A model generated the notes under the pieces. The model saw nothing but the letters and a program-made list of their open reading frames with translations, had not been told where the DNA came from and ran no database searches. 64,000 bases of DNA from Diabrotica undecimpunctata (Eukaryota; Arthropoda; Insecta; Coleoptera; Chrysomelidae), in NCBI RefSeq assembly GCF_040954645.1, contig NC_092803.1:120857961-120921960 (forward strand). The letters are read 5' to 3'. Shown here in pieces: positions 1 through 64,000 of the stretch (its first letter is position 1; every line of letters begins with the position of its first letter). The position numbers and the translations under genes were made by a program.

Positions 1-432
1 TGAAGCGGCATGGGTGGTATTGGTATGTATGGTGAAGTTTTGTTGTGGTTGTGAGGCTAAAGTGGTGATAGGAGGAGTGGGTGTATTAAGGATTGCAGAT
101 GATCGGGTTAGCTGCAGTTGCGCTATCAACCGATCGATCTGTTCTACGGGTAGGGTGGAAATAATATCTGACATGAAAGTGTCAGAAAGGTTATTGGTGA
201 TATTGGATTGGGTGGTATCTGGGATGTGTAGTGTGGGTGGGAAAGAAGTGATCGGTGGCATGGTGGTGTTGGTAGGTGTGATTAAGGTCTGAGTTGCGGG
301 TGTCCTTTGTGAGGGTAGCGGAGGGAAGTCGTAATTATCGATGGAGGGCATGTCTTTGGAGTGTTGCCCAGGGTCGGGTGGTTCAGCAGGAACGACTCTG
401 TTCGACCTGTTGGAGCGGGTCGACCTTGGCAT
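1..432 (-). CDS. partial retroelement ORF1/Gag-like protein, runs off the left edge
   Basis: The reverse strand is open for 144 codons from an ATG at 432 to base 1 with no stop. An in-frame TAG lies shortly upstream of the ATG. The product is Pro/Thr/Asn-rich, with a basic start (MPRSTRSNRSNR) followed by a short motif, NYDFPPLPS, of the kind seen in N-terminal parts of insect non-LTR ORF1 proteins, then low-complexity Thr/Pro sequence. No zinc knuckle is reached inside the window. The following 530 bases (433-965) hold no ORF I can support and could be its 5' untranslated region. I call it retroelement ORF1/Gag-like by composition only. It could be another low-complexity protein. Confidence 0.4.
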   Translation of the reverse strand, partial: MPRSTRSNRSNRVVPAEPPDPGQHSKDMPSIDNYDFPPLPSQRTPATQTLITPTNTTMPPITSFPPTLHIPDTTQSNITNNLSDTFMSDIISTLPVEQIDRLIAQLQLTRSSAILNTPTPPITTLASQPQQNFTIHTNTTHAAS

Positions 433-965
433 GTTCAAAGTGGAAGGCTAGGTAAATTAACCCAGATGACACCTATTTTCAAGCACCTTGTGCAATGTGC
501 AGGATGGCTGGTAAGCCGGACTATACTTAACTATTTTGAGCTAGCGGTCCCCCGTAGATATTATAATGTAATTGGTAAAGTGCAGATTTGTGCCGGCACG
601 ACTGTTCACAGACTCCGACGGAAGCTGTAAGCCCCGGCAACGGCCTGCGTGGATGGCTTCTTACAGACCGCCCACTAAGCCTACACCGTGACCAGCAGAA
701 TCTCCGTCAGAGAGTACAAAACGCCGGTAGACCAGCAAAAAACACAGCACTTACCTTGTAACTCCAAGTATGGCCACGTGGCGACCACGTGGTTGGTTTC
801 ACCAGGTTATCTCTTCGTATTCGCGGCTTTGTACTTCTTGGCCGGCTTCCAGCGGTCAGAGCTTGGCTTTGTCTATGACAGCCGTCTGACCCTCTGCTAT
901 GAAGACCTAAAAAGCACTAACACTGTACACTACGTACTCACTACGGCGAACGGACGAAAGAGGAC

Positions 966-1111
966 TTGCTGACCTGAAAATCGCCAATATTTATATGCGC
1001 TGTTCGAGCGATAAATAGGGATTTCCAGGTCGAGAGCCAATGGGAAAATTCGAGACGGGGCGATGCGCATCGAAATGCGTACTAGTCCACAGACTATGGC
1101 ATTCGATGACA
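966..1111. repeat. direct repeat copy 1 (LTR-like), pairs with 2011-2158
   Basis: Starts TTGCTGACCTGAAAATCGCC and ends TATGGCATTCGATGACA. Nearly identical to 2011-2158 in the same orientation, with a 2-base indel and a few substitutions. The copies are about 1 kb apart and flank ORF fragments on the reverse strand. This suits long terminal repeats, or repeat fragments, of a deleted retroelement, but I found no clean TG..CA ends or target duplication. Confidence 0.6.
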
Positions 1112-1282
1112 TCCCTCCTCCAAGGGGGGGGATGTCATCCCAATAAAAATACAATAAAAGATACATATGAAAATACACAAGAAAATATGCATAAAAATAT
1201 AAGTAAAAATGTTCAAAATAATTCACACAACACTGAACTATTTACGGGGGGAGGTCGGTGGTGATGACGGCATCTCAAGCTC

Positions 1283-1925
1283 CTACAGGTCCATCCTCGG
1301 TCGGCGTGCCAACTCCTCCAACGGGTTCGTCTTCTTCTCGGTCGTCCGGATCTCATCTGCCATATCCAACGGGGTTTCGTAGGGTACCAGTGTGCCGAAG
1401 CCTACGTGGTCGTCCAACCACTTTCGGTAGGGGGCGATGACTGGGTCTACTCCGGGACTTTCATCGGCATCTGGGGCTTCTAACTTCGAATAAGCCTGGC
1501 TCGTCAAAGGTGTCTGCACGTCGAAGGCATCAGGTCTGCAAAAGGTCTCGATGTCGGAGTGTTAAAGTATTGCTTTCTAACACTACGTGGTTCTCTCCAT
1601 TCTTCTCTTGACTTCAACCCATGTTGAAGTCAATGGTGTGTTGCCTTCTGTGAATTCGAGCTGGGTCGTGGGTTCGGATTTTAACCACGTTGTCGGGCGC
1701 CATGTCACCTCGGGGGAACAAATAAGGGTCTAACCACCTTCTGTTGTCTCCGGATGCTCTGTAGAGGGCTTCGAATATACTGTCGAGAGCTTCCCTACTT
1801 AAGTCTATTTTCGGGTTATGGACTTGGAAAATATTTATCTTCGGTGTCTTGCCTTGAAAAAGGCAAGATATTTCCCTCATGACAATTTCTTCGTCGAAAT
1901 AAAACACCAAATTAAGTTGAAACAA
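1283..1925 (-). pseudogene. unrecognised TE-like ORF fragments between two direct repeats
   Basis: Two reverse-strand ORFs follow one another. 1925-1614 (103 aa) is a mixed hydrophobic/charged sequence beginning MFQLNLVFYFDEEIV and containing RASGDNRRWLDP. 1519-1283 (78 aa) is acidic and Pro-rich and contains VIAPYRKWLDDHVGFG. A stop or frame change separates them. Their amino-acid composition looks coding rather than random. I do not recognise a family. The position between the direct repeats at 966-1111 and 2011-2158 suggests they belong to a decayed mobile element. Confidence 0.3.
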
Positions 1926-2010
1926 TTCTCAGCCACAGAGTATGGTAAATAAATGCAGGAAGCAGAGCCCCGAGAGCACTAAGCTCTGGGAGAGCCCGTG
2001 AGGGACTGCC

Positions 2011-2158
2011 TTGCTGACCTGAAAATCGCCAATATTTATATGCGCTGTTCGAGAGCGATAAATATGGATTTCCAGGTCAAGAGCCAATGGGAAAATTCGA
2101 GGCGGGGCGATGCGCATCGAAATGCGTACTAGTCCACAGACTATGGCATTCGATGACA
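2011..2158. repeat. direct repeat copy 2 (LTR-like), pairs with 966-1111
   Basis: Second copy of the repeat at 966-1111, same orientation. It carries the same internal landmarks: GAGAGCCAATGGGAAAATTC, a GATGCGCATCGAAATGCGT block and the end ATTCGATGACA. Confidence 0.6.
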
Positions 2159-2339
2159 GTTCATCGACTACCGGAATCGGTCCAAAGATGAACTTAGCAC
2201 ATATGAACTTTAAAACATTTGTGTGATTAATAATTGTCGTAGCTCGCGCGCGCGCAACTGTTTAGAATAGCGTAAGCAGTGTAAGAGCAAGGAGAATCAC
2301 CCACGAGGCGATCGGTCTGGGACCAGTTTAGGGAGCAAG

Positions 2340-2731
2340 CCAAAGTTGGGCCTTTTCCAAATCAAACGTGAATCCATATACTCTTCCTTTCTGACTTATG
2401 CTTGTAATTTTAGCTTCTTTCAAAGCCTCTCTGGCCTTTTCACTACGCCTTAAATGCAGCCCATAATCTGATTGAAACACTTACTTCGTATTCTCGTCTT
2501 TTTCCTGGCTCGCCTGATTTTTGTGTGTCACATTTAACACATGTATCTCGTAATGGTACCTACAGTGAAAATTAAAGTCGCGTTGGAAAATTTGTCTGTA
2601 TACACTTTCTGAGACAGGTATCACAACTTACCGGTTTCAGAACTAGATTCTGTTGAACCGTTGTCGTTTTCTGGCTCGTACTCGCTATCACTAGCACTAA
2701 ATGGTTCTTTTACTGATTCTCTACAACTCAT
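2340..2731 (-). pseudogene. spliced-looking TE-derived gene fragment
   Basis: The reverse strand has an ATG at 2731 opening an acidic segment (MSCRESVKEPFSASDSEYEP...) that ends at a GTAAGT donor at 2631. A pyrimidine-AG acceptor follows near 2560, then a Cys pair (TCVKCD) and a basic stretch ending at another GTAAGT. The last part contains HLRRSEKAREALKEAK and VYGFTFDLEKA. The frames do not join cleanly (a stop appears after the first splice), so it is probably broken. The HLR..KAREAL...FDLEKA pattern recurs in repeated insect proteins that I associate with transposons, from memory only. Confidence 0.4.
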
Positions 2732-3506
2732 TTTACCACAAGCAGACGTAACACTTATAAAAAACTACTAACAGAATTTCTGACAGAATGGTCTAAGTCA
2801 GACCATTTTGCCTTAGAACGGCAACCTTCGTAACATTGGACATGTATTACAGTAGCGTCGTCTCTGAGCGGTTGGATGCACTAATATTTTTTAAACTTTG
2901 TAGCAAAATAGAAGACTGCTAAACAGAATTATATACCAAGAAAGCGCGCAGCATAAAATTCTTGACTTAGACCACTCTGGTTTGCAACATCTCTTCAAGT
3001 TCAGGCTTTTTCGGTTAGTAAAATGATAACTATAACTAACAATAGTTTTAATATAAAACCTATATCAAACTTCCTGTGTTGGACTGCATCGAACTTAGTT
3101 ACTAGATTTCGATTATATCCGTGGAGTCATTGATACTACGACTGTATAGTGAACTCTGGAAAATAAAGTACCACACCCAATTCAAGCAATGCAAGATGAA
3201 GTTGGAAGAAACCTGGATGTAGTCAAATGGGATATTTTAAATTCGATTAGGTATACCACTATATCGACAAATACAAATAAAGACGATACTATTGCTGTGC
3301 ATTGCTTTAATCAGTCAATATCCTCTTCTTCTTCTTCTTTTTATGTAAACATGACTCTCTGTTTTTCAATGTGCCTCCGATAATATCGTAAAAGGGATGT
3401 AGAAGGAAAACTTCTATATTATCTGCAAATTGTTTTCTTTATAGCAAGGTTTTGAATAACTCCTCTCTCACACTTTGAAATGCTTACGTTGGTTGTTTTT
3501 TTACAG

Positions 3507-3682
3507 TAATGAAAATAAAAAAGATTATATCAGGTAGAAGACTTCGTCCTTTAGTCCAAGAATTTATTGCTGATCATCCATTCCTGTTCATTCTTATTCT
3601 CAAAGAGAAGGACGAAAATGGGGACGTATTTATAAATATATTATTCACTGGTAAATTAAGAAGCCCTACAGAAATGTTCTGA
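3507..3682 (+). CDS. serpin cassette exon 1 (Arg-type loop)
   Basis: The acceptor is TTTTTTTACAG. Bases TA complete a split codon (Val if the previous exon ends in G), followed by 57 residues and TGA. The loop is MKIKKIISGRRLRPLVQEF, then IADHPF, a hydrophobic strand, KEKDENGDV and LFTGKLRSP. P1 is Arg with either spacing (R-R-L-R), predicting inhibition of trypsin-like or basic-residue proteases. AATAAA lies at 3689-3694, only 7 bases after the stop. The upstream intron (GCAAGGTTTTGAATAACTC...) is shared with cassettes 2 and 3, so the three arose by tandem duplication. All expected C-terminal serpin motifs are intact. Confidence 0.88.
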
Positions 3683-3694
3683 ATATAAAATAAA

Positions 3695-4163
3695 TGTTAC
3701 CTTATGTGATATGAAGTAGTAGGATGAAATTGTTTAATTTAAATTTTAATAAATGGATACTACCAGTAAGAAATACCAACGACAATCATATAGAAAAAAG
3801 GAAAAGGTAAAACATCTGCAAACATGACTAACTACTGTAGGAAATAGTAGAATTGCAGTGAGAAAAGAACAACTTTCAGATAAAACCAACGTAAATATTT
3901 CTAAACCAGCATCTGGTTGGTTCATTAACTCCGAAGTTAACTATACTTATTCAACACAAACAAGAAGTTTCTAAATTTATAATTACTTTTTTTTTGGTTT
4001 TTCCATTTTGTCGTACGTCAATCTTCATTTTTACTTTAAAAATGAATATAGATCGAATATAGGTATCTGCCACGAGTTATTTCATTATAGCAAAGTTTTG
4101 AATAACCTTTCTGTCACACTTACTTATGGTTACTGTTATGCTTACTTTGGTTGATTTTCACAG
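3695..4163. other. spacer between cassettes 1 and 2
   Basis: No gene. AT-rich intron. The downstream half of the spacer (about 4080-4163) is a diverged copy of the segment upstream of cassettes 1 and 3. A second AATAAA lies near 3749. I see nothing else. Confidence 0.6.
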
Positions 4164-4342
4164 CAATGAAACCGGTAATTATTAAAACTAGATGTAGAGG
4201 ACCTCGTCCTCCAGTTCAAGAATTTATTGCTGATCATCAATTCCTGGTTATTCTTATTCTAAAAGAGAAGGACGAAAATGGGGACGTATCTATAAATATA
4301 TTATTCTATGGTAAATTAAGAAGCCCTACAGAAATTTTCTGA
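4164..4342 (+). CDS. serpin cassette exon 2 (ADHQF variant)
   Basis: The acceptor is TTGATTTTCACAG. CA completes the codon (Ala with G), followed by 58 residues and TGA. The loop is MKPVIIKTRCRGPRPPVQEF, then IADHQF, where the near-invariant Pro of ADHPF is Gln. The rest (KEKDENGDVSINILFYGKLRSPTEIF) is nearly the same as cassette 1. P1 is uncertain: the residue aligned with the cassette 1 Arg is Gly, with Arg just before it. AATAAA lies at 4349-4354. The Pro-to-Gln change may weaken folding, or may be tolerated. The frame and splice site are intact, so I keep it as coding. Confidence 0.82.
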
Positions 4343-4354
4343 ATGTAAAATAAA

Positions 4355-5446
4355 TAGGTTACCTTATGTGATATGAAGTAGTAGGATGAAATTGTTTAGT
4401 TTAAATTTTAATAAATGGATTTATATGAAAATAAGAAATATTTATCAAATAGACTACCAATAAGCAACACCAACGACATAAATATAGAAAAAATGAAAAG
4501 GTAAAGCATCTGCAACCAAGGGTATCTACTACAGGGAAATAGAAGAATTGCAGTGAGAAAAGAACAACTTTCAAAGAAAACAAGCTTAAATATTTCTAAA
4601 CCTGCGTCTCTTTCGCTTCATTAACTACGAAGTTAACTATGTTTATTTAACAGAAACAAGAAGTTTATAAATTTATAATTATTTTTTTTTTTGTTTTTCC
4701 ATCTTAGAAATGCAACAAAAGGAAAAAATTACAAGATGTACAACTATCATGGGTCTTTGTAAAAACTTGTCAAAATTTAGATTAAAAATACATATTTGTT
4801 CATTTGGATAAAATAGGGTAAACAGCAGACAGCTGTAATACATGTTGCATAGAAAAACAAATTAAAATAATAATGACACTCTTCCTAACACAAAGCTTAA
4901 GCTAATAAAACATTTTTAGTTACATGTTAAAATTGACTTGTGTCAGAAAAAAATTTTGAAAAAATTTATTTAAAAATTCCTTTATAAAAGATATAATAAT
5001 AAAAAAAACCCTATCGGGCTACATCACAAAACTTTTGAATAGTTTCTATATAGAAACAAATAGTTGACTGAAAGACAAAAACATAACTATTTAATAAAAC
5101 TATGGCTTTAAAGCCAATATCTATCTACAAAGATAGAAAAAAGGTAAAAACAAAAACCAAGAAAGCATTCAGAGGTATCGACTTGATAAGAATTTTTTAT
5201 TTTTTTTTTTTTGTTAACTAAAAATTCTGTTGAAATTCTGTTCAACTTTGCTACGAACTGAGAACGTGTGGGAGATTTAAAAATCTACTGAACCAAAAAA
5301 TGCCTATTTTTCAAAGGAAAGAACATAATTGAAGATTTTATTAAGATTATCAATCTGCAAAATGCATTTAGTTTTCTTTATAGCAAGGTTTTGAATAACT
5401 CTTCTGTCACACTTTGAAAATACTTACTTTGGTTGTTTTTTCACAG
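4355..5446. other. spacer between cassettes 2 and 3
   Basis: No gene supported. AT-rich intron with poly-T runs near 4680 and 5190. The last 80 bases repeat the pre-cassette sequence (ATAGCAAGGTTTTGAATAAC). Confidence 0.6.
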
Positions 5447-5646
5447 TAATGAAAATGAAACTGGCTAAAAAAGCAATTATACGGCCTCATCCTCCAGTCC
5501 AAGAATTTATAGCTGATCATCCATTTCTGGTTATTCTTATTCTCAAAGAGAAGAACGACAATGGGGACATATCTATAAATATATTGTTTAAGGGTAAATT
5601 AAGTAGACCCACATACAATGTTCAGAATGTAGATGAAATTGTTTAA
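5447..5646 (+). CDS. serpin cassette exon 3 (Arg-Pro loop)
   Basis: The acceptor is TTTTTTCACAG. TA completes the codon (Val with G), followed by 65 residues and TAA, the longest open tail of the three related cassettes. The loop is MKMKLAKKAIIRPHPPVQEF, then IADHPF, KEKNDNGDI and LFKGKLSRP, ending YNVQNVDEIV. The aligned P1 is Arg with Pro at P1', which many trypsin-like enzymes cleave poorly. The target may be unusual, or the true P1 may be a nearby Lys. The tail is longer because the stop used by cassettes 1 and 2 is lost. The nearest AATAAA is at 5829-5834. Confidence 0.85.
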
Positions 5647-6145
5647 TTTAAATTTTGTTAAATGGATGTATATGAAAACAAGAAATATATCTTTTCAAGT
5701 AGACTACCACTAAACAATACTAACAATAATAATATAGAACAAAATCAAACCTAAAACATTTGCAAACATGACTAACTACTGCAAAGAAATGGTAGAATTG
5801 CATTGAGAAAAGAACAACTTTCAAAGAAAATAAACTTAAAAATTTCTAAACCTGCACCTGTTTGTTTTCTTTAACTCGGCAGTTAACTGTGTTTATTTTT
5901 ATTTAACACAAACAAGGAGTGTCTTTTATTATCATTTTTTTGTGTTGCCATTTTGTTGTACGCCTGTCTTCATACATATACAGGGTCGTTCATTAATAAT
6001 TGGAAATATTTTAAGTGTAGATTTCTGAACTCAAAATATTAAGATTTAACCCAAATAACTTAAATAAAATGTGGATCGTTACTGAGTTACAGGGTGTTTT
6101 ATTTAAAAATTTAAAAATTTTGTGTACCCAGTACTTTAAAACTAC

Positions 6146-7730
6146 ACTGCGCTAAAAAATTAACGCATAATTTTAAAAACCCTGGCAAATCAAATAATTT
6201 TAATGTCTCGATACCTATATCAAAGAATATTCTTTGCCTATATATTCGATACAATATACCCCCGGTATATTGTAAAATTTATCGAAAGAACGGTAAAAAA
6301 CCCTGATGTTTTTACCAGTTTTTGCAAAAAAATTAAAAACATGCTAATTGTGCTTCATTTTATTTCGAATTTAGTTGGGTTGGATTACGTTGTGCTGAAC
6401 GTTTAAAGGGGTTTTTCAAGTTTATTAAGTGTTTTTTCTTTGAAATGAACCACCAGCAGCAAGAAAATCGAAATTTGTCAGAAAGTGACTGTTTTAGAAT
6501 CGTTACTCTTCGCGAAGAAGGATACACTCGAGTAGAACTCGCTGAACGTTTTAATGTCACCCAGTCAACCATTTCAAGAGTGTTAACACGTTTTTCTGTT
6601 ACTGGAAGTAACTCGAGAAGACCCGGTCAAGGCAGTAGAAGGGTTACAACTCCTAATCAAGACCAGTTTTTGACACTTCGTACACCGAAACAAAGGTTTG
6701 TTACCTGTACTTCTCTATAAAATGAATTTTTGGATCGTTATAACTTTAGAATCAGCCAAAATACGATTAGAAGAAGACTTGCCGAAAACGACATACACCC
6801 TGAAGGACACCAATTGGCCCATTATTGACCAGAGACCATAGAAGGCAAAGATTGCATTTTGCTCGTAAACATGTTGATTGGAATAATGACGATTGGGAAA
6901 GAATATTGTTCACCGATGAATCCAGGTACTGTCTTTTTTCTGATGACAGGAGAAACCGAGTGTATAGAAGGCCTGTGAAAGGCTACGCACAGTGTAACAC
7001 CGTAGGGACTGTACATTATGGCGGCGGCTCAGAAATGGTGTGGGGTGGGATTAATTTAGAGGCTCGTACGGAATTAGTTAGAATAGATTGCGGTCGCCTT
7101 ACATCGCAGAGGTATATAACCGACATTTTAGAAGAGCATGTCGTGCCATTTGCACCATTTATTGGAGATAATTTCATGCTTATTCAAGATCATGCCAGGC
7201 CACACACGGCAAGAATTGTGCAGCAGTATCGTCAGGAGGTTGGAATTCCTGCCATAGATTGCCCTGCCAGAAGTCCTCAACCCAATAGAACATGTTTGGG
7301 ACATCATAGGCAGACGACTACGACAACTCCTAATGCACCAAACACATTAAATGAACTGTTTTTGCGGTTGGTTGAAATTTGGGATCAAATTTATCAAGAA
7401 GAAATCAGAACGATTATTCTCAGTATGAGAGATCGTTGTCAAGCAGTAATAAATGCCAGAGGAGGCAATACTCGATACTAGTACACGGTACTAGTATTTT
7501 ATTCAACTTTAAAAATTTCAATTTCGTCATTAATTTATAATGTTAGTTTGTTTAGATGTTTAGATTTATGATCTTATATTGTTAATTACAATACATTTTT
7601 TGTAAAAAAAGAAAAGTGTTTATTTAAGATGTTCTAGAACAACCATACACCAGAAAAGAACAAACAAAAATTTTTTCATTACAACTCAAAATTAGAATTT
7701 TAAAATTATGCGTTAATTTTTTAGCGCATT
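6146..7730 (+). mobile_element. Tc1/mariner transposon with about 31-bp terminal inverted repeats
   Basis: The left end 6148-6178 (TGCGCTAAAAAATTAACGCA...) is the exact reverse complement of 7698-7728. A few more end bases match with one mismatch. The left flank is TA and the right flank CA, as expected for a TA target duplication with one mutation. It carries a broken transposase (next entry). It sits inside another DNA transposon, and the inverted copy at 10930-11412 shows the empty site (AGTACTTTAAATTTGACAT). Confidence 0.85.
6445..7481 (+). pseudogene. Tc1/mariner transposase, frameshifted
   Basis: 6445-6720 encodes the N-terminal paired helix-turn-helix region (TQSTISRVLTRFSVTGSNS and a GRP-like linker). 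After a stop near 6720 the reading continues through RISQNTIRRRLAENDIHP, then 6825-7481 carries the catalytic domain. The first Asp is in LFTDESRYCLF and the second in LIQDHARPHTA. The third acidic residue of the DDE triad (normally in NPIEHVWD) is lost: a small deletion near 7275 shifts the frame so that it reads NRTCLGHH, and a second indel near 7330 restores frame. The enzyme cannot be active. Confidence 0.85.
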
Positions 7731-8487
7731 GCATTTGACATATCCTTATCATACTTGGCAGGACGTGAAGGTACTGTACACCCTACTAAATCATGTTAAA
7801 TAAACGTTTCTGACTATTACCAGAGGCGAATGACAGGAGAAAGTGAAAGGTTGAGCCTTCCAAAATTCTACGTCACTGGTGGAATTGCTATTTTAGTGAA
7901 ATTTTTCGGTTCGGCAATATTTTCTATGTAAATAATGTAAATAATATAATCTTTATTTGGAAGGATGATTTTTGATATTGATATTTTGATTAATGTATTA
8001 ATTATGTCGGTGTTTTTGGGTCACAGGACCCAAAATGCACATTGCATTTATTGTGCAAATGAAATTTTAATCGCCATCACCAACAAAACATAGTGTTATC
8101 TATTAAAATTTCTTGAAACGAATAGGTGCATTCAACATTTAAATTCAAATTGTGGTTCTAAAATGAACTACTTTAATGTGAAGCCTATTTACCTCAAAAA
8201 GCTTATCAATGCTTTCGTTAAACGATCTTCTAACAAAACATATTTGGCTGATTGGCAATAAAATTAGCGGCATTTACTATTTGCTGCCATAGTGTTTGAC
8301 GATTATTTAATTCTTGTGAGTATACCAGTGATTTCATATACCCCCAGAAATAAAAATTTAAGGGCATTCATGTGTTCTAGGCGGCCACGGAACTTCATTA
8401 TCTGTGCCAATACAATGATGGGGAAATTGCCTATCTAGATAGTTTCGTACTATTAAAGGACAATAAGGCGGAGCTCCGTCCTGCATG

Positions 8488-9340
<853 letters not shown>

Positions 9341-9409
<69 letters not shown>
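9341..9409. repeat. TA microsatellite
   Basis: An uninterrupted TA run that begins right after a CACCCTG terminus. Confidence 0.98.
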
Positions 9410-9411
<2 letters not shown>

Positions 9412-9442
9412 TCCTTGATTAAGTGGCAAATCTTCTGGATCG

Positions 9443-10925
9443 TCAAAAACTTATAAAAACTAAATACGAGTAACCATTCAAATTTGCTGCCAATTCATAA
9501 GGACCCAACAAACTATCTTCAAATATACCGCACCGTACATTAATCTTAAAGTAATGTTGAAAATGTGACTCTCGAAATAGATAAGGATTTTGAATATCCC
9601 AACAGGGTCCAACTTGTAAATACAGTACATTTTGAAGACGTCTATCGCCGTATTCCCGTTTTCCTCCGCCATTCCTCCCGGTCCAAGGCATGCTCCTCCT
9701 TCAAACTTCTCGATTCTATCGCACTTCTAATTCCTTCATTCCATAAGTGTTTAGGTCTACCTCTTTTTGTTCTTCCAGGGGGCTTCCATCTGTGAAGTTT
9801 TTGGGGCCAACGTTCGTCAGGCATTCTCAATAGGTGTCCAAACCATTTTAAACCTCTTCTTTCTATTCTGTCAATGACCGTTTCTGTAGCATTTATGTTA
9901 TTTCTTATAGATTCGTTGGTCTTTCTTTCCAGCCTTGATGTTCTAGCACTTCTTCTAAAATAATCCATTTCAACTGCCAACAATATTTCCTTCAGGTCTG
10001 CATTAATTGCCCATACTTCAGAGTCATAACAAAGAACTGATTCAACCATGGTTTGCCCTATTCTTTTTTGTTCCTTTTGGAAATGTTGCGATCCCACCAT
10101 AAGGAGTTCAGACATCCTACAATTTTACGTCCCTGATTAATTCGGTGTTTAATTTCGGTTTCTCCCAAGCCGTTCTTATCAATGAGTGCACCTAAATATT
10201 TAAATTTTTCCACTTTGTTTGATTTACACGTCCTCGTCTATCAACACTTCAAACCTTGCATCTGATTTGATAACTAAATATTGTGTTTTCTTCATGCTGA
10301 CTTGTAACCTCATTTTACATATTCTCTGTATAGACGCTTTATCATAAATTCTAGATCATAAGAATCTTGTGCTAGGACGACTTGGTCACTCGCAAAGTTC
10401 AGGGAGAACATTACGTCATTTCCTACCTTACCATTCCCGTTCGCTGGCAGTGTTTTTTCCAATTTTGGAGGGCTGCCTCAATATATAAATTAATCAGTAA
10501 GGGTGACATACTGCATCCTTTACTCCTTTAGTTACTTTTATTGGCTCTGATAGTCTATTTCGGATTTTTAGGTAAATAGTGATATCCCTGTATACTTCTG
10601 TGATTATTCTTAAAAGGTATCGACTAATGCCGAGTTGTTGTAAAGCTTGCCACAATTTAAGTCTCGGAATTTAACCTTCCCCCTTTTCTAGGTCGATGAA
10701 GGCTAGATGTACTTCGGTACCAACCGCTTTTCTTTTTTCTATTAATTATTGGAGTATAAACAAGTTATCAGTGCAAGATCTACCAGGCGTAAATCCACTT
10801 TGGTCTTCGCTAATTAGATGTCCTACATCATCTTGTATTTTTCCATTTATTATTTTTCCAAACAATCTCCCGAAAGTAGGTATAACACTTAATCCTCTGT
10901 AGCAGTTAGGATCTTTTCCATTACC
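9443..10925 (-). pseudogene. LINE (RTE-like) reverse transcriptase fragment
   Basis: The reverse strand reads through degraded reverse transcriptase. Near 10900-10780 it has NCYRGLSVIPTFGR and SGFTPGRSC-type motifs. Near 10620-10500 it has ISRYLLRIITEVY and a changed GC-LSP block. Near 10190 it has KFKYLGALIDKNG. The ORF 10115-9642 is the post-RT region (VLCYDSEVWAIN, MDYFRRSARTSRLERKTNES, RGLKWFGHLLRMPDERWPQK, GRPKHLWNEGI). There are frameshifts and stops, and no endonuclease part. It abuts the inverted transposon end at 10930. Confidence 0.75.
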
Positions 10926-10929
10926 TTTT

Positions 10930-11412
10930 TTAAAATTAAACTATCGATTAAAATTTTATATGCTTAAATAAATGCAATCCTATTACCTATAACCCAATAA
11001 CACCGACATAATACATTAATTAGAATAATCATTAATGAAGAGTATATTATTTGCATACAAAGTATTGGAAAATCTAAAAATTGTGCTAAAATAATAATTC
11101 CGCTAGTGGCGTAGAATTTGTGAGGGGTCAACCATCCTTCACCCTGTAGTACGCTTCTGATAGTATCTAGAAACGTTTATTTAACATAATTTAGCAGAGT
11201 GTACAGTACCACAGTACCTACACTTCCTGCCAAGTATGACGAGGATGTCAAATTTAAAGTACTGAATACAAATAGTTTTTCAATTTTTAAATAAACACCC
11301 TGTAACTCAGTAAGGAGCCACATTTTCTTTAAGTGATTTGGGTCAAACCTTAATATTTTGAGCCCAGGAATCTACAGTTAAAATATTTCCAATTATTAAT
11401 GAAACACCCTGT
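10930..11412 (+). mobile_element. inverted, uninterrupted copy of the transposon end at 5981-8075
   Basis: The reverse complement of this segment matches 5981-6141 followed by 7731-8075. It ends AAACACCCTGTA at 11402-11413. It shows what the 5981 copy looked like before the mariner at 6146-7730 landed. Confidence 0.7.
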
Positions 11413-11437
11413 ACATGAAATTGTATAACATTTTCTC

Positions 11438-11645
11438 GGTTAGTACAAATAAACCTAGAGCTAATATTAATAAAATTACAAGAATTATTATTAAGCAGTC
11501 TTCCGGATCGAACATTGAAATTACAAGCGTCGATTATCAGAGCTTTCAACATCCTCTTTAATGTCTTCTTCGGGGTCTCTTCCGAGGTCTCAGTCTGCTG
11601 AGCCCCCAGACACTACTACACTGATCACTAACCAATCCATTACTG
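11438..11645 (-). repeat. Penelope-like terminal repeat fragment
   Basis: Its reverse complement matches 45720-45935: GGTTAGTGATCAGTGTAGTA, a GTGTCTGG block, a GAAGAAGACATT...GAGGATGTTGAAAGCTC block, ATAATCGAC, and TTGTAATTTTATTAATATTAGCTCTAGGTTTA. It contains the same hairpin-like GAYATY / GATGTY pairing as the 45803 copy. No coding sequence is attached. Confidence 0.55.
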
Positions 11646-12055
11646 GTACTTAGAACAGAGGACGTAGAAATGCAATTCGTAAGACATACGTTATAGAATG
11701 ATATAACCAATCGTGGCAACTGTATGAAAATAGTTCATGGGTATTGATATTTATTTCCAGTTATCATCATATTATATTTTTCATTATCATATTTTGTAAT
11801 TATGATAAACAATACACAGCAATGATATAAAAGAGGAAATGTTGCTTCATCTCTTGCGGTAACTCGCTTAAATGTAACAAACACTAGTTTGGCCATTGTT
11901 TCGTATAAAAAAAATACACAATTTTGTGATAAAAAATTAATTGTTCTATCTTTAAACTACAAACTACAGTAATCATATTGTTCCTAGTGTATGTAGTTTT
12001 GAATAACCCTATGTCTATCTGTTAAGATATATATTTAAGATCTTTTTCACAATAG

Positions 12056-12201
12056 GGAGAATCAGACAGATTGTGCAGCTTGAGAGCTCGTCGTATAGCA
12101 GCACTGTAACCTTATTGTTTAATGGCAAAGTAGAAAGCCCTTCTACCAAGTACGACAAAACTTTCAATTTTGTATTGTATTGTGATCATATTATTCAATA
12201 G
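12056..12201 (+). pseudogene. serpin cassette exon 4, missing the ADHPF core
   Basis: The acceptor is TTTTTCACAATAG. GG completes the codon (Gly with G), followed by 47 residues and TAG. It begins RIRQIVQLESSSYSS, then goes straight to TVTLLFNGKVESPSTKYD. Compared with cassette 5 the whole F-x-ADH-x-F strand and the next hydrophobic strand are deleted, while the frame stays open to a stop and AATAAA follows at 12204-12209. The intron upstream matches the one upstream of cassette 5 (GTTTTGAATAACCCTA.GTCT). A serpin ending like this should not fold as an inhibitor. It could be a dead exon or one that yields a non-inhibitory form. Confidence 0.75.
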
Positions 12202-12441
12202 GTAATAAAAGTAATGTTACCCTAAACTTATTATACCGAATTTCTACTTCATTATCATATTTTCTTTCTGCAGTATGGGCATATACCTCTATTAAGTTAA
12301 TATTATTGTTAATAATATTAGTAAAAATTAATATTTATGTCTTAAACTACACACTACAGTAATCGTATTGATTCTAGTATAGTTTTGAATAACCCTAGGT
12401 CTGTCTGTTAAGATATTTATCTAAGAGTTTTTCCATATTAG

Positions 12442-12632
12442 GGAGAATAAAGAAGATGTGCTGCTTGGGAACTCGTCGTATAACGTTTATTGCTGATCAT
12501 GCATTTTTGATTATGTTTGTGATCAAAGGGATGGAAGAAAATGGAGGCGGGGCTGTAAATTCATTGTTTACTGGCAAAGTAGAAAACCCTTCTTCCAATA
12601 TTTGTAGATTTGAAGATTCCGATTTCAATTAA
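12442..12632 (+). CDS. serpin cassette exon 5 (ADHAF variant)
   Basis: The acceptor is TTTTTCCATATTAG. GG completes the codon, followed by 62 residues and TAA. The loop is RIKKMCCLGTRRITF, then IADHAF (Pro to Ala), LIMFVIKGMEENGGGAV, a degenerate NSLFTGKVENP and an acidic tail FEDSDFN. The loop is shorter before ADHAF, so P1 is uncertain (Cys-Leu by spacing, or one of the RR pair). It was missed as an ORF because no ATG starts it, but splice site, phase and frame all agree with the other cassettes. The nearest AATAAA is at 12845-12850. Confidence 0.78.
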
Positions 12633-12959
12633 GTTCAATAATTTTACCGACTATAAATCTGCGAAGCAAATTTACATACATATAACAAACACATTTTTAG
12701 TGAAACATTTCTTTGTATAAACCAAACCCGTATCACAAAAATTGCCAAACCTTTTATTAAATATTTAAAATGTGAATAATACAAATCGAATGACCTATTA
12801 TTGGAAACGCCTTTCAATATTGTACCCAATTTTTGACTAAAAACAATAAACAGCAACGTACGCAATTAATATCTTTTATTTTTGAAAAACTAATAATGTG
12901 TGTCCCAAAATTTACGCAAGATATGAATTTAATAGAAAACACTGTTTTTTCTCTTTAAA

Positions 12960-13545
12960 TTGTAATTTTTAGTATCCTTTTAGAAGATCTACGATAATTC
13001 GCAGATCATTTCTATTCGTGTCTAGTAGATCTTTGGATCCTTTCCTCGAAGGTTCATGTATAAAAGCCTTTGAATGTTTGAGACCCTTTTGTTTGTACCA
13101 GTGGTTACGCTTGATCCGTTCTACCCAATCCAATATTGTTCTTTTGGCTGTGCTTCTTACTATGCCAATGACAAATTCTGCGCCTCTGAATGTTTCTTTT
13201 GCCCCTCCCCTGGCAAGTAGGTCCGCTTTTTGTTCCCTTTAATGCCAGTATGTCCAGGTAGTCAGAATAAACTTAATGCTTTTTCCAATCCGAATAAGAT
13301 TCTGAAGACAGTTCCAAACTAATTTGTAATCAATCCGATTCGATTGTAATGCCTTTAATGCCACCTAGTTATCAGATATAATTTCTATAGATCTGTCTCT
13401 GCAGCTATAGCATAAATTTCTGATTGGAAAATTGTGGAGTGACTACCTAGTCTTTCACTAAGGCTTAGTGTTGGTTTTCGTATACTCCAGCTCCAACTCC
13501 TTTATCAGTTTGCCATTATATTTAATTCTGCCATTATATTTAACC
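12960..13545 (-). pseudogene. LINE (Jockey/R1-like) RNase H and C-terminal fragment
   Basis: The reverse strand reads about 13240-12960 as RTILDWVERIKRNHWYKQKG...HSKAFI...DLLDTNRNDLRIIVDLLKGY, the region after RNase H in arthropod non-LTR elements. Upstream on the same strand (13545-13250), degraded RNase H sequence matches the fragment at 23480-23930, with IDS/SDN-type and PGHTG-like pieces. Several stops are present. Confidence 0.6.
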
Positions 13546-14077
13546 TAGAAATTCACTAAATTTAAATTGTTTATTAAAATATTTTGTTAAGTAATGATTA
13601 ATTGTGAAATTTATTGTTAATTTTATAAAATTGATTCTTTTACACTCATTGGCAGTTTACGGAGCAACAAATAATTCCAGAGAGTTTTATAATCCATCAT
13701 TTTAAAGGTTTGTTGATGAGTAAAAAAAAATAATTTTTAAGCTCTAAAAAAGTACTGGTTATTGTTTATAGCTAAAAGAATCAAAAAGCACACATATTTT
13801 GACGTTTTTTGTTAATAATAAAAAACTTAGATAAAACCAGATTTTAGGGAGCAAAACTATAGGTTTTTTTTGTATATACTTGTAGTCGCTAAATCAATTA
13901 TCGGTTACCGTTATAATTTTTGTCCTAGTGAAGTCTTATATTCCTGGACTAATTTTATCAGCACTCCAGACCTTCCAGTGGGTCCCACTCTACTTAGCGC
14001 TTTTCGTATCGTTACAACTGCATTTCCGATTTTATTTGACTTGTTATAGTCACAATAGAAAAGTACATTATCAAATA

Positions 14078-14874
14078 GCAAAGTTGCTGATAAACATTTT
14101 TTGGCGCGTATTTTTGCTGGCATTCATTCGTAATTGATCGGAATTGAAAAATTGCGAAAACCAGTTTTTCTGAAATATCTTATGATGCTAAAGTATTAGA
14201 ATATCTATATAATGGTAGTTTGACTGCAATGTGGAAATTTCAGTTAACTTCGAAAACTCACTGGAGGCATATTGAAAACAGACACAGTCGTGTCTGTCTG
14301 TTTATATAAAATATAAATAAAATCACAATATTCTCTTCTTATATCACAGTTGAATTGAGATATATCAGCAGCAAATGCATCATGTAAGCGAACATTTTAC
14401 GTAAAAGGATAACTGTGTGTGTTTTAGTGTTAAATAACCAGTTTAGAATAATCCCTACATCGTGTGCTTCTTAAAAATTTACAAAATATTATTTTTCGCA
14501 GCTAAAAAAGCCATTATGAAGAGATGCATGCCTAGAATAAAAGAAGTCATTGCCGATCATCCCTTTTTTATGTGTCTTGCATCGAAAGAAAATGCCGAAA
14601 ATGGAGACACTTCGTTACTATTATTATTTAGCGGAAGAATCGGGCGACCTGTTTAAATAATTTAGAACTTACTAGTAGAGTACGTAAAGTTTTTCTGTAT
14701 TATTGACTGCTTGTATAATTAAAAAAAATGGACAAACGTGTTTGAAGTGAATAAAATAGTTGGGCTATAGTGTCATCTTCCTTAATTTTTATTATCGTCC
14801 ACTTATCGATTAGAATTATAGATTTAGGCGATTGTCTTAGTTGGCAGTGAAAATGTTTGACATGATTTTTCCAG
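14078..14874. repeat. duplication unit A (contains cassette 6)
   Basis: 14078-14520 is near-identical to 14885-15327 (constant offset 807). 14655-14874 is near-identical to 16882-17100. It contains a short internal hairpin, ACAGACACAGTCGTGTCTGTCTGT, near 14277, repeated at the same place in the second copy. Confidence 0.85.
14502..14656 (+). CDS. serpin cassette exon 6 (Arg-Cys loop)
   Basis: The acceptor is TATTTTTCGCAG. CT completes the codon (Ala with G), followed by 50 residues and TAA. The loop is KKAIMKRCMPRIKEV, then IADHPF, FMCLASKENAENGDTS and LFSGRIGRP. P1-P1' is Arg-Cys, predicting a trypsin-like or clip-domain protease target. AATAAA lies at 14750-14755. The 5' intron and first codons are near-identical to cassette 7, while from the P1 codon onward it is near-identical to cassette 8. 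The exon is therefore a mosaic. Confidence 0.9.
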
Positions 14875-15308
14875 CTGAGCAAATGCAAAGTTGCTGATAA
14901 ACATTTTTTGGCGCGTATTTTTGCTGGCATTCATTCGTAATTGATCGGAATTGAAAAATTGCGAAAACCAGCTTTTCTGAAATATCTTATGATGCTAAAG
15001 TATTAGAATATCTATATAATGGTAGTTTGACTGCAATGTGGAAATTTCAGTTAACTTCGAAAACTCACTGGAGGCATATTGAAAACAGACACAGTCGTGT
15101 CTGTCTGTTTATATAAAATATAAATAAAATAGCAATATTCTCTTCTTATATCACAGTTAAATTGAGATATATCAGCAGCAAATGCATCATGTAAGCGAAA
15201 ATTTTACGTAAAAGGATAACTGTGTGTGTTTTAGTGTTAAATAACCAGTTTAGAATAATCCCTACATCGTGTGCTTCTTAAAAATTTACAAAATATTATT
15301 TTTCGCAG

Positions 15309-15463
15309 CTAAAAAAGCCATTATGAAGAAAAGCATGCCTAGATTTAAAGAAGTCATCGCTGATCATCCTTTTTATATGTGTCTGGCATTAAAAGAACAT
15401 GCCGAAAATGGAGACACTTCGTTACAATTATTATTCAATGGAAGAATCGGGCGGCCTGCTTAG
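15309..15463 (+). CDS. serpin cassette exon 7 (Lys-Ser loop)
   Basis: The acceptor is TATTTTTCGCAG. CT completes the codon, followed by 50 residues and TAG. The loop is KKAIMKKSMPRFKEV, then IADHPF, YMCLALKEHAENGDTS and LFNGRIGRPA. P1-P1' is Lys-Ser, against Arg-Cys in cassette 6 and Arg-Arg in cassette 8, on an otherwise conserved scaffold. AATAAA lies at 15564-15569. It sits in the second copy of the 807-bp offset duplication. Its 3' flank is unlike that of cassette 6. Confidence 0.9.
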
Positions 15464-15569
15464 AACTTGAGTAAACCGTGTTAGTTACATATATATGAGA
15501 AAGTATGTATATTTTGTTGGTTCTGAGTTTGTAAAACGTATTTATATTAACACTGCTTGTATAAATAAA

Positions 15570-16030
15570 AAATAAGGATAAACGTGTAGAGTGGATTATA
15601 CAATTGGATCTAGAGTTATAGCTTGAAATCTGTAGTTTCTGGCATCTTTAAAAAAATTTCGAAATACACAATAGATATCATAATATACAAAATATGTTGG
15701 GCATTAGTTAACTTTAATATTAATAAAGTATGTAAACTGTAATTTGTTAAACAAAATTAGAAACTTCGTAGACGTATCTAAGCAAAAAGCCGTAACATAT
15801 GAAATATATAGGCCAGTTCACAACTTTGCATTATAAGTAGTAAATAAAATACCACCACTTGTAGCGACTCCTCGGTTGTTTTGTCCTTTTGTACTTATAA
15901 TTACACGTTAATGAACGGAATATAATCACACTGTCATAAAGAACGGAATATCGAAATACTCGATAAAATTGTTACCCTCAAATTGGACACACCATGGATG
16001 TATGTCTTAGATGAACTATAAACCAAGTTT
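15570..16030. other. intronic sequence, no gene
   Basis: AT-rich, no ORF or known repeat recognised. An inverted GAACGGAATAT pair lies near 15914 and 15941. Confidence 0.5.
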
Positions 16031-16345
16031 GTAGACTCTACGTCCTCTCTATCGGGAGTTATCTTGTAACTTTAGTCTCTAATATTATCCTCATTTTCAT
16101 CATATTTATCATCATAATTCTCTTTGCCGTTATCCCCATGCGGAGTCGGCTTCCCCTATTACATTTCTTTTAAGTTTCTATCTGAGTCATCAATCACCTT
16201 TAGCGACAAGTTCTGCCTAACCATCTCCCCCTGGTCTTCTTTGGTCTTCCACTCCTACTTCTCCTAGGAATCCGCAGATCAGAAATTCTTCGTCTTAGGT
16301 GATTAACGTCTCGACGTTGCACATGCCCAAACCATCGTAACCTAT
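16031..16345 (-). repeat. probable LINE 3'-end relic
   Basis: More GC-rich than its surroundings. The reverse strand gives short pieces such as NLSLKVIDDSDRNLKRNVIG and EADSAWG and a basic segment, broken by stops. The style is that of the tail region of a repeated insect element. I cannot name the family. Confidence 0.3.
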
Positions 16346-16731
16346 GCTCTCTCACTTATTTGTTAAATTTGTTATTTATATTTTCATTCAGGTGTTTATT
16401 CTAATAGATATTCGTATATATTTCTATGTAATTATTGATATACCGTGTTTATTGTAAAAAGGCGCTGACGTGATTTTTTGGATATATTTTAATGTGTGAA
16501 ATGAGATTGATAATGAGTTTGAAAAGTTGAGCTTATTTGCTTTTCTGCAAAATGGTTATTAAGGACACTTAAAGAATTTAAAAATATATGGCTGTCCTCA
16601 TATTACAAGAGTATCAAGTAACAGGATAATTTGTGTTAATGTTAAATAACAGTTACATGCTTAATATTTAACTTAGGATAACACCTATACCGTGTGTGTG
16701 CTGAAATCTCACATCATGTTATGTTTCGCAG

Positions 16732-16883
16732 CTCTAACCATTATGAAGAGACGCATGCCTAGAATAAAAGAAGTCATTGCCGATCATCCCTTTTTTATGT
16801 GTCTTGCATCGAAAGAAAATGCCGAAAATGGAGACACTTCGTTACAATTATTATTTAGCGGAAGAATCGGGCGACCTGTTTAA
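16732..16883 (+). CDS. serpin cassette exon 8 (Arg-Arg loop)
   Basis: The acceptor is ATGTTTCGCAG. CT completes the codon, followed by 49 residues and TAA. The loop is LTIMKRRMPRIKEV, then IADHPF, and from there it is almost identical to cassette 6, ending LFSGRIGRPV. P1-P1' is Arg-Arg. The loop is one residue shorter than in cassettes 6 and 7, through a changed start (LTIM for KKAIM). AATAAA lies at 16976-16981. The 3' flank matches cassette 6 as far as 17100. The 5' flank is only distantly related. Confidence 0.9.
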
Positions 16884-17415
16884 ATAATTTAGAACTTACT
16901 AGTACAGTACGTAAAGTTTTTCTGTTTTATTGACTGCTTTTCTGTTTAAAAAAATGGACAAACGTGTTTCAAGTGAATAAAGTAGTTGGGCTACAGTGTC
17001 ATCTTCCTTAATTTTTATTATCGTCCACTTATCAATTAGAATTATAGATTTAGGTGATTGTCTTAATTGGCAGTGAAAATGTTTGACATGATTTTTCCAG
17101 TTGACGTGACAATACAGAATTGGTCAAGACTGCTTGCATCCATAATTCCTAAGTCTTCTGAATTTATTCGGGATATACTATAGACATAATACAGTTTAGT
17201 CCATAGTTCTTTACCCGTACGGCATTATTTAAAGCATCCGAAATAAGTCGGAAATTTACTCCATGCAACAACAAATGACAGAAAGTGGCTACGATCACGG
17301 ATTATATTATAACATTTGACGTTATCAAAATTTTGGTGCAAAATTACAGCTACGTTTGAAGTAGCTTAATAAATTCTTTCAAACTCAAAAATTTTGAACG
17401 TATGTTTTTCGTTTC

Positions 17416-18330
17416 TCATATTTCATTTTCATCGCTTTCAAAATCTGAACTGAAATCTACAATGTTAATTATTTCAGGTTCGATATTAATATTACACATA
17501 TTTTCTTCTCTAATAAACCAGTGTTCAAATAATTTGATAATATGTTCTACACACTTTGCCCAGGCAACATCGTTACACTTTTGAATTGCTTTCTTCCACA
17601 ATCTTAAAACATGTTCATCTGTATATCCATCTTTGCCAATAAATTATGTATTATAGTAAGTCTTAAAATCTGCCTATACTAATTCGATAGCATTAAAATC
17701 TGCTATAAATCTGACAATATATATTTTCTTGTCGATTCATCTTGGCCAATAGTAACAATTCTGGTTTTAACTGATGTTTATTAAAATTAACATTGCATTT
17801 TTTCAACCAATCTATAAACTCTGATTTTAGCGGAAGGTTGTTTATTCATTATTTTACTATGGTAGAGTGTGTTGTCCATAACAATCAAAGATGGGTGTTC
17901 TAAATTAGGAAGTAATTGTGTGCTTGTCCATTTAGTAAATATTGTACTATTCATTTCACCGTGATAATCTGCAGTCAAGGATTTGTAACCAAATAACAAA
18001 CTGGCGTCTGAAATAAAACTTTTTACTGAACCGGCATGAACCACAATAAATCTTTTTCCATCATAAAAATCTGGTTTACGTACACTTCTGCTGTTGTCAT
18101 ACTGCCATGACATCATTTTATTTTCCCTAGAAAAAATTCACGTTTCGTCTAAAAATACAACTTCTCGTGGATATGTACTATTTCTGTTTTCCATGTATTT
18201 ACGCAAGAAACACGCTCGTTGTACTGCGATATGAGTTCTTTCAATGATCATCTTTATTAAATTTAAAGCCTAAATCTTTTAATAATCTTCTCAAGGATGT
18301 TTTACTTGTAGAAACAATTTCTTTAGCCTG
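17416..18330 (-). pseudogene. DDE-type transposase of the 17192-19178 element
   Basis: 18116-17787 encodes KRFIVVHAGSVKSFISDASL, DYHGEMNSTIFTKW and SLIVMDNTLYHS, the last being the second catalytic-Asp block. 17601-17416 is the C-terminal region (AWAKCVEHIIKLFEHWFIRE). Upstream, near 18330-18250, lies a helix-turn-helix-like piece (SKTSLRRLLKDLGFKFNK). Stops and frameshifts separate the parts and a perfect hairpin sits upstream. I recognise this transposase type from repeated insect proteins, but not its exact family name. Confidence 0.65.
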
Positions 18331-18437
18331 CAGCTCATTGATCAACGCTTCACGGGTTTCACGTTTCTCTAAAAAGTTATTTATTTTAATATATTACTAT
18401 AATATGTTAAGTCCTACTTGTAATTCTCAACAGAAAG

Positions 18438-18501
18438 TTCGAAATACAATATCTAATATGTACTATCCTATTATAGTACATATTAGATATTGTATTTCGA
18501 A
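18438..18501. repeat. perfect 29-bp inverted repeat with 6-base loop
   Basis: The left arm 18438-18466 (TTCGAAATACAATATCTAAT...) and right arm 18473-18501 are exact reverse complements, with loop CCTATT. It lies inside the 17192-19178 transposon, outside the recognisable coding blocks. It would form a stable hairpin in RNA or in cruciform DNA. Confidence 0.95.
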
Positions 18502-19180
18502 TTGCCATTTTATTGTCCTCAGGTAAATCAGTAGTTTTTCGTATATTGCCAAAAAGAAAAAGTTCCTAATTATAAATATTTTGTTATGTAATAAAGTTGG
18601 CAAATAAATAATAATAATATATATGCTTGTCATCATATAATAGTTCACATTTGAAAATTGTACATTTTGTACCTTTTGAACGAATGAGAACGGTTTCAAC
18701 GGTCCTCATTCCTTTTTTCTAATTGAAAGTACTCGATTAAATTTAAATCGAGTTCTAGTGCTTGTGAGATAAGAGTATTTTCAGGCATAATCTTAAGAAA
18801 TTCTAACATTTTCTTTTTGTCATTTCTTTTACTTTTGCGGAAACTTACACAAAATCATTCTTTAACTGTGTGAATGAGGTTAACTTTGTATGTAAATTAA
18901 TGGCAAAATAAAATAGACTTACCATAAAGTTTCAAACTTCAATATAAAATTAGTTGTGAAAACAACTGTCTGTGCAAGCGTCTTTATTGTACCTTTTTCT
19001 TTTCGATATATTGAGTCCAGAGTGTTCATAAAAATAACATGTGTCTTTACTTAATAACAGGTGGTAGCTAGTTTGTCTTTAGTTTCATGCGTGAAAGACA
19101 ATGATGCTAGATAAAAAGTATGTGTTTTATCTCGCCAGGTATTAATGACGCACGGGTAAAGGACCATAGACTCAACTGTA

Positions 19181-21994
19181 TCTATCGGCATCTTAGTCGT
19201 TTCTTAAACTTAATATCACTAAATATAAACAGTGATGTTGGGCAATCACCTGGCTAGCCCAACCTATTTTCCATGTTGCACTTGTAATACAGGCCAGTTC
19301 GACAGCGTAAATAGAACGGTGTCTAAACTCTACTACTAACAACAATAATAATATCGTAAAACCAAAAGTTGCTTTTAAATACTACATCTATGAAACATAA
19401 TTTCTACTGACTCTACAGGGTCGCACAAAAGGTTTTTATTGTTAACTCACGCGTATTGTTTATTTGACATTGTACTGTATCACGCAATGTTTTTGGTTAT
19501 TACGATGTTATTTCCAAGCTTCTGTATTAATAAAGAAATGTAACCTGAAACAAACCCGCGTGAGATATTCCACAATATAATCCCTTCGCCTTTTCTACGC
19601 AGATTTTTTTTGTAAGGATATTTGGGCTTATGCCTTCTGAAATTCTGTAAATTATGATCATCATTTAGAATTCACTACCATTCCTTTCTACCCTTCTTTT
19701 TCCTTGGCGTTATGTATGATTATGATTATGGGAGTATGATTTATCTTGAGCTACATAAATTGTACTATGTACGAATTAGTACAGTAGATACTTTTTTCAA
19801 CATATTAGAGTTATACCGTGACTTCTATTACACATTTTCTTAGGGTATATTATTTTGTTGTACATATTTTTTTTTCTTGATAATATGAAGTTCTGTAAAT
19901 GAGCTAGTTACTACGTAAATATTGTTTTTCTTCTTCTTTTCGAATTTTAGTCAAATTGTTTGTTTTGTCTTCGAACGCCCGATCCATTCGAACTTAGGCT
20001 CATCTCTTTTCGTAAACAGCCAACGTTCTGATGGAACAGCCAGTGATTCTCATCACTTCTTCTATTCTTTGGGTAATTCGATTGTTGAATGCAATGTTCA
20101 TTTCATTATTTTCTTATTTTTAGTACGTTACTATCTATTAGGAGTATTTTTTAGATTATTCTAGGTCTCATTTTTTTGTTTCCAGTAAGTAGTCTTTCGT
20201 TTTTTGATGCTTCTTGTCTTGTAGATTCTTGATTTGGTTCATAGCTCATTATTATTAAGAATATTTAAGAACCCCACATTTCCTTAATGATTAAGATATT
20301 TATTTTGGGGACAGGGGCGAGGTTTATTAATAGATAATAAAGGTCTTTAAATTTCAGATTATGTCGGGTCATTAGATACTCCCTTTTATAGCGGTTTATT
20401 TTTTAAATAAATCCGGTCATCATTGATTGCATATGTTCTCTATACCAATGTTTAATTTCAGCATACTGGGATGGCTTTACATTATTTTGATTTGCACTCG
20501 AGTACTTTTCCCGCACTAGGGTAGACATTATTAACGAAGTCAAATTTGTTGTTACAACGTACAACCCAACTGGGATACAATTATTCTAGTTTTATAACTT
20601 ACCATTATAGTTATACTACCAGGTGAAGGGGTTTTAATTTTACCTATTTTTGTAAGTGTCGTGTCTACACAAATATTGCGTTTTATGTAGATTTTTTTCT
20701 TTGAAAACTTAAAAATATGTCTGGTGCTGGCAAAGCCTTTTTGAAGCAATTTTAGTTCCTACTCCATTTTGTTTTTCAATAATTCCACACTTGGAACTGT
20801 CGCTGTTTAAGATCCATTGACCCACTCAAATCTCTAAGGAATGAGAATACTCGTATACGAGTAGAACAATAAACCAAGCACAATCTTAGGTTTTTACTAG
20901 CAGCTTTGCACTTCAATAAACGCTTGATTTGCTTATTAGTTTTTTATCAAATAGCTCAGCAAACTTGGTTGGTTTATATATCATTATAAATCACTTCTGC
21001 TTATGTGCTTAGGTCATCACTCCACCTCTGTCGGGGAAAGACAATCTCCAACGTTCTACCCGTGTTATATCTCAAACCATTCGCAACATTTTTTATTTTT
21101 AAATTAGATTAATAGGTTCATTTTATCTTTTTGTTTGTTTTTAATAACGGAGTTGTTTTCAATTACTGCTGTCCAAAATAGATGGCGGTTACGTGCATTT
21201 ATCTTCTCCCAATGTAAAACATAAGTGAGTAGGGTTACCAGTTTGCGTTTCTGTCTATGCCAGGCTAATTGAGTGTCAATAACCTACTCAAAATCAGTAC
21301 TTGACTAGCTCGCACACAAACGTTTGGACAGAAAATGATAAATCATGTCTTTCGGTACCCTCCTGTATAAAGACCAAAGGCTTCCTTGATAATGTATAGG
21401 TACTTTCCTGTTTTCTGTTTTTTTTTTCTTGCAGTTTTCGACATAGTTCAATAAAGTAGGTGAAGGATACTAATCATTTAGTTTTTGATATCTCTGATCT
21501 TCTCTTTCTTGTCTTCGTTCTATTTAACACTTTTTTGTCATATAACTCTCCGTCGTCTTCGACTTTCGCTCTCGGAATCTTCACAGTCTGATTGCTACTA
21601 CCATGAGCCATGAATTACCATATACATAGTATGGTACACCATACTATACTATAACTTCTTTATTGGTTTTTTCTCTAGTTTTTAATAATCATTTTCTTAC
21701 TTAGAACTTCTATTCATAGTTATGTAATTGGTTTGCTGTAAAGCCAATTTTTTTCCTTTACAGTAATAACAGCCATTTTAGTGTTGTCTGGTTTAGTGTA
21801 TCTGTATAGGTGATCAAATCCTTGTATTTATATTCCTTTGAAAGTAGTGGGTAGGTATTATGTAAATATTTTAACAATTTAGTCAATAACGGGATATTTT
21901 GTACAGTAGTATCAGTATTTTAATCTTACCTGCACGCTTTCTATAACTAAACATATGAAATGCAAATAAATATATTAAAGAGTTTGTGTTTTAG
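19181..21994. other. long intronic stretch before cassette 9, no gene
   Basis: I find no ORF with real coding character. The 80-residue ORF at 19922-20164 is Phe/Ser-rich low complexity. No transposase or RT motifs recognised. Local features are a small palindrome, CCATACTATGTATATGGTA-like, near 21620-21650, and poly-T runs. Confidence 0.5.
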
Positions 21995-22161
21995 GGGCCG
22001 CGATAAGAATGAAACGATCACTTACGCCTCAAACCAATTTTGTAGCGGATCATCCGTTTATAATACTACTTTGTGTTAAAGACATACAACTGCATCTTTT
22101 ATTTAAAGGAAAAATCTTTCACCCTGTAGATAAATCACATCAAACGCGGGATGAATTGTAA
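21995..22161 (+). CDS. serpin cassette exon 9: furin-type loop RMKR-S with RDEL ER-retention end
   Basis: The acceptor is GTTTGTGTTTTAG. GG completes the codon (Gly with G), followed by 54 residues and TAA. The loop is AAIRMKRSLTPQTNF, then VADHPF, IILLCVKDIQLH, LFKGKIFHP and the tail VDKSHQTRDEL. P4-P1 is Arg-Met-Lys-Arg with Ser at P1', which matches the R-x-[K/R]-R specificity of furin-like proprotein convertases. The last four residues, RDEL, are a KDEL/HDEL-class ER-retention signal. Drosophila Spn42Da has one isoform with exactly this pairing (RRKR loop and HDEL end) that inhibits furin in the secretory pathway. By analogy this exon encodes that isoform. It is missed by ATG-based ORF calling. 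AATAAA lies at 22402-22407. Confidence 0.92.
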
Positions 22162-22407
22162 AGCAAATTACTAATGGGATATATGTACTAGATAAAGGAT
22201 TTCTTTAAACGTTTTGTCAATTATGAAGATAAAACATCAGAAAATTTATGACAGTCCTGAGAAATGGATAAAATAAGTTACCTTTTAGTCTGTGGTAGTC
22301 TCTGGTAAAATATGTGCCAGTGCTGACATAGTAAGTTTTGAAACGAAACAAATGATAAAGTAACCATTGTATTGTATCTTAAACCAATGTATTTTAAGTA
22401 TAATAAA

Positions 22408-23170
22408 CATTTTAATATTATTTTTGAGGTGTTAGTTAGCCTTTCCTTAACTACTTCCCAAAGATGAACATTTACTCTTGAATATAATATTAACCTAATC
22501 TTGATATAAGAGTATTGATTAATATTATCAATTAGTAGATTAGCAGTATTTTTTAAAACCATTTAGCAGATTTGTTTAAATACAATGTCTTACAACTGTA
22601 ATCTAAAACTGCACAATTTTTTATTTTACCTTTTCACATGAAAACATGTAGTTATCATTGACCACACCACGTGACCACATCGACTGACACTAAATCCTAA
22701 GATACCCCTGAAACTTCAATTGAGATCGGGTGATTATCTATATTTTAACTAACCTTTAAGTCGTAATTTTTAGTTTATAATAATTAAAGAGTTGTTAACG
22801 TCATTTCGGTAAACATTATATATCTGCAGAATAAAGCTGGAAATTTTAAGATTAGTTTATATCCAATACACCGCTTAATGCAATCTTCTACACTGAAATT
22901 CAGTACGAGAATTGTTATAACAGGAAGTATTTTGGTTACGGTAATTGTTAATACTACCGATGTACACTACGCTTCACCTTACTCTGCTTTTTAACGATCA
23001 CTTTTAACCTAACTATACAAAGATTTTTTCTTCTAAGTATTTGATATTTACAGTTAGGGTACTATGTAAAGAACTACTAAAGAACTACTATTATTGTGGT
23101 ATGTATCAATGTAAATTTTGGAGTTAGGTTAGGTTCAATATGAGTGGGCGCTTAATCACCATTCCAGTCG
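22408..23170. other. intronic sequence, no gene
   Basis: AT-rich, no motif or ORF I can support. Confidence 0.5.
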
Positions 23171-23930
23171 ATCTAAGAGCTCTATTGTAGCTCATATCTG
23201 GAATAAGGTTGTCCTTTCATCTCATCCTTTTTAATAAAGTTTATTATGGCCTCTGGTGACACTTCTACGGACTCGAGTTTATCATGCTCAAATGTATTGA
23301 GCCTTATTTTATCCAATGCTCGGCAGTTGCACAGAACGTGTTCCACCGTTTCGTCTTCAGCCTGGCACAATCGGCAATTCCCACTTTCTATCAATCCGAT
23401 TATTTATGAGTCCATTGAGGCGACAGTGTCAAATTCGGAGACTTACGATATTTCGCAGATCACTACTAATCATATCTAGCAGATCTTGGAATCATCCTCA
23501 AAGGTTCAGAAAGGTTCCTGGCCTATGAATATTTCTCTTATCTCCCCCCTGGCAAGTAGGCCTACTTTTTCGTTCCCTTTAATACCAGTATGTCCAGGCA
23601 CTCAGACAAGTTTTTCGATCGGAATCAAATTGTGTAAACAGTTCCAAATCCAAACTAACTTGGAGTCAATTCCAGTGCCTTTAATGCCAGATGACTATCA
23701 GATAAAATTTTTATATATCTCTGCCTGCAGTTCCTCTTTATTAGCTCCTGCGGACAAATCTCTATAGCATAAATTTCTGCTTGGTAGATAGTAGAGTGAT
23801 TATCTTAGCTTTTACTAAGGCTTATCCTTGGTTTCCCTCCGTTTACTTCAGGTCCAACTGCTTCATTGGTTTTAGAGCCGTCTTTATAACTTGGGAGAAT
23901 CTAACAAGTTCATTTTGGGAAAGTTAATAA
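23171..23930 (-). pseudogene. LINE (Jockey/R1-like) RNase H and C-terminal zinc-finger fragment
   Basis: The reverse strand 23394-23182 contains NCRLCQAEDETVEHVLCNCR, the typical C-x2-C...H-x4-C finger at the end of arthropod non-LTR ORF2 proteins, followed by EAIINFIKKDEM. Upstream on the strand (23880-23560) it reads as degraded RNase H: GPEVNGGKPRISLS, QAEIYAIE, an LSDSHLALKAL block and a CLDILVLKGT block. Stops and frameshifts throughout. Related to 12960-13545. Confidence 0.75.
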
Positions 23931-24094
23931 TTATTTGTGTGTTTTGAATTAATATTGAAAAGTTAAAATTCTGTATGTTGGGTAGGGGTGCTAATTATCT
24001 GTAGTTTGTTACTATTTACAGTATCGGCAAATTTAATGTACATACCCACAAACTGTTGTTGTGCTTGTTTTTACACATAATTATTCTTATTTAG

Positions 24095-24243
24095 GTGCCG
24101 TAGTGATGATGAGGATGGCCATGGTGTTTTCAGAGCCAGAAGAATTTTTTGCTGATCATCCTTTTATAGTACAACTGGTACATCAAACAAATTATGAGTC
24201 GCATATTTTGTTTAGTGGAAGAATTGCTAAACCAGAGCATTAA
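24095..24243 (+). CDS. serpin cassette exon 10 (Met-rich loop)
   Basis: The acceptor is TTATTCTTATTTAG. GT completes the codon (Gly with G), followed by 48 residues and TAA. The loop is AVVMMRMAMVFSEPEEF, then FADHPF, IVQLVHQTNYESH, ILFSGRIAKPEH. Four Met lie close together at the likely bait site. P1 is probably Met by spacing, with an Arg three residues earlier. A Met P1 suits elastase-, subtilisin- or chymotrypsin-like targets and is sensitive to oxidation. The EEFFADHPF context is like Drosophila Spn42Da isoforms. AATAAA lies at 24377-24382. Confidence 0.9.
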
Positions 24244-24382
24244 GCTTTCGATTGTAAAATTTATGTTAGTTTAAAATGTTATTGAATTTTCTTGATTTGC
24301 TGTATTCCAATATCTTCTAATATTTAATTATTATTATTAATTCTATATTTTAAACTATTTCCTGTGCTACAAATTTAATAAA

Positions 24383-25340
24383 AACTCTATTAAAACAGTC
24401 CCTTTGTTTAACCAATCGATTCCTTAACATCAATCTCTATCTCTGTCCTATTTAAACGGACGTCATTTTTGTGACTTTTTTAAAGAAGAAACATTTGTTA
24501 GTTACAAAAAGTCGCAATGTAAGGCGGATGTTCTAAGACTTCCCACATCATATACCCAACTAGAAAATTTTTCAAATCTAAAAGCAATAATTTTAATAAA
24601 AAATTCTGTCATTATCACTTTTTCTGTCAAATTTTGGGACCTTTAGGTTTGGAGATTGCGGATACTTGGGTCCGTTTTATATTTATACGATATTGTCGTG
24701 TACGACGTACGACCTTTTGTCTGAACTACACGGCGGAGATGTTTTCACAGTTACTTTATATAGAATTTTTCATACAAAAGTCAATTCACGTCATTCAAAA
24801 TTTACGAAGTCAGAACCTCACAGCGTTGCTAAAACATCAGAATACTTAATAAGTGAGGAATTTTCAAAATGTCAACTATTTAAGAATACATTAGTCAATT
24901 GGAATTTTAAAATTATGAAAATAATAAAAATAAAATCATAAATTCCTTTTTTCACTTTTCAATAATGTGGAGATACGTTGTTAATCCATGATATAAAAGA
25001 TCACATAAAAATGTGTAATTTAGCCACTAGCTCTCTAAGGCGTCTATTCAGTTGTTTTGGCATTTTTCAAACACAATCACAATACACAACAATAATTAGT
25101 TTTTAAATCTATTAAGCTATATTTAATATGTATTTATAAACACCTAAAACTGCAGTTTATTAAAGTTATATATTGCGAATTAAATTGATACACAAATGAA
25201 AAGAAATAAACAGAATTCGTACTATAAGATTGTAAATTATCATCAACTCTGTCGGCATTCTGGCCACACATCCAAATTTGAGTTTCATTTATACCCGTAT
25301 CACTGGCTTACGATTGTTTAGTCTATTTATTTAACATGAT
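24383..25340. other. intronic sequence, no gene
   Basis: AT-rich. ORFs near 24634-24941 overlap in two frames and show no family motif. I see nothing to support a gene. Confidence 0.45.
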
Positions 25341-25359
25341 TATTTTTTTGGATTTTAAA

Positions 25360-25800
25360 CTTAAGAATGCCTAAGAATGCTTCGGTGTTACGTATTAATA
25401 ACTCTCCTTTATGGCTTGGAAGCATGGACATTAAAACAAGTGCATCTAAATAAGTTGGCCGCCTTTGAATTTTGGTGTCACAGAAGAATCCTACGAATAT
25501 CAAGGACTCAAAAAATATCAAACGCAGAAGTTACTAGAAGAATCAAAAGAAGAAAACTTAAGAACCTTGGCCATGTTATGAGAGGGCAAAGATACTCATT
25601 ATTGCAGTTTATTATGCAAGGCAAAATTCGAGGAAATGTGAGAAGACGAATATCGTGGCTTAAGAACTTGAGGGAATGGTTTGAATGCAGTAGTGCAGAA
25701 CTATTTAGAGCTACAGTCAACAGGGTCCTCATAGCCATGATGATTTCCAACCTTCGATAGAAGATGAAACTTAAAGAAGAAGAGAAACTTAAACAATGGT
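25360..25800 (+). pseudogene. LINE 3' end (same family as 58719-59065)
   Basis: The 25377-25760 ORF carries post-RT motifs: YGLEAWTLKQ, FEFWCHRRILRIS, NLGHVMRGQRYSLLQFIMQG, RRRISWLKNLREWFECSSAE and NRVLIAMMISNLR, ending with a GAAGAAGAG tail. It is 5' truncated, with no RT catalytic motif, so it is a dead insertion. Confidence 0.8.
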
Positions 25801-26289
25801 TGCATAAAATTTATATTATTAATAATAAGAAATTTTTTTGTATATTTCATCAATATTACTAATCAATATCACGGTTACGTTTTTCTTATTGTAATACCAT
25901 GTTGGCGCCTATAAAAGATCCAACAGCTCCGTATGGGTGTCGTATTTTTATCTGCGTTAGGAAAATTTGAACTCTAAGGTTGATGTTATGGAAATTTTAG
26001 ATACAAGTGATGTCAGTTTGTATAAATCGTGACGTAAAATGATTTTACTGTGAAAAATACTATAGTGTACTTTATTAGTTCAATGGAGCACAGTCAATTA
26101 CTCTCGTGTAAAGGCGTTTAAAGAGATTAAAACAAAAGGTTTGTTATCGAAATGTCAAAATTAAAATATTAGATGATCTGATAAGTAACTTTGTTTTAAA
26201 TAAAAAACATGTTTTGCCAGAAAATTTTTAATTTTATTTGATATAATCTCCTTTTATATCGCTAATAAAACATGTAATGAACTAATTAA

Positions 26290-26740
26290 ACATCTAAGAT
26301 CTAACAACATTACAAGAAAAACTAAATGCAAAATATGCAAGATCCTGATAAAACCTGTCCTTGTATATGGATCAGAGACATGGACACTGTCGAAAAGCGT
26401 TGAGAACCTATTAGGTGCAGAAGATATAATCTTGAACTATACACAGCATACAATGAACCCGAGATCATAACATCCATAAAGATCGGACGTCGGCGCTGGG
26501 TGGGCCATGTTGAACGGATGTTGGAGACTGAAACACCAAAACATATAATGAGGCAAACACCAGTAGGAAGAAGGTCAAAGGGAAGACCCAAACTTAGATA
26601 CATGGAACAAGTGGAACAAGATCTGAAAACACTACGATTACCAACTGGAAAAACAAAGCAATGAACAGAACAGAATGGCGGAAAATCCTAGAAGAAGCCA
26701 GGACCCACAAAGGATTGTCGAGCTACTGATGATGATGATG
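26290..26740 (+). pseudogene. LINE 3' end, second family
   Basis: The forward strand reads IGRRRWVGHVERMLETETPK, then GRRSKGRPKLRYMEQVEQDL, and ends in a TGATGATGATGATG tail. This is the post-RT C-terminus of RTE-type elements, with frameshifts at about 26400 and stops near 26660. Confidence 0.65.
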
Positions 26741-26779
26741 AAATCTCCTTTTGGCTCAACACAACAATTTCAGCGATTT

Positions 26780-27560
26780 TCTAACTTATTTATGACGTCC
26801 AAATAATACGGTTCTGGAAGCTATACAAAATATTGGGTGGAATTTGTAGCTGAAATTGTCTAGTTTTGAAAAGCGTACTTGTGCAATCGAAAAGAAGCAG
26901 ATTCAAAAGTTTTAGATCGTCTGTGATATGAAAGTCTAAATTAAGCGTTTTGAGGCATATTTCAAATGCCTCACATTTAATACCAAAACTCAAAACCGAA
27001 ATTTCAGGCTATATGTTTTGAAGGTTAGGATCTAACAATGGAAATTTCATAATGAACGGTCAATGAAAGTGATAAATTTTGTTATTCTCATGGGAGTCGT
27101 AAGAAATGGCAAAAATCGCGCAACGTTTATCTATCTAACACCTTTACAAAAAATGACTTCAAATCCGGCAAAATACAAACATTGCATACAAAAGCTGCAC
27201 TCTTCACCTTTTGTCGATAGGACAATCTGATCAAAAGATATCGAATTTTTACCGTCGAGTTCAAAATCACCGGTCGCTTCAAACGTTGTTTCTGAGAACG
27301 CTTCATTCTACACAAAAAGTGCCAATAAACATTTTTGTTTAAAATTATTCCAGCTACATTTTTTATTTGAAACATTTTTTTCTACGGTGTACACATTTTT
27401 GTTAAATCGATTTTTGTCGTATTTTCACCCTACAAGTAAACTTTTTTGCACCTTTTTTAGGGTCCTAAAATTTACATTCTCAGCAAAATTCAGCTGGATC
27501 GTATGATTTTTAGAGGTTCAGTGGCTTTTTGGCCTCGGATGACTGGAGTATCTTGAATTA
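26780..27560 (-). repeat. half copy of the foldback element family
   Basis: It matches 54700-55415 along most of its length. Shared blocks are CATATTTCAAATGCCTCACATTT, TTGTCGATAGGACA, AAAAGATATCGAATTTTTAC, CACAAAAAGTGC and CGTATGATTTTTAGA.GTTC. It is noncoding; the 82-residue ORF here is a chance frame. Confidence 0.65.
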
Positions 27561-29340
27561 TAATACGACGAAAAGTAAACGCTGTCAATTTAAGATCTAG
27601 AATACTTACACGTCTGCATTAATCCCAGGAATATTTCAATCAGAACGTTTTCCCTATCAGAACCGAAAATGCTTCTAATAGTTATGGTAAATGGTAATAG
27701 GATAATCAGAGTGACGAACTTACATTTTTTTCAAGGCACCAAGAATATAAGAAACAGTTCAATGGTCGGGACCCATAAAGTGAATGTAAGATTTAAGTTT
27801 CATTAACAACACTAGACAGACAAAAGGGTAGCCCAAGAATGTGGTCAGAAGAAGACACTTTTGTAAAAAGTTAGAAGGCGTAAAAAATTTAAATTGAAAA
27901 AGTAATACGGCAAATAAGAGAAATAGCAAAAAATTGCAAGCGTTCATGGAACAAGAAATTCAGCTAATCTGTATACGAATGTGATTCACTTTTTTTGGTG
28001 TGGTATTCATTGTTTTGGCGTGAGTCATATGACATTGAAACTTCTTTAATGCAATAACAGACTATTAACTATTTTTACCGAATAATTAATTACATTCATA
28101 GACCGTATTAAATGTTTTAAGGTCACCACTAACTTAATAAATTTAAACCTACTATACATGAACCATGCGTTTTAAAGCATTTTTGGTTTAAAAAGTGGAT
28201 CGATTACATTGATCAATCAAACTGTAAATCTCTTTTTAATTACTAGTTGAAATGATTTAGTTGTTAGTTACACTTTTTCTTTTATTTATTTTACAATCCC
28301 CTATGACTTTTTCAAAAGTCGCGATTATTTCATCCTTCCTTAATTAATTTTGTTTGTTTTCTCTTTAATGTTCTCTATATTCATTTTAATATATATGTTT
28401 TTTCAAAATCATGATACTTGGGTTATTTTTTTCATTTAGTATATGATTTTTGCCTTTCTTTTATAGTTGTTCTAATAAGTATTTATAAATACTAAACAGT
28501 GTCCAATGAATGGATATGTGAGAATAACAAAACAAAAACTTAAGAAATCGTCACACATTGGTACATATTTACTAATTAACTTGTGAACATTGCTTTAAAG
28601 GTTCTAGTGCAAAATTACACTGATTTTAAAAAATTAGCACTATTGCACAATCAATTATTTGAACTCCAAACATAATCAACTTCAAACAAATCATTCTTTT
28701 CTCCAAATTATCTTAGCCAGAAATTATTATAATATACACCAACCAATGTCTAAGGATATATCCAAAAAGTTTAAGTAATGAAATTATTATTCCTAAGAAA
28801 AGTATTATTTTTTTGCAATATTTGCTAGAAAGTTATATTTAATTGTAACTCTTACATTTTTTACCTTTTACTTTAGTGTTTTTGATAAAAAACATTTATT
28901 TCTATATTTCCCCAAATCATACTAAACAAATCATCTAATATCTAACAAAAACGTTCACTACTTGGTATGACCCGCACAGTTGTTAAGTACAGGCCTGCAA
29001 ATTATATAATTATATTCATATCTAATATTAGGTGCTCAATTTGGTTTTTCTTAATTACAACCCAGTCCCTTTGTAAAAAATCAGTTCGTCGTTTTTATTT
29101 AAAAAAAGATTCTGACTCATCACTCGCTTCTGAAGCCAAACTTATACCATGATCAATTGGTTTTATGTCTGGATATTGTGCTGGGTTGGGAAAACATCGT
29201 TATCCTGTTCAGTAAGAAAATTCCTAACTGTATAAGCTACAATAAAACAAGCGTTATAATGTATCAGAAGAATTTGAAAAACTGCAAGACACTGCTAAGG
29301 AACCGCAACAGGTTCAAATGAATATGGACTCCATATGCCT
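27561..29340. other. intronic sequence, no gene
   Basis: Very AT-rich. Short ORFs lack motifs. Nothing recognised. Confidence 0.5.
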
Positions 29341-29740
29341 CCTCCTCATTCTTTGAGCCCTTATCATAGCGTGGGGACATTCTAAATATTGTTAGCTTGC
29401 TGCCTATTGGCTGTGATCCTGTGCCATATGGACGGCATCATGTAGGTATTTTCCCACCAGAGTTTTCATTTGGTCTGCCAATCGTGTTGGAGATCTTTCT
29501 CTTGGTCTTCGACCTTCTACCTTTCCTTCTACTACCAATAGTTCCATGGTCCCTGTTCTTCTAGATATGTGGCTGAAGTAATTTAGATATGCTTGGTTTA
29601 TTTTTTTAATAGCCTGTCTTTTTTATGAAGCTCTTTCAGAATTGACAGGATATTTCGATGTTATGTCCAGGACACGCGTAGAATTCTTCTATAGACCCAC
29701 ATTTCGCAGGATTTGATCTTACTTGTATCGATTTTTTATT
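29341..29740 (-). pseudogene. LINE 3' region relic
   Basis: The reverse strand contains KSCEMWVYRRILRVSW, then a degraded ILSILKELHKK segment, and later EDQEKDLQHDWQTK-like pieces, all with stops. The CEMWVYRRIL block is diagnostic of the post-RT region of the same LINE group as 25360. Confidence 0.5.
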
Positions 29741-30626
29741 AATTAATTAATACCATATATGCAAGTATATTCAAAATACTCCAAAGTAAAACGTGATCAG
29801 TTCTTTCTCCAATACTAATAACACCAGATATAACAATACTACCAAGATAACTGTGGACACAATTAGTTTCTTTCTAGCTTCTTAATTCCCCGTTGATATT
29901 GAAGGAACATTGTAGACATCTTGTGATATTTTGACTATTACATCATGGACAAGTGCAATACAAAAACTAACTGGTGATCAATTGGATGTTTGTTGCTTCT
30001 GGTTTAAAAAGGGTTAAAACAGTCGTGGATTGAGGTTGTAAGTTTTTCTCGGCCTAAATCTCTCGTGTGTACATTTTTGAAACATGATCGTTGCTAAGGC
30101 CTGACACTTCCTAAATTTCCAAACCAAACAGAGTCTGCTTGTTGGGTGACATTCACGTCACTCGTAATATTTCTTCTTAGGTTAAATATATTGTTGCTAT
30201 GATGTTTACAATAACGCTAAATATGTTTATCTTACATAAACTTGTATAAAAGTTATTGGTTTTGCTGATAAGGCCGCAAAATAAGTATTTACAGAAAATT
30301 TTTGATTAAGATATTTTTATCTTCAGTTTAGCCAAATACCTACGAAAATATATTAAAATTTTAATAATTTTCTTAAAAAATAATACGGTTATTAAAATTT
30401 TGGAAATTATTCTTTAGACTTGGTCTGTATAATTGCAATATATTACTTTAGTACCATTCTTTGTGCTGAAATATCTGTCGAGATTTATTTCATAATCAAA
30501 GTTATTTAGGTGTTTTATTCGTATATCGTTTGTGATTTCATTAGTTATAAAATCTCGAAGTGACTAGCACACCTAACGCGTCTAAAGATGATATAACAAA
30601 TTAAAACCCCCTCTTTTTACTAACAG
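29741..30626. other. intronic sequence before cassette 11
   Basis: No ORF or repeat recognised. AT-rich. Confidence 0.5.
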
Positions 30627-30778
30627 GTATTGAAATAGAACCTAGATGTCACTTCGAACCCGATGAATTCACAGCAGATCACCCCTTCCTTCTAGCTATA
30701 GTTACTAGAAGCAATCATCAAGGTCAGGGGCTCGATAGTATTTTATTTACGGGAAAAATCGATTTTCCCCTACACTAA
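30627..30778 (+). CDS. serpin cassette exon 11 (Arg-Cys loop)
   Basis: The acceptor is CTCTTTTTACTAACAG. GT completes the codon (Gly with G), followed by 49 residues and TAA. The loop is IEIEPRCHFEPDEF, then TADHPF, LLAIVTRSNHQGQGLDS, ILFTGKIDFPLH. P1-P1' is Arg-Cys by spacing. The hinge-proximal part is acidic (IEIEP), unlike the basic loops of cassettes 1-9. There is no ATG, so ORF callers miss it. AATAAA lies at 30986-30991. Single copy in the window. Confidence 0.9.
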
Positions 30779-31054
30779 GGTAATTAACAGCATGTTTGTT
30801 GGGATGTGCATGTCGATTTAGGTACCTTCCACTGATTGGTCTGTTTAGAAATACACACATACACCTATACACATTCACACACTTGGTTATAAAAGTGCAG
30901 AACGTTTTTCTTCAATGATATTGAATAGTAGTGGAATGATAATTGCAAACAGTATTAAGTGTAACTATGGAGTTAGTTTAAAAACAATAAAACTAATATA
31001 AATATTAATATGGCATAAATGATGTGGCAATAAAAGGCAAAGCATTAATATGGC

Positions 31055-31250
31055 CAAATGATGGCATAAAGTGATGAGAGGGGAAAAATACGCATTATTA
31101 CAACTTATTATGCAAGGCAAAATCCGAGGAAAGCGAAATGTGGTGGCAGTAGTGCAGAACTTTTTGGAGCGGCAGTCAACAGAGTCCGCATAGCCATGAT
31201 GATTTCCAACCTTCGATAGAAGATGGAACTTAAAGAAGAAAGAATAGCAT
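31055..31250 (+). pseudogene. LINE 3'-end fragment
   Basis: The forward strand reads MRGEKYALLQLIMQGKIRGK, then after an internal deletion the final VRIAMMISNLR-type segment in another frame, then GAAGAAAGAA. Same family as 25360 and 58719. Confidence 0.7.
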
Positions 31251-31500
31251 AAATAATAGTGTCCAGATACACAGTTCGTGTATCAATCATGTGAAATCTT
31301 GTAAATCTCATAAATTTTATATATCGTAGAAGAATTTTTGGAGCAAAGCAAATATAGGTATATAAAAAGGAATGAGAAGTAACACAAACTTATTTGAATT
31401 GTACTATGAAGCATCGTTGTTAGACAGTTTTTTTAAAAAGAGAAGGCCGTAGAGTTAGGAGCAGAAAGTGAGAGTAGTATAAAACAAATATAAATATATA

Positions 31501-31709
31501 TAAAGTTTGTTTAACAGAAAATGGTTGACTTCAATTAGTGCGGTCGTAAATATTATTAAATTTATCTGACTTGGCCCATTGTTAAGACCTTGTACCTCAG
31601 GTAAACCATTGTTACCTGAAACCGAGCCTTTTATACTATTATCGGTTAACCCAGGATGTTTATAGTTGATACTAATTGAAGTCAACCTTTTACTGCTAAA
31701 CAAACTTTA
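31501..31709. mobile_element. MITE with about 38-bp inverted ends
   Basis: The left end TAAAGTTTGTTTAACAGAAA... (31501-31539) and the right end (31671-31709) are reverse complements with two or three mismatches. The interior is 130 bases and noncoding. Flanks are TATA on the left and CATA on the right, so a TA target is plausible but not clean. Confidence 0.7.
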
Positions 31710-33215
31710 CATAAAACAAGTAATTGTACTTCATACTTTTAATGGTATATTTTACTCGGGGTATATAGGTCGTAGTCTGGAATTGTTTCTTCCTAATGGA
31801 TCCTCTGCAACTGTGACAAACATTGGAAAAGGCTATGCCTATGCTATAGACCTAAACTCTTGTCGCTGCTCTGTTCAATCACTGATAATCTCTGATTAGT
31901 ATTAAAGGCAATGTCGGAAGGGACGTAGGTGTAAATCGTGCTACTGCGGTCATTCACTATGATCGGAGAGCAGCTATACGACGTTACGTCTACGCTCGCT
32001 CCCGCATCGTTTGTGGTAGTATCTGCCATAGTTGCAGACAAAACTTTACGAATAAATAAGTTCAGACCACAGTCTACAAACCCCGATTACAATCTACTAT
32101 TATAAAACACTAACCGGACGCCATTTTTGACTCTATACTTATTAATAAATAGCTTAACAATGACAAAAACAAGATTTTATAGGAAATAATCCAAGTACAT
32201 GGTACATGTTGTTTGGAAGAGCCTACTGTTAACGTTAATGACCATAACTAGTTGATATAAAAAAAGAAAATAAATAATAAATATTCAGGAAAAAACTAAT
32301 TAGAGAAAAGGATTAATAATAGTAATGAACGTGCGACATGATATGAGATAATATTGATGAAACCTTAGCAGATGCTCCTAACGTGCTTGGGAGATTGGCT
32401 ATTTATTTTAAAGGATTCCTTAACATAAACCATACTAAACAATTAAATATGCCTACTGGATTATGACACCATCGTGCTGAATCAATCAATGCCGAAACAA
32501 TGCCCCATGTGAATATCTGAATTAAATCGAGGCCCCCAGAAATTAAGAAGAATCGATAGAACTAGGAATTCGACAAAAACTTGTAAACGTCACTAATATG
32601 ATGCTAACAAAAGTAAAAATCAAGTCACGGTGGTTCTATTCACTCTATAATGATCGAAATATAGTACAACGTAACATTCTGACAATACATCAACAGAAAA
32701 CTTTGACAATCTAAACTCTAAACCGTCCACATGTTTTCAAATTTTGCAAGAATTTGGTGGTACATTGATTGGCCTGTCTGTGTAGAATTAGTAAATGAAC
32801 ACACAAAAACAAACAATATAAAGTTGATTGCATTGAAATAGAAGCTTTTAGCTAAGTACCTATGTACCTAATTATTGACTGAACTAGGTATTTTGTGACT
32901 GGGTAAAAGTAGCAGTAGTTAATGCCGAAACACGTGTCCGAGTTGTCCTACATTCAACGCTGTATGTAATGTTGTTAAGCTTGATTAAATAACCAACGTA
33001 CTAGGTAATAACATTACCTTCTTCAGTTTATATAAACTTCAGACATAAAAACGACCAGAGGACGTCAATAGTTAAAATAATACCTTAGTCATACAACAAG
33101 AATGCTGTGAAAATATATGATCAGCACTATTATATCTAACATTGTTCTAGATATTCTAGAATATTGGACCTCATGCGAACATAGATTATGGTTCAGATTT
33201 AGGCAACCAATAACG

Positions 33216-33220
<5 letters not shown>
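31710..33220. other. intronic sequence with one unrecognised reverse ORF
   Basis: Reverse ORF 32041-31844 (65 aa, beginning MSATMADTTTNDAGASVD) has coding-like composition but no family I recognise, and no partner exon. The region 31740-32100 is more GC-rich and may be a mobile-element piece. The rest holds nothing. Confidence 0.3.

Positions 33221-33282
<62 letters not shown>
33221..33282. repeat. TA microsatellite
   Basis: About 31 TA units with one TG interruption. Confidence 0.97.
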
Positions 33283-34640
33283 AAACTCTTAATTTTCACT
33301 AACCCCTATTGTTTAATAGCCATATTAGTGTCACATAATTAATTTTCATACTCCTCCGAGACGGCACGACCGATTTTTATTAAATTGTATATTTATATTC
33401 GGTAAGTCTGAGAATAGGTCGTAAGATAGTTTTCATACTTACCACTAAGTGATAAGGGTGATTCACCCCAAACATTTTTTAAAATTTTTTGGATAATATC
33501 TTTTTTTTTATGATTTGGCATTAGACAATACTAATCCTAAATTTCACCCTTCTATCACTAACTCCTATGTTTTAATAGGCATATTAGTAATTTATTTATT
33601 TTAACCCTGGTCGATAACTGATCAATTATCACTAGATTAATTATCCCCCCAGGCGTCCACCAATGTCACTTCTTACCCAGTAAACAGCACGAAGTAGGGA
33701 TGAGAACTAGCCGGTCTCCTGCCTCTCTCATACATTAAGCCTCCTCTCACTCCGAACACTCTATACCAAGTATATATCAGTTTTAAGCCAGTATTATGTT
33801 TTATGCATCGAGCGTAATAATGACGTTTACAATAATTATCATTTTACCTTCTCGGTGTAATTCTCAAGTAAATTTATTATCAATTTGCTGAGCCTAGCTT
33901 ATTCAGCGTGTTTCTCTGAAAATAGCTCACCAGTTCAAAAACCATAATTGGACGAGTAATATTGGCGACAAAAAATGCATATGTCGATGATCTGAATGCG
34001 ACCATTCTGAATTTTCTTCCAGGAAAGTAGTTTTCCTTAAAATCAGTTCGACACTGATTCAATATATCAATGGTTATGGATGGTTATGGATCAATATATG
34101 GATGGTTAGAAATCAATTTGACGTAGTCAACTACAATAAACAAATCACAAAGCCAACCGTTGGAAGTTTGCGAAAATAACTTAGGAGTTTCTATGTTTCG
34201 CGCAGGGACTATTATTATTGGTGTCTCGGAAAACCGTCATCGTTGTATATATTTATGGAACGCAAAAAAATATAATGTTTACCAGAAAGCATTAAATTAA
34301 CATCATCAGGGTACACACTTGTCTAGTTATAGTTTTTGAATCATCTACGTCTGTAGGTTCTTCGTTATACACAACTCCTTTTAGATAGCACTATACAAAA
34401 AAAATCTAAGGGTGATACCACAGACGATCTTGGAGACCATCGGTGATCCGTTAGTTCTAATCCATCTGTTTGTAAATGAAGCATTAAGGTTATTGATTAC
34501 AATACCTTCTTACCATGGTCTTGTTACCATACCATAACTCCTCTTTCATGTAAAGTTATTTTACAGTAACAAAGCTAATTTTTCAAAAACTTCAGATATC
34601 TCTAATCATTTAAATATTCTTCAAAAAATATGAACCTATT
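33283..34640. other. intronic sequence, no gene
   Basis: Includes a short tandem duplication (CAATATATCAATGGTTATGGATGGTTATGGAT) near 34060-34090. No coding evidence. Confidence 0.5.
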
Positions 34641-35190
34641 AAACGTCCAATAAATAACCCACACTAAACATTAATTTCCCATCCAGTTTGAAAGCGAGTT
34701 TCCCTTAACCAGTCCGAATTTCTCACTGACCAATAATGGAAGTTCTAGCGATTTACAATCCCATTATTATGGAAACCAGCTTCATAACTCCATAAAATTC
34801 TAGTTAAAAAGTCATGGGTGTCTTGCATCATCACTTGCATTATGGCGATGAAGGTTAGTCTTCGATCCAAATAGGTGGGTTGCAATTTATGAACCAAGCA
34901 CAGTTTAAATGGATGGCAATAGTAGTTTTTTAAAATCCTTCGAACTGTGGTTGAAGACACTTTAGTTTCTGCAGAAATTGACCTTATGGACATGTGTGTA
35001 TTAATCGTTACATATGCTAAAACATTCACCAAGTTTTGTGCGGTCTGTATTGGTTTGGCAAGAACTATGTTTACCGTTTGGAAATGAACCTTGCCATATC
35101 TTCTACTCAACCATAGCAAAAGTTACATAAAACGAAAGTGTCATTCTTTCGAAAAAGTGTTCCTTATGTAAGAATTGAACATTTCGAGCA
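34641..35190 (-). pseudogene. mariner-like transposase N-terminal half
   Basis: Reverse ORF 35119-34745 contains SIRSISAETKVSSTTVRRIL (helix-turn-helix), then HPFKLCLVHKLQPTYLDRR, a degraded catalytic block near LWSYEAGFHNNGIVNR (normally SDE..F.NNG.VNRHN) and a trailing HYWSV piece downstream. It appears to be the same type as the transposase relic at 8490-7950, which preserves the other half. Degenerate, with the first catalytic Asp changed. Confidence 0.65.
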
Positions 35191-35752
35191 TTTTTCCATG
35201 ATACATTCGCCATGAATCAACAATATATCTAGGTATTCATTAGGTGAATAGGAAAGGCATTTTTACTACTGTATAAACTCATGATATTTCAAAATTCTGT
35301 TTTAAAACAACAATGCGCGTATTAGTGAATGAAAACAAAAAATGACATTAGCTGTTACTATTTGTAGTTTTCAAAAAAGATTTAAATAAAATGCCAAGTA
35401 CAACTTGCTTTTCTTTTGAATTTGTAAAAAATATAAAAATATACTAGTTTCAGGTTAATTTGGAGATGATATATGTGTCATTAAATTGAAAATTTAGCGT
35501 ATTTATTAACATTAATACCCTCATTGTGGTACACCGTTGAATATGAGATAAAATGCCTTTCGTTTGACCTAACTTCACCCCATGATCCATTTATTTTTTT
35601 TTTCCATTGTAATGAAGCCACAGCTCCCGTGATGACGTCGCAGATCTTATGTATACATCAATTGATAGTATCATAGGTCCAATTGACATTTCTCAATTTT
35701 TAAATACAAATATTCATTACTTCCTGAATTATAGGCTGTTAAAAACACCTTG

Positions 35753-35756
35753 GAAC

Positions 35757-35820
<64 letters not shown>

Positions 35821-35826
35821 GTTCTA
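35753..35826. repeat. TA microsatellite between mirror-image AACACCCTA / TAGGGTGTT ends
   Basis: AACACCCTA, then TA repeats (35761-35816), then GGGTGTT. The termini are inverted copies of each other, so the TA run sits where two element ends of the CAGGGTG family meet. Confidence 0.85.
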
Positions 35827-36607
35827 ATTTGAGTTTTAGGTTGATTTAATTAATAGCTAAAAATTTAGCATATTTATACGAGTTCTTGGATATGCCCAAT
35901 TATTCCAAAATATTTGTAGATTGCTACCACTTTTATTTATTTTGTATCGTTCAAATATTTACTAAAATATAAAAACAAAAACGGCAAATTTGTATTCTAT
36001 GTTGTATGGAAAAAAATGACATTTTGGCTTTTTTACTTTCCCATCTTTTGTCGTTTTTCTCGAGGGTCTACAACTTTTAACAGAAACCTCTTTTCAAGAG
36101 ACCTTGTGGCTGTCTTCTTCTCAGAATATCTCTAAAAATTATGAGATTTTCTGATCTTCTTAATCGGGATTTGAACTTCGTCGAGGCTGTATTTTTTTGC
36201 AAAAATGTTCACGTCCATCCATTTTCCAAGGATTTATGTGATTAATGTAGTAGGAACTTCTTTTATCTCTTTCTCCTCTGAGTCAGATAGGGGTCCATCC
36301 ATTCCAGCGTGATGTTATCGTCACTAGCTCCTGGCCCATATTATATAAATTAAAATTTATTTGCTCGTATACCGAGCAAAATTTGTTTCTTACAAAAATA
36401 GAACGCATTCTAAAACGGACATATAACGTGGTATGCTGTATAATAACTAAGATAATTGAAATTCAAAACTTGCACCAGATTGCAACATTCTTTGTGTTAA
36501 ACCAGTCAAATAGGGATTATGATACGCCTAGCGTCAGATTACAATTTTCGAGATATGGCTTGTATTTTTTGTGGTTATTATGGTATTCTTATATATTTTA
36601 TTTTCAG

Positions 36608-36747
36608 GAATTATTATGGGTGTGGGCTGCAGTATGCCGAGACCGCCTGAGCTTTTTACTGCCGATCATCCATTTTTGATAATGCTGACAATCAATGATC
36701 CAAATATCATACTATTTAAAGGACGAGTTTCCGCGTCGGTTATCTAA
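36608..36747 (+). CDS. serpin cassette exon 12 (Cys-Ser loop)
   Basis: The acceptor is ATTTTATTTTCAG. GA completes the codon (Glu with G), followed by 45 residues and TAA. The loop is IIMGVGCSMPRPPELF, then TADHPF, LIMLTINDPN, IILFKGRVSASVI. P1-P1' is Cys-Ser by the spacing rule, with no basic residue before the scissile position. A Cys P1 is unusual and could suit a chymotrypsin-like or cysteine protease, or form a disulphide. AATAAA lies at 36755-36760, 8 bases after the stop. It is paralogous to cassette 13 within a duplicated block of several kb. Confidence 0.9.
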
Positions 36748-37389
36748 GTGTATTAATAAAGTGTCGACTTGTTCCATTTTTCATGTCTTTTTAAGTTCAT
36801 TCCATATCTATGTAAGTTCTAGTAAAATAGTTAAATTTAAAAATATTTGTATGGATGATAATGAGATAATAAAACTGCAATGCAACCACATCTTTTAATT
36901 CTTTCAATTTTGTATACCAAATTCCCATTTGCTCGTGAACAAATTTTCTTGATTCATATTTTGTATAGGCTGGTATTATTACTTTAGTTTTTTATCTATT
37001 TTACAGTACTGTGTCTTGTATTCTGTCCCTGCCTTGGTTGGCTTGGAATATTATAAGCGATAAGTTTCGCTAAAACAGGTTATCATTATTTATTAACTCT
37101 TTCAACAACTTACAAAAACCCATCGTTTTTGCTAAATATTTTTTAAGCAATTCATACAAAACAAAGTTTATAATGTTTAACGCTTTAGAACACAGAGGGA
37201 AAAAATCGTTGGAGAGTTTACGAGCATACATACCATAACATTTTTAAATCGTCTTTAATTTTCTCACTAAAATATTATCTTGATCTTCTCAGCCTCTATT
37301 GTTTTCGACTTCCTTTATTCTGATAGAGCAAATACATGAAATTTCAATTTTCCACTATGAGAGTGAATGAACGACTTATTTTTGTGGGT

Positions 37390-38140
37390 ATACATCTTTC
37401 CAGCTTAACATTTATGTACCTGAAAATTTAATAGTGTGATCGACCTGCGATCTCTTCGTCGACCATTTTCTATCCACTCCTCAATGTAGGTCTCTCCCAA
37501 TTGTTTCCATCTTTCTCTAACTTGCGCCAATCTTTTCCACTGTTGGCCTGCCAATGCTTTATTATCTATCCATCTGTGTTGAGGTCTTTCCATGCTTGTC
37601 GTCCCCCTTGCTCTCCATTTTAGGATTCTCCGTGTCCACCTGTTATCATCATACCCGGCCAGCGAGATTTTATTTTTGTTATTTATTCCACGATATACCT
37701 GATCTTTGCTTTACACCTTATCTCAATGTGTCTGATCCTGCCTCTTAGTAATATTTCAAGCACGTTTCGATTTTTTGGCGAGGGCACGGTCTCCAACCCG
37801 TAGGTACAAATTGGTAGTATGCATGTTTTATACACCTTTTTCTTTAAGTTTATAGGAATGGAAGTGTATTTGTGGTTGTATTCTTCTTTTTATTTCAGCA
37901 CCTGATTTGGTTTTTCCAGTTTGATGACGTGGCCAAAGCATACATAGTGTTCAACATTTTCTATGGTATGGTTTTGTATTGTTATATTTTGTCTGGTCCT
38001 GACTTATTATTCTTGTTTTAGTGAAGTTAGTGGTGTAGTTCATTTTTGAGCCTACTACTCCGAAACTTCATCTAATTGTTGTAGCGTTTCATTTAGTTCT
38101 TGGATATTATCTGCTATAAAATAATGTCATCTGCAAATCT
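37390..38140 (-). pseudogene. LINE relic inside the duplicated block
   Basis: Reverse ORF 37593-37405 has post-RT features (PQHRWIDNKALAGQQWKRLA, REAW-type RERWKQLGETYIEEW). Further upstream on the strand, degraded pieces continue to about 38140. A diverged copy lies in the second duplicate at about 41500-41900, so the LINE landed before the duplication. Confidence 0.5.
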
Positions 38141-38568
38141 CAAAAGGTTAATAATATATGATATTATAAAATATAATATAATTATAATAGATATAAAACG
38201 ATTTTTTAAATTAATTTTACTATTAACAAAATATATAATATTCCGTAGGCAATTTTATTGAAATTCCTACTAATCCTGTATTGCTACCTTACCATAAAAT
38301 ATTGCAGGAGTCAAATTCCTTATTTCAGTTATTTTGAATTTTTTGGTGTAATAATCATTTTCACTTTTTTGTATTGTCATTCATTTTCCAAGGATTTCTG
38401 TGATTAATGAAGTAGGAACATCTTGTATTCTTCCTCCTCTGAGTCACATCCATTCTAGCGTGACGTTCATCTTTCTCCAGTTCCGCTTGTGATCACAAAT
38501 TTTTCCAACGGAGCTCATCGTTCTTTAAAAAAAAATCCTGCCAAGCTTTGTCAATGAGCAATAGAGAG

Positions 38569-39764
38569 AGTTAAGAGAATGGAAAGAAAATTAGAGACTT
38601 ATCAACCAAGGGAACAGGCAGGATTCCGAAAAAGTTACGGAACAAATGACCATCTACAAAATATAAAAACCCTAATAAAGAAAGCAGTGGAATACAATAA
38701 ACCTCTAGTTCTAATATTTATCGATTTTCACAAAGCCTTTGACACAGTTGAGCTAAGCAAAATATTACAGGCGCTTAAAGAATGCAGGCTAGATTATAGA
38801 TATACTAAATTATTGTACAAAATATACCTGCAGGCAACAACCACTGTCAGATTACATACTAACAGTAATCGCATAAAAATAGAACGGGGGTTAGACAAGG
38901 AGACCTAATGTCACCTAAACTTTTTAATACGGTGCTAGAACATGCTTTTAAGAATTTGGATTGTATGACAAAGGGAATAAAAATAGATGGAGAATATCTA
39001 AACAACTTACGTTTCGCCGATGATATACTTATAATAGCTGAAGATCTAGGTATGGCAAGAGAGATGGTACAGAAGTTCGTTGTGGCTACAGAAAGTGTAG
39101 GTTTAAATATAAATATCTCGAAAACAAAAATCATGACCAATTTGGTACCCAACCAGAACATCAGTATTGCTGGGAAAGAAATAGAACTCGTAGATAGATA
39201 TAAATACCTGGGACATGAAATTATGATTGGCAGGGATAACCAGACTCATGAACTGAAGAGAAGAATCGGCCTTGGGTGGGCAGCATTTGGAAAACTGAGA
39301 GAAACTTTTAAAAGTGAGCTGCCCACATGTCTAAAGAGAAAGGTATTTGATCAGTGCGTCCTCCCAGTCTTGACGTATGGAGCAGAAACACTTACCTTAA
39401 CAAAAGCAGCAGCTACCAAACTGAGAGTCACGCAGAGAAGAATGGAGCGGTCCATGTTAGGAATAACCAATGAAGACATCAGGAGAAGAACCGGAGTGAC
39501 TGACATCATCGAGAAGATAGCCAAACTAAAATGGAGATGGGCAGGACACATAGCCAGAATGACAGATGGGCGATGAACAAAGAGGTTAGTGGAATGGAGG
39601 CCAAGGGAAGACAAGAGAAGCGTCGGTCGACCACCTACAAGATGGACTGACGATTTAAGAAGACTCAATAAAAACTGGATGAGAGCGGCGCAAGATAGAC
39701 GGGGTTGGAAACATGAGGAAAAGGCCTATGTTCAGCAGTGGACTCTTGAGGCTGGATGATGATG
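38569..39764 (+). pseudogene. 5'-truncated RTE-like LINE with target-site duplication
   Basis: 38579-38908 encodes RT fingers and palm (QAGFRKSYGTNDHLQNIKTL, LIFIDFHKAFDTVE). A frame change at about 38890 is followed by 38908-39576 with the catalytic RFADDILIIAED, KYLGHEIM, LPVLTYGAETLTL, RMERSMLGI and KWRWAGHIARMTDGR. TGA at 39574 replaces a Trp codon, and the reading continues TKRLVEWRP...GRPPTRWTDDL. It ends in GATGATGATG. AATAGAGAG occurs on both sides (38560-38568 and 39765-39773), and the duplicate block at 42195-42225 shows the empty site. Confidence 0.88.
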
Positions 39765-40703
39765 AATAGAGAGTGTAAGGGATTTTTCCTAAACTCTGCC
39801 GAGTTAATTCTGTCTCGGGTGATACTTCAAATAAGACTTTGGTATAAAGTTTCTTGAAATCACTAATAACCTGCTTATCCATAAGCTGAGTAATGAGAGT
39901 GGTATTAGGTGAAAGAAAATTTATAGTAATGAAAATGTTAAACTAAGGCAAGACATAATGTTCAAGTTTGATGGATGACCGAGTGCGTTAGGAGAACAGG
40001 CTTAAGAATTAGCTTATTTTCAAAATGAGTTCAACAAAATTAAACAATTTAGCGAAATATTGGCTCTTTAACTCATTAATTAAGTATGTAAGTATGGCTA
40101 TTTGATATCCACATAAAAGGTAGGCTGATATTTCTGGGTTTTATGTTTTTTAAATGCACCCGAGTTTTAAGACGGATACACCAGTAAATAATCATTGTTT
40201 GCATTGTCGGGTAGCATTGCCATAGAAGAATAGAGTTTTTCCGTCGTTGATTGTCTTAACTTCTGTCAATAACTTTTCTCCTTGTGTAAGATCGATCGTT
40301 TTTGGTATTATTTTTTAAAATAAATTAATATTATTATAATTAAAAAAAAATTAGACAATAAAGCTTTTAGTTCTTAAAACTCTCCAGGAAGTTTAACAAA
40401 TTACTATGCACCAACTTTATCGTCACTAGCTCCAGGTCCATGTTACATAAATTACATAAAGTCGTATACTTAGCAAAGTTTGTTTCTAATTGTTCAAATA
40501 GAACGCATTCTAAAACAGACATATACCATGGTATACTCTAACTAAAATAAAATTGGCATTCAAAATTTGCAACAGGTTGCAACATCCTTTGTGTTAAACT
40601 AGTCAAATGGTGATTATAATACGCCTAGAGTCAGATTACATTTTCGAGGTATGCCTTGCATTTTTTGTGGTTATTTTGGAATTCTTATATATTTTATTTT
40701 CAG

Positions 40704-40843
40704 GAATCGTAGTGGGTCTGAGCCGCTGTATGCCGAGACCGCCTGAGGTTTTTACTGCTGATCATCCATTTTTGATTCTGCTAACAATCAATGATCCAAA
40801 TATCATACTGTTTAAAGGACGAGTTTTCGCATCGATTATCTAA
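40704..40843 (+). CDS. serpin cassette exon 13 (Arg-Cys loop)
   Basis: The acceptor is ATTTTATTTTCAG. GA completes the codon (Glu with G), followed by 45 residues and TAA. The loop is IVVGLSRCMPRPPEVF, then TADHPF, LILLTINDPN, IILFKGRVFASII. P1-P1' is Arg-Cys where the paralogue cassette 12 has Cys-Ser. The rest is almost unchanged, so the pair differs mainly in the bait. The proximal AATAAA of cassette 12 is lost here (AAGAGA), and the next is at 41258-41263. Confidence 0.9.
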
Positions 40844-41263
40844 GTGTATTAAGAGATTGTTGAATTGTTCCATTTTTTATGTCGTTTTTCCACATCTATG
40901 TAAGTTTTAGTATGTTAGTTATGTTTAAAAATAGTTGTATGAAGGATAATGAGATAATATAAGCGCATTGCAACCACATCTATTTTTCTTTCAATTTTGT
41001 ATACCAAATTCCCATTTGCTCGTGGACAAATTTTCTTGATTCATATTTTGTATAGGCTGATATTATTACTTTAGTTTTTTATCTATTTTACAGTACTGTG
41101 TCTTATATTCTGTTTCTGCCTTGTTTGGCTTGGAATATTATAAGCGATAAGTTTCGCTAAAACATGTTACCATTATTTATTGACCCTTTCAACAACGCGT
41201 TAACTAATCGTTTTTATTAAATTTGTAACACAAAACAGTTTAAGCAATTCATACAAAATAAAG

Positions 41264-42790
41264 TTAACAATGTTTAACGCTTTAGACCACAGAGTCGAAG
41301 AAACCGTTGTATAGTTTAAGTGCATACATATCATACCATTTTTCAATGTTCCCACTAAAATATTACCGAGATCTTCTCTGTCTATTATCGTTCTCTACTT
41401 CGTTTATTGTGTTGGGAAAATGGATGAAATTTTAATTTTCCACTATGAGAGTCAATGAACAACCCCTTTTTATGGGTTTCCCATCTTTCTAGTTTAAAAT
41501 TTATGTACATGCGAATTTTATAGTGTGACATTTCTCTCTTCGTCAAGCATTCGTCGATCCACTCCTAAATGTAGGTTTCTTCCAATAGCTTTCATCTTTC
41601 TCTGTCTTGAGGCAGTCTATTCCACTAGTGGTTTGCCATTGCTCTCGGTCTCCCTTGGTCTCAATTCTTAGATTCCACTAGGTGTTCACCTGTCATCATC
41701 ATACCGGATCAGCGTCATTTTATTTTTGTTATTTCTTCCAAAATATATCTTATCTTTGTTCTGCGCCCTATCTCAATGTTCATGATCTTCTTTCATAGTT
41801 ATATTCCAAGTATGTTTCGTTCCATTGTTCTTTGCGTTGTTTAAGTTTTTAGAAAATTTCTTGGTGAGACCACGGTCTCCAACCCGTAGGTACAAATTGG
41901 TATTATGCATGTCGTATACACGTTTTTCTTTAAGTTTATAAGAATGGTGGTATTTTTTATAGTTGTCATGGCCGTAGACATCTTGTTCAATATTTTCTAT
42001 GGTATAGTTTTGTGTTGTTATATTTTTCATTTTCCAAATATTTCTGTAATTAATCATGTAGGAACATATTTTATCTCTTTCTCCTCTGAGACCGATGGGA
42101 CCCCATCTGTTCATCGTTCTTAATTTCCGCTTGTGATCACAAATTTTTCCAACGCAGCTCATCATTCTGTGGAAAAATTCCTGTCAAGCTTTGTCAATGA
42201 GCGATAGAGAGTGTAAGCGATTTTTCCTAAACTCTGCATAGTTAATTCTGTCTCGAACGTTACTTCAAATAAGACTTTAAGTCTAAAGTTTCTTGAAATC
42301 ACCAAGGACCTGCTGATCCATAAGATGAGTAATCAGGCAAGACACAATCTTTAAGTTTGATGCATGAGCGAGTGCGTTAGAAGAACAGGCTTAAGAGTTT
42401 GCATATTTTCAAAACAAGTTCAAGAAAATTAAACAATTTAATGAAACATTGGTTCTTTGCCCAATTAATTTAATATTTAAGTCTGGCTATTTGATCACCA
42501 CATAAAAGATAGCTAATATTTCCGTATTTTAAGTATTTTAAATGTCTCCGAGTTTTAAGAGTGATAGCTCAGTAAAGAATCATTTTTTGAAATTTCCGGT
42601 AGCATTGCCACAGAAGAAAAGAGTTAGTCCGTCGTTCATTGACTTAAATGCTGCCAATAACTTTTCTTCTTGTGTAGCATTGAACCTATTTGGTATTTTC
42701 TTTTAAAATAGATCAATATTATAATTAAAAAAAAAATAGACAATAAAGTGCTTAGTTCTTAAAACTTTACAGGATGTTTAAGAAATTGCT
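41264..42790. repeat. 3' part of the second duplicated block (LINE relic, empty target site)
   Basis: Diverged copy of 36900-38560 joined to 39770-39990. Shared landmarks are GGTCTCCAACCCGTAGGTAC (37790 and 41877), CGCTTGTGATCACAAATTTT (38487 and 42127) and GCTTTGTCAATGAGC.ATAGAG (38546 and 42187). It lacks the LINE found at 38569-39764. The ORFs at 41773-42165 are not genes. Confidence 0.75.
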
Positions 42791-43018
42791 ATGCAACTTT
42801 ATCGTCACTAGCTCCTAGCCCATGTTATATAAATTAAGTCGTATGCAAAGCCAAATTTGTTTCTAATTGTTCAAATAGAACGCATTATAAAACAGACATA
42901 TACCGTGGTATGCTCTACCTAAAATAAATTGACATTCAAAACTTGCAGTAGATTGCAACATATTTCGTGTTAAACCAGTCAAATGCCTTGCATTTTTGTG
43001 GTTTTTTTGGTAGTTTTC
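42791..43018 (+). pseudogene. third duplicate unit, cassette lost
   Basis: It repeats the upstream flank of cassettes 12 and 13 (CGTCACTAGCTCCTAGCCCATG, AATAGAACGCATT, CAGACATATACCGTGGTATGCTC, GTGTTAAACCAGTCAAATG, ATGCCTTGCATTTTTGTGGT). It then breaks at about 43018 into CTTCTTCTTCTTAATC, just before where the acceptor and exon should be. No RCL exon follows. Confidence 0.8.
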
Positions 43019-43448
<430 letters not shown>

Positions 43449-43689
43449 AACTTAATATGGCCAAATCTCATTAAATTGATGTTGTAACCATTTAATTTCA
43501 TTTTCACTTTTCCAATTATTTTCTATCTCTCTCGTGGGTTAACCTTCCAATCGTATGTTGTTGTATCTTCTAAGCATGTGATTCTTAAGTGGTTAGCTGA
43601 TTCTCTAATGGTTTAAAGAAGGTTTCGAGAAAAATATTTAGTAATATTTCTATGGTAGATATAATTGAGCATATCACAGCACTAGAAAT

Positions 43690-43850
43690 CACACCAATAA
43701 ACTTAGAACAGATATCCTAAGGTTTGAAATTGATGAAGCCATAAAACATCTTAAAATAAATAACTCTTCTTATTGCGATGATATTACAGCCGAGTTTTTA
43801 CAAAACATGATTGAACCTGTTCTCCAATTAGATCATTCAGCATTTGAGAT
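43690..43850 (+). pseudogene. small LINE RT-linker fragment
   Basis: The forward strand reads DILRFEIDEAIKHLKINNSS, then a DDITAEFLQNMIEPVLQ segment, which resembles the EI..AI..LK..KAPG.DGI.AE.LK block at the start of LINE reverse transcriptases. The KAPG core is changed and the piece is about 50 codons long. Confidence 0.5.
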
Positions 43851-44040
43851 GAATCAGAGAGATCATTCAGCATTTTTAACTGTATTCAGGCTTACTTTTA
43901 TTATTTTAATAAAGTAAGTTGTCAAAGTTTAATAACTTTGTTTGCTGTTAAATCGTCTGCTACCTCTTGCTTATACTACTTTTACAATATCTTATTGTAG
44001 ATATGTTATTATGTTAATACAGATACATTTTTTATTCCAG

Positions 44041-44192
44041 GTTTGATGATGTGTAACCAATGCCTCGTAATAAATCCTTTTAAATTCGAAGTTATTGCGG
44101 ATCATCCCTTTATAATTATAATCCAACGTCAAACAGGATACGAAAACACTTTTCTCTTTAAAGGGCGTGTTCTAGAACCACTCGAATCTTAA
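44041..44192 (+). CDS. serpin cassette exon 14 (Cys/Leu/Val loop)
   Basis: The acceptor is ATTTTTTATTCCAG. GT completes the codon (Gly with G), followed by 49 residues and TAA. The loop is LMMCNQCLVINPFKFEV, then IADHPF, IIIIQRQTGYENT, FLFKGRVLEPLES. There is no basic residue before INP, so the bait is hydrophobic or Cys (C-L-V-I), pointing to a chymotrypsin-, elastase- or cathepsin-like target. Paralogous to cassette 15. I see no clear AATAAA close downstream, unlike most of the others. Confidence 0.9.
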
Positions 44193-44459
44193 CAACTATA
44201 TTTATTGTTTTTTAAGATCTCAATAACGATATTTTTTTACTGCATATTTAATCATCATCATATTAGCGTCATGTTTTGGATAGGTAAACCACCAAAGTAA
44301 CCGGTTTTTCGAAAGTAATACATTGGTAAAGATGAGCAAAAAAATGCAACACCTAGAAGGATAAATATTTTTTAAACATTTATTTATGGAAGTATAGATT
44401 ATAATATTGTTAATATTTAATAACATTATAAACAAATTTACAACGTTATTTTAGTCACA

Positions 44460-45185
44460 AAGTTAGTAATAAGGGGCTCCTCCTTGATTTTCTATACACT
44501 CAGTTGCTCTATGGGGCATTGATCGAATTAAGTGTTCTATATCATATTACGAAATAGTTATCCAAATTCTTCTCATAGCATGCCACAGGTCTTCTAAGTT
44601 TGCTGGAAGACTTGGCAATCCATTTAGTTTTCGACCTACCATATCCCACACATGGTCGATGGGTGACAAATCGGTTGATCTTGATGGCCACTCCAAAGTC
44701 TCTGTACCAAATTCTTGTAAGAACTTCATGGTTTCACGGGCAATATTAGGTCTTGCGTTATCCTGTTAAAATATCGGATTTGGAATGGTTTGTAGTTAGA
44801 GATGTAAAACCGGTTACAGTACTTCACCAATATATCGTCGAGCTATCAGAGTACCGGTGATTGGAACTAGAGGTGATCTGCTTCCCAAACATATAGCAAC
44901 CCATATCATAATGCTTAGTTGTCTTGCTGTATGACGTTTAACAGCGAAGTCTATATTTCGTCTCTCACCTTGAAAACGTCTTACACTTATGCACCCATCA
45001 GAGCCATCCAAGCAAAACCTAGATTCATCACTGAAGCACACAAAATTCCATTGGAAATTCCAGTTTTGCCTAACTTTGTACCATTCTAATCGTCAAGCCT
45101 TGTGCTATTGTTTCAAAGGTAACCTCAAAAGCGGCAAAAATCCTTTGCGAATTAGTTTCTACTATGATTGTTATATGGACTTTCA
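44460..45185 (-). pseudogene. Tc1-like transposase relic
   Basis: Reverse ORF 45041-44814 carries CFSDESRFCLDGSDG (first catalytic Asp), RRFQGERR and IMIWVAICLGSRSPLVPI. Reverse ORF 44729-44547 carries TLEWPSRSTDLSPIDHVWDM, in which the third catalytic position of the Tc1 DDE triad is Asp, and the tail LEDLWHAMRRIW. The second catalytic segment between them is missing or out of frame. No terminal repeats found. Confidence 0.8.
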
Positions 45186-45220
45186 CTAAACATTAAGAAA
45201 ACAAAATGTATGATCTCTAC

Positions 45221-45226
45221 ATATAA

Positions 45227-45303
<77 letters not shown>

Positions 45304-45310
45304 CTATATA
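45221..45310. repeat. TA microsatellite
   Basis: TA repeats adjoining the left end of the Penelope-like element. Confidence 0.95.
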
Positions 45311-45935
45311 AACCTAGAGCTAAGAAGAATAATACTATTACAAGAATTATTATTAGCTCAACAATCATCCGGGTTGAACCGCGTCGATTATTATTGCGCC
45401 GAGCTTTCGACCTCTTTCGAAGAGATTTTGTCAAATAGACAAAATTCTTAAATCAAGAGAAATACATAAAATACATATAAGAATTATCCGAGAAGCCATA
45501 GAAATTGAAAAAACGCCAAATTGTCTCAATAAAAAAGATGACGACATACGGTTAACTTCGACATGGAGACTCATAAAGAAAATATCGACTGCTCCATCCA
45601 CCAATCCAAATCCTACTGTGAGAAATGTTCGCGCCAACCCCCACGCCAATCGCCACGCTAACCCCCACACCAAGCTTCACCCAAAACAGGTCACCATCGA
45701 CAGTATAAATGAACCGTCATCTGTTCCCAGTGGCAGTAATGCATTGGTTAGTGATCAGTGTAGTAGTGTCTGGCGGTTCGGGAGACTGAATCCTCAGAAG
45801 TCCTGAAGAAGATATCGAAGAGGATGTCGAAAGCTCGGCGCAGTGATAATCGACGAGGTTCAACCCGGAGTACTGTTGAGTTTAATATTAATTCTTGTAA
45901 TAGTATTAATCTTAGCTCTAGGTTTAATTGTACTC
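45311..45935 (+). mobile_element. Penelope-like element remnant with inverted terminal copies
   Basis: 45311-45432 is the inverted copy of 45807-45930 (shared GTCGAAAGCTCGGCGCA, AATCGACG.GGTTCAACCCGG and TTCTTGTAATAGTATTA). Between them the forward strand encodes a tail, REAIEIEKTPNCLNKKDDDI with RLTSTWRLI, that resembles the end of the GIY-YIG endonuclease domain of Penelope-like elements. A Pro/Asn/His-rich repeat segment (45618-45690) follows. RT is missing. Inverted pseudo-LTRs are a known habit of Penelope elements. Confidence 0.6.
45803..45832 (+). other. hammerhead-ribozyme-like core in the Penelope terminal repeat
   Basis: CTGAAGA (fits CUGANGA) at 45803-45809, then a 6-bp stem GATATC (45811-45816) / GATGTC (45823-45828, one G-U pair) around loop GAAGAG, then GAAA at 45829-45832. 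Penelope-like terminal repeats are known to carry hammerheads. One extra A before the stem, and no stem I or cleavage site that I could place with confidence, make this tentative. Confidence 0.35.
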
Positions 45936-46115
45936 ATTGCTTTATGCATTCGTTTTGTTAGTATTATACTTAATACTATTTATAACATCCTGGAACGGGC
46001 CCCAGTGGTAGTTTATTATAAATAACTTATACTAGAGAAATTTTAGTACTGTTACAATTGTTTTAATTTCATGAAGATAACGTTAACTATTACAATAAAC
46101 CCATTTTTATTCCAG

Positions 46116-46267
46116 ATATATCGATACGCCACCAGTGCCTCTTAATAAATCCTCTTAAATTTGAGGTTATTGCCGACCACCCCTTTATAATTATAATCCA
46201 AGGGCAAATTGGATACAACAAACTTGTTTTCTTTAAAGGGCGTATTCAAGAGCCACTAAACTCTTAA
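46116..46267 (+). CDS. serpin cassette exon 15 (Cys/Leu loop)
   Basis: The acceptor is CCATTTTTATTCCAG. AT completes the codon (Asp with G), followed by 49 residues and TAA. The loop is ISIRHQCLLINPLKFEV, then IADHPF, IIIIQGQIGYNKL, VFFKGRIQEPLNS. It lacks an ATG and was therefore invisible to ORF calling. It differs from cassette 14 chiefly in the first residues (ISIRH for LMMCN) and in Leu for Val near the bait. The likely P1 is Leu or Cys. AATAAA lies at 46379-46384. Confidence 0.9.
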
Positions 46268-46549
46268 AAAAACATTGCACACTCATTGTTTTCTGTGATA
46301 GCAATCATGATATTGTTTTCTGTTATATATTTATTTATTTACATTTATTGTCATATTTTCGATAGGTAAACCAGTAACAATAAACTTTTTCTAATTTATC
46401 TGCAATTCAGTTAGTACGAAATTTAAAAAAAAATGAAATTGATATGTGCAAAATGAACTTGAAAAATGTCTTAAAAATAAAAGGAATTCACAGAGAACTC
46501 CTTTTTCTAAAGATGCCTAACTTATGGTGTTGGCGACCACATCGATCCA

Positions 46550-47480
46550 TCTTATTCTATTTACTGCAGATCGAAATAGATCAGTTACCGTTAGATCAGT
46601 CCATTTTTTAAGATTCTTAGCGTGGATACACGTCTCCGTTCGGGACTCTCTTGCCCTCAATCTTGCCTTGTAGAATTAACTGTAGAATAATTCCTGTAAC
46701 CGTTTTATGACATCTTCTGTGAGACTCCATCTTTCCACTCCGTAGAGGAGGACACTAAAGACGTCATATCTTATGTGTATATTGATACTTAAAGATAGGT
46801 TACAGAGAATATTTCTAAGACCTTTAAGAGAGCTTCTGAATTTTTTAATACAAGTTTTTATTTCATAACTGTGATCCCAGGTATCCTTAATATTGTAGCC
46901 CAGGTAACATATTTTCTCCACTCTTTCTAACGGTGTATCTTTGTAATTTAGGTGTTTTTGTTGGTGTTCTTACGAATGATCATTATTTTTTGTCTTTTTA
47001 CAATTTAGTTTTTTTTTCTTTCTTTAGTTTTAGGCCATATTTACAAAATGTTTCTACATTTTCCATCATTATTTTGAGCCCCTGTGCACTATCTGCCAGC
47101 AATAATTTGTCGTCTGCATATCTACTATTGTTTATGAGTTGGCCATTTACCGTAATAACATCTTCTGATTCGTCTAAAATATTTTTAATATTTCTAAATT
47201 ATTTCGTCTCTAAATTTCGTGTCTAAATATTGTTTTTAAGTCTATGTTATACAGTGCTGGTCACACTATGCATCCTTGTCGAACTCCTTTCCGGACTATG
47301 TAGGTCTCGCACAGTTCATTTTAGAATCGCATTGTTGCTTTTGTTGGAGATATAAGTTTGACATTAGTCCTATATCCTTACCTTGGATTTCTGATGTTTT
47401 TAGGATATCGATTACTTTCCTGTGCGGTATTTTATCGAGTATACGGGAGTACTTTAAGTATACGGCATATTAAACTAAGA
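46550..47480 (-). pseudogene. LINE post-RT fragment
   Basis: Reverse ORF 46921-46676 reads KICYLGYNIKDTWDHSYEIK, NLSLSINIHIRYDVFSVLLY and GVERWSLTEDVIKRLQEL, the YLG...LLYG.E.W block that follows the RT domain. Upstream on the strand (to about 47480) are degraded palm pieces, and a YADD region is suggested near 47110. Frameshifted and truncated. Confidence 0.7.
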
Positions 47481-48574
<1,094 letters not shown>

Positions 48575-48759
48575 CAGCTATACGCTTCCAGAGATGCTGA
48601 AGCTGTTTTCACTCGAAAATCCTTCTTGTGTGAGGGATCATCCCATTCTGGGTTTGGTTTTACAGTTTCTGGTGTGACTTCGCTTTTTCCACTACTTTTC
48701 TTCTTTCTCTTTAATTGTTCTTTCTATATTTCTAATTTCCATACTCCTTAAGTCTTCTT

Positions 48760-49470
48760 CCACTTGTATTCATCTCAGTTTAAGTCTGTCTCTGCTCCTT
48801 TACCTGGAGGTATCCATTCCGTTATAACTCTTAACGATTGCTCTTCTCATTATGTGTCCATACCATCTAATTTTTTTTGTGCTTTTATTGCTCTAACTAT
48901 GTTCTATTGACCCATCCATTCTTGTATTTCGTGATTCATCCACATCGTTTTCCCTCTTTGGTCCCAGTATTCTTCTGATAATCTTCCTCTCAAAAACAAT
49001 TGCTCTTCTTCTTTTGGTGTTAATGTAAATGTTTCTGAAGCATATACTAGTATTGGTCTTATGGTCGTTTTGTAGATTTTCATTTTTCTGTTTCGGCTTA
49101 TCTTTTGATCTCTAAACATGATTTTATTTCCATAAACCGCGGTACTTCCCGCTTGAATTCTTTTTTTTTATATCCACACTTTTATTTCTTCTGTTCAGTA
49201 GTACTCCCAAATGTTTCAACCTCTTCGAAACTGTGTCTATGTCTGTCGAAACTGTCTGTATCTATTGTCATTTTGTGTCTTCTTTTGAAGGTTTTCTTTT
49301 GCCTTTTTATCTGTTGCTAGTATGGTTAAATCGTCAGCATATCCTATTATTTGTACTGCATTCTTGTTTACAGTTACTGCGTTTGACAGCTTTTTTATCA
49401 TCTTGTCTAGTGATAGAATAAATAGTACCGTTAAGGGCGCATTTCCTTGTCTTACTCCATTTTTTGTTAA

Positions 49471-49543
<73 letters not shown>

Positions 49544-49620
49544 CGGTTGAAAACGTTCTACGTCTTCTGCTTCTACGTGGTTTCCATTTTATAATTTGTT
49601 TGGAGAGTCTTGTATCGGAC
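48760..49620 (-). pseudogene. LINE post-RT fragment, interrupted by a TA array
   Basis: Reverse ORF 49119-48904 reads KMKIYKTTIRPILVYASETF and TLTPKEEEQL, the post-RT region of another non-LTR group. The pieces upstream on the strand (to 49440) continue with RT C-terminal sequence. The TA array at 49472-49542 interrupts it. Confidence 0.65.
49472..49542. repeat. TA microsatellite
   Basis: About 35 TA units inside a LINE relic. Confidence 0.97.
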
Positions 49621-50680
49621 ATTCTTTATACGTGGCCTTAACAGATTAACCGTTTTATGTAGTGAAGTTATTTCTATTTTTTTTTTTTTTCGTGAGAAGA
49701 AAACAACAATACCTCTGCATATTTCTACAATCATTGCAAATAAAAGTTTGCAAGAACCATTTTAAATTCACTTTATTTAAGCATGAGTAATGGAATCCAA
49801 AAGTTTAAACGATTTGAAAGAAATGAATAGTTTTGAAAAAAATTATGGTTGTATTGAAAAAAAATATATTTGACATTTTTGAAAATACCATATTTTTTCA
49901 AAATAAGTACAAAACCATCGAAGACACGTAAAATTTGCTATATAACAGTATTTTCGGTAAAACATCCTAACTTTTTGTGTTTACAAACCTGTTTTTTAAT
50001 ACCTTAGTGTCTAGTATTAAAAACACGCAAGTTGCCAGGTAAGTTAGCACCTTTAATTACGCTAAAGACTTCGTAAAGCACGCTAAAATATACAGAATGT
50101 TTCACACAAACTGGAAGTAAAATTACATGCATTGTATAACATCACTACTTTGGTGATGATTATTTAGTCATCTTAAAATCATATTGACTTATCTCTTTTG
50201 GATGTTTGTCTCTATTCTTTAAGCATTTTTTCTAAATATATCTCTCCCCGTTGTTTGTGAGTTCCTTTGCATTCCAGTACCAAATTTTAATTTTAGGAAT
50301 GATTATTTAATTTTCAAACAGTTCGAAGGATAAGGAAAGTAGCGTTAAACGGTTCATTCGGATCAATTGCTCAAAGATCTCTCACCTTCAATATTATCAA
50401 TAACTTTCTCCAATTTATTTTACACAAATCAAGAACAAAAAAATAATACAGATAAAACTACCGAGAATAATTTATTATCGTCGAGGCTTTCCATTCTTGC
50501 TGAAATGACTACTCCTTTTGGAAAGTGTTTTGGTGATTTAAGATATGTTTCAGAATGTTTTCCAATATTGATTTTATTACTTTCTATAATTTAGTTTTAC
50601 TGAGAGGAGCTCTTCTAATAATCTCAAATGGTAGAGCTTAATCTCAATTGCCAGATCTCCAATCTAACTAGCGTCCTTAG
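49621..50680. other. intronic sequence, no gene
   Basis: AT-rich. The 75-residue forward ORF at 50367 has no motif. Nothing recognised. Confidence 0.5.
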
Positions 50681-51110
50681 GTGTATTCATTCATTTCTGT
50701 TTGTTGTTTTTTGCATCCACTCGTGACCAGCTATTCGCTTGATGGCATCAGTCCATCTGGTTTGAGGTCTGCCTCTACTTCTCTTGTTTGCTCTTGGTCG
50801 CCATTCAATAATTCGCTTCGTCCAACTGTTGTCTTCCACTCTTCCTTTGTGTCCTGGCCAGTTCCATTTTAACATGGCAATCTTCTGGAATACATCTGTA
50901 ACTTTTGTTCGTCTTCTTATTTCTTCATTGGACTTGCGATCGCTGAGTTTAATATTGTATATTCTCCGTTCCATAATCACTTAAAGTATGTGGACTTTTT
51001 TGTTGTTAAAAGCCCATGTTTCAGTTCCATATGTCAGTATCGGCAACACGTACTGATTGAAAATTTTTGTCTTTGAAGAATTAGATTATGGCATTACTTT
51101 TAGATATTTC
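50681..51110 (-). pseudogene. RTE-like LINE C-terminal fragment
   Basis: Reverse ORF 50980-50687 reads EEIRRRTKVTDVFQKIAMLK, WNWPGHKGRVEDNSWTKRI and IEWRPRANKRSRGRPQTRW, the same region as in the 38569-39764 element (KLKWRWAGHIAR...GRPPTRW). The strand continues upstream to about 51060 with a PILTYG-like piece. Confidence 0.8.
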
Positions 51111-52430
51111 CTGTACTTACTTCTGTTATCCTTTATTTTCAATTTGTTTCCACATTTTGCTTTTGCGATCTCACAAATATTGCAATATCCGTCCATTATT
51201 TGTTACTTCGTCATCGCTTACCCCGTTTTGTACCAAAATCCGTTGGAAGGTGTCTAGATTACTCCTGGTTGGTTAGTTTGTTTTTTCTTGGAATTTATAT
51301 ATTTATTTGAATTTATAAGTTATTCCCGATCAAAAACTTTAATTTTCATAGTCGTTTCTATATTTTCGGCTTCCTTGTGAGTGTGGAGTATTAGATATTT
51401 TGACAATTTCATGTTCTCAACTTTTTTTGTCCATATAAAGTTTAAGGCACTTTTCAAATCCATTACTTTGCACTTAAAGGAATTTGGTGATCGATTCATT
51501 CAGCCTTCATGTGTCGTAGGTTTCTCAGTTACAATCCCAACCCCCACCCCTCTACACACTTACTTTGGTGTTGGTTTCTATTAGTGTCTTGTGATAACAA
51601 CTACGGTATAATTAAAAATGGAACCCGTACTTCTTCGAACTTATTTTGTGATTATATACTGTTAAAACTATAATATTAATATTAGTTTATATACGAGCGT
51701 TATAAATTGGCAAAGGTTTGTGTGGAACAGGCTCTGAATTAGTTTGTCTTAGTTGCACATATTTTCATACACATGTACACACTACAAAAGTGACGAATTG
51801 GTTACCAAATCTGTAGTAATTTTTTAACTATCTTCCCTTACACTTCTTAATAAACGAACACTAGATAATACTTTTAAAAAAATATGGATATTGTAATTTC
51901 ACATTAATGTGAAATTAACTACAATTTACAGTTAATAGTTAAGGTTACGATTCAAAAAAATATGTTTTTTAAGAAATGAAAATTAGTTCAGAAATTATAA
52001 AAAAAATGCTTGTCATTCCAAAAACTACAAAATCAAATAAATTCTGCATTTGCTAAGTATATTTAGACGAGCTTGAAGCTAAACAATAATTCCCTGTTTA
52101 GATGTTTCACAATTAACTCAATTATATAAAAATTGTTTGTTTGCAAATCAATTTCTAGAACGTGGTAGTTTGTTTGTTGAGATTATAAATATATCATATC
52201 ATTTCTTTTCATAATTATCGAAAAGCAAGTGTTGGTCGATATATAGGATAATTTTTTGATCCACGACATCAGTAACACTCAGTTCATTTCAGAGTAGCAG
52301 TTTGCAAAATACAGAGTGCCATGATGATCGCCTACATCCGAAACGGATAGGCACTACAAGAAGATGATGAAGATTTCATTGTAAAATTGATATAACTCTG
52401 AGAACCTTTTTTTTTGGAGAATTGATATAA
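51111..52430. other. intronic sequence, no gene
   Basis: AT-rich. 51100-51590 has overlapping hydrophobic ORFs without motifs. A short inverted TTTCACATTAATGTGAAA palindrome lies near 51898-51914. Confidence 0.5.
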
Positions 52431-52850
52431 CTCGTGAGAGAGAGGAGAGATTCCTCCCACACTATCGTTGGTAATGGCTCTCAATGTCCTTTTTAATATC
52501 TTTCTTTCAAAGGTATTGACAAGGTTTATTTTTTTCTGTGATGATCCATGTTTCTGCGCGATATGTGGCTATTGGTAATTTGATGATTTTATAAGCTTTG
52601 TACTTTAATTCCCTTTATATGTGTTTGGGTCCAAACATTGCCATAAAGCGAAGTATGTTGTGTTAGCTAGCATAATTTTTCTTCGTACTTCTTTCGTCTC
52701 GCTACCGTCCTTAGTTGTTTGTACGCCCATTGCCCAGGTACATATGTGAACTATTTTACAACTTCAATGGTTGCATCGATATTGTCAAATTTGACATTTT
52801 TTTTAGTACGGCTTTATTTAAGACCGCCTAATAGTTATATAGAAGAAAAA
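52431..52850 (-). pseudogene. probable LINE relic
   Basis: The reverse strand gives short pieces of post-RT style (YKIIKLPIATYRAETWIITE-like near 52600-52540) broken by stops. Weak and strongly decayed. Confidence 0.35.
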
Positions 52851-53061
52851 ATAGATCTTGAAAAATAAAGAAATTCGTCTCTTACACAGCTTTTGTCAGT
52901 ATCTTCTAAAATTGTTATCATAAACTGTCAGAATATTATCCATTTCATTTTGCTCATGAGCCAATTCGTCATAAATTGTATGTATCAAAGTTTTGTCATT
53001 CGTCATCAAATTTATATACATAATTATTGAATACTACATAGCAGCTTTATGTTAATTTTAG

Positions 53062-53216
53062 ATACAATAAATAGAAAACGACAGTGCGAATCGTGGAACT
53101 ACGAAGATTTTCAAATAGATCATCCGTTCGTTATTATCATAAAGTATATAATAAATGAAATGTACGATATTATATTGTTTAAATGTCCTGTAAAAGCATT
53201 AAATCCTATATTTTGA
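53062..53216 (+). CDS. serpin cassette exon 16 (divergent; IDHPF and LF-K-C)
   Basis: The acceptor is TATGTTAATTTTAG. AT completes the codon (Asp with G), followed by 50 residues and TGA. The loop is TINRKRQCESWNYEDF, then QIDHPF, VIIIKYIINEMYD, IILFKCPVKALNPIF. Two near-invariant positions differ: Ala of ADHPF is Ile, and Gly of LF-x-G-[KR] is Cys (K-C-P-V). The loop holds an N-R-K-R run, but by spacing P1 would be Cys or Gln just after it. No ATG. AATAAA lies at 53403-53408. The open frame and correct splice phase support function, and the divergence suggests relaxed or altered constraint. Confidence 0.8.
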
Positions 53217-53837
53217 TTGTAATGATATTAACTTTAAATTGTTGTTTTTCTTAAATACAACCTTATGTACTGGAACTTCCACCAAATTTTTACATGGCGT
53301 TGATTTTTTTAATTTACTGACACCTGCTAACAAAGCTTCACGAGAGAATTGCTCATTAAATAAGAAACATGTAGAATCTCTCGCATTTGAAAAGGAAAAT
53401 ACAATAAATTTATTAACAACAAATGCCGTCCGTATCTACCAGAATGGATCACAGTGAATGATGAGATATTAAAAAAATGAAAAATTTGATCCAGAATTAA
53501 AAAAATAAAAATAAACCGGTATAGTCAACGAAATAGACCAACTTGATGAAAACGAGGAACCAAAGTGATACGGGAAGAAGAAAAATAAAAATAGAGAAAC
53601 GAACGAATATAAGTAATTAAAATAGAAAAAATGAAACAAACATTATTAATTCAAAGCACTGATATATAAAATTTGAGTATGCAATGACAAAATAGGTGCA
53701 AATGAAGTGCTCTATATCCTAAACAAGCAATGCTTAAGTTACAGTATTTGAAATAGAAACTTACTCGAGATTACTAGATGTTTAAAAAATACAGCGAAGG
53801 TTAAAGAACATACTAAAGACAAAATATATATAGTCCA

Positions 53838-54376
53838 GTCAGATAGTTGAACCCTAAAAATCATACGAACAAGCTTAATTTTGCCAAGAATATTAATTTT
53901 GGGACCCCAAAAAGGATGCAAAAAAGTTTACCACTTTTACTTTCGGTCTTCCCCCTAAAACCCACCTTGTAGGGGGGTAAAAACGCAAAAAAATCGATTT
54001 ACCAAGAATGTACGCCGTAGATAAAAATATTTCAAATAAAAAATGCTTATAAAAAAAGCTGAAATAATTTTAAACAAAAATCTTTACGCAACAACGCTTG
54101 AAGCGACCGTCGATTTTGAAATGTCAGTTACGCGCGCGCAATCAATGTTCAATAAAATTTGTATCAGCTCGACGGTAAAAATTTGATACCTTTTGATTCA
54201 AGTGACCTATCAACAAAAATCAAGATGCGTTTTAAAGATTAAGAGTGCAGCTTTCGTATGCAGTTTTTCTTTTTTGCCGCGAATAAACTCAGTTTTAGGT
54301 GTTAAATAAATAAACGTGGCAGGCAAGCAGGTTGAGCAGGTTGAGCGAGGGAAGGCAGTGAATACTGTAGAATCCC

Positions 54377-54456
<80 letters not shown>

Positions 54457-55425
54457 CGTGGCGTCATTTTTATGATTCTCGTGAGAGCAATAGAATTGAT
54501 CACTTTCATTGACCAGTCGTATTAAAATTTTCATTTTTAGAGATCGATCGTTAAAACCTATGACATGAAATTTCAATTTTGATTTGTGACAACAAATATG
54601 AGGCATTTGAAATATGAATAAAAAAAAACGCAGAATTTAATGTTTTACATTCCAAACGATCGCAGGCCACGGGAAATGTCTCCAAGAAGACGGTTTTGGG
54701 TGTAGTTTATAGCAGAAGTTTGGTCGTTTTGAAAAACGTACTAGTGTGTTTGAAAAAAAAAAGTTTTTAACGTTTTAGATCGTTTGTTATGCGAAAGTTT
54801 AAATCCAGCGTTTTTTAAACATATTTCAAATGCCTCACATTTGTTGCCACCACTCAAAACAAAAATTTTATGCTATAGGTTTTGAAGGTTAGTTAGGCTC
54901 TAGTTATCGAAACTTCATAGTGGCGAGTTTACTTATTTAACACCTTTATAAAATCTGAGTTTATTTGCGACAAAACACAAGAATTGTATACGAAAGTTAA
55001 ACTCTTTATCTTTAAAACACAGCTTGATTTTTGTCGATAGGACACTTGAATCAAAAGATATCGAATTTTTACCGTCGAACTGATACAAATTTTATTGAAC
55101 ATTGATTTTGTGCTTGTAACTGACACTCACAATCGACAGTCGCTTCAAGCGTTGTTTGTGAGAAAACGGTTCCGTTTACACAAAAAGTGCTAATAAACAC
55201 TTTTATTTAAAATTTTCTCAGCTATATTTTTTATTTAAAAATTTTTTTTCTGCGTATAGATTCTTAGTAAATGGAGTTTTTTTGCGTTTTTACCCCTCTA
55301 CAAGGGAGGTTTTAGGAGGAAGCCCTGGAGTAAAAGTCCAGTCCACTTTTCAAAAATTCAGCTTGTTCGTATGATTTTTAGATGTTCAGTGGCATTTTCG
55401 TCTCTGACGACTAGAGTAATAGCAA
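53838..55425. mobile_element. foldback element with about 430-500 bp inverted arms
   Basis: The left arm 53838-54265 and right arm 54920-55425 are inverted copies. Shared blocks (one direction) are CCTAAAAATCATACGAACA, AAACGCAAAAAAA, CAACGCTTGAAGCGAC, CAATGTTCAATAAAATTTGT, CGACGGTAAAAAT and TTGATTCAAGTG. The middle (54266-54919) is noncoding and itself hosts a small insertion. A related half copy is at 26780-27560. No transposase is visible. Confidence 0.8.
54306..54464 (+). mobile_element. small insertion with 15-bp target duplication and TA tail
   Basis: ATAAATAAACGTGGC occurs at 54306-54320 and again at 54448-54462, with an insert of about 127 bases between. The insert starts AGGCAAGCAGGTTGAGCAGG and ends in about 35 TA units (54381-54450). 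A long direct repeat plus a simple-sequence tail is the mark of LINE-driven retroposition. Confidence 0.6.
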
Positions 55426-55915
55426 TTATTACAGTGAAGAAATAAAAACATATATGAATGACCAAAATAACTAACATAAAACAACTCAATTCGTCCATAA
55501 TTCTATGCAAAATCCTCACAAAATTAGACTAGCAAAAGTAACAGTAATCTCCAGAATATAGTTGGCACCTAATGAACGCAACTAACTCTCCAGTAGCATA
55601 TATTTGTATTTAAGAAAATACAGCAAATTATCCAGGTACAAAAATTAAGCAAAGTATTACCTCATGATCTGTATACACTATATTGTTATATTGTTGTTTT
55701 TTGAAATTAAAAAACGAAGTAATTTTGTTTTATATTTTTTATTAGCAGGTAACATATTTAAACATCTCTACCCACATTTAACGACCCATAACTGACGTCG
55801 ATATAACACAAAAGCAAAATGATCTTATATAGTTCACATATAAGAAATGTATATATCTTGAATCATATAAAAATGCTTTTAGTCAAACGTGTCTGTTTAA
55901 TTCTTGCCTAGTTAG
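55426..55915. other. intronic sequence, no gene
   Basis: Nothing recognised. Confidence 0.5.
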
Positions 55916-58900
55916 TAGTGACGGCTCGTGGTAATTTAAAAAAGGTGTTCAATTAAAGAATGAAATTACAGAAACAGTAAATAAGCTCCGCATGCAATTA
56001 CGGCACAGGCGAAAAATGTTTGGGGGCCTCGCCCCTTTTTGTATAAATTTGATATTATTTATTACTGTTGTTCCTATATAAATAAAACATAAAATAAATA
56101 TAAGATAAGTTTTATTGTCGTATGCAATACATTAAATCAATACGACTTAAAAACAAAATTTAATTAAAAATAATATAAAAATGTCTGGGTGTTTTTGTGT
56201 TCAATTTATTTAGTTTATTTATTTTATTTATACAAAAAATCCATTCTTCGATTTTTGGCTTTTGCAAAATCATCGATAACACGAGCATTAAAGTCTGTAA
56301 TTCTGGAAATCAACTCTTTGGTTCTATCGGTCAGGTTTATATCGATAAGAAGTAAGATTGCCAACGCACTTCCCGCATGATGAAAATATTGTCTGTCATA
56401 AATAACACACAATTCACTTTTAAGTTTTTCTTTCTAAAAAAAGTTATAGATTATAACGGTATCAAAATCATCGATACGAAACTCTTTATATTCGTTGAAG
56501 TTTCCAGGAAAAAAAGTTTTGAAGCCAAAAGATGTGATATAAATAAACAATAAGTGAAAGTTACATTATTTAAATATCCCAGCAACGCATCTGCTTAATT
56601 TATTGTGGTAAAATTATTTCGGCTGCTCTCTAATATTCTCTCTAGACAATTTTTTAGAAGCTCTTTGTTTTCAAAAATTTTTCTGATAGTTCGTCTGATA
56701 AAATTCCATCTTGTTGCTGGTGCTGTCGGAATCCTTTTTTCACTAGCCCGCCAGAGAAACTCTGGCGGGCTAGTTCTTTTTGCTGATCTTGAAAAAAAAA
56801 GTCTGCAATATTAAATTAAATTGATGTATAAAAATGTACATCAAATTCATAAGGAACATATTTTCTTATAATACTTTCTTTGAACGCTACCTTTCCTTCT
56901 TGACATTACAGCCGCTCTATCATAGCTTTGACCTACTAGCTACACGCACCCTTAAAAATATTAAAAGACATCAAAGAATCCCTACAATAGACACAAGAAA
57001 ACTTAAAGAACCTAAAGTAAAAGAATGCCTCCAACATGAACTGCATGTGAACTGCAACAAATTGAACACAAACACCAATGATATTGACGAGTACTGGAAT
57101 CGACTAAAAGATTGTCTACTGGAACCCTGTAAAGAAATACTAAAGACTTCCTCAAGGAGAAAAAAGGAATGGATAAATGACGAGATACTCAATATGATGG
57201 AACAACGGAGACAATTTAAAAACAAGGATAACAATAAATACAGAGAGATAAACCACGAGATTAGAAAGACGATAAAGCAGGCAAAAGAAAAATACTTTGA
57301 AGAGCAATGCAAAAAGATCGAAGACCTTCAAAATAAATATGATCTGTTTAACCTACACAGAAAGTCAAAGAACTGGCAGGACTAAGAAAACAAAATCCCA
57401 CTTGTGCAATTCTGGATAGACACGGTACTGCTATAACACATACGGACGAGAAAATACAAAGATGGGCAGAATATAATCGATGAATTGTTCGATGATGAAA
57501 GAGGAGATCTGGAGCACATAGAACTTACGTCAGAAGAAATAGGTCCATATATTACAAAAGAAGAAATATTGCACGCATTAAAAACAATGAAGAGCGGGAA
57601 AAGCCCTGGACCTGATATGCTTCCTATAGAAATCCTAAAAATTTAAATGAGAAGCACATTGATGTTTTAGTGACACTCTTGAACCAAATTTATAGTTCAG
57701 GCGTATTACCCAAAGAGTGGTTAACATCTATTTTTATTTGTCTCCCTAAAAAGAAAAACGCAAGAGAATGCAGCGATTACCGCACCATTAGCTTAATGTC
57801 TCATACGCTAAAGTTACTACTTAAAGTCATCCATAACCGAATATATCACAAACTGGACATAGACGTTAATAATACACAATTTGGTTTTCGCAAAGGCCTA
57901 GGAACACGTGAAGCTCTTTTTTCACTTAATATACTAATACAAAGATGCCTGGACGTCAATCAAGATATATACGCATGTTTTACTGACTATAATAAAGCAT
58001 TCGATAAAGTACGACATAAACATTTAATGAATGTCCTGAAATCAAAGAAGATTGACTACAACGACCTCAGGATCATATCAAATTTATACTATAAACAGCG
58101 AGCAAAAGTACGTGTTAACGAACAGCTGTCAGAAGAAATTGAAATTAGATGTGGAGTAAGACAGGGATGCGTATTGTCGCCAATTCTTTTCAATGCCTAC
58201 TCCGAAGAGGTCCTGAAAAAAGCTTTTGAGGGTGAAACAGCTGGAATAAAGGTAAATGGAGTTCCCATTAACAACATTAGATATGCGGACGACACTGTGA
58301 TCTTAGCCGAAAACATTGAAGATCTTCAGAGACTGGTGACCAGAATAGCAGAGTATGGAAAAGAGTATGGTCTAACAATGAATGTCAAGAAGACGAAATT
58401 TATGAGAATATCGAAAACTCAAAGAAATAACGAGAATCTTCTAATAAACGAAACCAACGTCAAACAACTGGACAAATATGCATACCTGGGAACAATGATT
58501 AACTCCACAAATGATTACAATCAGGAGATACAAATAAGAATAGAAAAGGCTAGAGCAAATTTCAACAAAATGAGAAGAGTTCTATGTACCAGGGATTTAA
58601 AACTGGAACTAAGAGTTAGGTTGGCGAGGTGCTATGTTTTTTCGACTTTATTTTATGGAATGGAATCTTGGACCTTGAATGCGACATCAATGAAAAAACT
58701 GGAATCATTTGAGCTGTAGTGTACAGAAGAATTCTGAAAATATCATGGACAGAACACGTCACAAACAAAGAGGTTCTGGGAAGGATGAACAAAGAAATGG
58801 AAATTTTAAATTCAATAAAAACAAGAAAATTAGAATATCTCGGACACATTACACGTGGAGAGAAATACACCTTGCTCCAACTGATTATGCAGGGAAAGAT

Positions 58901-60600
58901 CCAAGGAAAGAGAAGCATAGGGAGGCGTAGAATGTCATGGCTGCGCAACCTGAGAGAGTGGTACGGATGTACATCAAATGAACTTTTCAGAGCAGCCGTC
59001 TCAAAAGTCCGAATAGCTATGATGATTGCCGACCTCCGCCGCGGAGATGGCACTTGAAGAAGAAGACTAGCTAATTTACGGAAATATTAAGCAGTTCCTA
59101 TTTTTTTTTAACTTCTGTCTCTATGTTACTGGCACTATGTGAAACAGCTTCTAAAAACTTCCAAAAAAGTTCGTAAAGGTCATTCCGCTCATATCTTGAA
59201 ATAATAACACGTTGCTGATGTGTAGAAACATCAGTGGTTTCATCACACTGAATAGATACAAACCGTGCATCTGAAATCTGTTTTTTAATCTCTTCCTGAC
59301 GAACAGTTACAATAGCATCTAATATGTCATTTAGTGAATGATGATTTGATAATGAACTGATTTTGATGTAACTTTAAAAACATTATTTCCCTGTAAATTT
59401 TGTTTCATAGACATATCGATTTCTGGTACAAAATCAATGAGGCCCCTTTATATTCCTGGATTCAAGCTTTCTGGTGACTCGAAATGTCACCGCAAAGATA
59501 TTTTGAATACGCCACAAAATTTCACACAATCGATAAGACGGGACAAAATGTAACGATTTTTTTTAACTTCGTCGTTAAAGTCTTTTTTTGATTTTCGATA
59601 GCCAGAATTAAATAATTGGCGAACATCAATATTGCCAACATCCGAGAGTTGCAATTCATTTTTTAAATGAATTTGGTTTTGACCGAAAGTCATGTTTTTT
59701 AATTTTTGTTGATAAGTGAGATCAATCCCGAACACCCGTTTTTGTCCACTCTGAAGAACTAGTTTCGTTCATGGAAAACACTAAATGTTTATTATAAAAC
59801 TTAAGAGGTCGCTGGTTAAATGATATTAGATAAATAATAATGAAGAAAAAATGCAATATTTTGTTTGTAAATAAATTAGCGAAAAATAGCAGATACAACT
59901 GTGAATAAATTACGAAATTAACTAGCCATACTCATTATTTTTGTCTGTACAAAGAACATAGACTTACCCTTTGAAATATTGAAGTCGTATTCTTAGCCAG
60001 TGGAATCTCGTTGGTACCACGTCGGGACGCCCGGGAACGCCGAGGCTCGATGGCACGAGAGCCAAAAAACTCAGTGCGTTTCGTTCGCTGTCTTGGGATG
60101 AAGTGTAAGTGTCGTCTTCCGTCTTGAGATCGTCAGAAACTACCCTCTGTCCACGGTTCGAGGTGGTCGGTAGCAAGAGGGTATACCCATAAATCACTCT
60201 ATTGTATTGCGATTTTGAGTGGCGATAATTTAAGTTAATTGTTACCGTAATACGAAATAGTACACTTGTGTGTATTGGCGACACAAAAATAATAAAAGAA
60301 GTCAAATTCTCCGTACTTAAAACATAATAAATGAGATAGCCAGTTTAACAATTTTACGAAATAACAGGAAGCAATATATTTTAACAAAGTCGTTAGAGTA
60401 CAGCATTGAATTAGATCACATTATAGGACACTAAAAGAAAAATATTAAATGTAAAAATATGAAAAGAAATAGTACATACTTTCCCAAACACTAAACATGG
60501 AAAACAAAACAAAAAATGTAGTTTAGCACAATCACGAAGTTTTTCTATATTGTTCAAGTTTAAAACAACGTTTAAATTTTTTGTTTCGTATGACACATTC
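55916..60600 (-). pseudogene. hAT-type (ZMYM1-like) transposase relic, split by a LINE
   Basis: On the reverse strand the order is: TTF-type zinc-finger remnant LHFLFCFPCLVFGK (about 60515-60470); 59735-59487 with VKKNRYILSRLIDCVKFCGV; 59480-59100 with ARFVSIQCDETTDVSTHQQ-type catalytic sequence (first Asp); then, beyond the LINE, APATRWNFIRRTIRKIFENK (about 56725-56660) and 56412-56224 with DRTKELISRITDFNARVIDD. A TAGTGACGGCTCGTGG end at 55916-55931 resembles the CAGTGGCGGCTCGTGG ends of hAT elements. Several frame breaks. 59964-60305 between the blocks is more GC-rich and may be another insertion. Confidence 0.7.
56942..59065 (+). pseudogene. 5'-truncated LINE inserted in the hAT relic
   Basis: 56942-57385 is the linker before RT (RRKKEWINDEILNMMEQRRQ, TIKQAKEKYFEEQCKKIEDL). 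57386-57669 continues in other frames (LKTMKSGKSPGPDMLPIEIL). 57670-58719 is the RT: LPKKKNARECSDYRTISLMS, FGFRKGLGTREALFSL, ACFTDYNKAFDKVRHKHLMN, RCGVRQGCVLSPILFNAYSE, IRYADDTVILAENIEDLQRL. After a frame change, 58719-59057 holds LEYLGHITRGEKYTLLQLIM, RMSWLRNLREWYGCTSNELF and VRIAMMIADLRRG. It ends GAAGAAGA. ACTAGCT flanks both sides (56935-56941 and 59066-59072). The YADD site is intact, but at least two frameshifts disable it. Confidence 0.9.
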
Positions 60601-61019
60601 TTGTACCAAGTTTATCTTCGGCCGAGGTGGTCCATTCTTTTTTATAAGAAGTCGATCTTCAAAACTATTTGCGTTTTCTTTTATAAACTCCACTGAATAA
60701 GGCTCTATCTTGAAACTACTAATATTGTATTTAAGATTTAACTAAATGCCACAACAGAAAATACCAAACTGTGAATCGAAACGCTCCGGTATCTTTGTTC
60801 AATGCACAAATCCTCACCGTTTAAAATAGGCGAATCAATGGTCTCATGGATTATTAGGTCTCTCTTTCTAACTACAGGGTTACTGTCTACTGTCTGGGGT
60901 CAATTTGAATTCCGTACTGTGTACGTGCATCCAGCGGCGTAAAGCAAATACATATGATTAATAAATAAAGTTATATTTTAATGATACTATGATATTTATG
61001 AGATTTAAAAAAAAACTGT

Positions 61020-61370
61020 ATTTTAATGAAATTTTATTTGTATTTTATTTGATCTATAACAATGTACATAAAATGCATAAGAAACATATTTTCTCATAAT
61101 ACTTTCTTTGAACGCTACCTTTCCTTCCTGACATTACAGCCGCTCTATCATAGCTTTGACCTACTAGCTGATTTACGGAAATATTAAGTAGTTCCAATTT
61201 TTTTTTTAATTTCTGTGGCTATGTCACTGGCATTATTTGAAACAGGTTCTAAAAACTTTCAAAAAAGTTCGTAAAGGCCATTCCGCTCATATCTTAAAAT
61301 AATAAGTTGCTGATGGGTAGAAACATCAGTGGTTTCATCCCACTGAATAGATACAAACCGTGCAACCATG
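61020..61370 (-). pseudogene. second hAT-relic fragment showing the LINE's empty site
   Basis: Closely matches 56830-56941 joined to 59066-59275 (CTTTGAACGCTACCTTTCCTTC, CATTACAGCCGCTCTATCAT, CTACTAGCTGATTTACGGAA, AAAAAAGTTCGTAAAGGCCAT). Reverse reading includes ARFVSIQWDETTDVSTHQQ. The LINE at 56942 is absent here. Confidence 0.8.
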
Positions 61371-62031
61371 AAATTGTATTGGGTGTTCACTGAACAACTA
61401 AACCAATGGAGAGCTAAATGCCGTATGGCAACTCTCTCTTGGTTGTTTTTCATATCCAATAATGTGGGAAACTGTTTGTTCTTTCCAATTAGATCAGATC
61501 CGATTTAAAAAAAATCCAGTCAGAAAAAGACTAAAATTTTACCTATATCATATATAAATTTCCTTAGCTCTCCTAAAAAATTCCTTTTTTTACTTATTGA
61601 TCACTCTTTAAAGTGGCATATTGTTTACAAAGTTGAATTCACATAACATTTTAAAACCCGATAGTCAAAATTAATGTATTAAATGGACATATAAAAGGCA
61701 TACAATATTTAAATTTAGAAAGATATTTACTTTCAAGTTTATAAAAAAAATGTATCCTTTAATTATAAAAGTATCGATGACGTCTAATTTTGTAAAATAA
61801 TGGAAGAAAATTGGTTGGAATAAAAATTAGAAACAGTGAAATATATCCGAACTTTACCTCCGAAAATAACTGGATAATAGAACACTTATACCTACGTTTT
61901 GCACGTACTGTGGCTGAATAATGACGAATCCTTATTTGCATGATTCTGTACCTTTTAGTTTCCAATTTCAGTGTGACTGTTTGATTTACCATTTTGTAAA
62001 AAAATCTAATGTTAATTTTTTTTTCTCGTAG
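61371..62031. other. intronic sequence before cassette 17
   Basis: No gene. The 113-residue reverse ORF at 61759-62100 overlaps cassette 17 on the other strand and is a shadow. Confidence 0.5.
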
Positions 62032-62189
62032 GTCATATAATTCGTCGTAAATATGCAGCCTGGAAGGCCCAGGACGATGAATTCGTGGCAGACCATCCAT
62101 TTATCGTAATGTTTAAACTAAAAGCGGAAGATCAATTCATCATTGTATTTTTTGTTCGTGTTTTTCACCCCTTACTTCCTCTCATATAA
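62032..62189 (+). CDS. serpin cassette exon 17 (divergent; FF-V-R)
   Basis: The acceptor is TTTTTTTTTCTCGTAG, with the strongest pyrimidine tract of the set. GT completes the codon (Gly with G), followed by 51 residues and TAA. The loop is HIIRRKYAAWKAQDDEF, then VADHPF, IVMFKLKAEDQFI, IVFFVRVFHPLLPLI. The conserved Gly of F-x-G-R-V is Val. P1 by spacing is Ala (A-W), while the R-R-K run lies three to five residues before it. No ATG. AATAAA lies at 62200-62205, 11 bases after the stop. It is the last cassette in the window. More may follow to the right. Confidence 0.85.
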
Positions 62190-62205
62190 ATCTCGTTCCA
62201 ATAAA

Positions 62206-62985
62206 CGTGCAGAATATACCTCAAACTGAGAAATGTCTTCGAATATATTTCAGCAAGAAAGTACGTTTTAAACCTAAGAATCATTGTTCTAGTTTTCCAG
62301 CGATATTTCCATCCATATTTTAGTAGGTTGTTTTATACTCTTCCTTACTGCCACTTCTTGTATTATTTGAGATATCCGCGTTCCGAATTTGTTTTTGTGA
62401 TTTTGCAATTAAAAAAATTAATAAAGACCCTATAAAGTCCTGTAATATACTTTTGTAGAAGAGACTCAATTTTCCCTTGTTATACAAATGCTGTAAAAGA
62501 AATGTTATTTATGCCTTATATAGTTATACCTTACTGTGGCCTTAGTGCGTCGGATTAACCAATGCGTGTCAGATTGGCTAATCTAATATTTTAGAACTAC
62601 TAAATAGGTATATGTGGGATTTGTTATACTAAGTGTTTCGGCCGTTAATCCCAAATTGGGTAATCTTTATCAAAACGCATGCGAATAGTTGTTCTGTAGG
62701 GGTTATATATTATTTACCATACAGTCTACAGTAGCATTAGCATGATAACAACTCAATGAATCAGAAAGTTCAGCAAATAAAACATGAAATTAGTCATGAG
62801 CGTGATCACTTACATTTATCGTATGGTTTAGCTATCGCTCTGACTTTTACCACGAAGCTTGCGAAGAATGCTTATATGGTTAGTATATATATGGTAAGTT
62901 TTCTCAGAATTTCCAGTACATGTGTATTAGAAGTATACAGGTGCGTTTGTGTTTAAGGGCATATTGCTTTTGTTAAATATTGTTT
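62206..62985. other. intronic or intergenic sequence, no gene
   Basis: Nothing supported. 62530-62660 has repeat-like sequence (GTGCGTCGGATTAACCAATG, GCCGTTAATCCCAAATTGGG) that I cannot name. Confidence 0.45.
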
Positions 62986-62989
62986 ATTT

Positions 62990-63190
62990 CAATAAAAATG
63001 GAAGAAGCTAGTCAGGAAGAGTATAAATATGAAAAATTCTAGCAAACAGTTAGGACTTGAAGCTAAAAATAGTGTCTAATGTCTATGAGTATTTGAGAAA
63101 AAAAATTGTCTCAGGCTGAGGCAATAAGTCGTTCTGAAAGTATGACAGGACTATCGTCGTCCACTGTTTACAAGACACATTTACGAAGTT
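62990..63190 (+). pseudogene. possible transposase N-terminal relic
   Basis: Frames on the + strand give KQLGLEAKNSV and VYEYLRKK, then a degraded region ending near STVYKTHLRS. This resembles the N-terminal helix-turn-helix part of the transposase type in the 17192-19178 element. Short and broken. Confidence 0.3.
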
Positions 63191-64000
63191 GAAAACCAAT
63201 CGAATTTAATGATGTGTTGTGTCTTTATTTTGCTGTGTAAACACATTTCGACTATAATGTCAGGACATTCATTAATTCCGCTATTAAATAGACTAATTCT
63301 GTTATTTTGATACTCAAAAAAAAATTAAATTTGTTTCAGAAATAAACTTCGAATCTTGATAATTAATTTTCTTTCGTTTTGTTTACTGCCATTGCTGCGG
63401 TTGCTAGTACTCTTTCTATTAATAGACTAAATACGTGAATATTCTTCAGAAATAAAAAGAATATACTAATTTGAGTATTTTATATCTTATAGTCTCGCTC
63501 ATCAGCGAGCGGAGTATCCGCGATTCTATAGAAGCCGTTTTTATAAACTAGACCTAATGTATTTTTTTTATTATAATAAGCAGAAATATAATATTCTATT
63601 GTTACAATGAATAATGACCAGCAAGGAAACATTTTCTTACAAGCTGTCAGTGATCGAACTCACAATTTCCGAGAGATAATTTATGATTGATACATGATTC
63701 CGGCTAGTTTTGACCAGTTACGACGCGTGACTTTAGATGACTAATTTCATTTTTTGTTTGCTAGACTATAGATTATATTATGTTTATAAATAATCTTACT
63801 ACACACATAAAAAATGTCTAAGGAATATTAATATTACACTTTTTTTAATGAAAACTGAAATATATATTTTTTAATATATACCCTTCGATTTGAGAACTTG
63901 TTCTATACAAATCATGCCATAAAAATTAATCTGTTTATTGCACTATTTTATTAAGGTACAAATGACAGCTCCTCAAATTCGTACGGTTAATTGTTTTAAA
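63191..64000. other. no gene seen to the right edge
   Basis: AT-rich sequence without ORFs or recognised repeats. No further RCL cassette was found up to the window end. Confidence 0.5.

Follow-up and report, generated by a model that had tools for sequence, protein, structure and literature searches.

Seventeen short exon-like cassettes, all on the + strand, were found spread over 58.7 kb of the window (the whole stretch of DNA analysed, 64,000 nt). Each was preceded by a YAG acceptor (11 CAG and 6 TAG), and the frame opened by each acceptor ran for 45-65 codons to a stop. The phase was identical in all 17 cassettes, with two bases completing the split codon. The cassettes, numbered from left to right, are as follows.

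Cassette 1, 3507..3682, + strand: both conserved clusters intact; tandem relative of cassettes 2 and 3
Cassette 2, 4164..4342, + strand: DHQF replaces DHPF
Cassette 3, 5447..5646, + strand: both conserved clusters intact
Cassette 4, 12056..12201, + strand: pseudo-cassette; copy of cassette 5 without the ADHPF part (64-column gap)
Cassette 5, 12442..12632, + strand: DHAF replaces DHPF
Cassette 6, 14502..14656, + strand: mosaic of cassettes 7 and 8
Cassette 7, 15309..15463, + strand: recognised by profile and DNA homology
Cassette 8, 16732..16883, + strand: recognised by profile and DNA homology
Cassette 9, 21995..22161, + strand: R-M-K-R at residues 4-7 and C-terminal RDEL; predicted convertase-inhibitor isoform
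Cassette 10, 24095..24243, + strand: Drosophila serpin 4 isoform B (4p0f) is the top hit among solved serpins, E 3.1e-4
Cassette 11, 30627..30778, + strand: weak grouping with P0001 (Dendroctonus) and four other database proteins, with R-C in the loop common to them
Cassette 12, 36608..36747, + strand: tandem partner of cassette 13
Cassette 13, 40704..40843, + strand: its unit aligns with that of cassette 12 at 78% identity over 1605 columns
Cassette 14, 44041..44192, + strand: tandem partner of cassette 15
Cassette 15, 46116..46267, + strand: tandem partner of cassette 14
Cassette 16, 53062..53216, + strand: FKC, Gly of F-x-G lost; long branch
Cassette 17, 62032..62189, + strand: FFV, Gly of F-x-G lost; long branch

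The initial annotation had described 17 exons on one strand with a common phase and a common protein plan. Strand and phase held for every cassette, but the plan (ADHPF, then LF-x-G-[KR]) was present in its strict form in 11 of the 17 and cassette 4 lacks the ADHPF part. The pyrimidine richness of the acceptors was moderate (mean 0.67, compared with 0.50 for all AGs), and for five of them it was matched by a third or more of all AGs. Some cassettes have no ATG, as would be expected for coding exons downstream in a gene, and this is uninformative by itself. The junction codons, which would encode V, A, G or D, were considered as evidence for a donor G and were dropped, as every GNN codon encodes V, A, D, E or G. 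The gaps between cassettes reached 8.8 kb and contained transposon remains. A retrotransposon ORF was observed at position 57616 of the window. Among the 120 of its 782 hits that were listed, those with a name came from insects (Diaphorina 55-58%, Cyamophila 56%, Pararge 52%, Lasius and Pieris 50%), and the best one listed reached 82% over 63%. No docking- or selector-type motif was shared by 10 family representatives: in their flanks (400 nt upstream and 300 nt downstream), 9- and 10-mers containing at least three G/C did not exceed shuffles. Rfam and tRNA scans gave no matches.

Serpin homology of the cassettes

A profile built from 16 cassettes recovered each of them at E 8.4e-22 to 4.6e-18, and leave-one-out profiles still recovered all 16 (E 2.4e-19 to 2.3e-5). 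When the window was shuffled 10 times by a first-order Markov model, the best match was E 0.0081. Sixteen of the 17 cassettes are members of one serpin C-terminal family, far beyond shuffles, on a basis of 45-65 residues per cassette. When this profile was compared with solved serpins it was their C-terminus that was matched, in 46 distinct sequences with E <= 0.1, the strongest of them at 2.8e-7. The Pfam Serpin model was matched by eight of the 10 cassettes submitted, always at positions 332-370 of its 370 positions; these matches were weak (E 6.9e-6 to 0.14), and none of the eight reached the curated cut-off. No 18th cassette scored above the inclusion threshold when the 16-row profile was run against the six frames of the window.

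The H-P-F turn and the C-terminal F-x-G, which mark the C-terminal part of the serpin superfamily, were both found in the array, and a D-H-x-F block was present in 16 cassettes. Both clusters were intact in 12 cassettes, which would thereby retain the two elements needed for the serpin fold; one cluster was altered in four cassettes, and the first was deleted in one. The exception is cassette 4, the profile score of which (E 0.0067) was barely beyond the best shuffle, and which is identified by its DNA homology with cassette 5 in two segments, of 166 nt (81%) and 46 nt (87%). A tree of 16 cassettes and 21 database proteins gave little resolution (4 of 34 inner branches well supported), and cassettes 5, 16 and 17 were on long branches. 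Cassettes 16 and 17 are possibly decaying.

Duplication and divergence within the array

The duplicated units of the array measured 0.2-1.6 kb. In cassette 6, the 5' flank and the first ~12 bases of the exon resemble cassette 7, and the remainder of the exon (16 columns when counted without gaps, 54 with gap columns) and most of the 3' flank resemble cassette 8. Cassette 6 is a clear mosaic of these two neighbours, with the breakpoint inside the loop-coding part.

Rates of change were compared in four separate duplicate pairs (1-2, 6-7, 12-13 and 14-15; eight cassettes), which were pooled. The loop had 0.190 non-synonymous differences per site and the tail 0.088 (Fisher P 0.003), while the synonymous values were 0.265 and 0.242, respectively (P 0.82). 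The comparison is small (non-synonymous differences numbered about 26 and 29), and one of the pairs, 6-7, includes the mosaic. Amino-acid-changing divergence of the loop is about twice that of the tail in the four duplicate pairs, and loop dN was higher than tail dN in all eight pairs computed. In the tail, non-synonymous change was lower than synonymous change (P 1.5e-4), which indicates that the tails have been kept as protein. In the loop the two did not differ (P 0.35), and relaxed constraint therefore explains the loop as well as positive selection does.

These data bear on how much of the array is in use. Much of it might consist of decaying relics, pseudo-exons left after duplication, with some cassettes used; this is a variant of the main reading and not exclusive of it, and was judged possible if rather unlikely. 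The loss of the core of cassette 4, the loss of one conserved residue in each of cassettes 2, 5, 16 and 17 and the long branches of cassettes 5, 16 and 17 are in its favour, but every cassette is open from acceptor to stop, and the tails of the four pairs carry the protein-type signature given above. The claim of an array of alternative reactive-loop exons remains the best reading, with one cassette being a deletion copy and four others lacking a conserved residue. Cassette counts based on ORFs overstate the usable repertoire.

Relation of the cassettes to a putative serpin scaffold

Cassette anatomy, homology, duplication, the mosaic and the rate difference are directly supported by the data above. 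Taken together with the phase, they suggest that the array is very probably the 3' portion of a single insect serpin gene of Spn42Da / serpin-1 type. Several loop exons lie on one strand, in a phase suiting a splice one base after the hinge, as in serpins with alternative loop exons. A splice at this place was reported, in the part of PMC10513286 available, for 161 of the 192 insect serpin genes with alternative splicing, and the fit of the array to these published genes counts for the one-gene reading. Exon length, the position of the reactive site and the conserved clusters likewise match those of published insect genes.

From this we infer a shared scaffold, splicing, terminal-exon status and protease targets. 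One constant scaffold ending in the hinge would lie to the left of the window, and its last donor, expected to be G|GT one base after the hinge, would be joined to one of 17 or more cassettes. Each cassette would encode what is left of the reactive loop and then the C-terminal strands up to a stop codon, probably with its own polyadenylation signal, and each choice would place a different protease bait on the same inhibitor body. The locus had been called combinatorial, which is overstated, since a single position filled from a set of N exons yields N isoforms. The array probably grew through tandem duplication, together with recombination or conversion among cassettes, and the loop has diverged faster than the structural tail.

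No scaffold exon or hinge was found in the window. The Pfam Serpin model, run on six-frame translations with X for stop (E <= 0.01), detected no serpin body in the window and matched only at cassettes 10 and 12, which agrees with the earlier statement that no serpin body lies between the cassettes; the scan is blunt, as it shows 2 of the 17 cassettes, and a short body exon could escape it. The missing scaffold and the long, transposon-bearing gaps would also fit an arrangement in which two or more scaffolds are served, or in which some cassettes are the 3' ends of separate serpin genes with bodies outside the window. This was considered very improbable, because no body was detected between cassettes on either strand, phase and strand are common to all 17, and the duplicated units are not the size of whole genes.

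The sequence downstream of the stops was examined for signals of exon type. In 15 of the 17 cassettes an AATAAA followed the stop within 250 nt, compared with 42% of + strand places (P 1.1e-4), and the same held for nine of 10 when one cassette per family was counted (P 0.0025). The excess was weaker at shorter range (5/17 within 60 nt, P 0.04; 9/17 within 120 nt, P 0.006) or with ATTAAA included (P 0.14, 0.05 and 0.004 within 60, 120 and 250 nt, respectively). Donor-like sites were conserved after the stop in pairs 12-13 (+65, +57) and 14-15 (+92, +99), and cassette 11 has a fair site at +2. For 15 cassettes, at least a quarter of random stretches held a donor-like site as good as the best one within 250 nt, the exceptions being cassettes 11 and 2 (7% and 13%, respectively).

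Such sites would be expected if the cassettes were internal, mutually exclusive exons before a shared last exon, as in Cydia CpSPN1, which has ten exons and forms that differ only in the ninth (PMC10671500). No donor-like site was present at one fixed place in all cassettes within 250 nt after the stop, however, AATAAA is in excess, and pair 12-13 shares most of its 3' flank anyway. This organisation, also a variant of the main reading and not exclusive of it, was regarded as unlikely.

Cassette 9 and known serpin systems

Residues 4-7 of cassette 9 are RMKR, before S, which conforms to R-x-K/R-R at P4-P1, and the cassette ends in RDEL, a KDEL-like C-terminal signal, before the stop. In Drosophila melanogaster Spn42Da the variable region begins at G335 and the RRKR at P4-P1 ends at R342 (PMC4006314, in part); this is the same place as the RMKR of cassette 9, hence the prediction of a convertase inhibitor. 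Extracts of the literature give HDEL as the end of Spn4A (PMC4147316) and KDEL, HEEL and SDEL as the C-terminal signals of others (PMC2556349). Among solved serpins all matches to cassette 9 were weak (E 0.1 or more); they included HSP47, an ER serpin, solved chains of which also bear RDEL. A separate search in which cassette 9 was the sole query yielded no candidate. Cassette 9 is predicted to give an ER-retained inhibitor of furin-type proprotein convertases, by combining address and bait; a non-inhibitory role in the ER would be an alternative. In each of cassettes 6-9 the predicted P2 and P1 residues are basic. It is a doubtful, speculative extension that this is the largest known single-scaffold serpin exon array (counting cassettes to the left of the window), with new specificities arising by recombination within a loop exon, as in cassette 6, and a convertase-directed sub-array in cassettes 6-9.

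Cassette 9 resembles Branchiostoma Spn-1, the reactive site of which has M-K-R followed by S and which bears a KDEL signal, where cassette 9 has R-M-K-R before S and RDEL. The relation of Spn-1 to the arthropod forms is considered unproven in that paper (PMC2556349), the available portion of which, in contrast to the array described here, mentions no alternative cassettes for it. Spn42Da (Spn4) is described as having four loop exons (PMC4006314 and PMC4147316, in part). Like the present array, it has a variable part right after the hinge (here putative), the H-P-F and F-x-G clusters, and one R-x-K-R cassette with a KDEL-like end; here, however, the convertase-type loop and ER signal are on cassette 9, and it is cassette 10 that has the tail nearest to the PDB structure of the fly isoform.

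The array had also been placed at the large end of such loci. This stands against serpin-1 of Manduca sexta, with 14 copies of exon 9 in the part of PMC5691223 available, but not against PpSerpin-1 of Pteromalus puparum, for which extracts of PMC10513286 report 21 forms, all confirmed by RT-PCR. The array is like Manduca serpin-1 in having many mutually exclusive loop exons on one (here putative) scaffold, and differs in having 17 over 58.7 kb with transposon remains. The alternative exons of PpSerpin-1 are C-terminal and 44-50 residues long, are joined to the scaffold one base past the hinge, where the donor base is G, have expanded in number and evolve faster than the constant part (same extracts). 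Putative C-terminal alternative exons, of 45-65 residues, an expanded exon number and a faster-evolving loop part are found here too, in 17 cassettes (12 with both clusters) compared with 21 forms; both systems are likened to the array by description. For PpSerpin-1 the scaffold, expression and some targets are known, whereas the present array is known from its cassette sequences. It is most likely a large new case of a known insect mode of obtaining many inhibitors from one gene, and adds to the insect serpin genes thought to yield many inhibitors from one scaffold. Beyond the count it offers two testable points, the predicted ER-retained convertase-inhibitor cassette and the mosaic broken inside a reactive-loop exon.

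Composition of the cassette array

The initial annotation had placed 17 candidate alternative serpin reactive-loop exons (cassettes 1-17) with the same acceptor phase on one strand, and this arrangement was confirmed. A YAG acceptor was present on the + strand at all 17 start points (11 CAG and 6 TAG), and in the stated frame every cassette ran for 45 to 65 codons without interruption before its stop. A profile was built from 16 cassettes, cassette 4 being omitted because its core is missing. It recovered each of its members at E 4.6e-18 or better, and leave-one-out profiles still recovered all 16 (E 2.4e-19 to 2.3e-5; best match in 10 Markov shuffles, E 0.0081). Some leave-one-out values were aided by close tandem relatives; for cassettes with no close relative in the window they were 2.7e-12 (cassette 9), 2.7e-14 (10), 3.8e-10 (11), 2.3e-5 (16) and 3.4e-9 (17). 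Solved serpins were matched by the profile at their C-termini as well (E <= 0.1 for 46 distinct sequences). Cassette 4 itself (E 0.0067) was barely better than the best shuffle, and was assigned through DNA homology to cassette 5.

The exact protein plan proposed for every cassette, ADHPF followed by LF-x-G-[KR], was found in 11 of them and was not followed by the other six. In the structure paper on Drosophila Spn42Da, the H-P-F and F-x-G clusters are described as crucial for the fit of the variable exon to the scaffold (PMC4006314). When judged by these two clusters, 12/17 cassettes were intact (1, 3 and 6-15). The proline was altered in cassettes 2 and 5, the glycine was lost in cassettes 16 and 17, and cassette 4 lacked the whole first cluster through one 64-column gap relative to cassette 5.

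Proposed splicing model and surroundings

Of 192 insect serpin genes with alternative splicing, 161 are spliced a single base past the hinge, and in PpSerpin-1 that base is G (PMC10513286). The Diabrotica cassettes supply two bases of the junction codon. Together, these positions point to a model in which each transcript would combine a single cassette with one scaffold, the constant serpin body that ends in the hinge and presumably lies left of the window.

For the 3' ends, AATAAA occurred within 250 nt after the stop in 15/17 cassettes, compared with 42% of all places, and in 9/10 when one cassette per family was counted; the excess was smaller at shorter range (5/17 within 60 nt, 9/17 within 120 nt). 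A last exon shared by all cassettes might be indicated by the donor-like site kept behind the stops in each of the pairs 12-13 and 14-15, but across the cassettes no such site was found at a fixed position, and AATAAA is near most stops. For these two reasons a separate terminal exon with an independent 3' end for every cassette is favoured over a shared last exon, although this part of the model is less secure than the rest.

Six-frame translations of the window, with X for stop, were compared with Pfam (E 0.01) and showed no serpin body on either strand, the only Serpin matches being cassettes 10 and 12 (profile positions 331-370 and 333-368). This is in agreement with the claimed absence of a body between the cassettes. 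As the scan revealed just 2/17 cassettes, short body exons may escape it; the longer exons of a usual serpin body (>300 residues) would be expected to be visible. The gaps between cassettes (0.2 to 8.8 kb) contained transposon remains, comprising a Tc1-like element, reverse transcriptases and a DDE match on the - strand:

6337-7481, remnants of a Tc1-like transposase in the gap from cassette 3 to cassette 4; matches to helix-turn-helix and, below its cut-off, to HTH_Tnp_Tc3_2
38558-39576, reverse transcriptase ORF between cassettes; RVT_1 match
57616-58719, reverse transcriptase ORF between cassettes; RVT_1 match

Both reverse transcriptase ORFs presumably belong to non-LTR-type retrotransposons. 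Among the 120 matches listed for the one at 57616, the named relatives were insects, in line, as are the cassettes, with an insect genome.

Array growth and divergence of the loops

Self-comparison of the window revealed the tandem groups 1-2-3 (74-80% identity), 4-5 (81%) and 6-7-8 (82-96%), and the tandem pairs 12-13 (78% over 1605 columns) and 14-15 (75%). Several repeat copies, approximately 78-81% alike, flank cassettes 12 and 13 and also lie in the gap separating them (36216-42985); they may have helped the duplication of this unit. Cassette 6 is a mosaic of cassettes 7 and 8:

14072-17104, region of the cassette 6 mosaic; the cassette 6 unit adjoins the cassette 7 unit at 14878/14880

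With gap columns excluded, the 70 bases upstream of the exon contained 23 columns at which cassette 6 matched 7 but not 8, and none of the reverse kind; over exon bases 1 to 12 the balance was 2 to 0, and a three-base gap in cassette 8 points the same way. Over the remainder of the exon, to the stop, 16 columns matched 8 but not 7, and none the reverse. Across the 225 bases past the stop the balance was 77 to 8 in favour of cassette 8, a stretch in which cassette 7 can barely be aligned. The breakpoint is within the loop-coding part of the exon, and any of the three copies may be the derived one.

Of the eight pairs computed, four separate ones (1-2, 6-7, 12-13 and 14-15) were pooled, with rounded counts; pair 6-7 contains the mosaic, with unequal effect on its loop and tail. 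Non-synonymous differences per site were higher in the loop than in the structural C-terminal tail (0.190 vs 0.088, P 0.003), with similar synonymous values (0.265 vs 0.242, P 0.82). Non-synonymous differences were fewer than synonymous ones in the tail (P 1.5e-4), and no difference between the two was observed in the loop (P 0.35). Loop dN was also higher in pairs 1-3, 2-3, 6-8 and 7-8, which were kept out of the pool because they are non-independent. The tails are therefore conserved as protein, and the loops have been freed or favoured to change, short of proof of positive selection.

Predicted reactive sites and comparison with known serpin arrays

In Spn42Da, G335 is the first residue of the variable part and R342 is the scissile P1 (PMC4006314). 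The corresponding rule, P1 as the seventh full cassette residue, is a guide only, as loop lengths vary (in the 16 cassettes with a DH block, 16 to 22 residues precede its D), and it predicted Arg, Lys, Ile, Met, Cys, Gln or Tyr. One cassette combined a furin-type loop with a C-terminal ER-type signal:

21995-22161, + strand, cassette 9; R-M-K-R spanning residues 4 to 7 and followed by S, with C-terminal RDEL

Drosophila Spn4A, an inhibitor of constitutive convertases, has RRKR and HDEL instead (PMC4147316), and lancelet Spn-1 shares MKR before S but ends in KDEL (PMC2556349). From this resemblance in loop and C-terminal signal, the cassette 9 product is predicted to be an ER-retained furin-type convertase inhibitor. 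The ER signal alone does not imply an inhibitor, since HSP47, a serpin that cassette 9 matched weakly in the PDB, also carries RDEL. The fly isoform in PDB (4p0f) was nearest in sequence to cassette 10 (E 3.1e-4) rather than 9, a pattern that convergence or a swapping of parts among cassettes could explain.

A search with the cassette alignment retained 21 proteins at E <= 0.01 from 569 candidates. The best relative, the Dendroctonus ponderosae prediction HUJ04_002468 (annotated at 84 residues), had two serpin loop cassettes head to tail in one reading, and most likely reflects misannotation of a comparable array in this bark beetle. In the tree, cassette 11 grouped weakly (80/89) with this protein, four unnamed proteins and the long-branched cassette 16; R-C in the loop was common to cassette 11 and the grouped database proteins.

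A larger array, or the same gene, may have been reported outside the open-licence literature. Judged against open-licence papers, insect loop-exon arrays are already well described, with 4 loop exons in Spn42Da (PMC4006314), 14 in Manduca and 4 in Bombyx (PMC5691223, PMC10671500), 6 in Cydia (PMC10671500) and 21 in Pteromalus (PMC10513286), and the Diabrotica array is a large new member of this group.
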